From Flavobacterium limnophilum (GTDB lineage: Bacteria > Bacteroidota > Bacteroidia > Flavobacteriales > Flavobacteriaceae): a stretch of DNA of 64,000 nucleotides. The notes below the pieces were generated by a model. That model made no database searches and was not told the origin of the DNA. It saw only the letters and a list, made by a program, of their open reading frames with translations. The translations under genes were made by a program, and so were the position numbers. This document shows, piece after piece, positions 1 through 64,000 of the stretch. Numbering within the stretch: the first letter of the stretch is position 1; each line of letters starts with the position of its first letter. The DNA is taken from positions 806,001 to 870,000 of the forward strand of contig NZ_CP114289.2 in assembly GCF_027111315.2 (NCBI RefSeq), given 5' to 3'.

Positions 1-2086
1 TTCTGTTGGGAACTCCGATTTCGAAAATTAATTTTCCATTGGCACGAGGAATAGCCCAATCAATATTTCCGAGATTTGTTGTCGCTGCAGCAGTAACCAC
101 AACAGTTTCTTGTCGGTATTCTCCCGTGGTTCCGTCTTTGTAGGCAAACAGGGTATAAGTTCCCGGACGAACATTTTTGATGTTGAAATTTCCGGAAGCA
201 TCTGTTTGAACCCAATATTGATAATTTTCTTCTTCAAATTGCCATTGTCCACCGGAATCAGTGCTTAATTGAGTGACTCCTATCCAGGCACCACCACCGT
301 TAACCACCGATTTTGATGGGTCAGTAATCGAAAAATTACCAGTAATATTTCCACGTCCATCAGCCAATGGATATTCAGGAGTATTGGTTAACCAAGCATA
401 AGGCCATTCTGTTTCGTCTTTGGCCGCCCTGGCTTTTGCATCATCCCAATTGGCAGTAGCCGTTGATTTTTGGTTGGCATAAATTAAATAAGGACCGTAA
501 ATTTTAGACCATTCTTCTCCTTGCAACACATTGAAACCTGCCGATCCATAATGCACGCCATTCATGCAAACGTGGATAATTCCCGAGGCGGCATTTAAAT
601 CGTGACTGGTTGGTCCGCCATTAAAGTATTCGTGATTGGCAGTAACCGCCCAAATTCCCAAATTGTTTTTGTCGGTGGTATGACCGTAAGCTTTCAAACT
701 AATTAGGGGTTCGCTGAACTCATATTTACCATCGTATTTCCCAGCACGAACCCCTGATTCTATTTTGATGATTTCAGGAATTGAGGTTGCCGACCAAGCA
801 TCGCCAGGTTGTGGCATATTCCAAGTTTTCAAATCATTCACGCAAATTTTGTCGGTTACGGTATTGTTGATCCATAGCACTTGTCTCCAAGAACCAAAGT
901 CAAAATTAGGGTAAGCTGCTTTGTGACGCAGAATGGAGTAGGTGTAGAGTCCATTGTCTCCTTTTTTAAGCACATAATGAATGTCGGCATCCACTCGTGT
1001 TTTATTGACTTCTGGGCTATAAGGACGGCTAAAGGAAACATCAATATAATCGGCTGTTTCTTCTTTAATCGAAAAAGTAGCACCAAAAATAGTTTCAAAA
1101 ATAGTTTCAAAATCTACAGAAGAAGTAAAATCATAATAAGTTCCCACTCTATTTTCAGGCGTATTGGTTTGGAGCAAAGTTTCCACTCCGTTTATTTTCA
1201 AAGATTGAATGTTGCTGGTCCCTTTTTGTATTCTAGCTTCCAGAATTCCGTTTTTCAGAATGATATAATTGGTATATTCTTGAATCATTCTATTGGGATC
1301 TTGGTAAATGCCCACACTAGTTCTTGTGCCATTATAAACCACCGCTAACGATTGTCCACTAGGACAAGTAATTTTGCCATTGGCAATATGATTTTCCAAT
1401 GCTATTTTTTTGTCTCCCGTAACAATAAGTTGACCTAGATCACTGATAAAAATAGTCCCCTTAGCTCCGATGTTAACAGCAGTCTTAACATCAACTGTAC
1501 CGCCAGTAATATTTAATTTTCCAATAGGATTTCCTGTTCCTGTTCCTACTTCTAAATAGGTATTTGCATATAGAGTTCCACCGGCAACATTTGCTGTTCC
1601 ATCTCCTCCATCTCCATAACCAATATAAAAAGTATAATTACTGTTTATAATTCCCGAATTCACGTTCAAAACCCCGGCAGCAGCTTTTCCTAAATAAGTA
1701 TAATTTCTGTTGTTAAAATAAGCCGAACCGTTGACAGTAACGGTTCCATTTAAATTAGTTCCACTATTTGGATAAAAAGTACCTGTTATGATAATGTTTG
1801 CCCCAACATTGGTAGTGAAAATGCCTGGTCTTTTAGCAATTACATCATTCCCGGAATGGCCAATATTTATTGGATTGTAAGGACTACCAGCTCCAATAGT
1901 TAGATTGGCATAATTTAAAGTCGTGAAATTGATACTCGTATTGTCCCAGTTATTTACATCATAAAAATCGGTACTTACACCACCCACCCAAGTATAGGTT
2001 TGGGCAAATGAAGTGTTGACAAGACTGAAAAATAATAGGGCAAGGATATAAAAGGATTGCCTTGTTCTGGGTAAAGTTTTTTTCAT
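1..2086 (-). CDS. PL4 rhamnogalacturonan lyase, 3' end outside window
   Basis: This is an open frame of 695 codons, read from ATG at 2086 to the left edge without a stop, so the C-terminus is missing. It starts with a signal peptide ending near SFAQ. An N-terminal repetitive beta region with many NxTGGT-like turns fills about residues 30-270. The lyase domain follows (about 275-570). Near the end comes the small middle domain of PL4 enzymes, recognisable by NVRPGTYTLFAYKDG and then FEIGVPN, where the C-terminal carbohydrate-binding domain normally begins. PL4 enzymes cleave the rhamnose-galacturonate backbone of rhamnogalacturonan I by beta-elimination. A 12-bp in-frame tandem duplication at 1089-1112 gives the repeat FETIFETIF. 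The neighbouring pectin esterases and lyase fit this role. A hairpin at 2234-2269 separates it from the operon upstream, so it may have its own promoter. Confidence 0.85.
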   Translation of the reverse strand, partial: MKKTLPRTRQSFYILALLFFSLVNTSFAQTYTWVGGVSTDFYDVNNWDNTSINFTTLNYANLTIGAGSPYNPINIGHSGNDVIAKRPGIFTTNVGANIIITGTFYPNSGTNLNGTVTVNGSAYFNNRNYTYLGKAAAGVLNVNSGIINSNYTFYIGYGDGGDGTANVAGGTLYANTYLEVGTGTGNPIGKLNITGGTVDVKTAVNIGAKGTIFISDLGQLIVTGDKKIALENHIANGKITCPSGQSLAVVYNGTRTSVGIYQDPNRMIQEYTNYIILKNGILEARIQKGTSNIQSLKINGVETLLQTNTPENRVGTYYDFTSSVDFETIFETIFGATFSIKEETADYIDVSFSRPYSPEVNKTRVDADIHYVLKKGDNGLYTYSILRHKAAYPNFDFGSWRQVLWINNTVTDKICVNDLKTWNMPQPGDAWSATSIPEIIKIESGVRAGKYDGKYEFSEPLISLKAYGHTTDKNNLGIWAVTANHEYFNGGPTSHDLNAASGIIHVCMNGVHYGSAGFNVLQGEEWSKIYGPYLIYANQKSTATANWDDAKARAAKDETEWPYAWLTNTPEYPLADGRGNITGNFSITDPSKSVVNGGGAWIGVTQLSTDSGGQWQFEEENYQYWVQTDASGNFNIKNVRPGTYTLFAYKDGTTGEYRQETVVVTAAATTNLGNIDWAIPRANGKLIFEIGVPNR

Positions 2087-2233
2087 GGTTAACCTATTTA
2101 ATAGTTGCTATTTTTTAATAATTATAAATTTAAACGTTAAAAATAAGTGTTTTTTATACGTTTATAATTTTTTACTAAAATATCATTATCCTTTCTGGTA
2201 GGCATCCTGTTGTATCCTGTATGAAAAAGCAAT

Positions 2234-2269
2234 GAGTTCATTAAAAAATGGCTTTTTTTTAATGAACTC
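2234..2269. terminator. hairpin terminator between GH115 and PL4 genes
   Basis: A 15-bp perfect inverted repeat (arms starting GAGTTCATT and ending AATGAACTC) includes A- and T-runs in its arms and has a six-base loop. It lies just downstream of the GH115 stop and could act in either direction. The 246-bp gap also has two ATCCTGT copies 10 bp apart at 2204-2220. Confidence 0.6.
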
Positions 2270-2332
2270 GTTGTCTGAAAATTTCTAAATCGAATAGCTT
2301 GGTCTGGCTTTGGTTGTATACCATAAAAACTC

Positions 2333-5227
2333 TTATTCTTTAACCGTTTCTGGCAAAAGCGAATAAGGCAATGGGGTGTTTTTATTCAAATTGAGGTAAA
2401 AATAATCTAGGGCAACTCCTTCGTCAATCATGTAGATTTTTAGGGTGTTTTTTCCCTTGATGGTTGATTTTAGGGCTACTTTTTTGGACGCTTTATTCGA
2501 TAATACATTTTGTTTCCACTCTTCGCTTCTTCCAATGGTTGCAAAATCGACTATTTGGATAGGTTCTTCATTCCATTGAACTCCAACGCGAACTCCATGT
2601 TTATTGGTGATTGGTAGGGTAGGTATGGCATTCAAAATCAATTCTGGATTTAAAAAAGAATCTGAATTATTCAAATAGATTTGATATTCCAGACAAGGTG
2701 CGTTTTTGTCCAAATTACTGGTTTGCAACGGTTCGGAGGTCAATGGATAAGCCTGCATTGCGGCTTTACTGTAACCCAAACCATCAATTTTTTTCCATTG
2801 ATACGGTTCTTGATTTTTTAAGGAAGTAAAATTTTGGGCATAAATAACGACTTTGTCTTCAATTGCGATAAATGATTTTTTGGGAAGACTAATCGAATTA
2901 GTATCGATGTTGAGGTTTATTGATTTTGTTTTATTGTCGTAATTGATGCTGAACTGCGCATTTTTTGGCTGTTTTTTGCTCCATTTATTCCAATCGACAC
3001 TGATTTGAATTCGTTCGTTGTTGCTTTCTTTGGCATTCAAAATACCAGAAGTTTTATTGGCAATAATCCAATCCGGAAGGTTTTGTAATTTCCACGAAAT
3101 AACCGATTCTTTCTTTAGAAAAATATCGATAAAATGGGAAGTATTCGAATCTTGGGAATACGTTGGCAGTTTGCTCTCGTTGAAACTTGAATCGATTTCG
3201 TTTTCGACCAAAATCCCCACTGAATCAATATTATCTGCTTGCAAAGGAATTTCTATTTTTGGCATATCAAAAACGGGCAATTTTCTTGGACTCATGTCCA
3301 TTATGCCGTTCCATTTTCCATTGGCGATTTGATTGTATTCTTGGGTAATTGTTTTGATTTCGTTAAAAGCATTTTCCGATTTCAAGGCATAATCCTTGGC
3401 ATTCAGTCGTCCTTGTTTGCCGTAAATACTGGCTTTGTCTGCATACAAAAACTTTTTGTTCATCAATGAAGCTGCTTTTGCCGGATAATAAATTAACTGG
3501 AAATAAGCGTCTTGCAAGTCTTTTGGTAGCTTGTCTTTTAATGAACTAACCTGGTTTTCTAAATTTTGATATTTGTTAATGCGTTTTTGATTTTCATCCC
3601 CAAAAAAGAACGGATTGTAAGCGGTTTGTTTGGTTTTGGTAGTCGGTTCCGTTTGGCTCCAGCCCATAAATTCGGGTTTTCTTTCAAAAGCCAAATCGAA
3701 ATACTCCCATTTCATGTCGGCAATCGACTTTCCGTAAGTTTTTCCAAAAATTGAGGAATAAAAAGTACTCATTTGTTTTTTGACATTGGAAGCATCCTCA
3801 AAAGTTGGAGCATCGTAAGCCATATCCATAAAAAGTTGGGTCGAATATTCTATGGCTTTCAAATCGCCGACATTCAGAATCCAGATTTCTTTGCAATTGG
3901 ATTGATAGGCTTTCATCATTTCTTCCCTCAGCAAAGCAGGATGAACCGAATCGACCCAAAGATAATCGTGCGGTCTTCCCCAATACGAAGCGTGGTAATA
4001 GATGCCGCCACCGCCGGAACGTTTTTGTTCTTGCTCATTGCTCAACCTGCGGATGTAGCCGTAATTATCGTCCGTCCAGACCAAAGTCACGTCATCCGGA
4101 ACTTGCAAACCTTCATCGTATAATTCCAGCACTTCTTTGTAAACCGTGAAAGCTTGCGGAACCTTTGTCGCATCCCGATTGATGTAGGTTTCAAACAATT
4201 TTCGTTGGTCTTCTATAATATGCGTCAAAAGTTCGGCTCCTTCCTTATTGGTTTTTACGCCTTCCATTTTGCTGTCGTGAACGCCGCGCATTCCGATGGT
4301 GTAAATGGTATCGACATTTTTGCTTTCTTTTACCCGGTCTTCCCAGTATTTAAGTACATTTTCTTTGTTGGAAACATAATTAAATTGACCCATTGTTTTT
4401 TCTTTCCATTCGTCAACATTGTTGCGCAACATCGGTTCGGCGTGGGATGACCCAAAAACAATTTGATAGGCTTCGGCTATTTTGGCATTTCCGGGAACAT
4501 TAAAAAAAGCGGTCGTTCCTTCGTGCATCGCCGGCCAAATAGTATTGGCTTTCAATCGCAATAACAGTTCGAATATTTTGGAATAGGTTTTGGGACCAAT
4601 ATTGCCTACTTCGGGTTCAAAAGTCTTGGAAGCCCAAGGTCGCAATCCCCAATCTTCGTCATTCAGAAAGATTCCCCTGAACTTAACCGATGGTGCTTTG
4701 GACTGAAATAAATTTTGCGAAAGAACCAATTCCTTTTGTTGTGCAACAGGTACATCTGCCCACCAATACCAGGGTGAAACTCCAATTCGTTCGGAAATCG
4801 CATAAACCCCGTAAGCAGTTCCTCTAGGATCGGTTCCGGCAATAATAAATGCTTTTTTAATGTTGGTTGTCGGCTGGTCAATAACTTTGAAAAGGTAACT
4901 TTCCCATTGCTTTTCGAAGCTTTTCCAATCGGTTTTTTTATCTAAAAAAGACTGTACCAATTCCGATTGAGATTGCCCAATAACGATTACATTTCCCGAT
5001 GCCGTTGCCTTGTTTTTGGTAACCAATGGTTTGAAACCGGTAACTTTGAAAATATCTTCCGCCAAAGAATAGGCCAAGATGGAATCTAATGCAATGGCAT
5101 TATCGTATAAAATGCTTGCTTTTTGGTCTTTGGCAACCACTTCAAATTGCAAGGCAGCCTTGTTTTGAGCCACATTTTTTTGAAGGAACAAGAGTAGGAA
5201 CAAAAAGGGTAGGATGGTATTTTTCAT
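2333..5227 (-). CDS. GH115 family alpha-glucuronidase
   Basis: This 964-residue protein has a signal peptide ending near VAQ, so it is exported to the periplasm or beyond. The GH115 core is recognisable from KFRGIFLNDEDWGLRPW, NTIWPAMHEGTTAFF and GSSHAEPM near residues 180-270, and WTDDNYGYIRRL near 385. The C-terminal third is the beta-sandwich expected in full-length GH115 proteins, and the length is usual for the family. Known members remove glucuronic acid or 4-O-methylglucuronic acid from xylan or from arabinogalactan side chains. In this pectin locus, removal of terminal glucuronate from side chains of rhamnogalacturonan I or attached arabinogalactan is my inference. It sits 51 bp after the PL9 gene, in the same direction. 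Confidence 0.88.
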   Translation of the reverse strand: MKNTILPFLFLLLFLQKNVAQNKAALQFEVVAKDQKASILYDNAIALDSILAYSLAEDIFKVTGFKPLVTKNKATASGNVIVIGQSQSELVQSFLDKKTDWKSFEKQWESYLFKVIDQPTTNIKKAFIIAGTDPRGTAYGVYAISERIGVSPWYWWADVPVAQQKELVLSQNLFQSKAPSVKFRGIFLNDEDWGLRPWASKTFEPEVGNIGPKTYSKIFELLLRLKANTIWPAMHEGTTAFFNVPGNAKIAEAYQIVFGSSHAEPMLRNNVDEWKEKTMGQFNYVSNKENVLKYWEDRVKESKNVDTIYTIGMRGVHDSKMEGVKTNKEGAELLTHIIEDQRKLFETYINRDATKVPQAFTVYKEVLELYDEGLQVPDDVTLVWTDDNYGYIRRLSNEQEQKRSGGGGIYYHASYWGRPHDYLWVDSVHPALLREEMMKAYQSNCKEIWILNVGDLKAIEYSTQLFMDMAYDAPTFEDASNVKKQMSTFYSSIFGKTYGKSIADMKWEYFDLAFERKPEFMGWSQTEPTTKTKQTAYNPFFFGDENQKRINKYQNLENQVSSLKDKLPKDLQDAYFQLIYYPAKAASLMNKKFLYADKASIYGKQGRLNAKDYALKSENAFNEIKTITQEYNQIANGKWNGIMDMSPRKLPVFDMPKIEIPLQADNIDSVGILVENEIDSSFNESKLPTYSQDSNTSHFIDIFLKKESVISWKLQNLPDWIIANKTSGILNAKESNNERIQISVDWNKWSKKQPKNAQFSINYDNKTKSINLNIDTNSISLPKKSFIAIEDKVVIYAQNFTSLKNQEPYQWKKIDGLGYSKAAMQAYPLTSEPLQTSNLDKNAPCLEYQIYLNNSDSFLNPELILNAIPTLPITNKHGVRVGVQWNEEPIQIVDFATIGRSEEWKQNVLSNKASKKVALKSTIKGKNTLKIYMIDEGVALDYFYLNLNKNTPLPYSLLPETVKE

Positions 5228-5278
5228 GTAGGATTTAAAAAATTAAAAAGCCTTGAATCGCATTAAACTCTTTTGGGG

Positions 5279-6619
5279 CTAACGCGCTCCATCAAATTCA
5301 AAACAACCCAAATCGGGCGCTTTTCCTTTGAACGGAAAACCAATATCGGTTCCAGCGTTTATCAATTTACTGGAGGGAGCCAATTTCAAAAAGTTGGTAT
5401 TGGGAAGACTCCCATCGGCTTGCCTTGGCGCTGTCAACAAAGCTTCGTCCAAACTTAGAAAATCAGCCGCAGTTACGGTTGGATTGAGGTCAAAATAATT
5501 GTTTTTCAAGATGCAACGGGATTGATCAATGTTGGCCAATTCCTTTACTTTCGCTGCAAACCCCAAGTTATTAACCATTTCGTGATTCCAGCCTGGGCCA
5601 TCGGTGCCAAAGTCTGTTGGGTTTAACGCCAAGCAGTTGAGCATGTCATAGTTGACCCTGTTTTTGTAGGCCGTATTATTGTGCCAATAGTTTCCTTCCA
5701 AATGATGATTGGCATAAAAACCACCTTGCTTGTTTCCGACTGCCAAACAAAAACGGATGGTGTTTTTTGGGATGGGCGTGTAATTGGCAACAACATCATT
5801 ATAAGGTTTTCTTCCTTTGGCATATCCACCAATTTTAAATCCGTTTCCATCACCACGACTTACAAAATCAGAAGAATATCCATTGTAAAAAGCCCAGCAA
5901 TTTTCTATCAAAACAGCTTCCGCATTATTGATTAAATCATAGCCATCATCGCTGTTGAACCAGGCTCGGCAACCCCTGAAAACATTGTTCACGCTTCCTC
6001 TCTTGAGATGCGCGCCAAAACCATCGGTATTGCCACCTTTGGCACCTTCCGATACAGAATCCCAGTTGTTGTAGGCATCACAATTCAAGATGAGGTTGTT
6101 GGAGCCGGACAGCATATAAACGCCAATGGCCATTCCGTCGTGCATTTTGAGATTTTCCAATGTATTGTGGCTGCCGAGAACCTCGAAACATTCGGATTGG
6201 GTGTGTCCCTTTATGGTTACCTGGACACCAATCACTTCAATGCCTTTAATGTGAATGTTGTCTCCTTTGACCAAAAAGGAGACAATGCGTTTATTCGCAG
6301 GTTTTACGTTTTTATAATCAAATATTGGAATTTCGTTTGGATAAGCCAAATAGCTGATGCCGTTTTTGTCCAATTGGGTTACATAAGCATAAGCTCGTTC
6401 GTAATTTGCAATTTGCTCTTCCCTCATCGAATAAAGTCCGCCCCTAATATAAACTGTATCTCCAGAATTGGCCAATTCTTGGGCTTTTTTTATGGTTTCA
6501 ACAGGTTTGTCTTTGCTTCCAATATTGGAATCATTTCCATCCGGTGCTACATAAAATTCGGCGGCAAAAGAATAAAAGCTGCTTAAAAAGAATGTGATGA
6601 TTAAAATTTTATTTCTCAT
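5279..6619 (-). CDS. PL9 family pectate / rhamnogalacturonan lyase
   Basis: This 446-residue right-handed beta-helix protein has a signal peptide ending near SFA. The N-terminal FYVAPDGNDSNIGS stretch is typical of PL9. The calcium-binding aspartates of Dickeya Pel9A appear to be kept: NTDGFGAH supplies one and NSDDGYD supplies three. GNGFKIGG supplies the lysine expected as catalytic base. Substrates in the family include polygalacturonate and, for some Bacteroides enzymes, rhamnogalacturonan I; the sequence alone does not decide between them. It follows the tandem CE12 gene after a 170-bp gap filled by an inverted-repeat element and precedes GH115, so it is probably co-transcribed with them. 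Confidence 0.87.
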   Translation of the reverse strand: MRNKILIITFFLSSFYSFAAEFYVAPDGNDSNIGSKDKPVETIKKAQELANSGDTVYIRGGLYSMREEQIANYERAYAYVTQLDKNGISYLAYPNEIPIFDYKNVKPANKRIVSFLVKGDNIHIKGIEVIGVQVTIKGHTQSECFEVLGSHNTLENLKMHDGMAIGVYMLSGSNNLILNCDAYNNWDSVSEGAKGGNTDGFGAHLKRGSVNNVFRGCRAWFNSDDGYDLINNAEAVLIENCWAFYNGYSSDFVSRGDGNGFKIGGYAKGRKPYNDVVANYTPIPKNTIRFCLAVGNKQGGFYANHHLEGNYWHNNTAYKNRVNYDMLNCLALNPTDFGTDGPGWNHEMVNNLGFAAKVKELANIDQSRCILKNNYFDLNPTVTAADFLSLDEALLTAPRQADGSLPNTNFLKLAPSSKLINAGTDIGFPFKGKAPDLGCFEFDGAR

Positions 6620-6632
6620 AAGGTGAATTTGT

Positions 6633-6767
6633 TGAATTTCCTCCAGCCTTAGCTGGAGGTAAATGAATAAATGTCAAAATGGCTTTAGCCAAAATTGTTT
6701 CCTTGTTTGGCTAAAGCCATTTATGCAATTCTTATTTTATTCCTCCAGCTAAAACTGGAGGCAATTC
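6633..6767. repeat. REP/BIME-like nested inverted repeat
   Basis: The 135-bp element is built from three hairpins. CCTCCAGC / GCTGGAGG is at 6640-6659, a 15-bp perfect inverted repeat (arms ATGGCTTTAGCCAAA and its complement) at 6679-6720, and CCTCCAG / CTGGAGG at 6742-6761. The left half (from TTGAATT) is an imperfect inverted copy of the right half (to AATTCAA), so the whole element can fold as one structure. It lies in the gap between the CE12-CE12 and PL9 genes and would be transcribed with them. The design resembles REP doublets mobilised by Y1 transposases. I saw no second copy and no such transposase in the window. Confidence 0.75.
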
Positions 6768-6789
6768 AAAATAGAAATAAATTTAAAAA

Positions 6790-8301
6790 TTATTGTTTAG
6801 CAGGAATTTCGATATAATCTTTCAAGCCACATTCCTTTATTTTTTTGAGACTCTCCGCTACAGTAAGCGCGTTCAGATTGGCTCCTTCAGAACCAGTGTG
6901 CGTGTGGTCTTTTGGAAAAAATGGTTTCACGGTTTCTTTGCCCAAGGCTTCGTATTTCAAGGCCACGAGTTCGTTTAAATCGATGAAAAAAGCACCAGTA
7001 TTTTCGGCTGCAATTTTCGACCATCCTCCGTAAGAATCGCTTCTGCGTTCCACTTTGTCGTTCGGCCATTCATTTCTTGGAGTTTGGCTCAAAACGATTG
7101 GAATAGCTCCTTTTTCTTTGGCTTCCTTGACGAATTTTTCCATATACCAGCCAAAAGTTTGCACGGTTTCGGTTAAACTGTCGCGAACCACCACTTGGGT
7201 TTCGTTGCCGTTTCCTTTAAGCGAACCCCTGAATTTTTCTTTGTCAATCGCTCCGGCATCGTTATGTCCAAATTGAATCATGATGTAATCGCCCGGCTGC
7301 AATTGATTTTTTACTGCTTCCCATAATCCTTCTTTAACAAAAGTACGAGTGCTTCTTCCGCCACGGGCTTTGTTGATGACTTCAATTCTAGTAGTATCGC
7401 AATATTTAGGAAATTCTACTCCCCAACCTACTGCATTGGGATTGTTGCCGTTATTGGCCATTGTCGAATCACCAATCAAATAGACTTTTTTCTTGGCTGG
7501 AAGTACAATTTTTGGATTGGGTAGAATATATTTTTTTAAAGAATTATCACTTTTTTTCAGTTGATTGATAATCACCGAAGCCGAAAGTACCGCACCTTTT
7601 GCCGATGTGTGTGTGTGGTCGCGTTTGTAGAAATAGGTTCCGGTTACTTTAGCTTCGCCCAATTTTTCCATTTCGATGGCCATATTATCGTTCAATTCGA
7701 TAAAAGTCACTTTCTCTTTTTTAGCGATTTGTTTGGCCCACAAACCATACGATTTATTGTTGCGAGGCACTTTGCCTTCCTTCCAGTCGTTTCTCGGAAT
7801 TGAAGAACAAACAATAGGTATGGCTCCTTTGGATTTGGCTTCACGCACTATTTTTTGGATGTACCAACCGTAAGTATGAACTACTTCGTGTTTTTTGGTC
7901 AGCATATTGTCTATCTCTTGGGTTTCTTCTCCGATTCCTTTGATGGTTCCTCTGGCTCGAAGGGTGTCATTCAGTGGGGCATCATCGTTGTGACCAAATT
8001 GAATCATTACGTAATCGCCTTTTTTGAGTTTTTTATACACCGCTTCCCACAAGCCTTTTTGTTGAAAAGTTCTACTACTGGTGCCTCCTAAAGCGTGGTT
8101 TTCTAGCCTTACTTTTGTAGTATCCAAAAACTGGCCTATGTAATCGCCCCAGCCCCAAAGTCCGCCGTCGCCTTTACCAGCCCCATTTTTTACGGTGGAA
8201 TCGCCTACGGTATAAATAGTAGGTTTGTCTTGTTTTTGGGTCGTAAAATTGAAAAATAATAATGCTAAACTAAGGATTGAAAGTATTTTAATTGACTTCA
8301 T
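6790..8301 (-). CDS. tandem CE12 rhamnogalacturonan acetylesterase
   Basis: This 503-residue secreted protein has two SGNH hydrolase domains of the CE12 type in one chain. Domain 1 (about 28-265) has YTVGDSTVKNG with the nucleophile serine, QFGHND, and the catalytic DHTHT. Domain 2 (about 270-500) repeats the order with YLIGDSTMANN, QFGHND and DHTHT. Both domains look catalytically intact. CE12 enzymes remove acetyl groups from galacturonate of rhamnogalacturonan I, which opens the backbone to PL4 and PL9 lyases. The N-terminal hydrophobic stretch is a signal peptide. It lies 21 bp downstream of the GH2 gene. The two domains are diverged, so the duplication is not recent. Confidence 0.88.
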   Translation of the reverse strand: MKSIKILSILSLALLFFNFTTQKQDKPTIYTVGDSTVKNGAGKGDGGLWGWGDYIGQFLDTTKVRLENHALGGTSSRTFQQKGLWEAVYKKLKKGDYVMIQFGHNDDAPLNDTLRARGTIKGIGEETQEIDNMLTKKHEVVHTYGWYIQKIVREAKSKGAIPIVCSSIPRNDWKEGKVPRNNKSYGLWAKQIAKKEKVTFIELNDNMAIEMEKLGEAKVTGTYFYKRDHTHTSAKGAVLSASVIINQLKKSDNSLKKYILPNPKIVLPAKKKVYLIGDSTMANNGNNPNAVGWGVEFPKYCDTTRIEVINKARGGRSTRTFVKEGLWEAVKNQLQPGDYIMIQFGHNDAGAIDKEKFRGSLKGNGNETQVVVRDSLTETVQTFGWYMEKFVKEAKEKGAIPIVLSQTPRNEWPNDKVERRSDSYGGWSKIAAENTGAFFIDLNELVALKYEALGKETVKPFFPKDHTHTGSEGANLNALTVAESLKKIKECGLKDYIEIPAKQ

Positions 8302-8322
8302 AATGCTTTTAAAAATCTAAAT

Positions 8323-11190
8323 TTATTTATCAGTTGTAACTCTAAAATCGAACCAAAGATTCATCGAAATGCCATCGTCGCCTTTTTTGATACGGATATT
8401 GGTGGCTTGACTTTCGGGACCTTGGTGTTCCAAAGGTTTGAAATCACGCATCGCTGGAATTTCATACATAAAGGAAATGTCTCCTTCTGGGAATGCCGGT
8501 TGCGGGTAACTTCCTGGGAAACCGTTCTTAGGCAAATCAGGAGTGAAGACTCTTAAAAATAAGTTCTCGGATTCGCTATAAACTTTGAATGATGATGCAC
8601 CCGCTTTTAAATTCGCACCTATAACATTGGCGTGATAGCCTTTGAATTCTGGATACACCAAATTTTCAAAACTTTCTCCTGTTATGGTTGTGTTATAGTC
8701 TTTTTCCCAAAAACCATAAGTTGTTCCCTTGATTCTGTTTTTCCAAACGTGATACGGACCTCTTCCAAACCATTTCATTCCCGTAACTCCTTTTTCAGGA
8801 AAACTGAACGTGATTCCAAAAGCACTGATTTTATCTTCGAAATAAGCGCCGTCAAAACCACCGGCATTCTCGGCATTTTTCAGTGCAATTAGTTCCATTT
8901 TAAATCTTCCGTCGGCTTCCATAATCCATTTAATGGAAGTCAATCCGCCTGTATAAGTTACGGTACAAACTGCTTTGTCGCCTTCTTGTGCTACTTGTAC
9001 GTCTTTCACTTTGGCTTTCATCCCCACAGGGCGAGGGCCATTGGTTAACGGAATTACCGAAGTCGTGTTTTTGACGGCAAGAATTTCACCCGTTGATTTA
9101 TCCAAAGTTACGCTGACATCGCTTCCTTTCAAAGTAATTTCGTTGCCATTTTGAACCACGGTAGCTTTTGCCTTGGTCGTTTTGGCAACCAAAAACTTGT
9201 TGGCATAAAACTTCGCTTTGTGAATAGGCCAAGTCCAAGTGTAAATTTCTTTTCCGTGGATGTCATTCGCCGTTATCGACAAAATATCGCCTTCGAAAAA
9301 ATTGGCTGGAACGGCAAATTTAATCTTGCGAGTTTCTCCGGGTTCAATGCTTGGAATCTCTATTTTACCTGAATTAATTGTTGCTGCAATCGTATCTGTG
9401 TTAAGAATATTGGCATCCGATTTCAGAACTTTATATTCCATTTTGCAGGAAGTCAGATTACTGAAAAGATAATCATTGGTAATCAAAAATGAGCCGTCAA
9501 AACTATCGCCAATTTGTTTTGGTGCAAATTGAATCGGAGCCCAAACTTCTTTTACGGTGTAATAACTGCCTTCTTTTTCGCGATGTGGTCCCAGAATTCC
9601 ATCAGCAGCGAGAGAACCTTTGGAATCAAATTTGGTTTCTCCCTTCCAATCCGAACGGAAAACAGCTTCGTCGAGCATTGCCCACATAAATCCACCTGCA
9701 AACAATGGACTTTGCTTGTAACGCGTCCAAAAATCTTCCAAGGCTGCTCCGTGACCGTTATCGTAAGTTCCGTGCATAAATTCGGTGGGAAAAAATACGT
9801 TTTCTCCTTGATTGAAACGGTGCATTCCTGTTAAATAAGTAGGGTAGTGGTGCGTATCCCAACCGTTGAAATCAGCCCAAGGATGAATAACAATTCTTTT
9901 TTGAGGATCGTTGTCTTCAAAAACTTTGTCCACATTGTAATTCCAACCGCCTTCGTTTCCGTTGTCCCAAATAATCACCGATGGATGGTTCACATCACGA
10001 ACAACCGTTTCGGTAACTAATTTAGTTCCTAATTTGGTGTCATACGAATTTTGCCAACCCGCCAATTCGTTCAAGACAAAAATACCCAAGGAATCGCAAA
10101 CTTCCAAGAAATGCTCGTCCGGCGGATAGTGACCTCGCACTGCATTCATATTCATATCCTTCAATAAATTTCCGTCCAATATGCTGATGCGTTTGCTAGT
10201 GCTGCGACCGCCCTCTGGCCAAAAGGAATGACGATTGATTCCTTTCATTATAATTTTGGTGCCGTTTACATAGATTCCGTCTTTCTTTTTGAACTCCAAA
10301 GTTCGGAAACCAATTCTTTTTTCTACTTTATGAATGGCAGTTCCGTTTTGTTTTAACACCAATTCCAAATCGTATAAATTAGGCGTTTCGGTATTCCAAG
10401 GTTTTACGTTTTTCCATTGGGCAGCAATAATTTCTTTGGTGCTTTTCGCTTTTATTGGAAAAGAAAAAGTTTCGAATTTTTCGCCATCCAAACCTCTTAA
10501 AGTCGCTTCGACAGTGGTGTTTTTAGTAATATTTTTAAGATTCATATCAACAGTGATCGAACCATCCATTTTTGGATTTACCGCAATATGCTGAATTTGT
10601 GTTTTTGGGGAAACCTCCAACCAAACCGGACGATAAATCCCGCCAAACAACCACCAATCGGTTTTGCGTTCGGCAGCATTTACAGAATTGTTACTGGAAT
10701 GTTTCCAAACGTGGACTTCCAAAATATTTTTGCTTCCAAAGTTTAAAAGCGAAGTAATATCATACTTGAATTCATAAAAACCACCTTGATGAATTTCTCC
10801 GGCCAATTTTCCGTTGACTTTCACTTCGGTATCTGTCATTGCACCGCCAAAAGCGATTACGACATCTTTACCTTTATAATCGGCAGGAATTTCAAATTCG
10901 TATTTGTACAAACCTTCTTCTTTGCTGGGTTCTTTTTGGTTCAATTCTTTGTACCATCGACCATACGTGTATTCGCCAAAACCTTCCAATTCCCATTGCG
11001 AAGGAACATTAATTTTCGACCAAGTTTTGCTGTTGTTGCCGTCGGTGCAATAGAAATCCCATTTTACGGGATGTTCAAAATCTTTTCCGGAAAGATATAT
11101 TTTATCGGTTTGTTGTGCAAAACCGTTTAGCGCAGAAAATGTAGTAAGCGCAACAATAGCAAGGATTAGAAAGTTTTTTTTAAGTAACAT
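8323..11190 (-). CDS. GH2 family beta-galactosidase-like enzyme
   Basis: I chose the ATG at 11190 (955 residues) because it directly precedes a good signal peptide (LLKKNFLILAIVA to GFAQ). The longer frame from 11250 would overlap the upstream gene and bury that signal. The order is a sugar-binding domain, an immunoglobulin-like domain, a TIM barrel, and a C-terminal small beta-galactosidase-type domain around WFGRGPYHVWKNR. WDNGNEGGWNYN carries the acid/base glutamate, and PTEFMHGT fits the nucleophile. GH2 also includes glucuronidases and arabinosidases, so beta-galactosidase is the most likely but not the only activity. Trimming galactan side chains of rhamnogalacturonan I would fit the locus. 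Confidence 0.85.
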   Translation of the reverse strand: MLLKKNFLILAIVALTTFSALNGFAQQTDKIYLSGKDFEHPVKWDFYCTDGNNSKTWSKINVPSQWELEGFGEYTYGRWYKELNQKEPSKEEGLYKYEFEIPADYKGKDVVIAFGGAMTDTEVKVNGKLAGEIHQGGFYEFKYDITSLLNFGSKNILEVHVWKHSSNNSVNAAERKTDWWLFGGIYRPVWLEVSPKTQIQHIAVNPKMDGSITVDMNLKNITKNTTVEATLRGLDGEKFETFSFPIKAKSTKEIIAAQWKNVKPWNTETPNLYDLELVLKQNGTAIHKVEKRIGFRTLEFKKKDGIYVNGTKIIMKGINRHSFWPEGGRSTSKRISILDGNLLKDMNMNAVRGHYPPDEHFLEVCDSLGIFVLNELAGWQNSYDTKLGTKLVTETVVRDVNHPSVIIWDNGNEGGWNYNVDKVFEDNDPQKRIVIHPWADFNGWDTHHYPTYLTGMHRFNQGENVFFPTEFMHGTYDNGHGAALEDFWTRYKQSPLFAGGFMWAMLDEAVFRSDWKGETKFDSKGSLAADGILGPHREKEGSYYTVKEVWAPIQFAPKQIGDSFDGSFLITNDYLFSNLTSCKMEYKVLKSDANILNTDTIAATINSGKIEIPSIEPGETRKIKFAVPANFFEGDILSITANDIHGKEIYTWTWPIHKAKFYANKFLVAKTTKAKATVVQNGNEITLKGSDVSVTLDKSTGEILAVKNTTSVIPLTNGPRPVGMKAKVKDVQVAQEGDKAVCTVTYTGGLTSIKWIMEADGRFKMELIALKNAENAGGFDGAYFEDKISAFGITFSFPEKGVTGMKWFGRGPYHVWKNRIKGTTYGFWEKDYNTTITGESFENLVYPEFKGYHANVIGANLKAGASSFKVYSESENLFLRVFTPDLPKNGFPGSYPQPAFPEGDISFMYEIPAMRDFKPLEHQGPESQATNIRIKKGDDGISMNLWFDFRVTTDK

Positions 11191-11212
11191 AATTGGATTT
11201 TTCAAAGGAGAT

Positions 11213-12592
11213 TTAATTACCGTCGGGTTTTGCGATTTCAAAGCGAACACTCATCGGAAGTGTCCAATTTGAAAAATAATTGGGTTTTGTTGGATCGTAA
11301 GCCGGAGTTTCCTTGCTGATGTTCTTTTTCAAAGGAAGGTCAAGATCACGAATGCCTTTTATCACACAAAGGGCAATTTCGTTGGCACCAAAACTATTGA
11401 AATGGGTATTGTCTTCCAATGCTTTTTCCTGTCCCGGAAAAGTATTGGCTGGATAATGTACCAAAGCATTTTTGGAAGCCTCAACACCCCATTTTTCGTA
11501 CAATACGGTAGTGATTTGGGTAATATCGATAAGCGGGACATTCATTTTTTTGGCAACCGCTCGCATAGCATCTGGGAAATTGCCGTGTGTTGGTTTTAAA
11601 GTTCCGTCGGGATTAAAAGCGCGGCGTTGCGTTGGCGTAACCAAAACTGGAATAGCTCCTTTATTTCGGGCCGTTTCAACGTATTCGGCTAAATATTTCG
11701 AGTACGATTCCCAAGCGGTGTTTTCTGGGCCTTTTAATTTTTCGTCGTTATGGGCAAATTCAACAAACAGATAATCGTCTGGTTTTAGCAAAGAATTTAT
11801 TTTTTTCAAACGATTACTGCTTTTAAAAGAACTCAAAGCCGAACCTGAAACGGCATAATTGGCAACGACAACATTCTCATCAAAATAGTTGGTGATAAAT
11901 TGTCCCCAAGAAGCCCAAGGCTCCACATCTTGGTCGGTAACGGTCGAATCTCCGGCCAAATAAATCACCGGAATGGTCGTTACAGGAGTTATTTTTATGC
12001 TTTGGATATTGGCAACGCCCAAAAATTCGAGGGTTAGTTTATCGTCCCAATTGAAAACGGTTAAATCCCTGTCTTTAAGACTGATTTTGGAAGTGGCATC
12101 AATTTTTGGGTTTCTAATATTGACATTGAAAGTTTTGGAAACTTGACTTCCTTTTTTAACGGAAAATTGATCCAGCATCAGCCTTCTGGATTCTGCTTTT
12201 ATGGTAACATTGGAGTCTTTTTCGTTGCTTCCGATAGTTATTTCAACGCTGTAATTCCCTTCGGGTACGGCTACTGAAAAATAGGTTGGTTTTTCAGTAT
12301 AAAAGCCTTTAGGAGCAATTTTTACATTCGATACAGAGCCAAAATCAAACCCATATCCTGTACTTGGAGTATAAAGCAGGGGTGTTTTGATTGCTGTTCC
12401 TTTCGTAGGTTTTAAGGTGGTGCCAAAAGAAAACAACATGTAATTTTCCTTGTTTTCAGAAGCTTTTTGAGGATTTGCTTTTGCTGAAGAACGTTCCAGA
12501 TTTTTTAAAATACTTTTAGTATGCATGGCAAAAAAAGCACTAGGCATAAAAAGTAAAAAAACGACTAATAGGAGTATTTTAATTTTTACCAA
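11213..12592 (-). CDS. CE12 rhamnogalacturonan acetylesterase with N-terminal beta-sandwich
   Basis: This 459-residue protein probably starts at TTG 12592, because only this start gives a complete signal peptide (VKIKILLLVVFLLF to FFA). The next ATG (12547) falls inside the hydrophobic core. An N-terminal domain (about 50-200) with FSFGTTLKP and FDFGS resembles the galactose-binding-like module often ahead of CE12. The SGNH domain follows, with YLAGDSTVTDQD, EFAHNDEK and DNTHFN as catalytic blocks. It deacetylates rhamnogalacturonan. It is the first gene of the minus-strand series, and the 522-bp gap upstream should hold the promoter, where TATCCTGTA at 12653-12661 also occurs upstream of the PL4 gene (2213-2221). 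Confidence 0.82.
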   Translation of the reverse strand: MVKIKILLLVVFLLFMPSAFFAMHTKSILKNLERSSAKANPQKASENKENYMLFSFGTTLKPTKGTAIKTPLLYTPSTGYGFDFGSVSNVKIAPKGFYTEKPTYFSVAVPEGNYSVEITIGSNEKDSNVTIKAESRRLMLDQFSVKKGSQVSKTFNVNIRNPKIDATSKISLKDRDLTVFNWDDKLTLEFLGVANIQSIKITPVTTIPVIYLAGDSTVTDQDVEPWASWGQFITNYFDENVVVANYAVSGSALSSFKSSNRLKKINSLLKPDDYLFVEFAHNDEKLKGPENTAWESYSKYLAEYVETARNKGAIPVLVTPTQRRAFNPDGTLKPTHGNFPDAMRAVAKKMNVPLIDITQITTVLYEKWGVEASKNALVHYPANTFPGQEKALEDNTHFNSFGANEIALCVIKGIRDLDLPLKKNISKETPAYDPTKPNYFSNWTLPMSVRFEIAKPDGN

Positions 12593-12828
12593 TTTGTTTG
12601 TGAAATTTTAATTTAATAGATTTCCAAAACTAACAGTTCCATTTTAATATACTATCCTGTACTATGTGGTTAAAATGCCTTAACTTAGTGGTATTAGGGT
12701 CGATTTTTTAAATTCTATTTGAATTCAATATTTTGTGGCCGTTTTTAGTACTAAACTTTGGGTTTAAAACTATATGAATTGCTTTAGCTTATAATTATTC
12801 GTTGAACCGAAGTATAAACGTCCTTTGA

Positions 12829-12909
12829 CTAACGAATGGAAAAGAATATCCTAGTTATTCAGCTGTAAGTATTGGGAACACTTGGACTAAAGATGTTTTT
12901 GTGATGTAA
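12829..12909 (+). pseudogene. possible decayed C-terminal tail, plus strand
   Basis: The 522-bp gap 12593-13114 has no intact gene. On the plus strand an open frame without a start codon ends with YSAVSIGNTWTKDVFVM and a stop at 12907. If one frameshift is allowed near 12830, the frame continues upstream as LFVEPKYKRPLTN. The composition looks like a real protein end rather than random AT-rich translation. I do not recognise the family. Confidence 0.3.
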
Positions 12910-12912
12910 AAT

Positions 12913-13050
12913 TCAAACACCTTCATGCTCTAATAATTCTTCTTGTTTTGGTTTTTCTAAATTCACAATAATGGCAAATGCGCTTAAAATAGACAATTGC
13001 TGTAGGAATTGCTGCTTTTTCAAAAAAGCGATACTTGGTTTATAATAAGA
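12913..13050 (-). pseudogene. possible decayed C-terminal tail, minus strand
   Basis: A 45-codon open frame without an ATG reads towards a stop at 12913-12915. It includes LKKQQFLQQLSILSAF and ends EKPKQEELLEHEGV, which has protein-like composition. It faces the plus-strand tail ending at 12909, as if two convergent genes had lost their 5' parts. An internal TTG could start a short peptide, but a gene relic seems more likely. The rest of the gap, 13051-13114, holds nothing I can name. Confidence 0.3.
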
Positions 13051-13114
13051 TTATAGGTTCACGGAAACCACTCAAACGGGTGTTTTTTTATTTTTTTTAA
13101 TACTTTTCGAGACA

Positions 13115-16100
13115 TTATCCTTGTTTTTTTCTTAAATAATCTGAAGGAGATATTTTGTAGTATTCTTTAAAGCAAGTACTGAAATATCCGGCACCATTAA
13201 ATCCAACTTTATAGGCAATATTTGCAATATCAGTTTCACCGGCATCCAAAAATTGTTTGGCTCTTTTTATGCGCATATTGCTGACAAATTCTACAGGAGT
13301 AATGTTGGTAAGGCTTTTGAATTTTCTGTTGAAGGTTACCCTTGACATATTCAATGCGTTTGCAATAACATCTATGTTGAATTTGGAATCGGTTAAACCA
13401 TTTTCTACTATCGCTATAATGTCCTTCAAGAATTGTTGGTCTTTAGTTGTGATGACTATTTCACAAGGTTCTAATGCAATTGTTTTTGCATTGGTTTGTA
13501 AACCTTCAAAAATTTTCTTTCTCTGCTTGATTAAATTTTCAATGGAAGCCAATAGAAAATCGGTATCGAAAGGTTTTGTAATATAATAATCGGCTCCATA
13601 ATTCAACCCTTCAATTTTACTTTCGACAGATGATTTTGCCGTTAATAAAATTACTGGAATATGGCTGGTTTCTGTTGTGTTTTTGAGTGCATCAAGTAAT
13701 TCGATACCATCCATTTCCGGCATCATGATATCGCTAATAATTAAATCCGGAAGTTTATTTGAGGCTATTTCCAACCCTTCTTTTCCGTTTTCGGCTTCTA
13801 ATATGCGGTAAAAACGTTGCAGTTGACTTTTTAGAAACCCCCTTAATTCATGATTGTCTTCAACGATAAGAACCACGGGGAAGTGGGTGTTATTTTGTGC
13901 TATTTGATTTTCGATATTATGTCGGTCAACAATAGGATGCTTTTTTAATTTTTCGCCCTCTAAGTTTAACTTATAACTCTTGTCTTGAAAAATTTCGTTG
14001 TTTAAATCTATTTCTATGGCAACGGTAAGGCCTCCACTGTCGTTATTTATGGCATAGATAGTGCCTTGGTGCAACTTCACGTATTCTTTGCAAAGTGCCA
14101 GGCCAATCCCGGTTCCCACATTTTTGTGTTTGCCGGTATTTGTTTCATAATAAAGTTTAAAGATGTCTTCGAGCTTATTTTTATCAACACCAGATCCTTG
14201 ATCCGTAACATTGATTTTTAATAAGTTGTCATTTTCTACTTTGAGTTCTACCGTGATGACACTATTGTTGGGCGAAAATTTAATGGCATTGGAAAGTAAA
14301 TTATAGACAATAATATCCATTTTTTCCTTGTCCAGATTTACGGTGAGGGTTTCAGCATTGGATTGTGTTTTAATTTTTATATTTTTTTCACGTGCTGTCT
14401 GTGAAAACAAGGCCGTTATTTCATTTATGAATGAAACCAGTTCTAGAGGTTGAATATGAAGTTCTTCATTTCCGCTTTGGGCTTTTCTAAAATCAAGCAA
14501 CTGATTGACAAAACGTACCAAGCGGTTAGTGTTTTTGCGCACTGTTTCTATATATTCACTGCCCAAGGGACTTAATTTTTCGGTTTTGGCAATTTCATTT
14601 ATTGGGTTGACAATCAAGGTGAGGGGAGTCCTTAATTCATGGGAAATATTGGTAAAAAAACTCAATTTCAACTCGGTCATTTTTTGTTCTACAACCACTT
14701 CGTTTCGCAGCCGAATCATGGAATAGACTATTCTCCTTGTGAAATCCAGTAAAACAAGAATGAGAATGGCATATAAAAAATAGGCCAGATTGGTTTTCCA
14801 AAATGGAGGTGTAATGGTAAAAGATAAATTCTTTTGGGGAATATTGGTGTACAATTCCCTGTTTAGACATTTTACTTCGAACTGGTAATCTCCGGGTGGT
14901 AAATTTGTAAATGTTGCTTTTTTCTGGTTTTTTACCTGATGCCAAGTGTCGTCAAGACCTTTTAATCGGTAGGCATACAATTGTTTGTTGTTCGATCTAT
15001 AATCCAAGACCGTGTAATAAATGCTGATGGTGTTCTCGGTATAATCCAACTCGATGTCGTTGTTGTAATTGATACCCAAGGTCAAAGGGAATTCTGCAGA
15101 CTTGACATTTGAATTTTTATTGTTGATTTCAAAACTGGTAAAAACCATTTTCGCGGTATTTTTTTGGTTTTCTACTTTCTTTGGATTGAAAGTCAAGTAA
15201 CCATTTCTACAGCCAAAAATCAAATTGCCGTTGGGTTGTTTTAAACCTGTCGATTCTGAAAATCCAGTTTTGAGCAAACCGTCATAGGAATCATAATTTC
15301 GAAAGGCATGATTCCGTAAATTAAATTTTGAAATACCATTTTCAGTTGCCAGCCATAAATTTTTTTCATCGTCTTCTACCATGCTCAGGATGAAATCACT
15401 AGGCAAACCGTTGTCTTTCGTGAAGTTTCTAAATTTTAAACGATTGCCTTTTGTTTCAATAGCCAAATCGAGTCCGCCACCGGCTGTCGAAAGCCACATT
15501 TTATCTTCGGAATCCTTGTAAATAAACAACACATCATTACTTCCCAAGCTGAATTTGTCACTGGAAATCTTTTCATGTCTTGAAAATTTTATTTTGTCGG
15601 GATTGTAATTGTCGGGATTGAATGTTACCAATCCATTGGTTGTTGCCACCCAGATTTCACCTTTATGGCCTTCTGCCAAATATCTTACCTTGCTGGATTG
15701 TATAGCCGGATAATTTTTGAATTGGTGTATAAAATTAAATTCGCCCTGATTTTCTTCCAACAAATTGATGCCATTGCCATAGGTACCTATCCAAATACGT
15801 CCTTTTCTGTCTTCTAAAATAGAATAGATTTGGTTACTGCTGATGCTCTTGGGGTTCTTTTCGTCAGCTTTGAATTGCTTTAAAACATATTGTGAATTTT
15901 GGGCATTGACAGGAATCGCTTTATACAAACCTTCCCCTTTTGTTCCTAGCCAGACGTTTCCTTTTGCGTCCCCAATGATGGAGTAAACATCACCAATTTC
16001 ACCCGTTTTGTAATTTTCGAACAGGTTTTTTAATTCTTGATTATTTTGGTAAACCTTCAATTTTCCTGCTTTGGACGCCACCCATAATCTGTTTGCTTTA

Positions 16101-17461
16101 TCGGTATAAACTGCCCTGATTTCATTTTCAGATTTATTTTTGGCGCCAGGAACTATAAGGGTTTGTTGAAAAATATCTTTTTGAAAGATAATTTTATTAA
16201 GACCTCTGTCATTGGAGCAAATCCAAAGAATTCCTGAAGGATCAAAATACAAACTGGAAAGGATGTTTGAAAATTTCTGGTTTTCATCTCCCGGTTTATT
16301 AAAAAAGTAATCCAATGTTTTGGTTTTGGAATTGTAATATCCAAAACCACCCCCTTTTAGTTTTATCCAAACCCTGTGAAAATTGTCTTCTATAAAACCG
16401 AAACTATGTTTCAGGTCTAAAAAAGTGATATCCGTTTGTTGAGAAAAAAAACGAACACTTTTTTCCTGTGGATTTACCATAAAAACCCCGTGTTTTTCGG
16501 GTTCAATCCATAACAAGCCTTGTTTGTCCTGATAAATTTTGTATATCGGCAAATCGGAAATTTTAAGTATCGACTCTTTTTTTAAAGTTGTTGCATTAAA
16601 AGTAACCAACTCTCCCGCAGCAGTGGAAATGAACAATAAATTGTTGTTTTTCGATTTTATTATTGAGTTTATGGTTTTAGTGGCGATAGCTGTTTTCCGG
16701 TAATTTTTATGAATTTTATTGTAACAAATTAACGCCCCGTCCTCGGTTCCAAACCAAGCATTGTCTTCTTGAATGAAGATACATTTTACATTGCTGTTTT
16801 TTACTATGTTTTTGCCCTGAAATCCCTGATTTCTAGATTGGGTTATATGATCTAATCCTTTGTCGGAACCAACCCAAACAGAATCGTCTTGGTCTTTAAA
16901 TACAAAATTTAAATTATTGGAAGTTATCGATAAATTATTTTTTGAATTTTGTTTGAAATGACTGATTTTAATCTGGCCATCGGGCTTTTTTTGTGTTAGA
17001 AAAATACCTTTGTCAACAGTAGTCAACCAAACATTACCGTCATTGGCTGGAATAATATTGTCAAATTCAATTTTAGTGGTTCCCAGAATTTTTGCGACTG
17101 AAAGAAATTCTTCGGTGCTTTTGTCGAATCTATAAATCTGCTGGTCATAGGCTTTAAGCCATATATATCCAGAGGCATCTTCCTTGATTAAGGCAATGCG
17201 ATTGTTGCCCAGACTACTGTTGTCGCCAGCGGTTGCTTTATACGTGATGAAATTTTTGCCGTCAAACCTATTAATGCCATCCCATGTGGCAAACCACATA
17301 AACCCTTCTTTATCTTTTAATATATGTGCAATGGCGTCATGGGAAAGTCCATCCTCTGTAGAGTAATTTTCTATTTTGCATTTTATTTGTGCCGTTAATT
17401 CATTTATGGGAATAATAAATAAAAGTGCAATTAAAAATTTAATCAGTAGAAGTTTTTTCAT
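13115..17461 (-). CDS. hybrid two-component system regulator (HTCS)
   Basis: This is a 1448-residue single-chain sensor and transcription factor. I chose ATG 17461, which starts the signal peptide KKLLLIKFLIALLF, over TTG 17467. The order is two periplasmic beta-propellers built of WIGT/WLAT-type repeats (to about 760), a Y_Y_Y domain, a membrane segment near NLAYFLYAILILVLLDF, a HisKA domain with NISHELRTPLT (His about 941), an ATPase domain with NAIKFSPNN and GTGIGLALC, a receiver with ISDIMMPEMDG (Asp about 1244), and an AraC-type helix-turn-helix. Such proteins sense oligosaccharides released by surface enzymes and switch on the linked degradation genes. It is divergent from the pectinesterase gene, so it probably controls both flanking gene sets. 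Confidence 0.95.
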   Translation of the reverse strand: MKKLLLIKFLIALLFIIPINELTAQIKCKIENYSTEDGLSHDAIAHILKDKEGFMWFATWDGINRFDGKNFITYKATAGDNSSLGNNRIALIKEDASGYIWLKAYDQQIYRFDKSTEEFLSVAKILGTTKIEFDNIIPANDGNVWLTTVDKGIFLTQKKPDGQIKISHFKQNSKNNLSITSNNLNFVFKDQDDSVWVGSDKGLDHITQSRNQGFQGKNIVKNSNVKCIFIQEDNAWFGTEDGALICYNKIHKNYRKTAIATKTINSIIKSKNNNLLFISTAAGELVTFNATTLKKESILKISDLPIYKIYQDKQGLLWIEPEKHGVFMVNPQEKSVRFFSQQTDITFLDLKHSFGFIEDNFHRVWIKLKGGGFGYYNSKTKTLDYFFNKPGDENQKFSNILSSLYFDPSGILWICSNDRGLNKIIFQKDIFQQTLIVPGAKNKSENEIRAVYTDKANRLWVASKAGKLKVYQNNQELKNLFENYKTGEIGDVYSIIGDAKGNVWLGTKGEGLYKAIPVNAQNSQYVLKQFKADEKNPKSISSNQIYSILEDRKGRIWIGTYGNGINLLEENQGEFNFIHQFKNYPAIQSSKVRYLAEGHKGEIWVATTNGLVTFNPDNYNPDKIKFSRHEKISSDKFSLGSNDVLFIYKDSEDKMWLSTAGGGLDLAIETKGNRLKFRNFTKDNGLPSDFILSMVEDDEKNLWLATENGISKFNLRNHAFRNYDSYDGLLKTGFSESTGLKQPNGNLIFGCRNGYLTFNPKKVENQKNTAKMVFTSFEINNKNSNVKSAEFPLTLGINYNNDIELDYTENTISIYYTVLDYRSNNKQLYAYRLKGLDDTWHQVKNQKKATFTNLPPGDYQFEVKCLNRELYTNIPQKNLSFTITPPFWKTNLAYFLYAILILVLLDFTRRIVYSMIRLRNEVVVEQKMTELKLSFFTNISHELRTPLTLIVNPINEIAKTEKLSPLGSEYIETVRKNTNRLVRFVNQLLDFRKAQSGNEELHIQPLELVSFINEITALFSQTAREKNIKIKTQSNAETLTVNLDKEKMDIIVYNLLSNAIKFSPNNSVITVELKVENDNLLKINVTDQGSGVDKNKLEDIFKLYYETNTGKHKNVGTGIGLALCKEYVKLHQGTIYAINNDSGGLTVAIEIDLNNEIFQDKSYKLNLEGEKLKKHPIVDRHNIENQIAQNNTHFPVVLIVEDNHELRGFLKSQLQRFYRILEAENGKEGLEIASNKLPDLIISDIMMPEMDGIELLDALKNTTETSHIPVILLTAKSSVESKIEGLNYGADYYITKPFDTDFLLASIENLIKQRKKIFEGLQTNAKTIALEPCEIVITTKDQQFLKDIIAIVENGLTDSKFNIDVIANALNMSRVTFNRKFKSLTNITPVEFVSNMRIKRAKQFLDAGETDIANIAYKVGFNGAGYFSTCFKEYYKISPSDYLRKKQG

Positions 17462-17808
17462 TAGCAATTCTGGTTTTTAATTTTAGTTCAGGAACTTATT
17501 TTTTATAAATATATAAATAAACGAATCAAATTTATTCCAAAAATTTAATTGTACTCTCCAAATTAAAGAAACATCGAGTTTTGTAACCATTTAAACTCAA
17601 AAGAAGGAATAAAACTAATTGTCTGTTTACATCGAAACAGAAATCACTTTATTGGAATTTGGTTATCATTTTAGTAATTTTTTAGTTAATAAATAATCGT
17701 TTTAATGATTGTGCTTTCTTTATTTTATGTAGAGCTTTAAAATGAATAGTGTATAAAATAAATACAAATAAAATGAATTTGTTAGTGATGAAGGCAATAA
17801 ATAGGGGT

Positions 17809-17876
17809 AATGACCAAAAAATTGAAGTAAATGACCAAAATTTTAAAGTCATTATTATTTTATTGAAATATTTTTG
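17809..17876 (+). promoter_or_regulatory. direct-repeat activator site and -7 element before pectinesterase
   Basis: AATGACCAAAA occurs at 17809-17819 and again at 17830-17840, exactly 21 bp apart, so on the same face of the helix. A TATTTTTG -7 candidate lies at 17869-17876, and the gene starts at 17942. Two direct repeats two turns apart upstream of a promoter is the arrangement expected for an AraC-type activator such as the HTCS DNA-binding domain. The remainder of the 480-bp divergent gap (17462-17941) is AT-rich with no credible gene. Confidence 0.5.
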
Positions 17877-17941
17877 ATGCGAAGTATAATCATTAATTAA
17901 AACCAATTATTTAATACTATAACTAACTAACCAACCTTTTT

Positions 17942-20674
17942 ATGAAAATGCTCAAATATTATGTCTTTTTAATTGTAGGACTATTGTCGTTTAATGAATC
18001 CATTGCCCAAAATTTTAGTCCGGATATTGTAGTTGATATCAACGGAAGCGGAAATTTTACCTCCATACAAGCTGCTTTTGACGCAGTGCCTTCCAACAGT
18101 ACGAAAGAAACTATAATTTATGTAAAACGAGGTTTGTATGACAAAGAAAAATTAATTATTCCTGCTAATAAAACCCATATAACATTAATAGGTGAAAGTA
18201 GGGCCGAAACTATTATCTCTTATGACATCTACAATTGCAATGATGGAGGCGATGGTTTATGTCCAGATAACAAGGTTGCGCTTTGGTCTGCCAATTCTGC
18301 ATTGGTGGCAACAGCCGCAACGCTTACCATTATGGCAAATGATTTTAAAGCAGAAAACATAACTATTCGAAATACAGCAGGACCAGTTGGCCAGGCACAA
18401 GCCCTTACGCTTCAGGCTGATCGAAATGTATTTGTAAACTGTGATATACTTGCCTATCAGGATACCATTTATTTTTGGACAGCCGAGACTTCCCGTGCTT
18501 ATTTTAAATCGTGTTTGATTTTAGGACGTACCGATTATATATATGGTCGTGGAGTAGGGGTTTTCAATGAATGTGAAATAAGAAGTTACGGAGGCGCATG
18601 GATTACAGCTCCTTCAAGTGAAGAAACACAAACTTATGGTTTTGTGTTCTATAAATGTAATTTAACCTATCAACCCAATAGTCCTAGAAATGGCGATGAT
18701 GGAGCAAAAATTAAATTTGGTCGTCCTTGGCACATGTACCCAAAGGTGGCATGGCTTTATTGTACAATGCCTGCAGAAATTGATCCATTGGGTTGGGGTG
18801 ATAAATGGAATATGAGCTATGCCGATACGGATCCAAGGCTTAAGTTGTATGAATGGATGAATACCGGTCCAGGAGCCGACATGAGCGGCAGGGCAAATTG
18901 GGTAGGCATTAGGGCTTTGGCAGATCAAACCGAAGCAAATTTATACGAGCCAAAAATTGTATTGGCTGGTTCGGACAATTGGGATCCTACTGCCATTGCA
19001 CCAACTGTAACAGTATATAATTGGGATGGAGGTGCTGCCGCCAATACTGGATGGATGGAGGCAAACAACTGGAATCCTGATGGTGTGCCGGCAGTTTCAG
19101 AAGTGGCAAATGTTGACGGCCTTTTGACAATAAACGCGAATGGCGGAAATTTTGCCGCAGATTTAAATTTACTGAACGGTGCCACCATTGATGTTTCTGC
19201 CAATAGTTCAGCCACTTTGCTTACACTTAATCAATCCACTGTTTTTTCTTCAGCCAGTGCATCATTATTGGGAAATATTAAAACAAAAGGAGCAGTAAAC
19301 ATCAATACTACTGCTAATCTAAACATCACGGCAGTCCTAAGTGGAGTACACCAAATTACCAAGTTGGGTACAGGTATATGCCAGCTTAACGGCAACAATT
19401 CAGGTTACACGGGTAATTTAGTAATTGAGGCAGGCGATTTGCAAGCCAAAGTCGCAAATGCATTAGGAAAATCACCAAAAATAACAGTGAAAACCAATGG
19501 CAAATTAACGGTCGACGTGAGTAATGCTGTTGATGTGAAGACGGCACTTTATACTGAAGGAACAGCGGTTGTCACAGTTAATCAGGATATAACAATTAAT
19601 GAATGGTATGTCAACGGTGTTTTACAACCGGTTGGCATCTACAGCGCGACTACTAATGCATCCACCATTAGCGGAACAGGTAAAATAATTATAGGAAGAC
19701 CAAGTGAATTTACTTTTCTGGGCGGACTTTGGGACGATGCGACTAAATATTCTCCGGCTTTGTTGCCAAAGGCGGGTGAAAAAGTAAATGTTAACAGCGG
19801 AGTAACAATTGAATCGGCAATTTCACAATTCGAGGGCGATATGTATGTAAAAACTGGGGGAACGATTCGTTTAAGACAAGCAAATACTTCAAAATGTTTA
19901 GGTCCAGTTAGAATGGCTCAAGGGAGCATTATTACTTATGCAACAAGTGGCACAGGCATGTTTTTAAATGCCCCAATTATTGTGGAAGGCGATGTTTCTC
20001 TAACAATGAGCAGCAGTAGCACTAGTGGTAGTGTTATGGATTTGCCGGGGACTTTTTCTGGTGCTTACAAAGTAATAGTGCGCAACATTAGAGATTTTGC
20101 GAATGCAGGAACCGTAAAACTGGGTGGGGACAACAGCAATTTCACCGGAATTTGGGATTTGACCGTGGCTGCCGCAAATCTTGGTGGTTCATCAGCAATC
20201 AATGGAGTCGTGGAAAATGCTTTTGGAAAAGGAACCATTAGTCTGGCTGCAACAAATAAAGCACTTTTTAATCATGCAAAATGTGCTGGGGATATTTTGA
20301 ACATGAATATAACCGGATCGGCCTCGGCAGTATTAAACACTGCTGTTACAGTTAAGAAATTTACCTTGAACGGAACTCAACTTGCAGATGGAAAGTACGA
20401 TGCAACTACAAATCCTGGTTTGCTTACCGGTACGGGTTCAATTACGGTAAATTCTACCAGTCTAGGCATGGAAGAAAAAGTCTTTTTGGAAAATGGCATG
20501 TTGAGAATAAATGGTGAACTTGAAAATCTTGAAGTTTTCGCCCTTACTGGACAGCGGGTATATCAAACCAAGTCAGCAAAAGAAATAGATTTGGATGGGT
20601 TAAAATCAGGCATCTATATTGTCCGTTATAAAATTAATGGAAAACAAGGAGCTACCAAGGTTTATAAAAATTAA
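17942..20674 (+). CDS. CE8 pectinesterase with T9SS sorting tail
   Basis: This 910-residue exported protein has a signal peptide ending SIAQ. The pectin methylesterase beta-helix (about 25-330) keeps the family blocks: QALTLQADRNVF with the first catalytic glutamine, YQDTIYF with the acid/base aspartate, RTDYIYGRG with the nucleophile aspartate, and FGRPW with the arginine. Residues about 350-820 form a long repetitive beta region. Its two units end in similar turns, VGIYSATTNAST and DGKYDATTNPG, each followed by GTGxI. The last about 70 residues are a type A T9SS signal (LEVFALTGQRVYQ, GIYIVRYKINGKQ). It removes methyl esters from homogalacturonan at or outside the cell surface. It starts a plus-strand pair with the CE12 gene 12 bp downstream. 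Confidence 0.92.
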   Translation: MKMLKYYVFLIVGLLSFNESIAQNFSPDIVVDINGSGNFTSIQAAFDAVPSNSTKETIIYVKRGLYDKEKLIIPANKTHITLIGESRAETIISYDIYNCNDGGDGLCPDNKVALWSANSALVATAATLTIMANDFKAENITIRNTAGPVGQAQALTLQADRNVFVNCDILAYQDTIYFWTAETSRAYFKSCLILGRTDYIYGRGVGVFNECEIRSYGGAWITAPSSEETQTYGFVFYKCNLTYQPNSPRNGDDGAKIKFGRPWHMYPKVAWLYCTMPAEIDPLGWGDKWNMSYADTDPRLKLYEWMNTGPGADMSGRANWVGIRALADQTEANLYEPKIVLAGSDNWDPTAIAPTVTVYNWDGGAAANTGWMEANNWNPDGVPAVSEVANVDGLLTINANGGNFAADLNLLNGATIDVSANSSATLLTLNQSTVFSSASASLLGNIKTKGAVNINTTANLNITAVLSGVHQITKLGTGICQLNGNNSGYTGNLVIEAGDLQAKVANALGKSPKITVKTNGKLTVDVSNAVDVKTALYTEGTAVVTVNQDITINEWYVNGVLQPVGIYSATTNASTISGTGKIIIGRPSEFTFLGGLWDDATKYSPALLPKAGEKVNVNSGVTIESAISQFEGDMYVKTGGTIRLRQANTSKCLGPVRMAQGSIITYATSGTGMFLNAPIIVEGDVSLTMSSSSTSGSVMDLPGTFSGAYKVIVRNIRDFANAGTVKLGGDNSNFTGIWDLTVAAANLGGSSAINGVVENAFGKGTISLAATNKALFNHAKCAGDILNMNITGSASAVLNTAVTVKKFTLNGTQLADGKYDATTNPGLLTGTGSITVNSTSLGMEEKVFLENGMLRINGELENLEVFALTGQRVYQTKSAKEIDLDGLKSGIYIVRYKINGKQGATKVYKN

Positions 20675-20686
20675 AACTAAAGAAAA

Positions 20687-22633
20687 ATGAAATCAAAATT
20701 ATCAAAATTATTTATAAGTGCTTTTATTCTTTGCAGCATGGTTTCTGCCAATGCACAAATTACCCTTCATACCATTGGCGATTCCACGATGGCAAATTAT
20801 GACCCGGCCACCTCAGACATAAGAGGATGGGGCATGATGTTTCAGCAATTTTTCAATTCGGGAGTTGTAGTTAATAATCGTGGGAAAAATGGTGCCAGCA
20901 GCAAAAGTTTTTATATGGAGGCACCTTATTGGACAACGGTAAAGCAACAGATAAAAGCCGGAGACTATGTCATCATCCAATTTGCCCATAACGATGAGAA
21001 AAATGGAGGTCTTGATGGAGGAACAGATCCCCTAAATCCAATCAACGGAACGGATTATAGAGGCACAAATCCGCAAACAACCTATAAAGATTATCTTAGA
21101 AAATATATTGATGAGACCCGAGCTTTGAATGCCACACCAATTTTGGCAACCTCCTTGTGTCGAAAATATTTTAGTGGTAGTACAATTACCCGCAAAGGTC
21201 TTCATGATTTAGGTACTGATTTTAGTCTACCGGATACTGATGACACTTATGATTATACCCAAGCCATGAAAGAGGTCGCAGTAGAAAAAGGAGTGCAACT
21301 CATCGACTTGACTACCTTGACAAAAAACTTGGTTGAATCTTATGGCGATGCTGCCAGTACAGCCCAACTTTACGTTGCTGCGGATTCAACACACCCTACA
21401 GCTTTATTGGGAACATTAACTGCTAGATTATGTGCTCAAGAAATGACCAAACAAAATATTTTGGCATCTTATATTAACACATCAACAGATGTCTTGATTA
21501 ATCCTACTGCTTGTGATTTTGGGGATGCCTACACAGGTCAAACACTTACAAAAGAACTGACAATTACCGGTTTTGACCTTGTTCCAACCTCTGGAACATT
21601 CACGCTTTCCGTAAATGACGGGTTCTTGATAGCCGCCAATAAAACAGATACTTTCAGTTCTTCCATCACTATGAATTATACCGGCGGCAATCTTGCATTT
21701 ACTAAATTTTATATCTCGACAACTCAAGCAGTTGGTGGAACGAAGACTGGAACTCTTACCGTTTCTAATGGAACCGTGACAAAAACAGTTCCGCTAACCG
21801 CAAATTTTATCCAATTGACAGGAGGAACTGAAGTTAACGTCATATGGCCATTAATCACAAATACTACTCCAGTATTGCAAGGGCCAGCCACTGTTGTTGA
21901 TGAATCATTCAGTTCCATGAATACTTCAAGTTATGCTGTACCCAGCAGTACGGCAACATGGCCTGCCGAAAGCGGTTATGATTCCACAAGAAAAACACAA
22001 AGAAACGTAATTGATGGTAATGTATGGCCTGCGGGTGAAATTGATGAAGTATCCACTCGTTATATTCAATTTGGAATTAAAGCCAATACTGGAACGGAAT
22101 TAAATATTGATTTAATAAGCTTATATGTTGGTGGTTCAGGCGGTAACGGTATGCGCTGTCGTATTTCTTATTCAAAAGATGATTTCGCCACTACATTTGT
22201 GGCAGGAGAATTTCAGAGTATGGTATCTGGTACCATGAATGCCGTTTCAAAAATACCGGTTATTAAACTCGTTAATGGAGAAACTTTAAAACTGCGCGTT
22301 TATCCTTGGTATAACGGAACGGCTACCGGAAAAACAATTTGTCTTGCCGATGTTAAAATTCACGGAGTGGCTCTTCCTGCTTCAAATTTATCTACCGAAA
22401 AATTTTCGAAAAGCCAATTGAAATGGATTGTTGAAAACGGTTTTATCAAGATAATAAATGCTCCCGCAAACAGTAAAATCACGATTTATGATTTAACCGG
22501 AAGACAAGTGTTCAAATTATCAACTACTAACAATGATTTGTCAATTATGGAAGCACCAAAAACTAAAGGTGTCTATATTGGTAAAGTAGAGTCGAAAGAA
22601 GCTACACAAACAATAAAGTTTTTAGTGCCTTAA
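20687..22633 (+). CDS. CE12 acetylesterase with T9SS sorting tail
   Basis: This 648-residue protein has a signal peptide ending ANAQ. The SGNH domain (about 25-265) has TIGDSTMANYD, QFAHNDEKNG and ADSTHPT in the positions of the serine, asparagine and Asp-x-x-His catalytic blocks. A middle beta-sandwich (about 270-400) follows, then a second beta domain, and last a type A T9SS tail (ITIYDLTGRQVFKL, TKGVYIGKV). It should deacetylate rhamnogalacturonan outside the cell, working with the pectinesterase 12 bp upstream. It is the fourth CE12-type domain in the locus and the only one with a clear T9SS tail. Confidence 0.88.
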   Translation: MKSKLSKLFISAFILCSMVSANAQITLHTIGDSTMANYDPATSDIRGWGMMFQQFFNSGVVVNNRGKNGASSKSFYMEAPYWTTVKQQIKAGDYVIIQFAHNDEKNGGLDGGTDPLNPINGTDYRGTNPQTTYKDYLRKYIDETRALNATPILATSLCRKYFSGSTITRKGLHDLGTDFSLPDTDDTYDYTQAMKEVAVEKGVQLIDLTTLTKNLVESYGDAASTAQLYVAADSTHPTALLGTLTARLCAQEMTKQNILASYINTSTDVLINPTACDFGDAYTGQTLTKELTITGFDLVPTSGTFTLSVNDGFLIAANKTDTFSSSITMNYTGGNLAFTKFYISTTQAVGGTKTGTLTVSNGTVTKTVPLTANFIQLTGGTEVNVIWPLITNTTPVLQGPATVVDESFSSMNTSSYAVPSSTATWPAESGYDSTRKTQRNVIDGNVWPAGEIDEVSTRYIQFGIKANTGTELNIDLISLYVGGSGGNGMRCRISYSKDDFATTFVAGEFQSMVSGTMNAVSKIPVIKLVNGETLKLRVYPWYNGTATGKTICLADVKIHGVALPASNLSTEKFSKSQLKWIVENGFIKIINAPANSKITIYDLTGRQVFKLSTTNNDLSIMEAPKTKGVYIGKVESKEATQTIKFLVP

Positions 22634-22700
22634 AAATGATTGCTTTAGCCGTTAAAACACAATTAAATTGAGAGCCATTAATCAACCAAATTGTTACATC

Positions 22701-22799
22701 ATGAATTCAACTATCTCTAAAAAAATAGTGGTCTTTTTTACTTTTTTTATTGTTCTCTTTGGAACCAGTTTGCAGTTCTCAAGTATCCAAAATAATTAA
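22701..22799 (+). CDS. possible 32-residue secreted or membrane peptide
   Basis: A short frame starts at ATG and encodes a lysine pair followed by a hydrophobic run (IVVFFTFFIVLFGT) and ends SSIQNN. It lies downstream of the CE12 gene and just ahead of a strong terminator, so it is probably transcribed with that operon. It looks like a signal peptide without a mature protein. It may be a true small membrane peptide or the first codons of a deleted secreted enzyme. Confidence 0.35.
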   Translation: MNSTISKKIVVFFTFFIVLFGTSLQFSSIQNN

Positions 22800-22826
22800 A
22801 AACTAAACCGATGTAATTATAATTTA

Positions 22827-22857
22827 AAAGCCAGTTAATTTTAACTGGCTTTTTTTT
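22827..22857 (+). terminator. terminator of the pectinesterase operon
   Basis: AAAGCCAGTTA pairs with TAACTGGCTTT across a four-base loop, and a T-run follows to 22857. It is a textbook intrinsic terminator. The space from here to 23078 holds no gene that I can see. Confidence 0.85.
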
Positions 22858-23078
22858 GCAAATTAGTGCCATAAATAGTTTGTCAAATAAGGCATTCTAT
22901 TATTAAAAAAATCAGCCAGAACTTTCAAACATTCTGATGGAATATCCTAATTTGTACTGCACCGATTCATCGAAAAGACAACTGAATTAAGTTTTTAGGA
23001 TTAAAAATTTCGGTTCGAAGTATATTTCAATGGAATCGAATGGGAAAAAAATATAAATTTGCATAAGTTTAAAAATAT

Positions 23079-23122
23079 TAGTGGATATTTTTGTCCACTA
23101 CTAAAATAAATTACTATCTTTG
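23079..23122 (+). promoter_or_regulatory. Rrf2 operator and promoter
   Basis: TAGTGGA and TCCACTA form a 7-bp inverted repeat with an 8-bp spacer at 23079-23100. A -7 element TATCTTTG follows at 23115-23122, and the gene starts at 23141. The operator would cover the -33 region. The same 22-bp element, with one mismatch in the right arm, recurs at 23595-23616 before the RIC gene. This suggests that the Rrf2 protein represses both genes. Confidence 0.65.
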
Positions 23123-23140
23123 TAACCAAATAAAAGAAAA

Positions 23141-23578
23141 ATGTTTTCAAAAGCTTGCGAATACGGTATAAGGGCATCAATATTTATTGCTGAACAATCA
23201 CTTTTGGACAAAAAGGTGAGTTTAAAGGATATTGCAAAAGCCATTGATTCTCCGGAGGCTTACACCTCAAAAATATTGCAACAACTTTCTCGAAACTTTG
23301 TCATCAATTCGGATAAAGGGCCAACAGGCGGTTTTTCGATGAGTCAACAGGAACTCGAAAACGTAAAATTGAGCACGGTCGTGACCGCAATTGACGGTGA
23401 TACTATTTATAGTGGGTGTGGTTTAGGGTTAAAAAATTGTAGCGAGGAAAAGCCTTGCCCTGCACACAGCCAATTTAAAATAATTCGTGATCAACTCAAA
23501 ATAATGTTGGAAACCAACTTGATAAAAGATTTGACAATGGATTTCAAGGAAGGTTTGACGTTTTTAAAAAGGGAATAA
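23141..23578 (+). CDS. Rrf2 family iron-sulfur regulator (NsrR/IscR-like)
   Basis: This 145-residue protein has the Rrf2 winged helix: ACEYGIRASIFIAEQ at the N-terminus, then SPEAYTSKILQQLSR as recognition helix and a wing with GPTGGFSM. Cys93, Cys100 and Cys106 in SGCGLGLKNCSEEKPC match the three ligands of Rrf2 iron-sulfur clusters such as NsrR, whose cluster reacts with nitric oxide. The next gene is the RIC repair protein, a typical NsrR target. Identical-geometry palindromes before both genes point to autoregulation. NO sensing is inferred; an IscR-like role in cluster homeostasis remains possible. Confidence 0.85.
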   Translation: MFSKACEYGIRASIFIAEQSLLDKKVSLKDIAKAIDSPEAYTSKILQQLSRNFVINSDKGPTGGFSMSQQELENVKLSTVVTAIDGDTIYSGCGLGLKNCSEEKPCPAHSQFKIIRDQLKIMLETNLIKDLTMDFKEGLTFLKRE

Positions 23579-23594
23579 AAAAAATTTAAAACAA

Positions 23595-23616
23595 TAGTGG
23601 ATATTTATATCCAGTA
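23595..23616 (+). promoter_or_regulatory. second Rrf2 operator copy before RIC gene
   Basis: TAGTGGATAT and ATATCCAGTA are inverted around TT, with a single mismatch. The element has the same length and left arm as the one at 23079-23100 and lies 32 bp before the RIC start. An internal promoter under the same regulator is likely. Confidence 0.6.
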
Positions 23617-23647
23617 ATAAAATAAACAACTTAAAACAATAAAAAAG

Positions 23648-24370
23648 ATGAACATTCAAGAAAATCAAATTATCGGTGAATTGGTAGCCAAAGACTATCG
23701 TGCCGCATCAGTATTTAAAAAATATGGAATAGACTTCTGTTGTCAAGGAAACAGAACCATTGGCGAAGCTTGTGAAAAGAAAAACATAGATTCAAAATCA
23801 GTAGTAAATGATTTGGATGCCATAATTCAAGCACGTGGAGAAAATGCCACGGACTATAAATCTTGGCCATTGGACTTATTGGCAGATTATATCGAGAAAA
23901 AACACCATCGTTATGTCGAAGAGAAAACGGCTGAGATAAAACCGTATTTGGAAAAAATTTGTAGAGTGCACGGAGAGCGTCATCCCGAATTGTTTGAAAT
24001 CAACGAGCATTTTAATGCTACCGCCGGCGAATTGGCAAAGCACATGAAAAAAGAAGAATTAATTTTATTTCCATTTGTCAGGAAATTGGCCCAAGCCAAA
24101 CATGAAGGTTCAAAAGTGGTTGCACCTCCTTTTGGTTCCATACAAAATCCAATAAACGCGATGATGGATGAACACTCCACCGAAGGGGATCGATTTAGAA
24201 AAATTGAAGAATTGAGCAACAATTACACGCCGCCACAAGATGCTTGCAATACTTATGGAGTGACTATAGCGCTCCTAAAAGAATTTGAACAAGATTTGCA
24301 CCTGCACATTCATTTGGAAAATAATATCCTGTTCCCAAAAGCCATTGAATTGGAAAAGGAATTGTCTTAA
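23648..24370 (+). CDS. ric: iron-sulfur cluster repair di-iron protein (RIC / ScdA)
   Basis: This 240-residue cytoplasmic protein begins with the DUF542 domain, with the GIDFCCQGNRTIGEAC block carrying the Cys-Cys pair near residues 31-32. The hemerythrin-like domain follows, with histidines and glutamates in KKHHRYV, RVHGERHPEL, HMKKEELILFPF, MDEHSTEG and LHLHIHLENNILFP, which bind the non-haem di-iron centre. The length is normal for ScdA/YtfE. The family restores iron-sulfur clusters damaged by nitric oxide or peroxide. It follows an Rrf2 regulator and lies close to the nitrate genes, which can generate NO, so the placement makes functional sense. Confidence 0.93.
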   Translation: MNIQENQIIGELVAKDYRAASVFKKYGIDFCCQGNRTIGEACEKKNIDSKSVVNDLDAIIQARGENATDYKSWPLDLLADYIEKKHHRYVEEKTAEIKPYLEKICRVHGERHPELFEINEHFNATAGELAKHMKKEELILFPFVRKLAQAKHEGSKVVAPPFGSIQNPINAMMDEHSTEGDRFRKIEELSNNYTPPQDACNTYGVTIALLKEFEQDLHLHIHLENNILFPKAIELEKELS

Positions 24371-24421
24371 ATTCAAAATAAGGCAGGCCATAATCTGGAG
24401 AAATATTGTATTGGAATAATT

Positions 24422-24907
24422 ATGAAAAAGAACAGTGAATACCAAACAGATAAGCCCATCAAACGCAGTGATTCTCTCAAGCCGTTAAGCAGGGAACACC
24501 ATCACGGCTTGTTGTTTTGCTGGAAAATAAGGACTGGAATTAAAAAAAAGGTGGAAGTATCCCGCATCAAAAAATATGCCGACTGGTTTTACCAAAATTA
24601 TTTAATTCCTCATTTTGAAGTGGAAGAAAAATATGTTTTCCCCATTCTTGGAAACGAAAACGAACTCATCAAAAGAGCCGTTTCGGAACACGGAAGCTTA
24701 AAACGACTGCTTGAATCCACCAACACGGAATTTCAAAATAATATTAGCTTGATTAGTGATGAATTGGTAGATCATATTCGTTTTGAAGAACGTGTTTTGT
24801 TTGGAGAAATTCAAAAAATTGCCACAGCAGAACAATTGCTGTCTATTGAGTTTAATCATTCTGATGAAAAATTCGTGGATAATTTGACGGATCCCTTTTG
24901 GCAATAA
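24422..24907 (+). CDS. hemerythrin-like domain protein
   Basis: This 161-residue soluble protein has a four-helix hemerythrin fold. Likely iron ligands are in SREHHHGLLF, IPHFEVEEKYVFP, VSEHGSLKR and DHIRFEERVLF. It starts 51 bp after the RIC gene in the same direction, so it is probably co-transcribed. It lacks the DUF542 domain of RIC. The family includes oxygen- and NO-binding proteins; a role in NO or oxygen handling beside RIC is an inference. It ends with a tryptophan-rich DPFWQ. Confidence 0.8.
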   Translation: MKKNSEYQTDKPIKRSDSLKPLSREHHHGLLFCWKIRTGIKKKVEVSRIKKYADWFYQNYLIPHFEVEEKYVFPILGNENELIKRAVSEHGSLKRLLESTNTEFQNNISLISDELVDHIRFEERVLFGEIQKIATAEQLLSIEFNHSDEKFVDNLTDPFWQ

Positions 24908-25224
24908 TAGTCAATCTAATACGGATTGCTTTGATTGGAAATCATTAAAAAACAACAAATTAGGTTGAATACTGTCCTGAATAATTGCTTTTTTTCCCAC
25001 ATATTGAATCGAAAGAAGTCATCTCAAAACATAATTTGATTTGGCTTTTTTTGTGTCTTTTTTGTAAAAATGTCTCAATTCAGAATCAAGAAATACGTTT
25101 CCAATGACCTTTATTTTAATTTAAGTATGACTGTAATCATAATGAAAGAGAGGTGCGTCTTTTATTTTTGCTCCATAATTCAATGGTGTTATTGAAGTCA
25201 TTTTTAAATCAAATAAAGAATAAT
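24908..25224 (+). promoter_or_regulatory. gap before narK with -7 candidate
   Basis: No gene is visible in these 317 bp. A TATTTTTG -7 candidate lies at 25163-25170, about 55 bp before the narK start, without a clear -33 box. A single TAAGTA half-site at 25122 lacks its partner, so I do not count it as a copy of the nitrate-island palindrome. Confidence 0.4.
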
Positions 25225-26817
25225 ATGAAAACTTGGTTGGATAAATGGGAACCTGAAAACGAAGAATTCTGGAAAAAAACAGGAAGCAAAATTGCGTGGA
25301 AGACCTTGACAATTACAACTTTGTCATTGATATTGTCATTTGCCTCTTGGTTCATGATGAGCGTAATAGCAGTGAAATTACCAGGGCTAGGTTTCCCTTT
25401 TTCTAAAGAGCAGCTTTTTTGGTTGGTGGCTATACCTGGTTTGGCGGCAGGATTTTTAAGAATTATTCACACCTTTATTCTGCCTATTTTCGGGACAAGG
25501 CATGTAGTGACGGTGGCCACTTTACTCAAGTTAATTCCAGCAATTGGAATTGGGTTTGCGGTAATGGATACCAGTACTCCGTTTTGGGTATTTGTTCTTT
25601 TGGCTATTACTACTGGTTTTGGAGGTGGAGACTTTTCCTCTTTTATGCCTAGCACAAGTCTGTTTTTTCCAAAAAGATTAAAAGGAACTGCCTTGGGAAT
25701 CCAAGCCGGCATTGGGAATTTTGGCGTTAGTCTAGCCCAGTTTATTACCCCGATTATCTTGAGTGTCAGTATTTACGGGACTACTTCGGTATTTACAAGC
25801 ATCGATGTCAAGGAAACGAAGAATGTTTTAAAAGATTCGACAGTAGAGAAGCAAAAAGAAATTTTTGCGACCTTGGATGAAAACTCACAAAATAAAATTC
25901 TGGCTACTGTAAAGAAACCAGTATTGGATTCGGTTAAAGCGGTAACGAAATCAAATGATAATCACGAAATTTTTTCTGCATTGCCACTCAATGATAAATC
26001 TAAAGCGATTGCCAATGCCAATCCTAAATTGGCGGCAAAATTTTTGAACACTATTAGTCCCAAAAATGAGGCAGTTAGTATCAAGAAAATCTATATTCAG
26101 TCGGCCGCATTTTGGTACATTGGTTTTCTTTTGGTTTTGGCATTTATCAGTTGGATCTTTTTGAAAAGCATTCCGATGCAAGCTTCGATAAAAGAGCAAA
26201 TGGATATTTTCAAAAACAAGCATACTTGGTATTGCACCATTACTTATCTGATGACTTTTGGAACTTTTGCAGGATTATCGGCAGCTTTTCCTTTGATGAT
26301 AAAATATTTGTATGGCGATTTCCCTGATGCGCCGGATCCATTGGTTTACGCTTTTTATGGCCCATTGATTGGTTCTGCCAGCAGAGTCGCTTTTGGTTTT
26401 GTGGCCGATAAAATTGGTGGAGCGATTTTGACGACTATTACCGGAATCGGAATTTTGGCTGGAGCTATTATTTTGATAACTCAAGGATTGGTTTCGCCAA
26501 CGAGTATGGAACAATTTCCGCTGTTTGTTGGGGTGATTTTGGCAATGTTCTTTTTTACTGGAATTGGTAATGCGGGCACCTTTAGACAGTTTCCAATTAT
26601 TTTTTCTGAAAATCAAAGACAAGCAGCTGGAGTTATTGGTTGGACGGCAGCCATTGCAGCTTTTGGTCCTTTTATCTTTTCTAAATTAATCGGGAACAAC
26701 ATCACTGCAAATGGTTCTGTAAATCAATTCTTTATTGGCTTGATTGCTTTTACTATATTAGCAACAAGTATTAATTGGTGGTTTTACAACCGTAAAGGAT
26801 GTGAGAAACCGAGTTAG
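25225..26817 (+). CDS. narK: NarK-type nitrate/nitrite transporter with periplasmic insert
   Basis: ATG 25225 gives 530 residues starting KTWLDKWEPENEEFW; a longer frame from 25153 would start inside the probable promoter. It is a major facilitator superfamily protein with twelve predicted helices and the NarK signatures FGGGDFSSFMPSTSLFFPK and GIGNAGTFRQFPIIF. Nitrate import, or nitrate/nitrite exchange, across the inner membrane is expected. Unusually, about 115 charged residues rich in K, N and A are inserted between helices 5 and 6, which should face the periplasm. It opens the operon that also encodes the membrane cytochrome-like protein, nitrate reductase, ferredoxin and Rieske proteins. 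Confidence 0.9.
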   Translation: MKTWLDKWEPENEEFWKKTGSKIAWKTLTITTLSLILSFASWFMMSVIAVKLPGLGFPFSKEQLFWLVAIPGLAAGFLRIIHTFILPIFGTRHVVTVATLLKLIPAIGIGFAVMDTSTPFWVFVLLAITTGFGGGDFSSFMPSTSLFFPKRLKGTALGIQAGIGNFGVSLAQFITPIILSVSIYGTTSVFTSIDVKETKNVLKDSTVEKQKEIFATLDENSQNKILATVKKPVLDSVKAVTKSNDNHEIFSALPLNDKSKAIANANPKLAAKFLNTISPKNEAVSIKKIYIQSAAFWYIGFLLVLAFISWIFLKSIPMQASIKEQMDIFKNKHTWYCTITYLMTFGTFAGLSAAFPLMIKYLYGDFPDAPDPLVYAFYGPLIGSASRVAFGFVADKIGGAILTTITGIGILAGAIILITQGLVSPTSMEQFPLFVGVILAMFFFTGIGNAGTFRQFPIIFSENQRQAAGVIGWTAAIAAFGPFIFSKLIGNNITANGSVNQFFIGLIAFTILATSINWWFYNRKGCEKPS

Positions 26818-26861
26818 GAAACCCGATTTTTTTTCAATAGAATTAAAAGATATCATTACAA

Positions 26862-27911
26862 ATGAAAAACAAAACCTTTAATACCAAAGCACTTTTAATC
26901 GCAACGGGACTTTCAATTTTTATGATTGTCCTTGTGTTTTATGGTTCCAGAAAGTTGCAAAACTTTGATGCGGCCCTGGTCACTTATTTATTCGGAACCG
27001 TTTTTGCCTTCTTCGGAATTGTATATCGGTATTCGGTGTGGTTGCAAAGACCGCCCACTTGGATTTATTTCAAGAGAGGAATAACGTATTTGGTAACGGG
27101 AAAAGTGTTTTCGCATTTTTGGTTTGCCACCAAAGAGACCGTAGAGAATATTGCGTTCCAAAAATTTATTTACCCTCGGGGGAAATACCGTTGGGTGGCG
27201 CATTTCATGATTGCGGTGGGATGTACTTCGGCATTTTTGATTACCATTCCACTTACCTTTGGTTGGATTCACTTTGCGATGGCACCCAATACGATTTCGG
27301 TATATGAAGCCTACTTTTTCGGGTTTAAAGTAATAGATTTTGAGCTGGGTTCGGTTATTGCTTTTTTGACTTTTCACGCCTTGAACTGGTCTTCCTATTT
27401 GGTTATTTTGGGATCGTTGTATTATTTAAGAAGACGTTTGACAAACCCTGGACTGATTGCCACACAATCTTTTGAGGGTGATTTATTGCCACTTATTCTA
27501 TTGATAGCCATTTCGGTAACTGGATTGGGGTTGACGTATTCATATCAGTTTATGAAAGGATTTGCGTTTGATTTCTTGGCGGTATTGCACGCTGTTACGG
27601 TGATCATGTTTTTGATTTGGATTCCGTTCGGGAAGTTTTTCCATATCATTCAACGACCTGCCCAAATCGGGGCGCATATTTACAAGAAAGAAGGAATGAA
27701 AATGGGAATGGCAGTTTGTCCCCATACAGGAGAAGAGTTTGCCACCAAATTGCATATTCAGGATTTGAAAACCGTAACCGAAGAATTGGGCTTTGATTTT
27801 TCGCACGAAGACGGAACATCACATTTGGATTTAAGTCCCGAGGGGAAAAGATCCCGTTTGGCGCAGGCGCATTTGAAAGCGAGATTGGAAGGCGGAAATT
27901 TGTTTGGATAA
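26862..27911 (+). CDS. NarI/cytochrome b-like membrane protein of nitrate reductase
   Basis: This 349-residue protein has about six hydrophobic helices and a soluble C-terminal tail from about residue 275. Histidines in membrane segments (VAHFMIAVGC, FLTFHALNW, VLHAVTVIMF, FFHIIQRP) could ligate two b haems as in NarI or related quinol-oxidising subunits. It lies between narK and the molybdenum subunit, so it probably feeds electrons from the quinone pool to the reductase. The C-terminal tail includes VCPHTGEEF and a basic stretch. Assignment as a diverged NarI-like subunit is moderately secure; the haem content is inferred. Confidence 0.7.
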   Translation: MKNKTFNTKALLIATGLSIFMIVLVFYGSRKLQNFDAALVTYLFGTVFAFFGIVYRYSVWLQRPPTWIYFKRGITYLVTGKVFSHFWFATKETVENIAFQKFIYPRGKYRWVAHFMIAVGCTSAFLITIPLTFGWIHFAMAPNTISVYEAYFFGFKVIDFELGSVIAFLTFHALNWSSYLVILGSLYYLRRRLTNPGLIATQSFEGDLLPLILLIAISVTGLGLTYSYQFMKGFAFDFLAVLHAVTVIMFLIWIPFGKFFHIIQRPAQIGAHIYKKEGMKMGMAVCPHTGEEFATKLHIQDLKTVTEELGFDFSHEDGTSHLDLSPEGKRSRLAQAHLKARLEGGNLFG

Positions 27912-27915
27912 AAAC

Positions 27916-28029
27916 ACACCGCAAAGACGCCAAGGCACAAAGAAAAATAATTCATCGGTAAAGAAAAAATATACTGTAAAGAACAAAGAGACAAAGAAAT
28001 AAAATTGCGACTTTGCGTCTTAGCGGTAA
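27916..28029. repeat. inverted intergenic repeat before nitrate reductase gene
   Basis: ACCGCAAAGACGC at 27918-27930 is matched by GCGTCTTAGCGGT at 28015-28027 in inverted orientation with one mismatch. Between them lie further AAAGA/ACAAAG runs. The element fills the whole 133-bp gap. Similar ACCGCAAAG...CTTTGCGGT spacers are, to my knowledge, frequent in Flavobacterium genomes. It could form a long hairpin in the operon mRNA. Confidence 0.6.
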
Positions 28030-28044
28030 AAACAAAACAAAAAA

Positions 28045-30261
28045 ATGGCAAAATTACCAGTATCAGAGGAGAATATAGTAAAGCATTTTGGTCCTCATCT
28101 AAATTATGCGCCAAAGGACGGATATGTGGGCAAGGACGAACCGGACGAGTCCGTCAAAACGCATTGTTGTTTTTGCGGAATGCAATGCGGAATCCAATTG
28201 TTGGTAAAAGAAAATAAAGTGGTAGGATTTGAGCCTTGGATGGAATTTCCTTTTAACGAAGGGCGACTGTGTCCAAAAGGCGTGCAGCGTTATTTGCAAA
28301 ACAACCACCCTGACCGACTTTTGTCTCCGTTGAAAAGAGTGGAAGGGCAAGGATTTGTTCCTACTTCTTGGGATGATGCGATGAGCAAAACGGTTTCGGA
28401 AATTAAACGCATTCAAGAAAAATACGGCAATGATGCCTTCTCGATGTTGTCGGGAGTTTCCTTGACGAATGAGAAAAGTTATTTGGTTGGGAAATTTGCC
28501 CGCGTAGCCTTGAAAACCAAAAACCTGGATTACAACGGACGTTTGTGTATGGTGAGTGCCGGTGCGGGAAACAAAAAAGCGTTTGGACTGGACAGGGCTT
28601 CCAATAATTATTCGGATTTGGAATATGCCGAAGTTATTATTGTGGCTGGTGCCAATGTCAGTGAAACATTTCCAACGCTAACACACTGGATTTGGAAAGC
28701 CCGTGACCGCGGTGCCAAAATTATTGTGATTGACCCAAGGATGATTCCGTTGGCGCGAACTGCCGATATCCATTTGGATGTGCGTCCGGGAACCGACTCG
28801 GCTTTGTACGGTGCTATGCTGAAATATTTGGTGGATCACGATATGTTGGATCACGATTTTATTGATAATTATACTTCAGGTTTTCAAGAAACGATAGATT
28901 CCGTAAAAGACTATACCCTTGAATGGGCGGAGGAAGTTACAGGAATCAACAAAAATAAAATACGCGAAGCGGCCGAATTATGGGGCAAAGCCAAGACGAG
29001 TTTCTTGCTTCATGCCCGTGGAATAGAACACCACTCGAAAGGAGTGGATAATGTTTTGGGTTGCATCAATTTGGTTCTGGCAACAGGAAGATTGGGCAGG
29101 CCGTACTGCGGTTATGGAACCATTACCGGACAAGGAAACGGTCAAGGTGGTAGAGAGCATGGTCATAAATGTGATCAATTGCCGGGAAACCGAGATATCG
29201 AGAACCCAGAACACCGCAAGTATATTTCAGAAGTTTGGGGAATCAACGAGAAAGATATGCCCGGAAAAGGACTTTCGGCTTATGAAATCATAGAAGCCAT
29301 TCATCGTGGAGAAATTAAAGGATTGATTTCGATTTGTTTCAATCCATTGGTGTCTTTGCCGAACAGTAATTACGTTCGCGAAGCCTTGGAAAAACTAGAA
29401 TATTACGTTTGTATTGACTTTTTCTTGAATGAAACCGCACGCCACGCCGATATTGTGCTGGCCGGTTCGTTACAGGAAGAGGAGGAAGGAACCACCACAT
29501 CCGCTGAAGGAAGGGTAATCCGAATTCGTCAAGCGGTTACACCTCCGGGCGATGCCAGAACGGATACGGCTATCATTTTGGAATTGGCCAAACGTTTGGG
29601 TGTTCAAGATAAATTTACGTATGCGGATAGCGAAGCCATTTTCAACGAATTGCGTGTGGCTTCCAAAGGAGGAACTGCCGATTATTACGGAATTACCTAC
29701 CAAAGAATTGAAGACGAAATGGGCGTTTTTTGGCCTTGTCCAGAAATAGGTCATCCCGGAACACCAAGATTGTGGGAAGACAAAAAGTTTAAAACCCCGG
29801 ACGGGAAAGCCCATTTTAATCCCGCTCCGTACAAGCTTCCGGGCGAAGTAACCGATGCGGATTATCCAGTGATTTTGACAACAGGTCGTGTGGTGTCTCA
29901 ATATTTGAGTGGTACACAAACCCGTAGAATTGGCAAATTAGTCGACCAGTATCCAGAGCCATTATTGGAAATTCATCCTAAATTGGCGCAACAATACGGA
30001 ATCAAACAAAGAGAATTGATAAAAGTTTCCACCCGTCGTGGTGAAGGAATTTTTCCAGCAAATATTGTGGAAACCATTCGGGAAGACACTGTTTTTATAC
30101 CCTATCACTGGTCGGGCAAGAAATCGGCCAATCAGTTAACGCCGGGAACATTGGACCCCATTTCCAAGATTCCAGAGTTCAAGGTATGTGCCTGCCACTT
30201 GGAACCGCTCAAGGAAATAGCGGCACCTTCAACAGAATCAAAAGCGTATGCAAGTGTTTAA
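28045..30261 (+). CDS. assimilatory-type nitrate reductase, molybdopterin subunit
   Basis: This 738-residue cytoplasmic protein lacks a Tat or Sec signal. It belongs to the molybdopterin oxidoreductases. Cys41, Cys44, Cys48 and Cys76 ([14 protein letters not shown]) bind a [4Fe-4S] cluster. [18 protein letters not shown] provides the cysteine expected to bind molybdenum, as in Nas/Nap enzymes. The MGD-binding blocks include [12 protein letters not shown] and [18 protein letters not shown], and a C-terminal molydopterin-dinucleotide-binding domain starts at [12 protein letters not shown]. It reduces nitrate to nitrite. Unlike the reductase at 52555 it has no flavin or BFD domain and instead sits with separate ferredoxin, Rieske and membrane partners. 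Confidence 0.88.
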
Positions 30262-30277
30262 TCTATAAAAAATAAAT

Positions 30278-30847
30278 ATGAATTACACCAGTTTCAATAA
30301 AAACGAGGAATTTTTTGTAGATATGCAACGATGCATTGGCTGTAAAGCCTGTGAAATGGCTTGCGCCGAATGCGAAACCAACGGTCAGGAATCCTTGATT
30401 CACGTGAATTATGTGGATCGAGCTTCGACTGTGCAGACCACCGTGCAGGTATGTATGCATTGTGACGATCCAGTATGTGCCAATGTGTGTCCAGCCGATG
30501 CGATATCCAAAGACGAAAACGGAATCGTGCATACCGCCAATACCGAAAGGTGCATTGGTTGTTCGAATTGCGTGATGGCTTGTCCGTTTGGCGTGCCCAA
30601 AAAAGAAGAAGCCTACGACTTGATGATGAAGTGCACGATGTGTTACGACCGAACCAGCATTGGCAAAAAACCAATGTGTGCCACGGTTTGTCCAAGTGGT
30701 GCCTTGTTTTTTGGAACAAGGGAAGAAATACAAGAAATGCGCCCAAACAGTACGCCAATCAATACCTTTATATTCGGGCAAGAAGTGGTCAACACCAAAG
30801 TCAATATCATGATGCCGAAAGGAAGTATGGAGTTGGTCATCTATTAG
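30278..30847 (+). CDS. four-cluster ferredoxin-type electron transfer subunit
   Basis: This 189-residue protein has four cysteine groups: [35 protein letters not shown] and CTMCYDR with [10 protein letters not shown]. This is the pattern of DmsB/NarH/NrfC-type subunits with four [4Fe-4S] clusters. There is no signal peptide. It lies 16 bp after the nitrate reductase gene and must be its electron wire. The 128-bp gap to the next gene has near-repeats of ATTAAGTAT at about 30850-30880 and no gene. Confidence 0.88.
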
Positions 30848-30975
30848 TATTAAGTATCGAGAATTAAGTATTAAGACTTTGGAAAATAGAGAATAGAATA
30901 AAGAGAATAGAAGGGAGTTTTTAGATTGTAGATGACTTCTGAAAAAAATGAAACATAACTTTTTAACATAAAAAA

Positions 30976-31491
30976 ATGTCAAAAGAAGATAATTTAAATA
31001 AAAATTGGAAGAAAGACTTTCCAATTCTCAAGCAGCAAGCGACCAATGTAAGCCGTCGTGATTTTGCCAAATTTCTCACCCTGGTTTCGGGCGGATTGAT
31101 GGTAGGAAGTGGACTCGTGGCCGCCAAAGCTTATTTGCTTCCCAAAGAAGAAGTGGGAAGAGAGCATTTTGTGTGCAAGAAAGAGGAGGTTCCAGTAGGT
31201 GGTACCCGAGCTTTCGTAATCGAGGGTAGCACTATTCCATATATTTTGATTCACCTCGAAAGTGGAGATTTCAAGGCTTATGAGCAAAAATGCACCCATC
31301 TGTCTTGTTCCGTATTTTATAAACCCGGCACCGGAATCATTCATTGTCCGTGTCATGAAGGATCATTTGATGCCAAAACAGGAGACGTTTTGGCAGGGCC
31401 TCCACCAAGGGCATTGCCAAGTCTGGAAGTATTTTTCAAGGAAAATGATGTCTATGTCAAAGCTTCCCACAAAGAAGAACGCACTGTTTAA
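30976..31491 (+). CDS. Rieske iron-sulfur protein with Tat-like anchor
   Basis: This 171-residue protein has an N-terminal SRRDFAKFLTLVSGG motif and a hydrophobic helix, a Tat-type signal that probably stays as an anchor. The Rieske [2Fe-2S] ligands are in CTHLSC and CPCHEGSFD, followed by GPPPRALP, the Pro loop typical of the fold. It resembles the Rieske subunits of quinol oxidising complexes. Together with the membrane cytochrome-like protein it could form a quinol oxidase module for the nitrate reductase. The anchor orientation would put the Rieske domain outside, while the reductase looks cytoplasmic; how the parts connect is unclear. Confidence 0.85.
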   Translation: MSKEDNLNKNWKKDFPILKQQATNVSRRDFAKFLTLVSGGLMVGSGLVAAKAYLLPKEEVGREHFVCKKEEVPVGGTRAFVIEGSTIPYILIHLESGDFKAYEQKCTHLSCSVFYKPGTGIIHCPCHEGSFDAKTGDVLAGPPPRALPSLEVFFKENDVYVKASHKEERTV

Positions 31492-31509
31492 AAACTAATA
31501 CAAAAAGCC

Positions 31510-31758
31510 ATGAGTACCTTTAGAACCAGTCAAAACCAAGCGAATCCCAACAAGCTGAACAACATCCTTTCGACCTTGATATTCATATTGATTTTGAATG
31601 TCACCATCCAAATTTGGTTGTTGTATGCCTCGTTAAACAACGCTTTGGATAACAACCGCGAAATATTGATACCAGCCTTCATCGCCTCTTTGATTTTATT
31701 TTTAATAGGGTTCAGTTGGCTTTATTATTTACCGTCTGGCAACAATAATAAGAAATAA
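31510..31758 (+). CDS. small two-helix membrane protein of the nitrate reductase operon
   Basis: This 82-residue protein has two hydrophobic helices (about 18-42 and 53-73) separated by a short polar loop (NNALDNNRE). The N- and C-termini are charged and polar. I do not recognise a characterised family. It is the last gene before a strong terminator and starts 18 bp after the Rieske gene, so it is likely an accessory subunit of that membrane module. Confidence 0.65.
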   Translation: MSTFRTSQNQANPNKLNNILSTLIFILILNVTIQIWLLYASLNNALDNNREILIPAFIASLILFLIGFSWLYYLPSGNNNKK

Positions 31759-31779
31759 TTTTAAATCTGGGTTATTCTA

Positions 31780-31815
31780 AAAAGGGGCTTCTTTAAGAGA
31801 TAGCCCCTTTTTTTG
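31780..31815 (+). terminator. terminator of the nitrate reductase operon
   Basis: AAAAGGGGCT pairs with AGCCCCTTTT around a 12-base loop, followed by more T. It closes the narK to small-membrane-protein operon. The 360-bp gap up to nirB otherwise holds only the palindrome described next. Confidence 0.85.
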
Positions 31816-32127
31816 CTAGTAAATAGGCTTAGATTTAAAGTAAGTAATACCATTTCTTAAGGCTATATAAGTTTGAAGAAATGTTTGAAATTGTAACTGT
31901 TCATACTGTTTAATCGATACTTCCGGTTCAGTTTTCAGGAACAAAAAACTTCATTGTTGCTCATTTTATTTGTAATAACTGTGTTGTAAGTAGTTTGAAA
32001 ACAAAAATATTATATCTTTTTTAATCTTTTTTGCATACGAATAAGTTTATCTCATTCCGTTATATTTCATTGGTTTTAAATGCTTTTTTAATAATTTATA
32101 AAAAATAATTAAAAAATACGTATTTAC

Positions 32128-32150
32128 ATAAGTATTAATACTTATATTTG
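32128..32150 (+). promoter_or_regulatory. nirB promoter with 18-bp palindrome
   Basis: ATAAGTATTAATACTTAT (32128-32145) is a perfect 18-bp palindrome with the AAGTA-N4-TACTT layout of Crp/Fnr sites. The TATATTTG -7 element (32143-32150) overlaps its right arm. A further TACGTA half-site is at 32117. The identical 18-mer is found at 51353-51370 before the porin-nrt genes, and close variants lie at 40423 and 52472. Confidence 0.75.
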
Positions 32151-32175
32151 CTTCGTAATACTTAATTAATGAGTT

Positions 32176-34683
32176 ATGATTAAAGTAATAGTAGTCGGAA
32201 ACGGCATGGTAGGTTACAAGTTTTGTGAAAAATTCATCACAAAAAAGGGAAGTGAAAATTATCAAATCACGGTCTTTGGAGAAGAGCCGAGACGCGCTTA
32301 TGACAGGGTGCACTTGAGCGAGTATTTTGCGGGTAAAACCGCTGATGACTTGTCGTTGTCTACATCAAATTGGTATGAAGAAAACAATATTATTTTAAAT
32401 ACTTCCGAGTTAATTACGGATATTAATAGAGAGCAAAAGACTGTTCATACTCATTTAGAAAAAACGCATAAGTACGATTACTTAGTTTTGGCAACCGGTT
32501 CTGCCGCTTTTGTTCCCCCTATCGAAGGTGTGGATAAAGAAGGGGTTTTTGTGTACAGAACCATCGAAGATCTAGATGCGATTATGGCTTACGCCAAAAA
32601 AATAAAACAAAAAGGGGCTACTGAAGCTGCCGTGTTGGGTGGAGGATTGTTAGGACTTGAGGCTGCCAAGGCTGTACGTGATTTAGGATTGAATCCCCAC
32701 GTGGTGGAATTTGCGCCTCGATTGATGCCAAGACAGTTGGATAAAGGAGCGAGTGACATGTTGCAATCCAAAATCGAGGAACTCAATATTGGTATCCATC
32801 TCAATAAATCAACTCAATATATTGCAGGAGAGAACGCTATTACGGGAATGATGTTCGAGGGCGATGATTTGCTCAAAGTGGATATGTTGGTGGTTTCTGC
32901 AGGGATTAAACCTCGTGATGAACTAGGAAGAGTTTCAGGATTGGAAGTAGGTGTTAGAGGAGGAGTTGTCGTAAACAACAAAATGCAAACATCCGATCCA
33001 AATATTTATGCGATTGGTGAAGTGGCACTTTACAACCACATGATTTATGGTTTGGTGGCTCCAGGATATGAAATGGCCGATGTGGCTGCCGAGCAGATTC
33101 TTGGCAACGAAAAGTTGATGAGGGAAACCATCGACATGTCGACCCAGTTGAAATTAATTGGTGTTGAGGTGGCGAGTTTTGGAGATCCATTTATTGAAAA
33201 TGACGAAGTAACCGCCATTGTTTATGAAAACAAATTCAGCGGAGTTTACAAAAGAATCAATGTTACCAAGGACGGAAAAACACTTTTGGGCGGAATATTG
33301 GTAGGTGATTCATCCGATTACAATGGATTGTTCCAAATTTACAGTAATGCCATGGCATTGCCGCCAAACCCGGAAGACTTGATTTTGGGTTCAAGAGGAG
33401 GGGAAGCTTCTTCTTTTGGAAGTGCTTCTGATTTGCCGGATTCTGCCGTAATTTGTTCTTGTGAAAATGTGACCAAAGGTTCTATTTGCTGTTCAATTAT
33501 TGACGGAACTGCCAATACATTTGGTGATGTGGTAAAACTAACCAAAGCTACTTCTGGTTGTGGAGGTTGTAAACCAATGGTGGTTGATTTGGTAAAAGCC
33601 GCCCAGAAATCAATTGGCAAGGAAGTGAAAGAAAGCATTTGCGAGCACTTTAATTATACCAGACAAGAATTATTTGATCTTGTAAAAATCAACAAATACA
33701 CTAATTTCTACGAAGTTGTCGATCATCACGGAAACGGCGATGGTTGCGAGGTTTGCAAGCCGGTCGTGGCTTCCATTTTTTCGAGTATTTACAACGACAC
33801 GGCCAACAAACACGTTACCACCCAAGACACAAACGACCGCTACTTGGCCAATATTCAACGAAACGGAACCTATTCTGTCGTGCCTAGAATTGCGGGTGGC
33901 GAGATTACTCCCGAGAAATTGATTGTAATCGGTGAAGTGGCCAAGCAATTTGATTTGTACACCAAAATTACGGGAGCGCAACGTGTCGATTTGTTTGGAG
34001 CCCAATTGGATGATTTGCCCAAAATTTGGGAAATACTAATCGAAAATGGTTTCGAAAGCGGCCACGCTTACGGAAAATCATTGAGAGCCGTAAAAAGTTG
34101 CGTGGGCAATGCTTGGTGCCGTTACGGAATGGACGACAGTACCACCTTGGCCATCGAATTGGAAAACCGTTACCGAGGAATTCGTTCTCCGCACAAATTA
34201 AAAGGAGGAGTTTCGGCTTGTATCAGGGAATGTGCCGAGGCCAGGGGAAAAGATTTTGGATTGATTGCCGTTGAAGGTGGCTGGAATCTTTACATCTGTG
34301 GAAACGGTGGTGCCAACCCAAAACACGCCGTACTTTTGGCCGAACAAATAGACAAAGAAACTGTTTTCAAATATATGGATCGTTTTCTGATGTATTACAT
34401 CCGCACTGCAGGACCATTGGTTAGAACTTCGACTTGGTTGGAAAAACTGGACGGAGGATTGGATTATCTAAAAGAAGTAATCATTCACGACCGTATCGGT
34501 ATTTGTGCCACTTTGGAAGCCGAAATGGAAGCCTTGGTTGGGACTTTTGAATGTGAGTGGAAACAAGTTCTTGAGAAACCAAGATTGATGAAACGTTTCA
34601 GCCACTTCGTGAATTCTGACGAGAAAGACGACAACATCGAATACGTGGGATTAAGAGACCAAAAAATGCCTAAACCTTGGTAA
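32176..34683 (+). CDS. nirB: assimilatory nitrite reductase large subunit
   Basis: This 835-residue NADH- or ferredoxin-linked siroheme nitrite reductase has the normal NirB order. The FAD/NAD domain comes first (VVGNGMVGYKFCEKF, VLGGGLLGLEAAKAV, NIYAIGEVA). A BFD-like [2Fe-2S] domain follows (CSCENVTKGSICC, CGGCKPM). Next are the ferredoxin-like half domain and the siroheme/[4Fe-4S] core with CVGNAWC and CIREC as the four cluster ligands. It reduces nitrite to ammonium with NirD. The promoter carries the nitrate-island palindrome. It is the first gene of nirB-nirD. Confidence 0.95.
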   Translation: MIKVIVVGNGMVGYKFCEKFITKKGSENYQITVFGEEPRRAYDRVHLSEYFAGKTADDLSLSTSNWYEENNIILNTSELITDINREQKTVHTHLEKTHKYDYLVLATGSAAFVPPIEGVDKEGVFVYRTIEDLDAIMAYAKKIKQKGATEAAVLGGGLLGLEAAKAVRDLGLNPHVVEFAPRLMPRQLDKGASDMLQSKIEELNIGIHLNKSTQYIAGENAITGMMFEGDDLLKVDMLVVSAGIKPRDELGRVSGLEVGVRGGVVVNNKMQTSDPNIYAIGEVALYNHMIYGLVAPGYEMADVAAEQILGNEKLMRETIDMSTQLKLIGVEVASFGDPFIENDEVTAIVYENKFSGVYKRINVTKDGKTLLGGILVGDSSDYNGLFQIYSNAMALPPNPEDLILGSRGGEASSFGSASDLPDSAVICSCENVTKGSICCSIIDGTANTFGDVVKLTKATSGCGGCKPMVVDLVKAAQKSIGKEVKESICEHFNYTRQELFDLVKINKYTNFYEVVDHHGNGDGCEVCKPVVASIFSSIYNDTANKHVTTQDTNDRYLANIQRNGTYSVVPRIAGGEITPEKLIVIGEVAKQFDLYTKITGAQRVDLFGAQLDDLPKIWEILIENGFESGHAYGKSLRAVKSCVGNAWCRYGMDDSTTLAIELENRYRGIRSPHKLKGGVSACIRECAEARGKDFGLIAVEGGWNLYICGNGGANPKHAVLLAEQIDKETVFKYMDRFLMYYIRTAGPLVRTSTWLEKLDGGLDYLKEVIIHDRIGICATLEAEMEALVGTFECEWKQVLEKPRLMKRFSHFVNSDEKDDNIEYVGLRDQKMPKPW

Positions 34684-34702
34684 TAAATTAATTAATAAAA
34701 TT

Positions 34703-34770
34703 CTTTCCAAAGCTACTTCAACACTTTTAGGATCTTTCGCAATCATAAAAAACGTTGAAGTAGGGGAAAG
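34703..34770 (+). other. long hairpin between nirB and nirD
   Basis: CTTTCC plus CTACTTCAAC (34703-34722) pairs with GTTGAAGTAG plus GGAAAG (34754-34770), with a small internal bulge and a 31-base loop. It fills most of the 105-bp gap. With no T-run it is more likely an mRNA processing or stability element than a terminator. Confidence 0.5.
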
Positions 34771-34788
34771 ATATCAAATACTTAAATC

Positions 34789-35166
34789 ATGGAAAACATA
34801 GTAAGCCAATACAAATCAGTAGCCGTAGAAGACGTAAATGTTTGGTTCAAAGCCGGAACCTTGAAAGACTTTCCCAGCAATAGGGGAGGTTGCATCAAAT
34901 ACAAAAACAAACAAATTGCCGTTTTCAACTTCGAAAGAAGAAACGAATGGTATGCCTGTCAAAATGCCTGTCCGCACAAAATGGAAATGGTTTTGTCTAG
35001 AGGAATGACCGGATCAGCCGATGGAGTGCCAAAAATTGCTTGTCCAATGCACAAAAAAACCTTCTCGCTTGTGGATGGATCAAACCTTAACGGAGAAGAT
35101 TATTCCATAGCCACTTATCCCGTGAAAGTGGTGGATGGAGAAGTATTCGTTGGCTTTTTGGAATAA
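34789..35166 (+). CDS. nirD: nitrite reductase small subunit
   Basis: This 125-residue Rieske-fold protein partners NirB. It keeps Rieske-type ligands in CPHKME and CPMHKKTF, whereas NirD proteins of several other bacteria have lost them. The start at 34789 follows the nirB stop by 105 bp, which is filled by a hairpin. It completes the siroheme nitrite reductase. Confidence 0.9.
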   Translation: MENIVSQYKSVAVEDVNVWFKAGTLKDFPSNRGGCIKYKNKQIAVFNFERRNEWYACQNACPHKMEMVLSRGMTGSADGVPKIACPMHKKTFSLVDGSNLNGEDYSIATYPVKVVDGEVFVGFLE

Positions 35167-35179
35167 ATGTGTATCTTTG
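35150..35179 (+). promoter_or_regulatory. promoter for the DUF4202 gene inside the nirD end
   Basis: TTG at 35150-35152 and TATCTTTG at 35172-35179 are separated by 19 bp, the expected Bacteroidota spacing. The ATG of the next gene is 22 bp further. The -33 box lies inside the last codons of nirD, so the DUF4202 gene can be expressed separately from nirBD. Confidence 0.55.
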
Positions 35180-35201
35180 AATTTCAACAATTCGAATTAT
35201 A

Positions 35202-35783
35202 ATGACACCATTTCAGAACGCAAGTCTATGGATTGACGCAGAAAATGCCCAAGATCCAAACCAAGAAATATACCAATCCCAAACCTATCCAAAGGAGCTT
35301 TTATATTCGAATCGAATGTATGAAAGGCTGATGAGTTTTCATCCAAATGCTTCCGAAGAAGTCCAGATTGCCACAAAAGCACAGCACATCTGTCGCTGGA
35401 AAATGCCAAGAGAAACCTATCCGATGGATCGTGTGGGTTATTTGAAATGGCGCGAAGATTTAAAGAAATTCCACGCCAAAACCACTGGCGAAATCTTGGC
35501 AAAAGCAGGTTATTCTCAAGAATTCATTGATCGCGTTTCTTTCCTTGTCGAAAAAAAATTACTCAAGAAAGACGCCGAAACCCAATTGTTGGAAGACGTA
35601 ATTTGTCTCGTGTTCCTCGAATTTTACCTCGATTCGTTCGTGCAAAAACACGACACGGAAAAACTCAAAAACATCATCCTGAAAACTTGGAACAAAATGT
35701 CCGAGGCCGGTCATCAAGAAGCCTTGAAAATAAACTATACCGAGGCAAATCTTCAGTTGATAAAAGATTCACTTGGGTTGTAA
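35202..35783 (+). CDS. DUF4202 domain protein
   Basis: This 193-residue soluble, mostly helical protein has the features of the DUF4202 family: WIDAENAQDP near the start, HICRWKMPRETYPMDRVGYLKWR in the middle (here residues about 63-85), and EDVICLVFLEFYLDSF. The family has conserved His, Glu and Asp but no established role known to me. It is commonly found by nitrite reductase genes, as here, 36 bp after nirD. A metal-dependent or siroheme-related function is speculation. Confidence 0.7.
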   Translation: MTPFQNASLWIDAENAQDPNQEIYQSQTYPKELLYSNRMYERLMSFHPNASEEVQIATKAQHICRWKMPRETYPMDRVGYLKWREDLKKFHAKTTGEILAKAGYSQEFIDRVSFLVEKKLLKKDAETQLLEDVICLVFLEFYLDSFVQKHDTEKLKNIILKTWNKMSEAGHQEALKINYTEANLQLIKDSLGL

Positions 35784-35956
35784 TACGGTATTTTAGTTAA
35801 AAATACTGTCAATCCTAAAAATCACTTTTTTTTAGATATACAATCACAATTCATGTCTGATAAAAAAAACATTTTCACTTCCAATACTTTTAAAACTTGC
35901 TCATAATTAAAATGTTTAGACGGATGTTTTAATATGAAACTAAAAAATGACATACT

Positions 35957-36715
35957 ATGAAAAACAAAGTCATTAATTTATTTGATAAACCCCAAATAGT
36001 AGTGCCCAATACGGGTGTGAAATATTCGCAATTGTTAGAAAAATTTTTAGAGCCTTTTGTTGACGATTTTAAAGATGCAGAATTTTACGAAGATATTATT
36101 GAATTTGGTATAAATGCCTGGAATGCTGCCAATATGAAATTATTGCTGCTAGAAGAAGAAAATGACGATTTACCTGATGCATTAAAAGATAGTGATATAA
36201 ATGTAGCTTTGTTGAATAGAATGATCGATTACAAAATAAGTCATTTTAAAGAGTTTACTAATTTTATTGTAGATTATGATTTAGAAGAAACAATTGAGGA
36301 TCCTATTTTAAAAATAACTACCCAAGAACAAGATGCCCATTTAAAGTCGATGTTCGAACAATTTGATCAAGGAGATACCGCTGGTGATTATGATGAAAAT
36401 TACATTAATCGCAGTGCCATTATCGTCAAACCATTGCAGCCATTTATTGATTGGTGTTCGAATTTGTATCCCGAAGATCTGAATGATATAAAAGAAACCA
36501 GAACCTATTTAATCAGTGAAGATATCGAAGAAATTGATTCTTGGCTAGCAAAAAAATTCGACAAACTATTTACATTTGAACTAACGTCTTGGCACACCAA
36601 TAAAAAGGAATGGCCTCAAAAAAGAAATTACAAAATGTTTAAAGAATGGTTTCAAATTGACATATCGACAATGATTTATGATTTTGAAATAAATCCAATT
36701 CAAAAAGGTTGGTAA
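35957..36715 (+). CDS. hypothetical acidic protein, 252 residues
   Basis: I do not recognise this protein. It is acidic, soluble and probably helical, with no signal peptide or cysteine motif. Recognisable stretches include EFGINAWNAANMKLL near residue 50 and WPQKRNYKMFKEWFQ near 220. It sits between the DUF4202 gene and the NarX-like kinase in the same direction, with a 173-bp gap upstream that contains a small hairpin near 35783-35810. Its place in the nitrate island may be incidental. Confidence 0.6.
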   Translation: MKNKVINLFDKPQIVVPNTGVKYSQLLEKFLEPFVDDFKDAEFYEDIIEFGINAWNAANMKLLLLEEENDDLPDALKDSDINVALLNRMIDYKISHFKEFTNFIVDYDLEETIEDPILKITTQEQDAHLKSMFEQFDQGDTAGDYDENYINRSAIIVKPLQPFIDWCSNLYPEDLNDIKETRTYLISEDIEEIDSWLAKKFDKLFTFELTSWHTNKKEWPQKRNYKMFKEWFQIDISTMIYDFEINPIQKGW

Positions 36716-36849
36716 ATTTAACTTTGGAGAAAAAAAAATGCTGACATTCTATCTGTGATTTGCGTAGAACTGCTAATTAAAACGAAAGTAAGATAAAACC
36801 AATGATTGAGGAGATGGTAAACGAAAATGACTTTAAAAACGGATAAAAA

Positions 36850-38652
36850 ATGACTAGCAGCACGGCATCTGCCGATATTTCGTTCAAGAATTTAAGGCGA
36901 TTGTACATCTTCGCCCTCTTGACCATTGCGATTACGGTACTCTTGAGCCAGTTGTTGATACAACACAATCTTCACAGCCAGTTGAGCGATTCCCGAATCA
37001 TCAATATTTCGGGAAAACAAAGAATGGTCAGCCAGAAGTTGACCAAGGAAATCTTGATCTTGAATTTTATTGCCGATCCCACAAATAACAAAAAAGAAAT
37101 TGATCAGGCAAATGAAATTATCCAACTCTGGAAATTCAACCAATATGCCTTGGAAAATGGAAACGACAGCCTCGGTTTTCCAAAACAAAAAAGCAAGGCG
37201 CTTTCCGATTTGTTTGTGGCCATTAAGCCTAATTTTGACAATATTCTCAATGCGGCAACAGCATTTCTGGAGAATAAAAAATTGGGAATCAAGGAAAAAG
37301 AAAATCAGGAATTGGTTCAAATTATTCTAAAAAATGCTGCTGTTTTTCTGGAGAAAATGAATGATATTGTGGGGCAATACGACAAGGAAGCTCTCGAAAA
37401 GGTAACGCTGCAAAGCAAAACCGAGTACGGAATTCTGCTGTTTACCATGTTGGTTTTGTTGTTGGAATTCGTTTTTATTTTCAAGCCGACCAATAAAAAA
37501 GTGGAAAAACTCATCTCGAAACTTTTAGTCTCCGAGAAAAAAGCATTGAAACTGGCTCACGATACCGAAGTCATAAGTGAAGCAAAGGAAAACTCCGTCA
37601 AGGAATTGAAATCGCTTAATTATGCCATGGAAAACACGCTCCTTTATTGTCGTGTTGCGCCTGATGGTTCCTTGATTCACATTGGCGAGAAATTTGCCAA
37701 GCTGCTGTTGTACAATCCATTTCTTTCCGACAAAACTTTTTCGCAGGTGCTGACTCCAATCGAAAAGGAGCAAGTGGCCATTGACCGGATTATTACCCAA
37801 AGACAAAAAAGCGGTTGGCAGGGAGAACTCAATATTACCAATAGAAACGGGGATTTGATTTGGCTCGATATGTCTATGGTTCCCGTGACCATCAAAAAAG
37901 AGGAATCCGAGTTGTTGATAATTTGTTTTGACATCACCGAACGCAAGAAAGCCGAAGAAGAAGTCGAACGATTGAACAACGAAAATGTGGCCGACAAAAT
38001 CAATCAGCAAAAAGTGATTTCGAGCAAGATTGTCGAAAACCAGGAAAACGAACAAAACCGAATTGCCAAGGAAATCCACGACGGAATCGGGCAAATGCTT
38101 ACCGGGTTGAAATTCAGTCTCGAAAGTATCAATCTGGACGACAAGGAAAAGTCTGCCCAGAAAATAGAATACCTCAAAAAATTGGCTTTAGACATCATTA
38201 AAGGGGTAAGAACCGCCACTTTCAACCTGATGCCGCCAGAATTGAGCGATCACGGAATCGTTTCTTCTTTGTCAAAATTGACCCAGGAATTGTCAAAATT
38301 GACGGGCAAAAACATTCTTTTTTACAACAAGTCCAATTTCGACCAACGACTGGATTCATTGATTGAAATAAACATTTACAGGTTGACGCAGGAAGCCATC
38401 AACAATGCCATAAAATATGCCGATTCCACACATATTATCGTGCAACTTTCGCACAGCAACAATATTTTGAGCATCACCATCGACGATAACGGAAAAGGAT
38501 TTGACATTGCCGAAGCCGAGAAAAAAAGAAATAGCGAATCGGGGATGGGCTTGCTTTTCATGAAAGAAAGAATTCAATACATCAACGGGCGTGTTTTTAT
38601 CAATTCTATTCCCGGTGAAGGAACCCGAATTACCTTCAATATTCCCATCTAA
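36850..38652 (+). CDS. NarX-like sensor histidine kinase
   Basis: This 600-residue membrane sensor has TM1 (about 17-37) and TM2 (about 197-215) around a periplasmic helical domain of the PilJ/NarX type. The NISGKQRMVSQKL segment (residues 52-64) just after TM1 resembles the P-box by which NarX binds nitrate. A PAS domain (about 265-370) and coiled coil come next. The HisKA_3 block IAKEIHDGIGQMLTGLKF and a HATPase domain (NAIKYA, GKGFD) complete it. It pairs with the NarL/FixJ regulator 118 bp downstream. Sensing of nitrate or nitrite is inferred from the P-box likeness and the surrounding genes. Confidence 0.8.
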   Translation: MTSSTASADISFKNLRRLYIFALLTIAITVLLSQLLIQHNLHSQLSDSRIINISGKQRMVSQKLTKEILILNFIADPTNNKKEIDQANEIIQLWKFNQYALENGNDSLGFPKQKSKALSDLFVAIKPNFDNILNAATAFLENKKLGIKEKENQELVQIILKNAAVFLEKMNDIVGQYDKEALEKVTLQSKTEYGILLFTMLVLLLEFVFIFKPTNKKVEKLISKLLVSEKKALKLAHDTEVISEAKENSVKELKSLNYAMENTLLYCRVAPDGSLIHIGEKFAKLLLYNPFLSDKTFSQVLTPIEKEQVAIDRIITQRQKSGWQGELNITNRNGDLIWLDMSMVPVTIKKEESELLIICFDITERKKAEEEVERLNNENVADKINQQKVISSKIVENQENEQNRIAKEIHDGIGQMLTGLKFSLESINLDDKEKSAQKIEYLKKLALDIIKGVRTATFNLMPPELSDHGIVSSLSKLTQELSKLTGKNILFYNKSNFDQRLDSLIEINIYRLTQEAINNAIKYADSTHIIVQLSHSNNILSITIDDNGKGFDIAEAEKKRNSESGMGLLFMKERIQYINGRVFINSIPGEGTRITFNIPI

Positions 38653-38770
38653 AGAAATTAGGCAGAAAGTCAAGGCGAAAAAATCTTGTTATTATAATTG
38701 AAAAATACGTATATTAGCATAGTTTTTTATGTTTATATACGTAATAATTAAATTTAAAATTAAGTAAGTT

Positions 38771-39433
38771 ATGAGTGCTACTATTCGAGTTGTCTTGGCT
38801 GATGATCATGTATTTGTGAGAGACGGCATCAAATCATTATTGGAAAATGAAGCCAACATAGAAGTTGTTGGTGAAGCAACAGATGGTTTGGAAGCCCTGA
38901 AAATAGTAGCAACCGAACAACCCGACTTGTTGATTCTAGACATTCGTATGCCTAACTTGACAGGAATTGAAGTGGTCGAAAAACTGAGAAGCCAAAATAA
39001 TTTGGTTAAAATCGTGATGCTTTCGATGCACGAATCCGAAGAATATGTCTTGAAATCCATCAAAGCCGGTGCCGATGGATATCTTTTGAAAGGTTCCAGC
39101 AAAGAAGAATTTCTGAAAGCAGTTCATACCGTTGCCAATGGCGGAAAATACTTTAGTGGCGACATTTCATCCATATTAATTGGTCAACTCAGTAATCCTG
39201 GGGCTGCAATAGCGGAATCCAAACAATCCTTGGACGAGGACATGATGATTACCAAAAGAGAAAAAGAAATCTTGAAATTGTTGTTGTCCGGAAAAGGAAA
39301 CAAAGAAATTGCAGAAGCTTTGGATATCAGTAAAAGAACCGCAGAAGTGCATCGTTTTAATTTGATGAAAAAATTGAAAGTAAAAAACCTGATGGAACTT
39401 TCGAATAAGGCGACCGAGTATTCGCTTTTATAA
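38771..39433 (+). CDS. NarL/FixJ family response regulator
   Basis: This 220-residue protein has a receiver domain (1-125) with the acidic pair DD at 11-12, phosphoacceptor Asp57 in LLILDIRMP and the conserved lysine in LLKGSSK. A LuxR-type helix-turn-helix (about 155-215) follows, with TKREKEILKLLLSGKGNKEIA and VHRFNLMKKL. It is the partner of the upstream NarX-like kinase. The gap before it (38653-38770) has isolated TACGTA half-sites at 38706 and 38738, not in the palindromic spacing used elsewhere in the island. Confidence 0.88.
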   Translation: MSATIRVVLADDHVFVRDGIKSLLENEANIEVVGEATDGLEALKIVATEQPDLLILDIRMPNLTGIEVVEKLRSQNNLVKIVMLSMHESEEYVLKSIKAGADGYLLKGSSKEEFLKAVHTVANGGKYFSGDISSILIGQLSNPGAAIAESKQSLDEDMMITKREKEILKLLLSGKGNKEIAEALDISKRTAEVHRFNLMKKLKVKNLMELSNKATEYSLL

Positions 39434-39556
39434 TTCTACTTGATAAAATCCCTGAATACAACTGTATAGCCATTATTGTTTATTGATAAGTTATATTTAA
39501 CCGTTATTGTAAATAAACAACTCCGAATTATTTTATTAAAACTTAATCTTGAGATT

Positions 39557-40300
39557 ATGGCTGGAATTTTAGTAGAATTAATCATTTCATGGCTTTTGCT
39601 GTGGTTTATTAGCAAAAAGCATCTTTCTGTTTTAGGCTTTACACCTACTAAATCAAGACTTCTCAATCTTTTATTTGGTTTTTTGGCAGCTGTAATTTGT
39701 GGTATTATTTATTATATGTCATTTACAGTTTTTGCTGATAATAACTGGACTGTCAACGAAGCTTTTACTGGACTAAAAATGGCAATAAGTTCTCGATGGA
39801 CAATCGTTTCGGTTTTATACGAGGAATTAATTTTTAGAGGAGCGTTACTTTACATAGCTATCCAAAAGTTAGGAGCAAAAAAAGCTTGCATTATATCTGC
39901 AATTTCCTTTGGAGTTTATCATTGGTTTTCAATGGAAGCTTTTGGAAATCCAGTCCAGATGATGATTCTTTTCTGTATGACCGGCATTTGGGGATTTATG
40001 TTTGCAATGGCTTTTGCAAAAACAAAATCATTATACTTGCCCATTGGACTTCATTTCGGATGGAACTTAATTAGTACGGTCGTTTTTTCACAAGGCCCTT
40101 TAGGCAATCAACTTTTAATTATTGCTGGCGGAGAAAAAGTAGGGGGATTTTTGTCGGGAGTGATTTTTATTTTCCAGCTTTTTGCAGTGCCGCTAATTGT
40201 CTTTTGGTACCTCAACTGGCTTTCAAAAAAGCAAAAACGTAGTATTGACAAAGAGCAACAACCGCTAACGGCACATTTAGAGTACGAAATTCGTTCCTAA
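39557..40300 (+). CDS. CPBP family intramembrane metalloprotease
   Basis: ATG 39557 gives 247 residues beginning at AGILVELIISWLLL; the longer TTG frame from 39476 lacks support. The protein is nearly all transmembrane. The three catalytic motifs of the CAAX protease / bacteriocin-processing (CPBP) family are in order: EELIFRG, FGVYHWF and HFGWNLIS. Roles in the family include protein prenyl processing in eukaryotes and regulated proteolysis or bacteriocin immunity in bacteria. Its link to nitrate metabolism is unclear. Confidence 0.8.
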   Translation: MAGILVELIISWLLLWFISKKHLSVLGFTPTKSRLLNLLFGFLAAVICGIIYYMSFTVFADNNWTVNEAFTGLKMAISSRWTIVSVLYEELIFRGALLYIAIQKLGAKKACIISAISFGVYHWFSMEAFGNPVQMMILFCMTGIWGFMFAMAFAKTKSLYLPIGLHFGWNLISTVVFSQGPLGNQLLIIAGGEKVGGFLSGVIFIFQLFAVPLIVFWYLNWLSKKQKRSIDKEQQPLTAHLEYEIRS

Positions 40301-40370
40301 GTTCATTTACGTTTTCTGTTCGCATTCGATAACATTTAAATTTTTATCAGATGTACTTGTAAAATAAAAT

Positions 40371-40445
40371 TAAGTATAAATACGTAATTATTTTTAATTA
40401 TCTGCGAAAACACAGGTTTTTATTGAGTATTAGTACTTATTTTTG
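40371..40445 (+). promoter_or_regulatory. two palindromic sites and -7 element before second NarK
   Basis: TAAGTA-N4-TACGTA is at 40371-40386. A second, TTGAGTATTAGTACTTAT, is at 40423-40440 and matches the nirB palindrome at 15 of 18 positions. A TATTTTTG -7 element (40438-40445) overlaps the second site with the same offset as at nirB. The gene starts at 40465. The upstream site lies about 53 bp before the second. Confidence 0.65.
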
Positions 40446-40464
40446 TCAAAAAAATATAAGTATT

Positions 40465-41955
40465 ATGACAACTACAAACTCATTATCACAATCTCACAGA
40501 ATCTTATTTCTGAATACCCTTGCCTTTACGGTATGTTTTGCTTGCTGGACCCTAAATGGAGTGTTGGTTACCTTTTTGGTTGACAACGGAATTTTCAATT
40601 GGAGTGTTGTACAAGTAGGTTGGCTTTTGGGAATTCCAATTTTAACGGGTTCCATTATGCGTTTGCCAATAGGAATGCTTACCGATAAATATGGCGGAAA
40701 ATATGTTTTCTCTTTTTTATTGCTCCTTTGTTCCATTCCTTTGTTTTTACTTCCCTTGGCCGACAGCTTTTTTATGTTTGCGGTTTTAAGTTTCTTGTTT
40801 GGAATGGTGGGAACCAGCTTTGCCGTTGGTATTGGATTTACTTCTATTTGGTATCCAAAAGAATGGCAAGGTAGAGCCTTGGGAATTTTCGGAATGGGAA
40901 ATGCGGGTGCCGCTATTACAACCTTTATGGCACCTTCTTTATTGAATCATTTTTCGATAGAAGATCCAGAAAATGGTTGGAAAATATTGCCGGTTATATA
41001 TGGTATTGCATTGTTGGTAATTGGAGTTTTATTCTTGGTTTTTACCAAAAATAAAAAGATTGAAAACCACACCAAAACGGTTTCTCAAATGCTGGGTTCT
41101 CTTAAAAGTGTTCGAGTTTGGCGATTTGGAGCTTACTATTTCTTGGTATTTGGATGTTTCGTAGCCTATGCACAATGGTTATTGCCCAACTTTATGAATG
41201 TTTATCAAACGAGTTTGGTAATGGGAGGAATGTTTGCCACGATGTTTAGTTTGCCATCGGGAGTAATTCGTGCTTTTGGGGGTTATTTGTCCGATAAATT
41301 TGGAGCCAGAAAAGTAATGTATTGGGTTTTATCATCCTCGGTAATATTAAGTGCCTTGTTGATGGTGCCAAAAATGGACATCACGACGGCTGGTCCCGGT
41401 GTCATGGCAGGAAAAAAAGGAATAGTAACCGAAGTTTCCGAAACCAATGTAAAAGTGGGAGAGAAAGACTTTGCAATCAATAAAAAAGTAGAAAAACCTC
41501 TTGAAAATTCCATATTTCCAACCAAAAATTCTTGGCAAGAAGTAGTTGTCAAAGAAAACCAAGAAGTAAAGAAAAAAGAATTGTTGGCCAAAGGAGTTAC
41601 CGCCATTCATTTTAGTGCCAATATGTGGGTGTATTTAGTTTTGGTTATCCTGATTGGTATTTCTTGGGGAATCGGAAAAGCGGCAGTTTACAAACACATC
41701 CCGGAATATTTCCCGACCGAAGTGGGTGTAGTGGGAGGAATGGTAGGTATGATAGGTGGATTGGGAGGTTTCTTCGGGCCAATCATCTTTGGATATTTAT
41801 TGACCAGTACCGGTTTTTGGTCCAGTTCTTGGATATTCATACTGATTTTATCGTCTATTTGTTTGATTTGGATGCACAGAACAGTAACCAAAATTATGAA
41901 CGAAAAACAACCAGACTTGTCTAAAGTTATGGAGCGTCAATCTTCCAGAAAATAA
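40465..41955 (+). CDS. second NarK-type nitrate/nitrite transporter
   Basis: ATG 40465 gives 496 residues; the earlier TTG frame would begin within the operator. It is a twelve-helix major facilitator with NarK-family signatures (GWLLGIPILTGSIMRLPIG, IGFTSIWYPKEWQGRALG, GISWGIGKAAVYKHIP). An insert of about 75 residues lies between helices 9 and 10 on the predicted periplasmic side. It includes KGIVTEVSETNVKV and VKENQEVKKKELLAKG, which read like a small beta-rich, lipoyl-like fold. Nitrate uptake is the likely role, and the two operator sites upstream tie it to the nitrite and nitrate reductase genes. Confidence 0.87.
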   Translation: MTTTNSLSQSHRILFLNTLAFTVCFACWTLNGVLVTFLVDNGIFNWSVVQVGWLLGIPILTGSIMRLPIGMLTDKYGGKYVFSFLLLLCSIPLFLLPLADSFFMFAVLSFLFGMVGTSFAVGIGFTSIWYPKEWQGRALGIFGMGNAGAAITTFMAPSLLNHFSIEDPENGWKILPVIYGIALLVIGVLFLVFTKNKKIENHTKTVSQMLGSLKSVRVWRFGAYYFLVFGCFVAYAQWLLPNFMNVYQTSLVMGGMFATMFSLPSGVIRAFGGYLSDKFGARKVMYWVLSSSVILSALLMVPKMDITTAGPGVMAGKKGIVTEVSETNVKVGEKDFAINKKVEKPLENSIFPTKNSWQEVVVKENQEVKKKELLAKGVTAIHFSANMWVYLVLVILIGISWGIGKAAVYKHIPEYFPTEVGVVGGMVGMIGGLGGFFGPIIFGYLLTSTGFWSSSWIFILILSSICLIWMHRTVTKIMNEKQPDLSKVMERQSSRK

Positions 41956-41976
41956 TAAAATAAGTTAAAATCAAGA

Positions 41977-42007
41977 AAGCCTTTGATTGAGTTCAAAGGC
42001 TTTTTTG
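41977..42007. terminator. terminator after second NarK
   Basis: AAGCCTTTGA pairs with TCAAAGGCTT across a six-base loop, followed by T residues. It separates the transporter from the convergent SGNH hydrolase gene. Confidence 0.8.
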
Positions 42008-42034
42008 ATTTAATGTTAATCCTAATAACTGAAC

Positions 42035-42874
42035 TTATTCCGTAACAAAACCCGAAGGCAATCCCAATAATTGGTATTGAATGGTTTTTGCCAATCGGTA
42101 ATCCCCAAGCGCATTGGGATGCAACCTGTCCGTGTCTTTTTTATGAAAGTATTGCAAATGGGAATCCGCCATTGGAAAGAGGCCGCTTGTCGAATAGAGA
42201 TCGATCAACGGAACTGCCCAATAGGAAGCCGCTTGTTTCAAAATGGCAACATAGGAATCAATATACAATCCTTGACCGTTGGCATAGTTTTCGTCCGGTT
42301 GCACATTTTTTTCGTTGAACTTGGCATAGCCCCTGTGAATGGGAGTCATGATGATAATTTGTTGCTGCGGAAAATTGTTCTTCAAGTACGACATCGCTTT
42401 GTTGATCCGTCCGCAAAAGGTGGAATCATTCAGGATGGGAGTCCGGTATTTACGTGTCACTTCCTTGCCGTTGAAGTTGGTTTGCTTTGTTGTTTCGGTA
42501 AAGAATTCCCCCACCGGCGTGTCGTGCATATAGTCATTCGTACCAGCAAAAATCAATATGGCATCAATGTTGGTTCCTTTTTCGTCGTGCAACTTCACCG
42601 CCTGTTTGTAAATGTCATTCCACTGATTGCCGCTGATGCCATATACAAAAGAGTTGATGCCCAGCAATTCATTTAGATATTCCCAATAAACATAAGTAGT
42701 TCCAACACGGCGTTTGTCAGTTATAGAATCGCCCAAGAAAGCCAAGCGCTTGCCTTGCCATTGGGAGTTTAGTGTTTTTTCTTGATCGGTTACATTTACT
42801 TTTGGAACTGCTTGTTGTGCCAATCCATTAAAACCAACGGTCAATAAAAGGATACTTGCAATTATGTGTTTCAT
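42035..42874 (-). CDS. secreted SGNH/GDSL hydrolase
   Basis: ATG 42874 gives 279 residues with a signal peptide ending near GLAQ; the longer frame to 42994 has no such signal at its start. The SGNH blocks are FLGDSITDKRR (nucleophile Ser), YGISGNQW (Gly), FAGTNDYM (Asn) and DRLHPNALG (Asp and His). It is a lipase/acylhydrolase-type esterase of unknown substrate, distinct from the CE12 enzymes of the pectin locus. It lies between the second NarK and the HigBA genes, and shares a divergent 148-bp gap with higB. Confidence 0.85.
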   Translation of the reverse strand: MKHIIASILLLTVGFNGLAQQAVPKVNVTDQEKTLNSQWQGKRLAFLGDSITDKRRVGTTYVYWEYLNELLGINSFVYGISGNQWNDIYKQAVKLHDEKGTNIDAILIFAGTNDYMHDTPVGEFFTETTKQTNFNGKEVTRKYRTPILNDSTFCGRINKAMSYLKNNFPQQQIIIMTPIHRGYAKFNEKNVQPDENYANGQGLYIDSYVAILKQAASYWAVPLIDLYSTSGLFPMADSHLQYFHKKDTDRLHPNALGDYRLAKTIQYQLLGLPSGFVTE

Positions 42875-42987
42875 GTTTTGATGTGTTTTATTGTTGTGTA
42901 AAAATAGATATAGTATTCTCGTTTTGTTCAACACGGGTTTCGTTGTTGGCGGTAGTGCTGAATAACTTTTATGTTGAAATAGTAAAG

Positions 42988-43018
42988 TTTGCAAAATGAA
43001 AACTTTTAGTTATATTTG
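42988..43018 (+). promoter_or_regulatory. higBA promoter
   Basis: TTTG at 42988-42991 and TATATTTG at 43011-43018 are separated by exactly 19 bp, a consensus Bacteroidota promoter. The first ATG that follows is at 43023, only five bases past the -7 box. The mRNA may therefore be leaderless or nearly so. Confidence 0.7.
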
Positions 43019-43022
43019 CCTT

Positions 43023-43346
43023 ATGAAAATCTTGGTAAAGAAAACGATTTTATTTTATATCAAAAAATATCCGATTGCTGAAACGCAGTTATTAATTTGG
43101 TATCACGAATTTTCTAAGTACGAATTCAATAATTTTAATGAATTAAAAAACGTCTATGGAAGTGCAAGTATTGTAAATAGCAATAGAGTAGTTTTTAATA
43201 TCAAAGGGAATGATTTTCGATTAGTGGTTTCAATAAATTTTCTGCAAGGCGCTTGCTATGTAATTTGGTTTGGAACACACGCAGCTTATGATAAAATCAA
43301 TGTTGAAACAATAGCATTCGACACCACAATTTTAATGGATAAATAA
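43023..43346 (+). CDS. higB: HigB-type toxin
   Basis: ATG 43023 gives 107 residues. An upstream ATG at 42996 falls inside the promoter and is unlikely. The sequence matches the HigB_toxin group of RelE-like mRNA interferases: WYHEFSKYEFNNF, VVFNIKGNDFRLVVSI and YVIWFGTHAAYDKI. These toxins cut mRNA at the ribosome. The antitoxin gene follows 8 bp later, with toxin first as in HigBA systems. Confidence 0.88.
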   Translation: MKILVKKTILFYIKKYPIAETQLLIWYHEFSKYEFNNFNELKNVYGSASIVNSNRVVFNIKGNDFRLVVSINFLQGACYVIWFGTHAAYDKINVETIAFDTTILMDK

Positions 43347-43354
43347 TAATAATT

Positions 43355-43711
43355 ATGGACTGGAAAGTATTAAAAACAGAAGAAGATTACAACAGCGCTT
43401 CCATTCGCATGATGGAAATTTTTCATGCGGAACCCAATACGCCTGAAAATGACGAGTTGGATTTGTTGATTGTCTTGATAAAAGACTATGACGAAAAACA
43501 TTACCAATTACCGGAACTCGACGCTCTGGAAGTTATAAAATACAAAATGCAGGAAATGGGATTGAAAGCAAAAGATTTGGAGCCCATAATCGGAAGTAAA
43601 GGCCACGTTTCAGCAATCCTTTCCGGAAAGAGGGAAATCACTTTGAAAATGGCCCAAAAATTGAAAAATTATTTTAGTATTCCTGCCGACGTATTTTTGC
43701 ATAGTGCTTAG
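43355..43711 (+). CDS. higA: HigA-type antitoxin
   Basis: This 118-residue protein has an acidic N-terminal half and a C-terminal XRE-type helix-turn-helix (IKYKMQEMGLKAKDLEPIIG, GHVSAILSGKREITLKMA split over about residues 60-105). It neutralises HigB and normally represses the operon. It follows higB by 8 bp. Downstream, 43712-43877, is gap sequence with a TACTTTAG promoter-like box near 43847 ahead of the restriction gene. Confidence 0.87.
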   Translation: MDWKVLKTEEDYNSASIRMMEIFHAEPNTPENDELDLLIVLIKDYDEKHYQLPELDALEVIKYKMQEMGLKAKDLEPIIGSKGHVSAILSGKREITLKMAQKLKNYFSIPADVFLHSA

Positions 43712-43877
43712 TCAAAAAAGTATTGTTTTTTTTTGTGTATAATTTGGCTAATGCGATTCTGCACTAATATTGAGAGAATATATCTGTGTGGTCGGGATTG
43801 TCCAATAATTAAAAATAGGAGTTTAAAAAACGAATGAAAAATCACTACTTTAGCGAAATAATCCTATTGCAATTATT

Positions 43878-44642
43878 ATGAAAAACAAGTATGTAGATTT
43901 TATTTCGGATGAACATTTTTTGGGCTGTGTGGCAAATCTTCACAAAGCATACTTGAAAGCTAAAAACAATATCACCAAGAAGAATTTTTACAGCAATAAA
44001 GTGGATACTATTAAACTCACTTTTGATGCAAAATTCAATGACATTGATGAAGAAACTTTGATTCAGGCTGAAATTTTAAGGCAAATTGACAAGTCCATAA
44101 ATAATTCTATTGGAACTTTTCACGAACAAATTTTGGGAGGAATTGTAGGTTTTGAAGTTGGCAATTTAAGTGGATTTGATATTAAAGCTAAAGATGATAC
44201 TTTGTTTGCTGATATTAAAAATAAGCATAATACAATGAATAGCAGCTCTGCCGAAGCTCTTTTTCAAAAGTTGTCTAGGTATGCAGATACTTATAAAAAA
44301 TCAAAATGTTATTGGGTGCAAATTTTGGCAAAAAGTAGCTTTTGTGAACTTTGGAAAGGCGAAATCAATGGTAAGGAATATAGTCATAGTAGAGTTTACA
44401 AAATTTCTGGAGACCAATTTTATGCTTTGCTTTCAGGAAAACACAATGCTCTTTTTCAATTATATAAAAACCTTCCAATTGCTGTAAATGATTATTTAAA
44501 TTCAATTGAAAAAAGTAAATCTGCTGAAGAAAATTCGGCTTTGGACGAAATCAAAGTTGAAACTGAAACTTCAAAAAGAACAATTTTAGACCAAATCACT
44601 TTTGAAAATTACAGTTACTATTTAGGTTTTGATAAATTGTAA
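43878..44642 (+). CDS. Eco47II family type II restriction endonuclease
   Basis: This 254-residue protein resembles the Eco47II family, whose type member cuts GGNCC. Supporting stretches are FDAKFNDIDEETLIQAEILRQ (residues about 50-70), FHEQILGGIVGF, and FDIKAKDDTLFADIKNKHN, which has the D-x-n-(D/E)xK form of a PD-(D/E)xK nuclease. Its 3' end overlaps the end of the convergent methyltransferase gene by 25 bp. The recognition site is inferred from the family and is not proven. Confidence 0.8.
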   Translation: MKNKYVDFISDEHFLGCVANLHKAYLKAKNNITKKNFYSNKVDTIKLTFDAKFNDIDEETLIQAEILRQIDKSINNSIGTFHEQILGGIVGFEVGNLSGFDIKAKDDTLFADIKNKHNTMNSSSAEALFQKLSRYADTYKKSKCYWVQILAKSSFCELWKGEINGKEYSHSRVYKISGDQFYALLSGKHNALFQLYKNLPIAVNDYLNSIEKSKSAEENSALDEIKVETETSKRTILDQITFENYSYYLGFDKL

Positions 44643-45859
44643 TAACTGTTTAAAAATTTTACAATTGAGTAGCCAACTTCTTTTCCTAAATTGACAGGCA
44701 CTGCATTTCCAATTTGTTTGTATTGTTGGGCGATGGAACCTTCAAATTTCCAATCGTCTGGAAAAGTTTGAATTCTCGCATATTCCCTTACGGTAAATGG
44801 TCGAGTTTCTTCGGGATGACATCTTTCGGTTTGTTTTTGTGCAGGACTACAAGTCAAGGTCAAACAAGGCTCATCCCAACCGATTCTTCTGGCAATTCCG
44901 GTTTTTCCTCCACCAAGATGGAAGCTTCCACCCATAAATTCTTTTTGAATTTCTAATGGTAAATCTCTCCAATATCCTTTTTGTGGAACTAAATCCAAAA
45001 CGTCAATTTTACTTTGAGGGTATTTCGAACCTTCTGATTTTGGTACATCGCAATCAAATAAATCTCCTTTTTTCAAAGCATCTTTAAGATTGTATATTTT
45101 TTTGTATGGTTTTGGATATTCATATTTTAAATCGATGTCTTTTCGAATTCCAACCAATATTAATCGTTCTCTTTTTTGGGGAACATTAAAATGAATGGCT
45201 TTTAAAACTTGAATTGGCACAACATTGTAACCTATTTCATCTAAAATGGAAATCATTCCTTGTAATGTTTTGCCGTTTTCGTGGCTTAACAAACCTCGAA
45301 CATTTTCCCCGATACAAATGGGTGGATTTACTTCTTTGACAGCTCTGGCAAATTCATAAAACAAGGTTCCTCTGGCATCGGCCAAACCTAATTTTTTCCC
45401 TGCATAACTGAACGCTTGACAAGGAAATCCTCCAGTTACGATATCAACTTTATTCTCGTATTCTGAAAAACTAAAAGATTTTATATCACCTTCCAGAACA
45501 TTCCAATTCGGCCTGTTTTTTCTTAAAGTCTGGCAAGCCCATTTGTCAATTTCGTTTAAAGCCACACATTTTAGTCCAGCTTTTTCCATTCCAACGGCTA
45601 ATCCTCCTGCTCCAGCAAATAATTCTAAAACGGTATATTCATTGTGGGGTTCAACATAATTTGAAATGGTTTCTTCAACATTATCGTTCTCTAAAAAATC
45701 CGCAAATAGAGTATCAACATCTGATTTTCGATAAACTCTATAATTGCTCATGGGTTCACGAACAGCAGTCAATTTGCCTTCTTTGTCCCAACGTCTTAAA
45801 GTTTCTTTGCTTTTTCCAATGTATTCAGAAGTTTCCGAAAGCGTCATATATTCACTCAT
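44618..45859 (-). CDS. C5 DNA methyltransferase with N-terminal helix-turn-helix
   Basis: ATG 45859 gives 413 residues. Residues 1-50 form a MerR/excisionase-type helix-turn-helix (MTLSETSEYIGKSKETLRRW, YRVYRKSDVD). The methyltransferase then shows its motifs in order: LELFAGAGGLAVGMEKAG (SAM binding), GGFPCQAFS (catalytic Cys), GENVRGL, PQKRERLI and QIGNAVPVNLG. It should protect DNA from the convergent Eco47II-like nuclease. The fused DNA-binding domain could make it autoregulatory, replacing a separate controller protein. A 9-bp inverted repeat upstream (45947-45970) is a candidate site. Confidence 0.88.
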   Translation of the reverse strand: MSEYMTLSETSEYIGKSKETLRRWDKEGKLTAVREPMSNYRVYRKSDVDTLFADFLENDNVEETISNYVEPHNEYTVLELFAGAGGLAVGMEKAGLKCVALNEIDKWACQTLRKNRPNWNVLEGDIKSFSFSEYENKVDIVTGGFPCQAFSYAGKKLGLADARGTLFYEFARAVKEVNPPICIGENVRGLLSHENGKTLQGMISILDEIGYNVVPIQVLKAIHFNVPQKRERLILVGIRKDIDLKYEYPKPYKKIYNLKDALKKGDLFDCDVPKSEGSKYPQSKIDVLDLVPQKGYWRDLPLEIQKEFMGGSFHLGGGKTGIARRIGWDEPCLTLTCSPAQKQTERCHPEETRPFTVREYARIQTFPDDWKFEGSIAQQYKQIGNAVPVNLGKEVGYSIVKFLNSYYNLSKPK

Positions 45860-45890
45860 AACCAAATTGTTTAACCTTACACAATGGTTA

Positions 45891-45970
45891 CAAATTTAAG
45901 AGAAATAATGAAAGAAACAAGCAAAAAGAAAAAAGAATAAAATAAATGTATTTACAATTCAGTAAATACA
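45891..45970 (-). promoter_or_regulatory. methyltransferase promoter and upstream palindrome
   Basis: On the minus strand TTG (45920-45918) and TAAATTTG (45898-45891) are 19 bp apart. Further upstream TGTATTTAC and GTAAATACA are a perfect inverted repeat with a six-base spacer (45947-45970). Its centre lies about 70 bp above the expected transcription start. It may be bound by the methyltransferase helix-turn-helix domain. Confidence 0.5.
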
Positions 45971-46116
45971 TATTGTACTCAATAAAAAGATTTAGATTTT
46001 TATGATTTTCTTTCTTTGAATCACTATTTCTGGACGATTCACCGATGATACGTTGTCGAGTCAACTCCCACCCAAAGCCCACTCAAAGCCATAGATAAGC
46101 CTAGGTTGTGGTACCC

Positions 46117-46157
46117 TAAAAAAGTGCCCCAAATAGTGTCTAACTTTTTGGGGTCAG
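46117..46157. mobile_element. possible insertion-sequence end remnant
   Basis: Read on the minus strand, TGACCCCAAAAAGTTAGACA followed by an inverted TTTGGGG looks like the terminal repeat of an IS3-family element (IS150 group). No transposase is near and no second end was found. It lies in the 333-bp gap between the methyltransferase and the chlorite dismutase genes; the rest of that gap has no gene. Confidence 0.3.
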
Positions 46158-46192
46158 TCTATAGTTGGGAGTCGGCTTCTTGAATGCAATAG

Positions 46193-46747
46193 CTAAACTG
46201 TTTTCACCAATCTTATATCAACTTCCCTCTCCACATAATTCCATTCTTCGGCTTTTCTTAATGCATCCAAAAGTTCTTCGAAAGCATCGGCATCGGCAGG
46301 GGCATATTCGAACCAGGTCAGGAAGTCAAAAGGTTCGCCAATATCCCTGGAGTGGAACAGCTTCCGGGCAATGGCGGGCAGGTATTTCATTCCGGTTTGG
46401 GTGTGTCGGGATTTGTTTTCCATTATTTTCCGGCGTTCGTCTTGCGCCAAGTTCCACCAAGCTTCCGATTTCCGGATGGGAATAAAGGCGGCAAGAGTAG
46501 AATTTGCTCTGCCAAGATCTTGTTGAACGGCAACCAATTTCTCTTTGTCTTCCTTTTCGGTGTAGCGCAAATGGCTGACAATTCCTTTCAGTGTCCAAAT
46601 TCCTGTTTCAGTTTGTACCAATTCCTCTTTAGGAACTTTTGTTAGGTGTGAAACGGAGGCTAATGAATTGCCTTTGATTGTTGTCATTGATGAAACTTTC
46701 CAGTCGCCGACAGTATCTCCTACGAAATCAAAAATTGTATTTGTCAT
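46193..46747 (-). CDS. cld: chlorite dismutase family protein, short form
   Basis: This 184-residue cytoplasmic protein matches the short chlorite dismutase lineage in both length and motifs: AWWNLAQDERRKIMENKSRH, TGMKYLPAIARKLFHSRD, GEPFDFLTWFEYAP and EWNYVEREVDIRL. Such haem enzymes convert chlorite to chloride and oxygen. Nitrate reductases reduce chlorate to toxic chlorite, so a detoxifying role next to nitrate uptake genes is sensible. It is downstream of nrtD in the same direction, behind a strong hairpin, so its expression may be attenuated. It is distinct from the haem-synthesis HemQ branch by length and context, but that is an inference. Confidence 0.82.
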   Translation of the reverse strand: MTNTIFDFVGDTVGDWKVSSMTTIKGNSLASVSHLTKVPKEELVQTETGIWTLKGIVSHLRYTEKEDKEKLVAVQQDLGRANSTLAAFIPIRKSEAWWNLAQDERRKIMENKSRHTQTGMKYLPAIARKLFHSRDIGEPFDFLTWFEYAPADADAFEELLDALRKAEEWNYVEREVDIRLVKTV

Positions 46748-46785
46748 AATATTTAGGGTTTGATTGTATAAATTATTTAACCAAA

Positions 46786-46819
46786 ATATCCCCGTAATGC
46801 CATATCATTACGGGGATAT
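46786..46819 (-). terminator. hairpin after nrtD
   Basis: ATATCCCCGTAATG pairs perfectly over 14 bp with its complement around a six-base loop. Only four T follow on the minus strand, so termination may be partial, letting some transcripts continue into the chlorite dismutase gene. Confidence 0.65.
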
Positions 46820-46843
46820 AAACTAAACAAAGTAATTAAAAAA

Positions 46844-47650
46844 CTAACTTTTATAGACCATTCCCATATCTTCGATAGAGAATTTGTCGGTCAATAGGTG
46901 TAATAATCGATCTCTGAGTTCAATGTATTCAGGTAATTTCACGATTTCGATTTTGTTTCTGGGTCTTGGCAAATGCACATCTTCAATTTCCCTGATGGTG
47001 GAAGCGGGTCCATCATTCAAAACCACGATTCTGTCCGACAAAAACAAGGCTTCCTCGATGTCGTGCGTAATCATGATGATGGTTTTGTCCCTGTTATTAA
47101 GGTTCCATAATTTCAACACTTCGAGTTGCATCGAACTTTTGGTAAAAGCATCCAAGGCACCGAATGGTTCATCCAACAACAAAACTCCAGGATTGATGGC
47201 AAAAGCTCTGGCAATGGCGACTCTTTGTTTCATTCCGCCGGATAATTGTCCCGGTAATTTGTCTCTGTGTGTAAGTAGGTTCACCATTTTTAGATAATGA
47301 TCCACGATGTCGTGTTTTTCTTTCTTGGAACAATCCATTACGGAATCCACTGCCTGAAAAATGTTTTCATGTACCGACAACCAAGGTAACAAAGAGTAGT
47401 TTTGAAACACGATTCCCCTGTCTGGCCCTGGCCCTTTTATGGTTTTTCCGTCCAGTTCAACTGTTCCTCCCGTTGGTGTCAACATTCCGGCAATGGCATT
47501 CATGATGGTTGATTTTCCGCAACCGGAGTGACCTATTATGGAGATTATTTCCCCTTTTTTGATGGAAAGATTAATATTTCTTACTGCAGTGTATTTTCCT
47601 TTTGGAGTTGGAAAAGAGATTTCCAAGTTCTTGATTTCTAGATAGCTCAT
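46844..47650 (-). CDS. nrtD: nitrate ABC transporter ATP-binding protein
   Basis: This 268-residue ABC ATPase has Walker A GHSGCGKST, a Q-loop in VFQNYSLLPWLSV, the signature LSGGMKQR, Walker B VLLLDEP with the D-loop GALD, and the switch histidine in ITHDIEEA. It belongs to the nitrate/sulfonate/taurine group (NrtD, SsuB). The neighbouring NrtA-like binding protein and the nitrate island point to nitrate. It has no NrtC-type regulatory extension. Confidence 0.88.
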   Translation of the reverse strand: MSYLEIKNLEISFPTPKGKYTAVRNINLSIKKGEIISIIGHSGCGKSTIMNAIAGMLTPTGGTVELDGKTIKGPGPDRGIVFQNYSLLPWLSVHENIFQAVDSVMDCSKKEKHDIVDHYLKMVNLLTHRDKLPGQLSGGMKQRVAIARAFAINPGVLLLDEPFGALDAFTKSSMQLEVLKLWNLNNRDKTIIMITHDIEEALFLSDRIVVLNDGPASTIREIEDVHLPRPRNKIEIVKLPEYIELRDRLLHLLTDKFSIEDMGMVYKS

Positions 47651-47678
47651 AATCGTATGTTTTTTAAAATTTGTTTGG

Positions 47679-47780
47679 AGGTTTAAGAGTTTAAAGGTTT
47701 AAAAGTTTAAGTGTTTAGGTTTTTCTAATATTTTAAACCATTTTAAACGACTTTAAACTTTAAACAGCTTTAAGCACTTG
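47679..47780. repeat. array of GTTTAA repeats and their inverse between nrtB and nrtD
   Basis: The left part (47679-47718) has four or five spaced copies of (G/A)GTTTAA, and the right part (47731-47780) has five spaced copies of TTTAAAC or its close form. The two parts are inverted relative to each other around TTTTTCTAATA, so a long imperfect stem can form. It occupies most of the 136-bp gap within the operon. Confidence 0.6.
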
Positions 47781-47786
47781 AAAGAA

Positions 47787-48674
47787 TTAAGCTTTGTAAG
47801 CTACTTTGTTTTCGAAGTAAGTGAATATTCTATCAAAAAGTAATCCCACGATTCCAATGATTAGAATGGCCGATATTACTTTTTCTAGACTCAAAGCATT
47901 CCAACAGTCCCATACGAAGAACCCAATTCCAGCTCCACCAGACAACATTTCGCCTGCTACAATTACTAACCAAGCCACACTGATACTCAAACGCAATCCT
48001 GTAATGATGTGGGGCAAACTATACGGAATCAATATTTTGGTCAAATATCTCATATTAGAAAAACCAAAAGCTTTGGCCACGTTTTTATGGTCTTGCGGAA
48101 TGGATGCCACTCCAAAAGAAGTGTTGATAAGCGTTGACCACAACGAAGTAATGAAAACAATAAATATGGTTGCCAATCCTGTGTCTTTGAAAACTACCAA
48201 TCCAATTGGGAACCAAGCCAAAGGCGATACTGGTTTCAATAATTGCACGATTGGATAAAAAACTTGTTTACAAAAAGTGTTGGCTCCAATTAAAATTCCG
48301 ATTGGAATGGCTACTAACGAACCCAATGAAAACCCTAAAAGAACCGTTTTGATGGAAACGAATAATTGCAATCCAATTCCTTTGTCGTTTGGTCCATAAT
48401 CGTAGAAAGGGTCGCTCAACATTTCTTTCAATACGGTCAAAGTGGCTAATGGGCCAGGAAGTGCCTGCTCGGTATAAGCGCTCAACAAACTCCAAAATCC
48501 ACCGAAAGCTATCAAACCAATACCTGCAAACAAGATTGATTTTGATTTTTCAAAAATGCTTTCTAAAGCTATTTTTAATTTGTAATTTTCTTCTAAAAAA
48601 CTCTTTTTTGTTTCTGCTGCAACATCGATGGATGAATCTAATGCATCTAATGTTAGTGTGTTTTTATCTGACAT
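47787..48674 (-). CDS. nrtB: nitrate ABC transporter permease
   Basis: This 295-residue inner-membrane protein has about six helices and a cytoplasmic N-terminal tail of about 60 residues. The permease-ATPase contact loop is at AFGFSNMRYLTKILIPYSLP (EAA-like), typical of the NrtB/SsuC group. It forms the channel of the nitrate importer with NrtA and NrtD. It is separated from nrtA by a 107-bp gap that includes a hairpin. Confidence 0.88.
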   Translation of the reverse strand: MSDKNTLTLDALDSSIDVAAETKKSFLEENYKLKIALESIFEKSKSILFAGIGLIAFGGFWSLLSAYTEQALPGPLATLTVLKEMLSDPFYDYGPNDKGIGLQLFVSIKTVLLGFSLGSLVAIPIGILIGANTFCKQVFYPIVQLLKPVSPLAWFPIGLVVFKDTGLATIFIVFITSLWSTLINTSFGVASIPQDHKNVAKAFGFSNMRYLTKILIPYSLPHIITGLRLSISVAWLVIVAGEMLSGGAGIGFFVWDCWNALSLEKVISAILIIGIVGLLFDRIFTYFENKVAYKA

Positions 48675-48736
48675 GGCAATAAATTTTTAATTAGTTTTTA
48701 ATCTTTAATCTTTATTTTGTTTTGAAAATCAATCGC

Positions 48737-48763
48737 CATTCCTCCTCCATGTGAAGAGGAATG
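48737..48763 (-). other. hairpin between nrtA and nrtB
   Basis: CATTCCTC pairs with GAGGAATG around an 11-base loop, without a T-run. Such a structure often protects the upstream mRNA, giving more binding protein than permease. Confidence 0.5.
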
Positions 48764-48781
48764 CGACTGCTATTTCATCCT

Positions 48782-50005
48782 TTATTTTTTAACCACTTTT
48801 AAATATGCAGCTGGATTTGCTGGGTCGAAAACTGTTTTGTCCATGGTAAGTGAAAACGGTTTCATGTCGTCAGCAGGTACTTTTACTTTCATGCTTGCCG
48901 CTACTTGTTTGTATAAATCGGTAAGGATTAATTTGTCGGCAATAGCTTTGTAATCAGGAGCTGTTTTTAAGTATCCAAAACGTACGTATTGTGCCATGGC
49001 CCAAATTGCATGTGATTTGCGTGGGAAGTTTACCATACCGCCTTTATGGAAAGCCATTTGATCTCCTTTGTATATTTTCTTGCCTAAATTGCAACCTAGA
49101 TTGTATTCTCCGTTTAATCGATCTTCGATAACATCATTGTTGGCATTTACATAAGGTGCTTTACCAATAATATCAGCCGTTTTTTTACGATTGGCAGGAA
49201 CATCTAGCCAGATACAAGCTTCCATTATAGCTTTCATTACTTTAATTAAATCTGCTTTTCTTTGTACACTGAAATCTTTGTTGACTACCAACGCTTTTTC
49301 AGGGTGATCTTTCCAAATATCTTGAGATGCAATTTGGGTAAATCCTATTTTTTGCATTGCAGCTACTCCTCCCCAAGGTTCACCAACACAAAATCCGTCC
49401 ATATTGCCTACTTTCATGTTGGCAACCATTTGAGGAGGTGGGATAGTGATTATTTTAGAGGTTTTTTGATTGATGTTTGCCAATGCCAACCAGTTGCGCA
49501 ACCACAAATCGTGTGTGCCACCCGGGAAAGTCATGGCGAATGTTACTTCTTTTTCGGCTTTTAGTTTAGAAGCTACAACAGGTCCTGCTTTAGCCATATC
49601 TTTGAAACCTACTTTTCCACAAAAATCATTTGAAAGTGATATGGCTTGTCCGTTTACGTTCAACATCATAGCAATTTTCATTTCAGATCCTGCTTTTCCT
49701 CCAACGCCAGTGTACACTGAAAAAGGCATGGAATACAAACAATGTGCTCCGTCCAATTCGCCAGTCAAGATTTTATCTCTCACATTGGCCCAAGATGATT
49801 CTTTGGTAACAATTACTTCTACACCGTATTTTTTGAATAATCCCAATTCTTTTGCCATAACGATTGGTGAACAATCGGTTAGTGGAATAAATCCCAGTTT
49901 TATAGGCTCTTGAGCACTAACAGTTGAAAAAATAGAGCTGATAGTTATCAACATAACAAAAATTGATTTTGTTATTGCTTTTTGGTTTGATTTTAATGTT
50001 TTCAT
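48782..50005 (-). CDS. nrtA: nitrate-binding periplasmic protein
   Basis: This 407-residue protein has a signal peptide ending TVSAQ without a lipobox. The NrtA/CmpA-like fold is shown by LGFIPLTDCSPIVMAKELG, the LTGELDGAHCLYSMP block and the GNMDGFCVGEPWGG motif near the ligand site. It captures nitrate and delivers it to NrtB. It is the second gene after the porin, 26 bp downstream. Bicarbonate is the alternative ligand in the family, but all neighbours are nitrate genes. Confidence 0.88.
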   Translation of the reverse strand: MKTLKSNQKAITKSIFVMLITISSIFSTVSAQEPIKLGFIPLTDCSPIVMAKELGLFKKYGVEVIVTKESSWANVRDKILTGELDGAHCLYSMPFSVYTGVGGKAGSEMKIAMMLNVNGQAISLSNDFCGKVGFKDMAKAGPVVASKLKAEKEVTFAMTFPGGTHDLWLRNWLALANINQKTSKIITIPPPQMVANMKVGNMDGFCVGEPWGGVAAMQKIGFTQIASQDIWKDHPEKALVVNKDFSVQRKADLIKVMKAIMEACIWLDVPANRKKTADIIGKAPYVNANNDVIEDRLNGEYNLGCNLGKKIYKGDQMAFHKGGMVNFPRKSHAIWAMAQYVRFGYLKTAPDYKAIADKLILTDLYKQVAASMKVKVPADDMKPFSLTMDKTVFDPANPAAYLKVVKK

Positions 50006-50031
50006 ATCTAATTGTTTAATAAATTATTTAA

Positions 50032-51300
50032 TTATTTTTTTGTTGAAAAAACTTGAGGGTTGATGTTTACCATCAAATAAGCCCAGTTGTTTGTGGCGTC
50101 GTTTAGTCCTGTTCCACCTTTTAAAACAACCATTGAGTCCGAAGCAAACATTTGAGAATATCCAGCAATTAATGTAATGTCTTTGTATACTTTGTAAACC
50201 GCCGTTACGTCAACCTCTGTTCCTAGGTATGAATCTTGTTCTACACCACCAGAAACGATTTTGTTGGGAGCTGAAAAAAGGTGAGGAGCAATGGACAAAT
50301 TCACTTTTTTGATAGGAAAATCTAGTTTTAATGTAAGATCATTTAAACCTACTGAATTGGCGTGATTGCCCACGTAGAAATAATCCATAAAACCGTTAAA
50401 TGCGTGGTTTGTACCAAATAAAGGGGCGAAAGATTTCACCACTGTAGATGTTGAATTTTGATCTTTACCAGACAAGAATTCATATCCTAAAGTCGCTTTA
50501 AATTTTGGAGTAAATGCATATCCTAAATTTACAGCTGCTTCCCAAGCCGATACGGTATTGTTGCCTATTTTACCGGTTTGGCCATATAAGCTATAATCAA
50601 TAGCAAGTTTTTTCCCGTCATATTTAGCATAGGTTCCGAAAGTTTGGAAATAATTTAATCCTATTTCTGTTGGGGTTTTTAAGAATTCTCTTCCCACGTT
50701 CATGGCCAATAAACTAAAATTTAGTTTTTTGATATTGGAATGGTACCAAGCATATTGCATGTCCTTAAAAATATCTGTTGTATAAGGTGTTGCAGGGGCT
50801 ACTTTGGCTTCGGAATTGGCATTCAATGCAAATCCTAAATCCAATTGGCTTTTAGAGCCTTTGTATTTGATTAAAGCAGCATCAAAACTACGACCTTGTG
50901 TTGCCCAATCCAATCCGCCTATTATTCTTTGGTTGTCGTAAGATAATACTTGACGACCTAATTTTGTGCTCCATTTCTCTGCGAATTTGTATTCTGCATA
51001 CGCTTCAAAAGCAGCTACTCCATTTTTGCTAGAAAGTGTCGTGGTACTTACATCTCCCCAAGTGCTGATGTTTTGAAGTGAAAGTTTTACACTTAATTTG
51101 CCATCAGTGTAATTTAAATTTACTCTAGAACGATTTCCTATGAAAGAGGTGTGTTCTGTAGTTGGAGTTATTAAAGTGCCAAATCCATTGGTGTATTCAT
51201 AACGAGGTCTAATTTGAATATCAGTTTTAAATTCCTGCGCAAATGCATTTCCCGTTACCAGTCCTAATAATGATAGATAAATTGTTTTTGTGATTTTCAT
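50032..51300 (-). CDS. outer-membrane porin of the nitrate transport operon
   Basis: This 422-residue protein has a signal peptide ending AFAQ and alternating amphipathic strands throughout (for example FIGNRSRVNLNYTDGKLSVK, WSTKLGRQVLSYDNQRIIGG), consistent with an alginate-export-like beta-barrel. It is the first gene of the porin-nrtA-nrtB-nrtD series. A passive route for nitrate or another anion through the outer membrane is inferred. The promoter contains the perfect 18-bp palindrome shared with nirB. Confidence 0.78.
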   Translation of the reverse strand: MKITKTIYLSLLGLVTGNAFAQEFKTDIQIRPRYEYTNGFGTLITPTTEHTSFIGNRSRVNLNYTDGKLSVKLSLQNISTWGDVSTTTLSSKNGVAAFEAYAEYKFAEKWSTKLGRQVLSYDNQRIIGGLDWATQGRSFDAALIKYKGSKSQLDLGFALNANSEAKVAPATPYTTDIFKDMQYAWYHSNIKKLNFSLLAMNVGREFLKTPTEIGLNYFQTFGTYAKYDGKKLAIDYSLYGQTGKIGNNTVSAWEAAVNLGYAFTPKFKATLGYEFLSGKDQNSTSTVVKSFAPLFGTNHAFNGFMDYFYVGNHANSVGLNDLTLKLDFPIKKVNLSIAPHLFSAPNKIVSGGVEQDSYLGTEVDVTAVYKVYKDITLIAGYSQMFASDSMVVLKGGTGLNDATNNWAYLMVNINPQVFSTKK

Positions 51301-51343
51301 AGTAGTTTGTTTTTGTTTGTAATTGTTTTGATTAAGTACATTG

Positions 51344-51370
51344 CAAACTTATATAAGTATTAATACTTAT
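51344..51370 (-). promoter_or_regulatory. porin-nrt promoter with 18-bp palindrome
   Basis: ATAAGTATTAATACTTAT at 51353-51370 is identical to the nirB site. On the minus strand a TAAGTTTG -7 box (51351-51344) follows it. The -7 is nine bases past the palindrome here against five at nirB. The remaining gap to the Crp/Fnr stop (51371-51682) holds a lone TACGTA at 51514 and no gene. Confidence 0.75.
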
Positions 51371-51682
51371 AAACTACGTAAAATGCAGATGAAAATAGCT
51401 TTTTAACCCAAAAAATAGCGTGATTAAGTCTGTTTATTTTCTGCTTTTTGACAGGAAATTCAAATTAACTCAATTATATCAAGGGGTTACGTTGTGGTGG
51501 TTTTAGTAAAAAATACGTATAAATGATTTTTTTTGCTCTAAGTAAGTTTAGTTTTTGTCTTTTAAATACTTGAAAAAAGAAAATTTGTTCAAAAAGAAGC
51601 CAAAAAAAATAGCCTTCAGAGATGAAGACTACGTGTTATTTAGAGGAAAAAGTGAATGCGAAGAGAAGTTTTATTGCAAGAA

Positions 51683-52381
51683 TTACTTATGTTCCCTGAT
51701 TTCGGCTTTTAATTTATCGACATTGACCAAGCCAATTTTTTTGCCCACGGTTTTGATAAGGGCTTCTTTTTTCAGACTTGAAATCACTCTAATCACCTGT
51801 TCATCGGTGGTTCCGGCGAAATCGGCTATTTCTTTTCGGGATAAATCCAGCTCTATGACACCGTTTGTTTGTCCAAATTTTCGATGGATGTATAATAAGG
51901 TGTCGATTACTCTTTCTCGAACATTCATTTGGGCAATTTTTCGAATGTTGTTCTCGCTTTTATTCAATTCTTCGGCATAAAAAAGCATTAAATCATAGGT
52001 GAATTCGGGAATGTTGTGAAGAATTTCGAGCATGTCTTCGTTGCTGAAATTGCACAAAATAGTATCTTCAAGAGCATAAGCGCCAATGAGGTAGCGCTTG
52101 CTGGTGCCAAAACCCCTGAAGCCAACAGTGTCGCCGTTTTTGGTCAATCGAACGATTTGTTCTTTGCCGTGAATGCCTGTTTTTACGGTCTTTACCTTTC
52201 CTTTGTAGATAAAATAGAGGCCTTGTATTGGCGCACCTTCAATGATGAATTGTTGGGTTTTTTTGCAAACAAAACTGCGTTTTTTATCAATGTAATTTTT
52301 CATTTGCTCCAAGTGAATGTGTTTTTTGATAAAACAATTTTCATTGGTACAACTTGTGCAATTGGCTAGTTCTTCTTTCAT
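51683..52381 (-). CDS. Crp/Fnr family regulator with N-terminal cysteines
   Basis: ATG 52381 gives 232 residues (a TTG two codons earlier is possible). A cyclic-nucleotide-binding-type fold (about 30-150) is followed by a winged helix with LSRKEIADFAGTTDEQVIRV. The N-terminus has NCTSCTNENC, three cysteines in a C-x2-C-x4-C pattern, and further cysteines at SFVCKK and ILCNF. Fnr binds an oxygen-labile [4Fe-4S] cluster with a similar set, so redox sensing is possible. The recognition helix has Glu and Arg (EQVIR) at the positions that read DNA in Crp and Fnr. Its location, divergent from the fused nitrate reductase with shared operator half-sites, makes it the prime candidate to bind the island palindromes. 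Confidence 0.88.
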   Translation of the reverse strand: MKEELANCTSCTNENCFIKKHIHLEQMKNYIDKKRSFVCKKTQQFIIEGAPIQGLYFIYKGKVKTVKTGIHGKEQIVRLTKNGDTVGFRGFGTSKRYLIGAYALEDTILCNFSNEDMLEILHNIPEFTYDLMLFYAEELNKSENNIRKIAQMNVRERVIDTLLYIHRKFGQTNGVIELDLSRKEIADFAGTTDEQVIRVISSLKKEALIKTVGKKIGLVNVDKLKAEIREHK

Positions 52382-52435
52382 CGACAAAATCTTTAATTAG
52401 TACTGACTGAATTTACTCCAGGAATTTATTTTGAA

Positions 52436-52494
52436 CAAATTTATAAAAAAATATTCGATTCATACGTATTTATACGTAAAAATACTTATTTTTA
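52436..52494. promoter_or_regulatory. divergent control region of Crp/Fnr and fused nitrate reductase
   Basis: Three half-sites are spaced exactly 10 bp: TACGTA at 52463, TACGTA at 52473 and TACTTA at 52483. They form two overlapping Fnr-like sites. On the plus side TATTTTTA (52487-52494) overlaps the right site as a -7 box, with the same offset as at nirB and the second narK. On the minus side TAAATTTG (52443-52436) would be the -7 of the regulator gene, placing the left site near -39. Confidence 0.65.
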
Positions 52495-52554
52495 CACTTT
52501 CGAAAAGAGAACAAGTCGACAAGTTGGACTTCCATCATTAATAAAGAAAGTATA

Positions 52555-55500
52555 ATGCAAAATTCAGAAATCAAAACGACCTGTTCCTATTGTGGTGTAG
52601 GATGCGGAATTGTAGTAACTAATGATGCTAAAAATGGAGTTGCCGTAACCGGAGATAAAGACAATCCAGTGAATAGAGGCATGCTTTGTTCCAAAGGAAT
52701 GAATCTTCATTACGTGGTTAACGATACTTCAGACAGAATCCTGTATCCAGAAATGAGATGGAGTAAATCACATCCCATGGAACGCGTAAGTTGGGATGCC
52801 GGATTGGATCGTGCTGCAGCGGTATTCTCCTCCATAATAAAAAAATACGGTCCAGACAGTGTAGGGTTTTACATTTCGGGACAATGTCTTACCGAAGAAT
52901 ATTATTTGGTAAACAAATTGGTAAAAGGATTCTTGAAGACCAATAATATAGATACCAACTCTCGTTTGTGCATGAGTTCGGCGGTGGCGGGTTACAAGAA
53001 AACCTTCGGTGAAGATTCGGTGCCCATTGCTTATGATGATATCGAACTGGCGGATACGTTTTTGATTACGGGAGCCAATCCTGCTTGGTGCCATCCGATT
53101 CTTTTTAGAAGATTGGAACAACACAAGGAAAAAAATCCGAAAGTAAAAATCATCGTGGTCGATCCACGAAAAACCGATTCAGCTTTGGCGGCCGATTTGC
53201 ATTTGCAAATTATTCCCGGAACCGATATTGTTTTGTACCACGCTTTGGCCAAAAGACTAATCGAAAAAGGCTATGCCGATAAAGATTTCGTGAGTAACCA
53301 TACCGAAAATTTCAATGCATATAAAGACTTGGTTTTATCCAGCTCTTTCGAAAAAGCTTCTAAAATTTGTGGAATATCTGTAGATCAAATCAAACAAGCT
53401 GCTGATATCATAGGAAAAGCCAAAGGATTTATTTCGCTTTGGGCAATGGGATTGAATCAAAGTGCGATTGGAGTGGATAAAAACACGGCTTTATTAAATC
53501 TTTCTCTATTGACGGGCCACGTTGGAAAACCAGGTTCAGGTCCTTTTTCTTTAACAGGCCAGCCCAATGCAATGGGTGGTCGTGAAGTAGGAGGAATGGC
53601 CAATTTATTGGCGGTTCACAAAGAATTAAATAATCCGGTTCATCGTCAAGAAGTGGCCGATTTTTGGGGAGTTGACGGTATTTCCGAAAAACCGGGATTG
53701 ACCGCCACCGAAATGTTCGAAGCTTTGGAATCCGGAAAAATGAAGGCAATTTGGATTATCTGTACCAATCCTTTAGTGAGTTTACCCGATTCTAGAAGAG
53801 TGGAAAAAGCCTTGGCGAATGCCAAATTCGTTGTCGTTCAAGATATTTCACACAACTCGGATACGTCAAAGTTTGCCGATTTATTGTTGCCGGCCGCAGG
53901 TTGGTTGGAAAAAGAGGGAACAATGACCAATTCCGAAAGAAGAATTTCGTATTTGCCAAAAGGCATCAATGCACCGGGAGAAGCGCTTTCAGACGTGGAT
54001 ATTTTGATGCGTTTTGCCAAAAAAATGAATTTTCCGGGTTTCAATTTCAATACGACGGAAGATATTTATAAAGAACATTGCCTGATGACAAAAGGAACCA
54101 ACATTGATATTTCCTTTTTGAATTATAACCGTCTCAAAAATGAAGGCACGTTTCAATGGCCGGTTCCCGATTATGGACATCCGGGAACACCGCGATTGTT
54201 TGCTGACAAAAAGTTCTTTACGCCTTCGCAAAAAGCGATTTTCAATATCCCGACGGCTATCGAAAATACTTCGGCAGCTCCTAATGAAGAGTTTCCATTC
54301 ATTTTGACAACGGGACGTATTCGGGATCAATGGCACACGATGACCAAAACGGGAAAAGTATCTCGATTGATGTCGCATATTCCAAGTCCGGTACTGGAAA
54401 TAAACCCCATTGATGCCTTCAAAGCAAAAATTGAAGAAGGAGATATTGTTGTGGTAACTAGCCAAAACGGAACGGTTCGAGTGAAAGCCAAGGTTTCGGA
54501 TACGATTCGTGAAGGAGTGGTTTTCTTGCCGATGCACTGGGGAAAACAATTAGAAAACGATTTGAATAGAACCAATAACTTGACCAACACCATTGTCGAT
54601 CCCGTTTCGAAAGAACCCGATTTTAAATATACGACGGTTTCGGTGGTCAAATACGTGAAACCTTTCGAGAAAATAGCCGTGGTTGGAGCGGGAGCAGCTG
54701 CTTTCCGATTCATTCAAAACTACAGGGAAATCAACAAGACCGATGAAATTGTTGTTTTCTCGAACGAGGAAAATCCGTTCTATAACCGAGTTTTATTGCC
54801 GGAATACATGACGGGAGAATTTACTTGGGAGCAGCTTTTGAAAATCAAGGAAGAAGCGCTAGGCAGGTTGAGCATCACGATGAAATCGAATGTTTCGATT
54901 GACAATGTCAATGCCAAAGAGAACACCATTCTCGACAGCAAAGGCGATTTACACACTTTTGATTCCTTGATTTTAGCCACTGGAAGCCGACCATTTGTGC
55001 CTGAAAATGCCCAATTGCATTTGCCGGGACGCTTTACGATGCGAAAAAAAAGCGATGCCGACAGATTAAAAGAGTATTTGGACAGCACTAATTTACCTGC
55101 CGATGAACAACACGTGGTTATCGTGGGTGGCGGGTTGTTGGGATTGGAATTGGCGGCAGCCTTGAAACATAAAAAAGTAAAAATCACCATAATTCAACGT
55201 GCTTCCCGTTTGATGGAGCGTCAGTTGGATCGAATTTCAAGTAAATTATTGGCCGAGGAAGTTCAACTTCGCGATATTCAAATTTATTTTGACAATGAGG
55301 TCAATACCGTATTCGAAACGGACAATGCAAACGAATTGGAAATTGCCCTGAAAAGTGGTCGAATTATTACTGCCAATGCCATTGTTTACACCATTGGAAC
55401 CATTCCAAACATAGAAATTGCCAAAGAATCCGGGCTTTCTTGCGGACGTGGCGTGAAAGTAAACCAGTATTTGCAATCTTCGAATCCCAATATTTTTGCC

Positions 55501-56067
55501 ATTGGCGAAATAGCGGAATTCAACAATCAATTATTCGGAATTACCTCTGCTGCCGAAGAGCAAGCCGATATTTTGGCTAACTTTATGGCAGGCGACATCA
55601 GCAGTTTTTACAAAGGCTCGGTTTTGATGAATATCCTGAAGCTGGAAGACATCAATTTGTGCAGTATTGGCGAAATTGAAGTGCCTGAGAACGATGATTC
55701 GTATGAGGAAATTGTCTTTGCCGATTTGAAAAAGCGATATTACAAGAAATGTATTGTCAAGAATGATTTGCTGGTTGGTGCGATTTTAATGGGAGATAAA
55801 GCCGAATTTGCCGAATTCAAAACAATGATTGAAAGCAAAATTGAGTTGTCTGACAAAAGAAATAGGTTGTTGAGGGGAAGTTCGACAGCGAAACCCGTTT
55901 TAGGAAAACTAGTTTGTTCTTGTAGCCAAGTGGGAAGCGGAAATATTGAAGAATGCATCAAAAGCGGTGTGACCAATTTCACTGAATTATGCAAAACAAC
56001 AGGCGCCGGATTGGGTTGCGGAAGTTGCAAGACCGAAGTGAAAGAAATTTTATCAAAATGTAAATAA
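52555..56067 (+). CDS. nitrate reductase fused to FAD reductase and BFD [2Fe-2S] domain
   Basis: This 1170-residue cytoplasmic protein is a NasA-NasB-type fusion. Residues 1-690 are the molybdopterin nitrate reductase: Cys10, Cys13, Cys17 and Cys45 for [4Fe-4S], then NSRLCMSSAVAGYKKTFG with the molybdenum ligand, VVDPRKTDSALAAD, and FILTTGRIRDQWHTMTKTG. Residues about 695-1090 are an FAD/NAD(P)H oxidoreductase like the N-terminus of NirB (VVGAGAAAFRFIQNY, VIVGGGLLGLELAAAL, NIFAIGEIAEFN). The C-terminus is a BFD-like domain with CSCSQ and CGSCK. NAD(P)H could thus drive nitrate reduction within one chain. It is the second nitrate reductase in the window. The rubredoxin-fusion gene follows after a 74-bp hairpin gap. 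Confidence 0.92.
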   Translation: MQNSEIKTTCSYCGVGCGIVVTNDAKNGVAVTGDKDNPVNRGMLCSKGMNLHYVVNDTSDRILYPEMRWSKSHPMERVSWDAGLDRAAAVFSSIIKKYGPDSVGFYISGQCLTEEYYLVNKLVKGFLKTNNIDTNSRLCMSSAVAGYKKTFGEDSVPIAYDDIELADTFLITGANPAWCHPILFRRLEQHKEKNPKVKIIVVDPRKTDSALAADLHLQIIPGTDIVLYHALAKRLIEKGYADKDFVSNHTENFNAYKDLVLSSSFEKASKICGISVDQIKQAADIIGKAKGFISLWAMGLNQSAIGVDKNTALLNLSLLTGHVGKPGSGPFSLTGQPNAMGGREVGGMANLLAVHKELNNPVHRQEVADFWGVDGISEKPGLTATEMFEALESGKMKAIWIICTNPLVSLPDSRRVEKALANAKFVVVQDISHNSDTSKFADLLLPAAGWLEKEGTMTNSERRISYLPKGINAPGEALSDVDILMRFAKKMNFPGFNFNTTEDIYKEHCLMTKGTNIDISFLNYNRLKNEGTFQWPVPDYGHPGTPRLFADKKFFTPSQKAIFNIPTAIENTSAAPNEEFPFILTTGRIRDQWHTMTKTGKVSRLMSHIPSPVLEINPIDAFKAKIEEGDIVVVTSQNGTVRVKAKVSDTIREGVVFLPMHWGKQLENDLNRTNNLTNTIVDPVSKEPDFKYTTVSVVKYVKPFEKIAVVGAGAAAFRFIQNYREINKTDEIVVFSNEENPFYNRVLLPEYMTGEFTWEQLLKIKEEALGRLSITMKSNVSIDNVNAKENTILDSKGDLHTFDSLILATGSRPFVPENAQLHLPGRFTMRKKSDADRLKEYLDSTNLPADEQHVVIVGGGLLGLELAAALKHKKVKITIIQRASRLMERQLDRISSKLLAEEVQLRDIQIYFDNEVNTVFETDNANELEIALKSGRIITANAIVYTIGTIPNIEIAKESGLSCGRGVKVNQYLQSSNPNIFAIGEIAEFNNQLFGITSAAEEQADILANFMAGDISSFYKGSVLMNILKLEDINLCSIGEIEVPENDDSYEEIVFADLKKRYYKKCIVKNDLLVGAILMGDKAEFAEFKTMIESKIELSDKRNRLLRGSSTAKPVLGKLVCSCSQVGSGNIEECIKSGVTNFTELCKTTGAGLGCGSCKTEVKEILSKCK

Positions 56068-56075
56068 GTTTGTTG

Positions 56076-56118
56076 TTTTTGGTTTGTAGTTTGTTGTTGA
56101 ACAACTATAAACCAAAAA
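56076..56118. repeat. 16-bp hairpin between fused nitrate reductase and rubredoxin-fusion gene
   Basis: TTTTTGGTTTGTAGTT (56076-56091) pairs with AACTATAAACCAAAAA (56103-56118) with one G-U pair. Shorter related AACCATAAACC runs continue to 56137. It lacks a classical T-run after the stem on the plus strand and may be a partial terminator or processing site. Confidence 0.55.
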
Positions 56119-56141
56119 CCATAAACCACAAACTAACGATT

Positions 56142-57569
56142 ATGGAATTGACAAGATTAATAGTAAAAGGAGGCGTGATTTCGCCAGGTGAATTGCGAGA
56201 AATTGTGAATATGGCTTTGGATCAAGGCTTGAAGGATATTTCTTTTGGTTCTCGTCAAGACATTATTTTTCCAAAAGGATTTACGGCCATCGGGAAAGAA
56301 AAAGCAGGAAAATATCATTTTGTTTATCCAAATGAAAAAAGCGGCAACAATATCGTGACTTCTTATGTTTCGACTGATATTTTTAGAAATACGCCTTGGC
56401 TTACGGGAAATAAATTCCTGTATATCTTGGAACAATTCAAGCAAAATCCAGAATTGAAAGTCAATATCACCGACCCAAATCAACAATTAGTTCCTTTGTT
56501 TACTGGGCATATCAACTTTATTGCATCGCACCACGAAGATTATTGGTTTTTATACATCCGTTTGCCCAAATGGGACAAAATGGAAATGTATCCCGTACTG
56601 ATTTACAGTTGGAATATTGCCGAAGTGTATTATGCCATTGAAAAAATATTGCAAGAAGAACCTGATTCTGCCGACATGATTTTTCAATTGGTAAACGATG
56701 CTTTGGACACCAATAACAGGACTATCGACAAACCGTTAAACATTCCTTTTTATCCATTTCCGTATTATGAAGGGATGAATAGATTGGGAATCGACCAATA
56801 CTGGTTGGGATTGTATTGGAGAAATAACCTCTATGATTTAGATTTTTTGAAGGAAATGTGCGATTTGTGTTTTGATTGCAAAATAGGCAAGATTTGTATC
56901 ACGCCTTGGAAATCGTTCATTGTAAAAGGAATTCCAAAAGACCGAAAATTGGATTGGGAAAAGTTCCTTGGCAAAAAAGGAATCAACGTGCGCCATTCGT
57001 TGTTGGAATTGAATTGGCATTTGCCTGTGGCCGAAGAATGGGCCTTGAATTTGAAAACCTTTTTGGTGCGAACGCTGGACCAGTTTGACATCAGCACTTA
57101 CGGACTAACCTTTGGATTGTCCGAATATAATAGAGACGGGCATTATTTTACTTCGATTGTTGTCGAAAAAAATGATGTTCCCAAAGATTTGGAATCCATA
57201 AAAATCAGGGCTACCTACAATGTTTTGTATGCCAAAAATTTTGACCCCAATACCAAAGAATACATCGTTCATGCACAAGATGTAGACAAATTGGAACTGC
57301 CCACCATCTTGATAGAATTGAGCCGAAAATATTTTGATGAACTTGGAAATTCAACTTTTGAGGTAAGTGCTACCTCGGCCAAAAAAGAACAAAAAGAACA
57401 AGACATACACCAGTGTCAAGAATGTTTGACGATTTATAATGCCGAATTTGGCGACCAAACCCAAGGCATTGAAAAAGGGGTTTTGTTTGCCGATTTGCCG
57501 GAAGACTACCATTGTTCGTTGTGTGAATCTCCCAAAAGTAATTTTATAAGTTATCTTGAAAAAGTATAA
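56142..57569 (+). CDS. rubredoxin-domain protein with NiR/SiR-like N-terminal part
   Basis: ATG 56142 gives 475 residues; an earlier frame from 56070 would start inside the hairpin. The last about 50 residues are a rubredoxin: CQECLTIYNAEFG and CSLCESPKSNF, two C-x2-C pairs that bind iron. The N-terminal part begins VKGGVISPGELREIVNMA and FGSRQDIIFPKG, resembling the ferredoxin-like half domain of nitrite/sulfite reductases; a second such block may be at KICITPWKSFIVKGI. The siroheme cysteine pattern C-x5-C / C-x3-C is absent, though CDLCFDC is present. It likely shuttles electrons for the nitrate or nitrite reductase of this operon. The precise role is unknown. Confidence 0.75.
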   Translation: MELTRLIVKGGVISPGELREIVNMALDQGLKDISFGSRQDIIFPKGFTAIGKEKAGKYHFVYPNEKSGNNIVTSYVSTDIFRNTPWLTGNKFLYILEQFKQNPELKVNITDPNQQLVPLFTGHINFIASHHEDYWFLYIRLPKWDKMEMYPVLIYSWNIAEVYYAIEKILQEEPDSADMIFQLVNDALDTNNRTIDKPLNIPFYPFPYYEGMNRLGIDQYWLGLYWRNNLYDLDFLKEMCDLCFDCKIGKICITPWKSFIVKGIPKDRKLDWEKFLGKKGINVRHSLLELNWHLPVAEEWALNLKTFLVRTLDQFDISTYGLTFGLSEYNRDGHYFTSIVVEKNDVPKDLESIKIRATYNVLYAKNFDPNTKEYIVHAQDVDKLELPTILIELSRKYFDELGNSTFEVSATSAKKEQKEQDIHQCQECLTIYNAEFGDQTQGIEKGVLFADLPEDYHCSLCESPKSNFISYLEKV

Positions 57570-57615
57570 TTTTACAAATTCCCATTTTAAGAATACAGAA
57601 TAACAGAAACCAATT

Positions 57616-58164
57616 ATGAAGACACGATTCAAAAAAGTAAGCTCCTCCCATATCAGTATTTCGGAATTAATGCTTCCTTCGCATACCAATTTTAGCGGTA
57701 AAATACACGGAGGGTACATCTTGTCGTTACTGGATCAAATTGCTTTTGCTTGTGCTTCGAAGTTTTCAGAGAATTATTGCGTCACGGCCTCCGTCGATAC
57801 GGTAAATTTCCTGAAACCCATTGAAGTAGGGGAATTGGTCACGATGAAGGCCAGCGTCAATTATGTGGGACACAGTTCGATGATTGTCGGGATTCGCGTG
57901 GAAGCCGAAAACATTCGAACCGGAGTAATCAAGCATTGCAATTCCTCTTATTTTACGATGGTTGCCAAAGACAATGACGGGAAAAACGTCATGGTTCCGG
58001 GCTTGATTTTGACGACCCTGAAAGAAGTAAGCCGCTATGAACACAGCGTAAAACAGCTTGCCCTAAAAAAAGAAAGAGAATATCAAAAAGGAATTGCCAC
58101 TTTTGGTTCCATTGAATCCATTTTGAGTTCCAACGAGTACAATGTGAAGGTGGAATTGGAGTAG
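57616..58164 (+). CDS. acyl-CoA thioesterase, hotdog fold
   Basis: This 182-residue protein has the YciA/BACH-type hotdog signature NFSGKIHGGYILSLLDQIAFACA near residues 24-46, with the catalytic aspartate in LLDQ, and then CVTASVDTVNFLKPIEVGELV. It hydrolyses acyl-CoA thioesters in the cytoplasm. It lies 46 bp after the rubredoxin-fusion gene but is probably unrelated to nitrate use. The C-terminal 50 residues are helical and charged. Confidence 0.88.
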   Translation: MKTRFKKVSSSHISISELMLPSHTNFSGKIHGGYILSLLDQIAFACASKFSENYCVTASVDTVNFLKPIEVGELVTMKASVNYVGHSSMIVGIRVEAENIRTGVIKHCNSSYFTMVAKDNDGKNVMVPGLILTTLKEVSRYEHSVKQLALKKEREYQKGIATFGSIESILSSNEYNVKVELE

Positions 58165-58243
58165 TTTTTTTCAGAAGACAACTCTAGTTTTAGACGAGTG
58201 TAATTTTAAAAATTAGAAATCTATTCCTGATATATTAGATAAA

Positions 58244-59956
58244 TTACAGTGCATACCTGAAAAATAACATGGCACTGAGCCATGGTTTAGTTTTGTTGTT
58301 CAGTGCTTCTCTAACTCCCGTTCCAGGTATTGTATATGCTAAATGTCCGTGCCAGTACCAACTTTTGGACTGAAAATATTTAACACTAATGTTGAATTCA
58401 TATCCGTATTCCTTTTTAGGCATATAGCTTAATGCTGGATTTCCTCCAATGTTATTGTTTTGTGCGGCATACATGTAAATAGCCTGAGGAACGAGTTCAA
58501 TTTTGCTCCAAGGACGTATGTTGGCTTGTAGTTGGTTAACAATCATATTGCTGTTTTGAACAACTTTGAAATGATTGGCTCCAATAACCCATTCCTCGCC
58601 ATTACCACCAGTGAGGAGCGGATCCCATCGTTCATGTTTTTCTGTATTGGGATTGTCACCTGAAAAATAGGCATAACGATAACGTAAGACACTAGCACTT
58701 GGGCTTTTGGCAAAACTCCAGCCTAAATCGACATATCCTGTAAATGCAGCCATATTGTAATTAGAGTTTCGTTCGTATGCAAACTCTCCTTTGTAGAATA
58801 GACCAGCTACTCCAGCGGGTTTATTACCATAATAGCGAATATTATAAAGAGAAAGTCCTTCTCGCCCAAGTACATTGCCTGATGGGGAATAATAGTTAAA
58901 ATTAGATTTAGGAATGTTTAATAACATAATCCCAATTTGATTAGAATAACCATCTCCCCATTCAGCATTGAATCCTTGAATCTTTGTTTGAGAGTCAACT
59001 AGCGACAGTTCGTCAGGATCAAGTTGAAAAATTTGTACTAGAACGTTGTTATAGCGTAACGATGCTAATCCGAGGTAATCGGATGCCCATCGTGGATTGA
59101 GTTGCAATGCACCGCGGTTATCTCCATTTGACGCAGTATTTCTAATAATATAGCCTTGTCCTACAGAGAATTGTTTCCTCCCAATTGAGAGATTGTAAGT
59201 CAATCTATTACCAGTAGGATAGTTTTTTGTTCCTAAAAAACCAATATATGCGTCATCAAAGGCTCCAAACACCCTTGATTGGTCTGTAAAAAGTTCTCTT
59301 CCTGCTGAACCGCTTACAAGGTAGCTGGCTCCGCCATAAAGGTACATATTCTTTTTAGCCGAAAGGGTGGTAATTCCGTAAAGACCTCCTGAAAACCAGC
59401 CTTCCATCCAACCCGTGTATCCGCTTCCCGCTGGATTGTTAGCCAAAGGGTTTCCATTAAGCATGGCATCCTCTCTGGCATACCAAGCATTGTTATTAGT
59501 ATAAATCATTTGCGATAACGCAAACTTGGTTGTAAGTAATGATTTATTGTCCAAATAGAGTATTGGAAAATCCTTTTCACCTGCCAAAACTCCACTTCTA
59601 TCTTTTTGTTCTTTGGCTTTATCACTTATGACTACAGTTAATGTGATATTGATGCCTCCCAATTGAGAAGGTCTTACTTCATATTGGGCATCAGCTATTT
59701 GTGTTAGTCTCTTTACTTTACTTGTATAAGCATCGAGTAATAGGATTTGAATGGTAGATTGTGGGAAAACCGGGAAAGCTCGTTTTACGGTTAGCTCTAA
59801 ATTTTTTTCTGCCAAGGAATCGGTTAGTTGATTTTCAAAAATATAATTTACGGCAGTAATTCTTTCTCCTTCGTAAAAAGTACCGCTCCCTTGGGCAATA
59901 GCACTTTTGCTTGCTATTAAACATAGTAAGAAAATGATTGGTTTACATATTCTCAT
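58244..59956 (-). CDS. outer-membrane beta-barrel protein with N-terminal soluble domain
   Basis: ATG 59956 gives 570 residues with a signal peptide ending AIAQ. An N-terminal domain of about 120 residues (NLELTVKRAFPVFPQSTIQI, GINITLTVVISDK) is alpha/beta and reminiscent of a POTRA-like module. A long barrel follows, with aromatic girdles and LTYNLSIGRKQFSVGQGYI, ending in FFRYAL, a typical C-terminal barrel strand. I do not recognise a characterised family. It starts 10 bp after the secreted short-chain dehydrogenase, so the two are an operon. Confidence 0.65.
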   Translation of the reverse strand: MRICKPIIFLLCLIASKSAIAQGSGTFYEGERITAVNYIFENQLTDSLAEKNLELTVKRAFPVFPQSTIQILLLDAYTSKVKRLTQIADAQYEVRPSQLGGINITLTVVISDKAKEQKDRSGVLAGEKDFPILYLDNKSLLTTKFALSQMIYTNNNAWYAREDAMLNGNPLANNPAGSGYTGWMEGWFSGGLYGITTLSAKKNMYLYGGASYLVSGSAGRELFTDQSRVFGAFDDAYIGFLGTKNYPTGNRLTYNLSIGRKQFSVGQGYIIRNTASNGDNRGALQLNPRWASDYLGLASLRYNNVLVQIFQLDPDELSLVDSQTKIQGFNAEWGDGYSNQIGIMLLNIPKSNFNYYSPSGNVLGREGLSLYNIRYYGNKPAGVAGLFYKGEFAYERNSNYNMAAFTGYVDLGWSFAKSPSASVLRYRYAYFSGDNPNTEKHERWDPLLTGGNGEEWVIGANHFKVVQNSNMIVNQLQANIRPWSKIELVPQAIYMYAAQNNNIGGNPALSYMPKKEYGYEFNISVKYFQSKSWYWHGHLAYTIPGTGVREALNNKTKPWLSAMLFFRYAL

Positions 59957-59966
59957 AGGTATAATT

Positions 59967-60965
59967 TTAGAATGCTGTCCATCCTCCATCGGTAGGGTAA
60001 AGTGCTCCTGTCAGATTTGATGCTTCGTCTGAAAGCAGAAACAAGATTACCGATGCTTGTTCCCAGACTGTAGCCATACGGTGCTTGGAGTCATTCATCA
60101 TTAATAAGCTCTCTGTTTTAGCTCCTCCCATGCCTTGAATTCCTCGTTTTTTTACTTCTTTTACAAAGGTGAAAGCTTTGTCTGTCATTGGGGTTTTGGT
60201 AGCAGCCATATTGACTGAGTTTACTCGTATGCCATAAGGAGCATAATCTATGGCAGCACTACGAGTTAATCCGTTTACAGCATGTTTACTTGCTACATAA
60301 GCAGGATTTCCTGCTAATCCAGTTAGACCCGCAATTGACCCAACGGTTACAATTGAGCCTCCCTTGCCTTGTAAGAGTAGTTGTTTGATTGTAGAGCGCA
60401 TCGATTTGAATGTTCCTGTAGCGTTTATTTCCATTACATTATCCCAGTATTTGTCCGATGCTTCGTCCAATTTGGAAGGCAATAATTCCTTTTGTTTATC
60501 ATAGTCAAAAGGGTCTCCAGAAAATGTTCCGTCCATAACTCCAGCATTCAATAAAGCACCGTCCACTTTTCCAAAGACTCTTACGGCTTCTGATATCAAT
60601 TGATTACAATCAGCTGTACTTCGTATATCTGTTTTAACAAATAAAGCTTTTCCTCCCTCATTTCGTATGTATTTGGCGGTAGATTCTCCCTGAAGTGACA
60701 ACCAATCACCAATAACTACTGCAGCACCTTCTCGTGCTGCACGAATCGCGGTGGCGCGTCCAATGCCTCTGGCACCGCCTGTTATTACAATAACTTTTCC
60801 TTTTAATCGATCTTTGGAAAAATAGGTTGAATCGATTGGTATGATGTCATTTTTTTTGTACCCGCTCTCTACTTGGGCAACCAAGTTTTCGCTAATTCCT
60901 ATTAGGCATATTAGTAATGCCGTTGCCATTAATCTTGTTTTTTTGAAGAGTGAAATCATAAGCAT
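59967..60965 (-). CDS. short-chain dehydrogenase with signal peptide
   Basis: ATG 60965 gives 332 residues; 60998 and 60959 are alternative ATGs, and all keep the same signal peptide (TALLICLIGISENLVAQ). The classical SDR fold is complete: VITGGARGIGRA for NAD(P) binding, NAGV, the catalytic serine in VTVGSIAG, and YVASK with the catalytic Tyr and Lys. A loop of about 20 residues after NAGVMDGTF is somewhat extended. Export of an NAD(P)-dependent enzyme is unusual because free cofactor is scarce in the periplasm. The downstream barrel gene, 10 bp away, may be a functional partner. Confidence 0.85.
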   Translation of the reverse strand: MLMISLFKKTRLMATALLICLIGISENLVAQVESGYKKNDIIPIDSTYFSKDRLKGKVIVITGGARGIGRATAIRAAREGAAVVIGDWLSLQGESTAKYIRNEGGKALFVKTDIRSTADCNQLISEAVRVFGKVDGALLNAGVMDGTFSGDPFDYDKQKELLPSKLDEASDKYWDNVMEINATGTFKSMRSTIKQLLLQGKGGSIVTVGSIAGLTGLAGNPAYVASKHAVNGLTRSAAIDYAPYGIRVNSVNMAATKTPMTDKAFTFVKEVKKRGIQGMGGAKTESLLMMNDSKHRMATVWEQASVILFLLSDEASNLTGALYPTDGGWTAF

Positions 60966-61028
60966 TTTTTTTAAGTTGATAAAACATTTTGTATGCATAA
61001 TTTGTCGTTCAATCCCTTTTTCTTAAAT

Positions 61029-61088
61029 CAAATATATTGAAAATCTGTATAAATTTAAAAAAAAATAGAGTAATAATAATTATTATTA
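61029..61088 (-). promoter_or_regulatory. promoter and AT palindrome before the dehydrogenase operon
   Basis: TATATTTG on the minus strand (61036-61029) is a good -7 box. A perfect 18-bp palindrome, TAATAATAATTATTATTA, lies at 61071-61088. The core AATAATTATTATTAA recurs at 61257-61271, just before the divergent lipoprotein gene. A shared operator is possible, but low complexity weakens the case. Confidence 0.4.
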
Positions 61089-61286
61089 ATGATTTTTTAA
61101 TACGGGGATGCAAAGGTTTTAGGTTTAATTTCGATTATTTAAATGAAGTAAGTTGGCTTGAAAATGAGTAATTAGAAAAATTATTTTTATTACAGTAAAT
61201 TAATAATAAAAAGGTATGTATCTGCGTCACCACTCGCTTTTTATGCGTAAATTAGCAATAATTATTATTAACTAATGTATACTACT

Positions 61287-61757
61287 ATGAAAAATTTAGG
61301 CCTATTTTGTTTGTTATTGGCCAGCATTGTACTCGGAAGCTGCAATAAAAAACCAAAAGATGTTGAAGTAAAAAATTTGGCTGAAAAGCCGGTAAGCGTG
61401 CAATGCTACAAAGCTTTGTATGAAACAGACACTCTTGATTTAAAAGTCAACACTTTGAAAAACGGAAAAGTAACTGGAGAACTAGTAATGAAAGTGCTCA
61501 ATAAAGCAAAAAAAGTGGGGAAAATAGCCGGAGAATTCCGCGGTGATACCTTGTTTGTCGACTACTCGTTTGTTTCGGGTTTGGATAAAGCTACCTACAA
61601 AAATCCAATGGCATTGCTAAAAAAAGGGAATGAACTCATTTTGGGAAACGGAAAAATTGAAACCTATTTGGGGACTTCTTATTTTGCCAAAGGCCAACCC
61701 ATAGATTTTGACAACGTGAAATATAAATTTACCGCTGTGGAATGTGTGGATAAATAA
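61287..61757 (+). CDS. putative lipoprotein, 156 residues
   Basis: ATG 61287 (or 61275) starts a lipoprotein signal peptide with lipobox VLGSC, so the protein is acylated at Cys. The mature part is basic and beta-rich (LYETDTLDLKVNTLKNGKV, FRGDTLFVDYSF) with a final cysteine near VECVDK. It resembles small Flavobacterium lipoproteins with no known function. A strong terminator follows. Confidence 0.7.
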   Translation: MKNLGLFCLLLASIVLGSCNKKPKDVEVKNLAEKPVSVQCYKALYETDTLDLKVNTLKNGKVTGELVMKVLNKAKKVGKIAGEFRGDTLFVDYSFVSGLDKATYKNPMALLKKGNELILGNGKIETYLGTSYFAKGQPIDFDNVKYKFTAVECVDK

Positions 61758-61780
61758 GTAATTGTTTGACTTTATTATAA

Positions 61781-61823
61781 AAACCAAGCCTGTTTAAAAA
61801 GAGTAAACGGGCTTGGTTTTTTT
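61781..61823 (+). terminator. terminator after lipoprotein gene
   Basis: AAACCAAGCCTGTTTA pairs with TAAACGGGCTTGGTTT with one mismatch around a seven-base loop, followed by T residues to 61823. Confidence 0.85.
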
Positions 61824-61974
61824 GTGGATTTAGAAGTGTTTTTTTATTAATAAAGTAATAAGGACAATTCCCATAGTGGATATGCAAATAAAAACGGTAC
61901 ATTAGTCAAGCTACATTTTGTAATTTTTGACCAATTCTATTTTGGATTATTTTTACCATTATGTCAAAACAGGA

Positions 61975-63261
61975 CTATCTGGAGCGTCTGTCATTATTTT
62001 GTTGCGGACGTCTTGGGCCAAAGCTGTTATTCCCGCTTCTATTTGAATTGTCTGTATTGGGTTTCCTTGGAGTTGAGTTGCGTTGTTGTCTTCCTTGTCC
62101 TTGTTTTATTGGTTCGGTTGAAGCGTTGGGATCTGGCTCAAAACCTTTGATGTTTTCTTTGGGCAATTTCAAGCCGACCAATTTTTCGATATCGCGTAAA
62201 AAAACGGTTTCGTCTGGACTAAACAACGAAATGGCTTCTCCACTGGCACCGGCTCTTCCGGTTCTACCAATTCGGTGCACGTAATCTTCGGGAATATTGG
62301 GCAATTCAAAGTTAATAACGTGCGGTAACAATGGAATATCCAAACCACGAGCGGCAATATCCGTGGCGACCAAAGCGGTTAGGCTTCCGTCTTTGAAACC
62401 CGCCAAGGCTTTGGTTCTTGCGCCTTGCCCTTTGTTCCCGTGAATCGCAGCTGCTCTAATACCGGCACCAATCATGCTTTCGGTTAGCTTGTTGGCACCT
62501 TGTTTGGTACGGGTAAAAACTAAAATCTGTTTCCAGTTGCCTTCCGTAATCAGTTTGATTATCAATGCTGTTTTTTTCTCTTTGGCACAAGGATATACTT
62601 TTTGGATAATGGCATCAACAGTCGTGTTTTCTGGCGTGGCTTCCACTTGGACTGGATGGTGCAAAATACCCATTGCCAGTTTCTTGATGTCTTTGGAGAA
62701 GGTTGCCGAAAACAACAAGTTTTGCCTTTTTGACGGCAATAGTTTGATAAGGCGTTCAATGTCACGCAAAAATCCCATATCGAGCATACGATCGGCTTCA
62801 TCCAAAACCAAAATCTCTACTTTGGACAGCGATACCAAGCCTTGATTTTGCAAATCGATCAATCGACCGGGAGTTGCGACTAAAATATCAAGACCTTGAC
62901 GTATTTGGGCGGCTTGTGGATTTTGGTTTACACCTCCAAAAATTACGGCAGAGCGCAAATCAACAAACTCACTGTATTCTTTTATATTGGCCAATATTTG
63001 GGCTGCCAATTCTCGTGTTGGAGTCAATATCAAGGCACGAATGGGTCTGTGACTTAGGTGTTTTCCTTGCGATAACAATTGCAATATGGGTAAGGTAAAA
63101 CCTGCTGTTTTTCCTGTTCCTGTTTGTGCGGATGCCAATACGTCTTTGCCTTCCAAGATGGGTGGAATTGCTTTTTGTTGTATTGGAGAAGGGGTTGTGT
63201 ATCCTTTTTTGCTGATGGCTTTTAATAAAGCATCAGATAAACCTAATGAGTTGAATGACAT
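61975..63261 (-). CDS. rhlE: DEAD-box RNA helicase, RhlE type
   Basis: This 428-residue helicase has all core motifs: the Q motif [26 protein letters not shown] (I), PTRELAAQI (Ia), [12 protein letters not shown] (II), FSATF (III), and [10 protein letters not shown] (VI). The C-terminal tail of about 50 residues is rich in N, R, Q and S ([25 protein letters not shown]), typical of RhlE-like enzymes that act on structured RNA and the ribosome. No partner gene is adjacent. Confidence 0.93.
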
Positions 63262-63608
63262 AAATGGTGTTTATGAAGTAAACACTATTTATATGGAGTA
63301 CTTCTTTAATTTGGCGCGAAGGTACAGCAAATTTTATGGATGTACCTTTGATTGCTTGGTTTTGTTTGAATGAAATGGTTTTGAGCAAGCATTTCGAGAG
63401 CAATTTTTTATAACCTTATGATTTGGATAATTGATTTTAGATGTAAAAGCCATTGAAATAACCTTAAAAGATGATAAATATCATATTTATTATTTGTTTT
63501 CATTTTCTTTTTAACAAAGCTTTTATACTATAAAATAAGTATTTACATTTGTTATAAGTACCAAGGGATTTAACCATAAAAAAAACCAAAACGGTAATTT
63601 TGGTTTTT
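63262..63608. promoter_or_regulatory. gap upstream of rhlE with promoter and terminator-like hairpin
   Basis: No gene is visible in 63262-63648. A plus-strand -7 box, TACATTTG, is at 63544-63551. A perfect 11-bp hairpin (AAAAACCAAAA / TTTTGGTTTTT, loop CGGTAA) lies at 63581-63608 with T residues. Transcription from that promoter would meet the hairpin after about 50 bases, like an attenuator ahead of the small ORF at 63649. Confidence 0.4.
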
Positions 63609-63648
63609 CTAAAGTTAGATTAATGTTTAATCTAAAAATATAAACGAG

Positions 63649-63747
63649 ATGAATATATTGTATTATTTACTGGTTCTATTGGGTGTACACCTTTTAACCA
63701 AATTTGTTTATTCTATTGCTTTTTTAGTTTTAAGTATAAAAAAGTAA
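63649..63747 (+). CDS. candidate 32-residue membrane peptide
   Basis: The frame starts ATG and encodes a hydrophobic peptide (LYYLLVLLGVHLLTKFVYS) ending SIKK. A single helix with a basic C-terminus could insert in the membrane. Hairpins lie before it (63581-63608, 63615-63636) and after it (63753-63791), so it could be an independent small transcript. I do not recognise a family. Confidence 0.4.
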   Translation: MNILYYLLVLLGVHLLTKFVYSIAFLVLSIKK

Positions 63748-63788
63748 ATTTAAAAACCCATTAGAATTATTTGCTGGTTCTGGTGGGT
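63662..63788. repeat. 23-bp imperfect direct repeat
   Basis: ATTATTTACTGGTTCT with a TGGGT end (63662-63684) recurs at 63766-63788 with three mismatches in 23. One copy is inside the small ORF and the other inside the loop and right arm of the following hairpin. From 63792 to 63961 I see no feature. Confidence 0.45.
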
Positions 63789-63961
63789 TTTCTTTTGCCA
63801 AATATAAGTATTTATTTTAATTGATTACAAATTCCTTAGTAAAAGAAAAAGATGTTTCTAGTTTTAAGTTTGTAGTAAAGAATCATATAGCATAACATAA
63901 TTAATTCATTTTGTTACTAGATTTCACCCGAATACTAAATACTGCTCACTGTACACTTTTC

Positions 63962-64000
63962 CTATTCCTCCTTCGCAAAAGTATCTCCCTTATTAAAATC
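63962..64000 (-). CDS. possible C-terminal end of a further gene
   Basis: The minus-strand frame entering from the right edge reads DFNKGDTFAKEE and then a stop at 63962-63964. It looks like a normal protein end. Only twelve codons are visible, so no function can be given. Confidence 0.4.
   Translation of the reverse strand, partial: DFNKGDTFAKEE

Follow-up and report, generated by a model that had tools for sequence, protein, structure and literature searches.

A conserved palindrome at nitrate and nitrite promoters of Flavobacterium limnophilum and its predicted NarL/FixJ-family regulator

The window, a stretch of 64,000 nucleotides from the genome of Flavobacterium limnophilum, carries a locus for nitrate and nitrite use. 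On the forward strand lie nirB (32176-34683), assigned by profile searches as the nitrite reductase large subunit, and a nirD-like small subunit (34789-35166), which was named by eye and position and whose order is kept in relatives. Further along the same strand are narK2 (40465-41955), which encodes a NarK-type MFS transporter (TIGR00886 188 bits, cut-off 311.7), and nasA (52555-56067), a fused nitrate reductase consisting of molybdopterin oxidoreductase, pyridine-nucleotide reductase and BFD domains. The reverse strand carries a nitrate uptake operon, porin-nrtA-nrtB-nrtC (46844-51300), in which the porin matches Pfam Alginate_exp and the nrt genes were named by eye. It also carries the gene of a Crp/Fnr-type protein (51683-52381), a probable second regulator with an N-terminal C-x2-C-x4-C, which scores 80 bits against curated Fnr, below the cut-off of 228.

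A NarX/NarL-like pair (36850-39433), not mentioned in the earlier note, is also encoded on the forward strand. The first gene (36850-38652) specifies a NarX-like sensor kinase with a PilJ-type sensor containing a P-box, followed by PAS, HisKA_3 and HATPase_c domains. The N-terminal PilJ/NarX-type domain covers residues 41-143 (PF13675, E 1.2e-10), and its P-box, with the conserved Arg, reads QRM or QRA in 116 of the 117 distinct kinases that match from near the N-terminus; it was not found in five further, partly matching kinases (L201, L203-L206). At the P-box there is also a weak match (E 0.25) to PDB 6gcv, a chemotaxis transducer that serves as a nitrate receptor. The kinase falls far below the curated cut-offs for NarQ (69.5 bits, cut-off 553) and NarX (59.1, cut-off 578). 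It probably works like NarX/NarQ without being filed as either.

The second gene (38771-39433) specifies a response regulator of the NarL/FixJ family, the proposed reader of the palindrome described below. It consists of a receiver domain (PF00072, 1.3e-30) and a GerE/LuxR helix-turn-helix (PF00196, 1.4e-19), and scores 161.1 bits against the NarL equivalog, below the cut-off of 250. The closest solved structures to its DNA-binding domain are EsrB, FixJ and SsrB. The recognition helix is FixJ-like, and SKRTxExHR[FY]NLM is present in 109/109 distinct orthologs, searched with a helix pattern starting S[KR]RT. The kinase-positive and the nirB-positive genomes are the identical set (67/299), and the pair occurs in all nirB-positive genomes examined. 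At E <= 1e-45 the regulator is found in 62/62 kinase-positive genomes searched and in 1/16 kinase-negative control genomes. Kinase, regulator, nirB and box often share one gene neighbourhood, so this co-occurrence could partly reflect joint inheritance; in several genera the regulator gene lies apart from the kinase gene.

The promoters of nirB, narK2, the porin-nrt operon and nasA share a box, TA[A/C]GTA-N4-TAC[G/T]TA (TAMGTA-N4-TACKTA). Its 18-mer form, ATAAGTA-TTAA-TACTTAT, is a 7-4-7 inverted repeat. As the earlier note had claimed, perfect 18-mers occur before nirB (32128-32145; box 32129-32144) and porin-nrt (51353-51370; box 51354-51369, centre near -22.5), variants matching at 15 of 18 positions occur before narK2 (40423-40440) and nasA (52472-52489), and an additional site lies at 40371-40386. 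The last of these is box 1 of narK2 (centre near -71.5), while the variant there constitutes a degenerate box 2 (40424-40439) that overlaps the -7 element. The nasA promoter carries two overlapping palindromes, box 1 at 52463-52478 (centre near -28.5), absent from the earlier note, and box 2 at 52473-52488 (centre near -18.5), with one half-site common to both.

Allowing up to three mismatches, the 18-mer matches the window five times against 0.07 expected; the match at 43339, where there is no nitrate gene, is probably due to chance. Across the 4.51 Mb of the genome there are nine exact copies of TAMGTANNNNTACKTA. Five lie in the nitrate/nitrite promoters of the window, one precedes a uroporphyrinogen-III methyltransferase gene, and one falls inside nirB itself, where the coding sequence probably matches by coincidence. 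The remaining two, near sucA and sdhC (L017 and L018; genes named by eye), may also be chance. In a whole-genome scan, proposed earlier as a check, the exact sites cluster at nitrate/nitrite promoters, but there is no overall enrichment, with 27 sites at up to one mismatch against 79 for the reversed control, and 19 against 14 for the 18-mer at up to three mismatches. The signal is the clustering of the motif at nitrate genes, not its abundance in the genome.

The box is kept in orthologous promoters. In Flavobacterium 247 box sites were counted in 80 loci against 0.3 expected, and in other genera 111 sites in 40 loci against 0.2 expected, in comparison sets whose named loci and G loci partly overlap and whose related genomes are not independent samples. 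At nirB the strict box is present in 17/17 Flavobacterium genomes and in 57/58 genomes of 51 other genera (74/75 in total); the nirB promoter of L202 has a box with one mismatch. Within the 80-locus Flavobacterium set the box occurs in 75/75 nasA and 54/55 narK2 promoters, the narK comparisons leaving aside the first narK (25153-26817). In the same set the porin count is zero (0/28) since the comparison picked up a different copy of the porin gene, and the nrtA count is zero (0/27) since nrtA follows the porin; the porin-nrt promoters were assessed separately. The nitrate-type cobA has the box in only 6/18 promoters, and the other cobA paralog in 0/12. The regulator's own gene carries it in 26/42 other-genus loci. 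However, it is found in 0/16 Flavobacterium regulator promoters, nor is it found before this gene in the window, which indicates that there is no autoregulation in Flavobacterium. The nitrate/nitrite regulon put forward earlier is strongly supported by this conservation across genus and family, and the palindrome is a real switch common across the family.

The boxes are in register with -7 elements. These were read as TATATTTG at nirB (32143-32150, forward), TATTTTTG at narK2 (40438-40445, forward), TAAGTTTG at the porin operon (51344-51351, reverse) and TATTTTTA at nasA (52487-52494, forward), where the last base is A, not G, and many relatives have TATTTTTG. At nirB the element has two bases in common with the box, which is centred near -18.5. 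The identical offset reported for three of the four promoters was borne out, the distance from palindrome centre to last -7 base being 13.5 bp at nirB, narK2 and nasA; at the porin promoter it is 17.5 bp. The nirB offset is kept in 62/75 nirB promoters with a strict TAnnTTTG, and in 70/76 nirB sites if TAnnATTG is allowed. Additional half-sites flank the nirB palindrome, TACGTA upstream (32117-32122, forward) and TACTTA downstream (32159-32164, forward). Of 70 aligned nirB promoters, 14 have a half-site 13 bp ahead of the palindrome and 30 have one at the equivalent downstream place.

The earlier note was fair in remarking that the box sits where a repressor, or else an unusual activator, would bind. 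A -33 TTG (spacing 16-23) is not enriched at nirB (9 seen, 10.2 expected), nasA (0, with 11.1 and 13.3 expected), the regulator gene (0, 2.1 expected) or the porin (2, 2.7 expected). These counts do not discriminate between activation and repression, since the available text of PMC9723704 gives the -7 box alone, placed at -12..-5, as the sigma-A consensus. A helical-phase argument for activation was dropped as not clean, the centres being -18.5, -22.5, -27.5 and -28.5. Tentatively, the regulator might switch promoters inside the core element, the box being merged with the sigma-A -7 box and the dimer acting as an activator that replaces upstream promoter contacts; at narK2 it would work from -71.5, behind a Crp/Fnr box. 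Such a core-merged layout is not known from the NarL, FixJ and SsrB arrangements.

With good confidence, the box is predicted to be the operator of the NarL/FixJ-family regulator (38771-39433), under the NarX-like kinase. The features read from the sequence are the conserved boxes, their register, the co-occurrence, the absence of Crp from some genomes that carry the box and the likeness of the helix to FixJ and EsrB; from these we infer regulator binding, nitrate as the signal and the direction of control. The kinase, with its NarX/PilJ-type domain and P-box, would sense nitrate or nitrite and govern phosphorylation of the regulator. A regulator dimer would then bind the box and set transcription of the genes for nitrate uptake, nitrate reductase and nitrite reductase. 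Outside Flavobacterium the regulator would often target its own gene too, and in some genomes siroheme and molybdenum-cofactor genes may be among the targets. Where present, the Crp/Fnr-type protein beside nasA would be a second input, probably via CTGC-N6-GCAG near -41.5 at narK. A different reader, some other regulator common to all nirB genomes, is possible.

This second palindrome class was also not mentioned in the earlier note. In the window it appears as CTGC-N6-ACAG in the narK2 promoter (40402-40415, centre near -41.5), as a proposed Crp/Fnr box, and again upstream of the porin box (51441-51454). CTGC-N6-GCAG lies near -41.5 in 66/67 distinct narK promoters of Crp-positive Flavobacterium and in 0/3 distinct promoters of Crp-negative ones, which represent few independent losses; L124 is Crp-positive, yet its narK lacks the element. 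In 24/30 loci a copy and the porin box are 84-85 bp apart, and 6/30 nrt promoters have none at this place. In other genera TGC-N6-GCA is found near nrt in 6/15 loci against about 2 expected. These patterns suggest that CTGC-N6-GCAG may be a Crp/Fnr site. Alternatively, though with rather low probability, the element at narK could be a terminator of the upstream gene. It forms a short GC stem between A and T runs, and in many species it sits shortly behind the regulator gene. Nor does it follow the E181-to-A rule of PMC1274295, by which, in the text available, a Glu kept in this Crp/Fnr protein goes with an A four bases from the centre; the element has C at that place. However, the porin-side copy lies hundreds of bases downstream of crp, the distance from element to narK -7 box is 36.5 bp in 65/66 distinct promoters, and the element is missing in the three Crp-negative genomes. 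In the window the upstream gene is different and the element is nevertheless present.

It is very unlikely that the Crp/Fnr-type protein itself reads the TAMGTA box, as the earlier note had implied. Its gene sits between two promoters with the box, and an ortholog is present in 36/39 nirB-positive Flavobacterium. Crp/Fnr boxes have a G five bases from the centre, as does the box here, and the protein keeps the helix E and R. However, a Crp ortholog is missing from 3/39 nirB-positive Flavobacterium (which may represent one loss) and from 11/40 other-genus genomes, and the strict nirB box persists in all 14 Crp-negative genomes; this reading was rejected. Four bases from its centre, moreover, the box has T, which does not match the Glu-to-A rule as far as PMC1274295 gives it, and a different palindrome, CTGC-N6-GCAG, tracks the Crp gene. 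That another Crp/Fnr paralog, or both regulators jointly, read the box is highly improbable. Several Crp/Fnr-type genes occur in each of the seven genomes inventoried, but the Crp helix is found in 0/26 readable paralog helices (a comparison that left out 13 weak candidates). The nearest paralog, ~30% identical, is present in genomes without nirB too, and G262, G381 and G330 have the box with no Crp relative at E <= 1e-25. The weakest reading, that the box arose by chance or simply reflects promoter sequence in an AT-rich genome, might draw on the bases shared by right arm and -7 element and on the missing genome-wide excess, but it is refuted, to a practically negligible probability, by clustering (0.07 expected in the window), conservation (247 sites against 0.3) and the position of narK2 box 1 far upstream of the -7 element.

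The proposed regulator, operator and regulon would serve the use of nitrate and nitrite across much of the Flavobacteriaceae (kinase and nirB in 67/299 genomes sampled). No described system of this kind was found in the available portions of the open-access literature. If the assignment is true, the pairing of a NarX-type sensor with a FixJ-type operator means that sensor and operator types have been recombined in evolution. The promoter layout offers a direct test of how a NarL-family protein can act where its site and the Bacteroidota -7 box are merged, and in practice the box can also serve as a rule for annotating nitrate genes.

There is a close likeness to NarX-NarL and NarQ-NarP of enterobacteria, which also combine a PilJ/P-box kinase with a NarL-family regulator, target nitrate and nitrite reductases, and have a Crp/Fnr protein, here a likely co-regulator. 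NarL/NarP sites are TACYYMT heptamers. For NarP, the available part of PMC1802743 gives a 7-2-7 arrangement. Here, in contrast, TAMGTA halves are spaced by 4, the genes are assimilatory and the -7 element is often overlapped. A NarL 7-2-7 operator was considered and dropped, the half-sites being unlike TACYYMT in that arrangement. SsrB and EsrB, whose targets and signals differ from those here, have the same type of DNA-binding domain. The accessible text of PMC2837388 describes an 18-bp 7-4-7 palindrome for SsrB, as in the box. FixJ sites, given as GTAMGTAG and TAAGTAATTTCCCTTA in the portion of PMC4999443 available, match the half-site and spacing, and the recognition helices are alike; however, as described there, FixL-FixJ of rhizobia has an oxygen-sensing kinase and nitrogen-fixation targets, in place of the nitrate-type sensor and nitrate genes found here. 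Compared by site pattern, with the SsrB half-site sequence left aside, the box has the FixJ/SsrB-type operator form (7-4-7, TAMGTA-like half-site) as far as these sources describe it.

Further systems were considered too. NtcA sites follow GTA-N8-TAC, and a reading of this type was dropped for wrong spacing. The E. coli nirB promoter has FNR near -41.5 and NarL near -69.5, which resembles narK2 here, with the proposed Crp/Fnr box near -41.5 and the regulator box near -71.5; however, the sequences and the phylum are different, and narK2 has a -7 box of the Bacteroidota type. HcpR and other Crp/Fnr regulators of nitrogen-oxide genes likewise lie near nitrogen genes. The HcpR2 box, GTAACnnnnGTTAC in the available text of PMC1274295, stands before hcp, whereas the Crp/Fnr protein of the window is Cys-rich at its N-terminus, and its gene adjoins those for nitrate uptake and nitrate reductase.

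The palindrome takes the 16-mer form TAMGTA-N4-TACKTA. A recheck of the window sequence found it where the earlier note had placed it, before nirB (32176-34683), narK2 (40465-41955), the porin-nrt operon (46844-51300, reverse strand) and the fused nitrate reductase gene nasA (52555-56067). The entire genome (4.51 Mb) contains nine mismatch-free boxes. The nirB, narK2 and porin promoters carry one each and the nasA promoter carries two that overlap; these five promoter sites and one box inside the nirB coding sequence place six of the nine in the nitrate cluster. Another lies ~100 bp upstream of a uroporphyrinogen-III methyltransferase gene (siroheme is the NirB cofactor). The remaining two are near genes named by eye as sucA and sdhC (genome positions 3543234 and 4084397; 3001-3016 in stretches L017 and L018), and may represent TCA-cycle targets or chance. 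When up to one mismatch is allowed the box is not over-represented genome-wide, with 27 sites compared to 79 for the reversed pattern.

Among relatives the box is well conserved. The Flavobacterium set consists of 80 loci found with the Crp/Fnr protein as query, nearly all titled Flavobacterium and extending at most 10 kb per flank, and contains 247 boxes versus 0.3 expected from first-order shuffles. For genes with a visible start in this set, the box precedes nasA in 75/75 promoters and narK2 in 54/55, and most nasA promoters displayed show a double palindrome with a common half-site. At nirB the strict box is found in 17/17 Flavobacterium and 57/58 other-genus promoters, the sole miss being a box with one mismatch. 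The porin-nrt box is likewise kept. Conservation at orthologous promoters, which the earlier note had proposed as a check, is borne out for nirB, nasA, narK2 and porin-nrt; since the species are related, such counts are non-independent events.

The box is probably read by a NarL/FixJ-family response regulator (38771-39433) paired with a NarX-like sensor kinase (36850-38652). The earlier note had implied the Crp/Fnr-type gene (51683-52381, reverse strand) as the reader. Its ortholog (at least 70% identity) occurs in 36 of 121 Flavobacterium genomes, all 36 of which also have the kinase; the kinase is present in 40 and nirB in 39. However, three Flavobacterium genomes (G008, G102 and G103) lack the Crp ortholog, contain the kinase, regulator, nirB, narK and nasA, and carry the box at all three of the latter genes. 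The family comparison covered 40 regions, then 20 more from 18 further genomes. In the first 40 other-genus genomes the Crp ortholog (54-64%) is present in 29 and missing in 11, and the nirB box is kept in 11/11 of the Crp-negative genomes, with three of them lacking even a distant Crp match at E <= 1e-25. This retention argues against the Crp/Fnr-type protein as box reader. Across the Crp/Fnr paralogs of seven genomes, 26 recognition helices could be read and none resembles the helix of the Crp ortholog; another 13 weaker candidates lie outside this count. One genome (G025) has two nitrate-linked Crp/Fnr gene copies (78% and 70% identity), on contigs C37 and C66.

The kinase-positive and nirB-positive sets of the family sample are identical (67/299 genomes). 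A search for the response regulator succeeded in 62/62 kinase-positive genomes, the weakest match having E 1.3e-63; among 16 kinase-negative controls one (G004) has it at E <= 1e-45, and the 20 kb surrounding that match contain no box. G057, the fourth kinase-positive Flavobacterium genome without a Crp ortholog, has lost nirB; at its locus (L113) nirB, narK2 and nasA were not found, the regulator is present, and the kinase is shortened with a P-box Arg to Lys change, apparently a relic of the nitrate system. The kinase sensor is of the PilJ/NarX type, with the P-box in 116/117 distinct full-length matches. Six loci (L201, L203-L207) encode kinase relatives whose P-box sensor domain is absent or replaced, and seems to have been lost or exchanged; these genomes keep nirB, the regulator and the nirB box (five strict, one with a mismatch).

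The closest solved structures to the regulator's DNA-binding domain are EsrB, FixJ and SsrB. Its recognition helix follows the pattern S[KR]RTxExHR[FY]NLM in 109/109 distinct orthologs and is exactly ISKRTAEVHRFNLMKK in 94, while that of FixJ is ISPRTVEVHRANVM. According to passages of PMC4999443, FixJ selection experiments yielded GTAGTTTCCC and GTAMGTAG, and a FixJ site at fixK, TAAGTAATTTCCCTTA, has the same half-site and length as the TAMGTA box. Similarly, ATAAGTA-TTAA-TACTTAT is a 7-4-7 repeat of the kind described for SsrB, whose target is an 18-bp palindrome of this layout (excerpted text of PMC2837388). The box precedes the regulator's own gene in 26/42 other-genus loci versus 0/16 Flavobacterium loci. 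From sequence and co-occurrence we infer that nitrate would be the signal and that the regulator would bind the predicted operator.

Box positions were counted from the Flavobacterium sigma-A box TAnnTTTG, placed at -12 to -5 following an excerpt of PMC9723704. The nirB box is centred at -18.5 in 62/75 promoters with strict TAnnTTTG, or 70/76 sites if TAnnATTG is allowed. The porin box is centred at -22.5 in 19/20, the nasA boxes at about -28.5 and -18.5, the regulator-gene box of other genera at about -27.5, and narK box 1 at -71.5. If the nirB box were a class II site at -41.5, the transcription start would fall past the start codon. Judged by sequence, boxes within the core promoter would be compatible either with repression or with an atypical mode of activation.

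A second palindrome, CTGC-N6-GCAG (up to one mismatch), appears in 66/67 distinct Flavobacterium narK2 promoters of Crp-positive genomes versus 0/3 of Crp-negative ones, and in 13/4040 random background windows. At narK2 65/66 copies have a spacing of 36.5 bp to the -7 box end, which puts their centre at -41.5, and 64/66 a spacing of 30.0 bp to TAMGTA box 1. The porin promoter copy precedes the TAMGTA box by 84-85 bp in 24/30 loci. The shorter TGC-N6-GCA occurs near nrt in 6/15 other-genus loci, where about 2 would be expected; in four of the six its distance to the box is 95-96 bp. The palindrome is a likely candidate for the site of the Crp/Fnr protein, although the base-to-residue rule given in PMC1274295 is a poor fit to it; at narK it could possibly be a terminator. 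With the proposed Crp/Fnr box at -41.5 and the regulator box at -71.5, the narK2 layout resembles that of the E. coli nirB promoter. The latter has a Crp/Fnr box at -41.5 and a NarL-type box near -70.

Away from the query genes there are 58 boxes, of which 18 lack a suitable open reading frame and 40 precede genes; as loci were chosen around the nitrate cluster, this gene list is a biased sample of the regulon. Half of the 40 (20) precede transporters grouped as NarK-family, of which a single member was profile-scanned; the others precede porin-like genes (7, named by eye), cobA-like genes (6), moeA (2; MoeA-type, under the equivalog cut-off) and single genes (5), two of them globins by eye. 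In two cobA paralog groups (L220-L249) the box occurs in 6/18 nitrate-type loci and 0/12 of the other group. The globin-like genes behind boxes (L213 14164 and L218 3271), the former without an NCBIfam match, possibly link the regulon to nitric-oxide detoxification.

Listings from an aimed search of the open-access literature showed no description of such a system. Judged from sequence, it is in kind a NarX/NarL-like nitrate system; the variant consists of a NarX-type sensor with a FixJ/SsrB-type predicted operator, assimilatory target genes and placement of the operator on the -7 box. Among neighbouring genes, a C5 cytosine methylase that carries a MerR-like HTH at its N-terminus (44618-45865) falls between narK2 and the nrt operon, which is adjoined by a chlorite-dismutase-family protein (46193-46747). 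Directly 3' of the fused nitrate reductase is a gene (56142-57569) whose product combines a nitrite/sulfite-reductase half-domain with rubredoxin at the C-terminus, and whose position is kept in many relatives.
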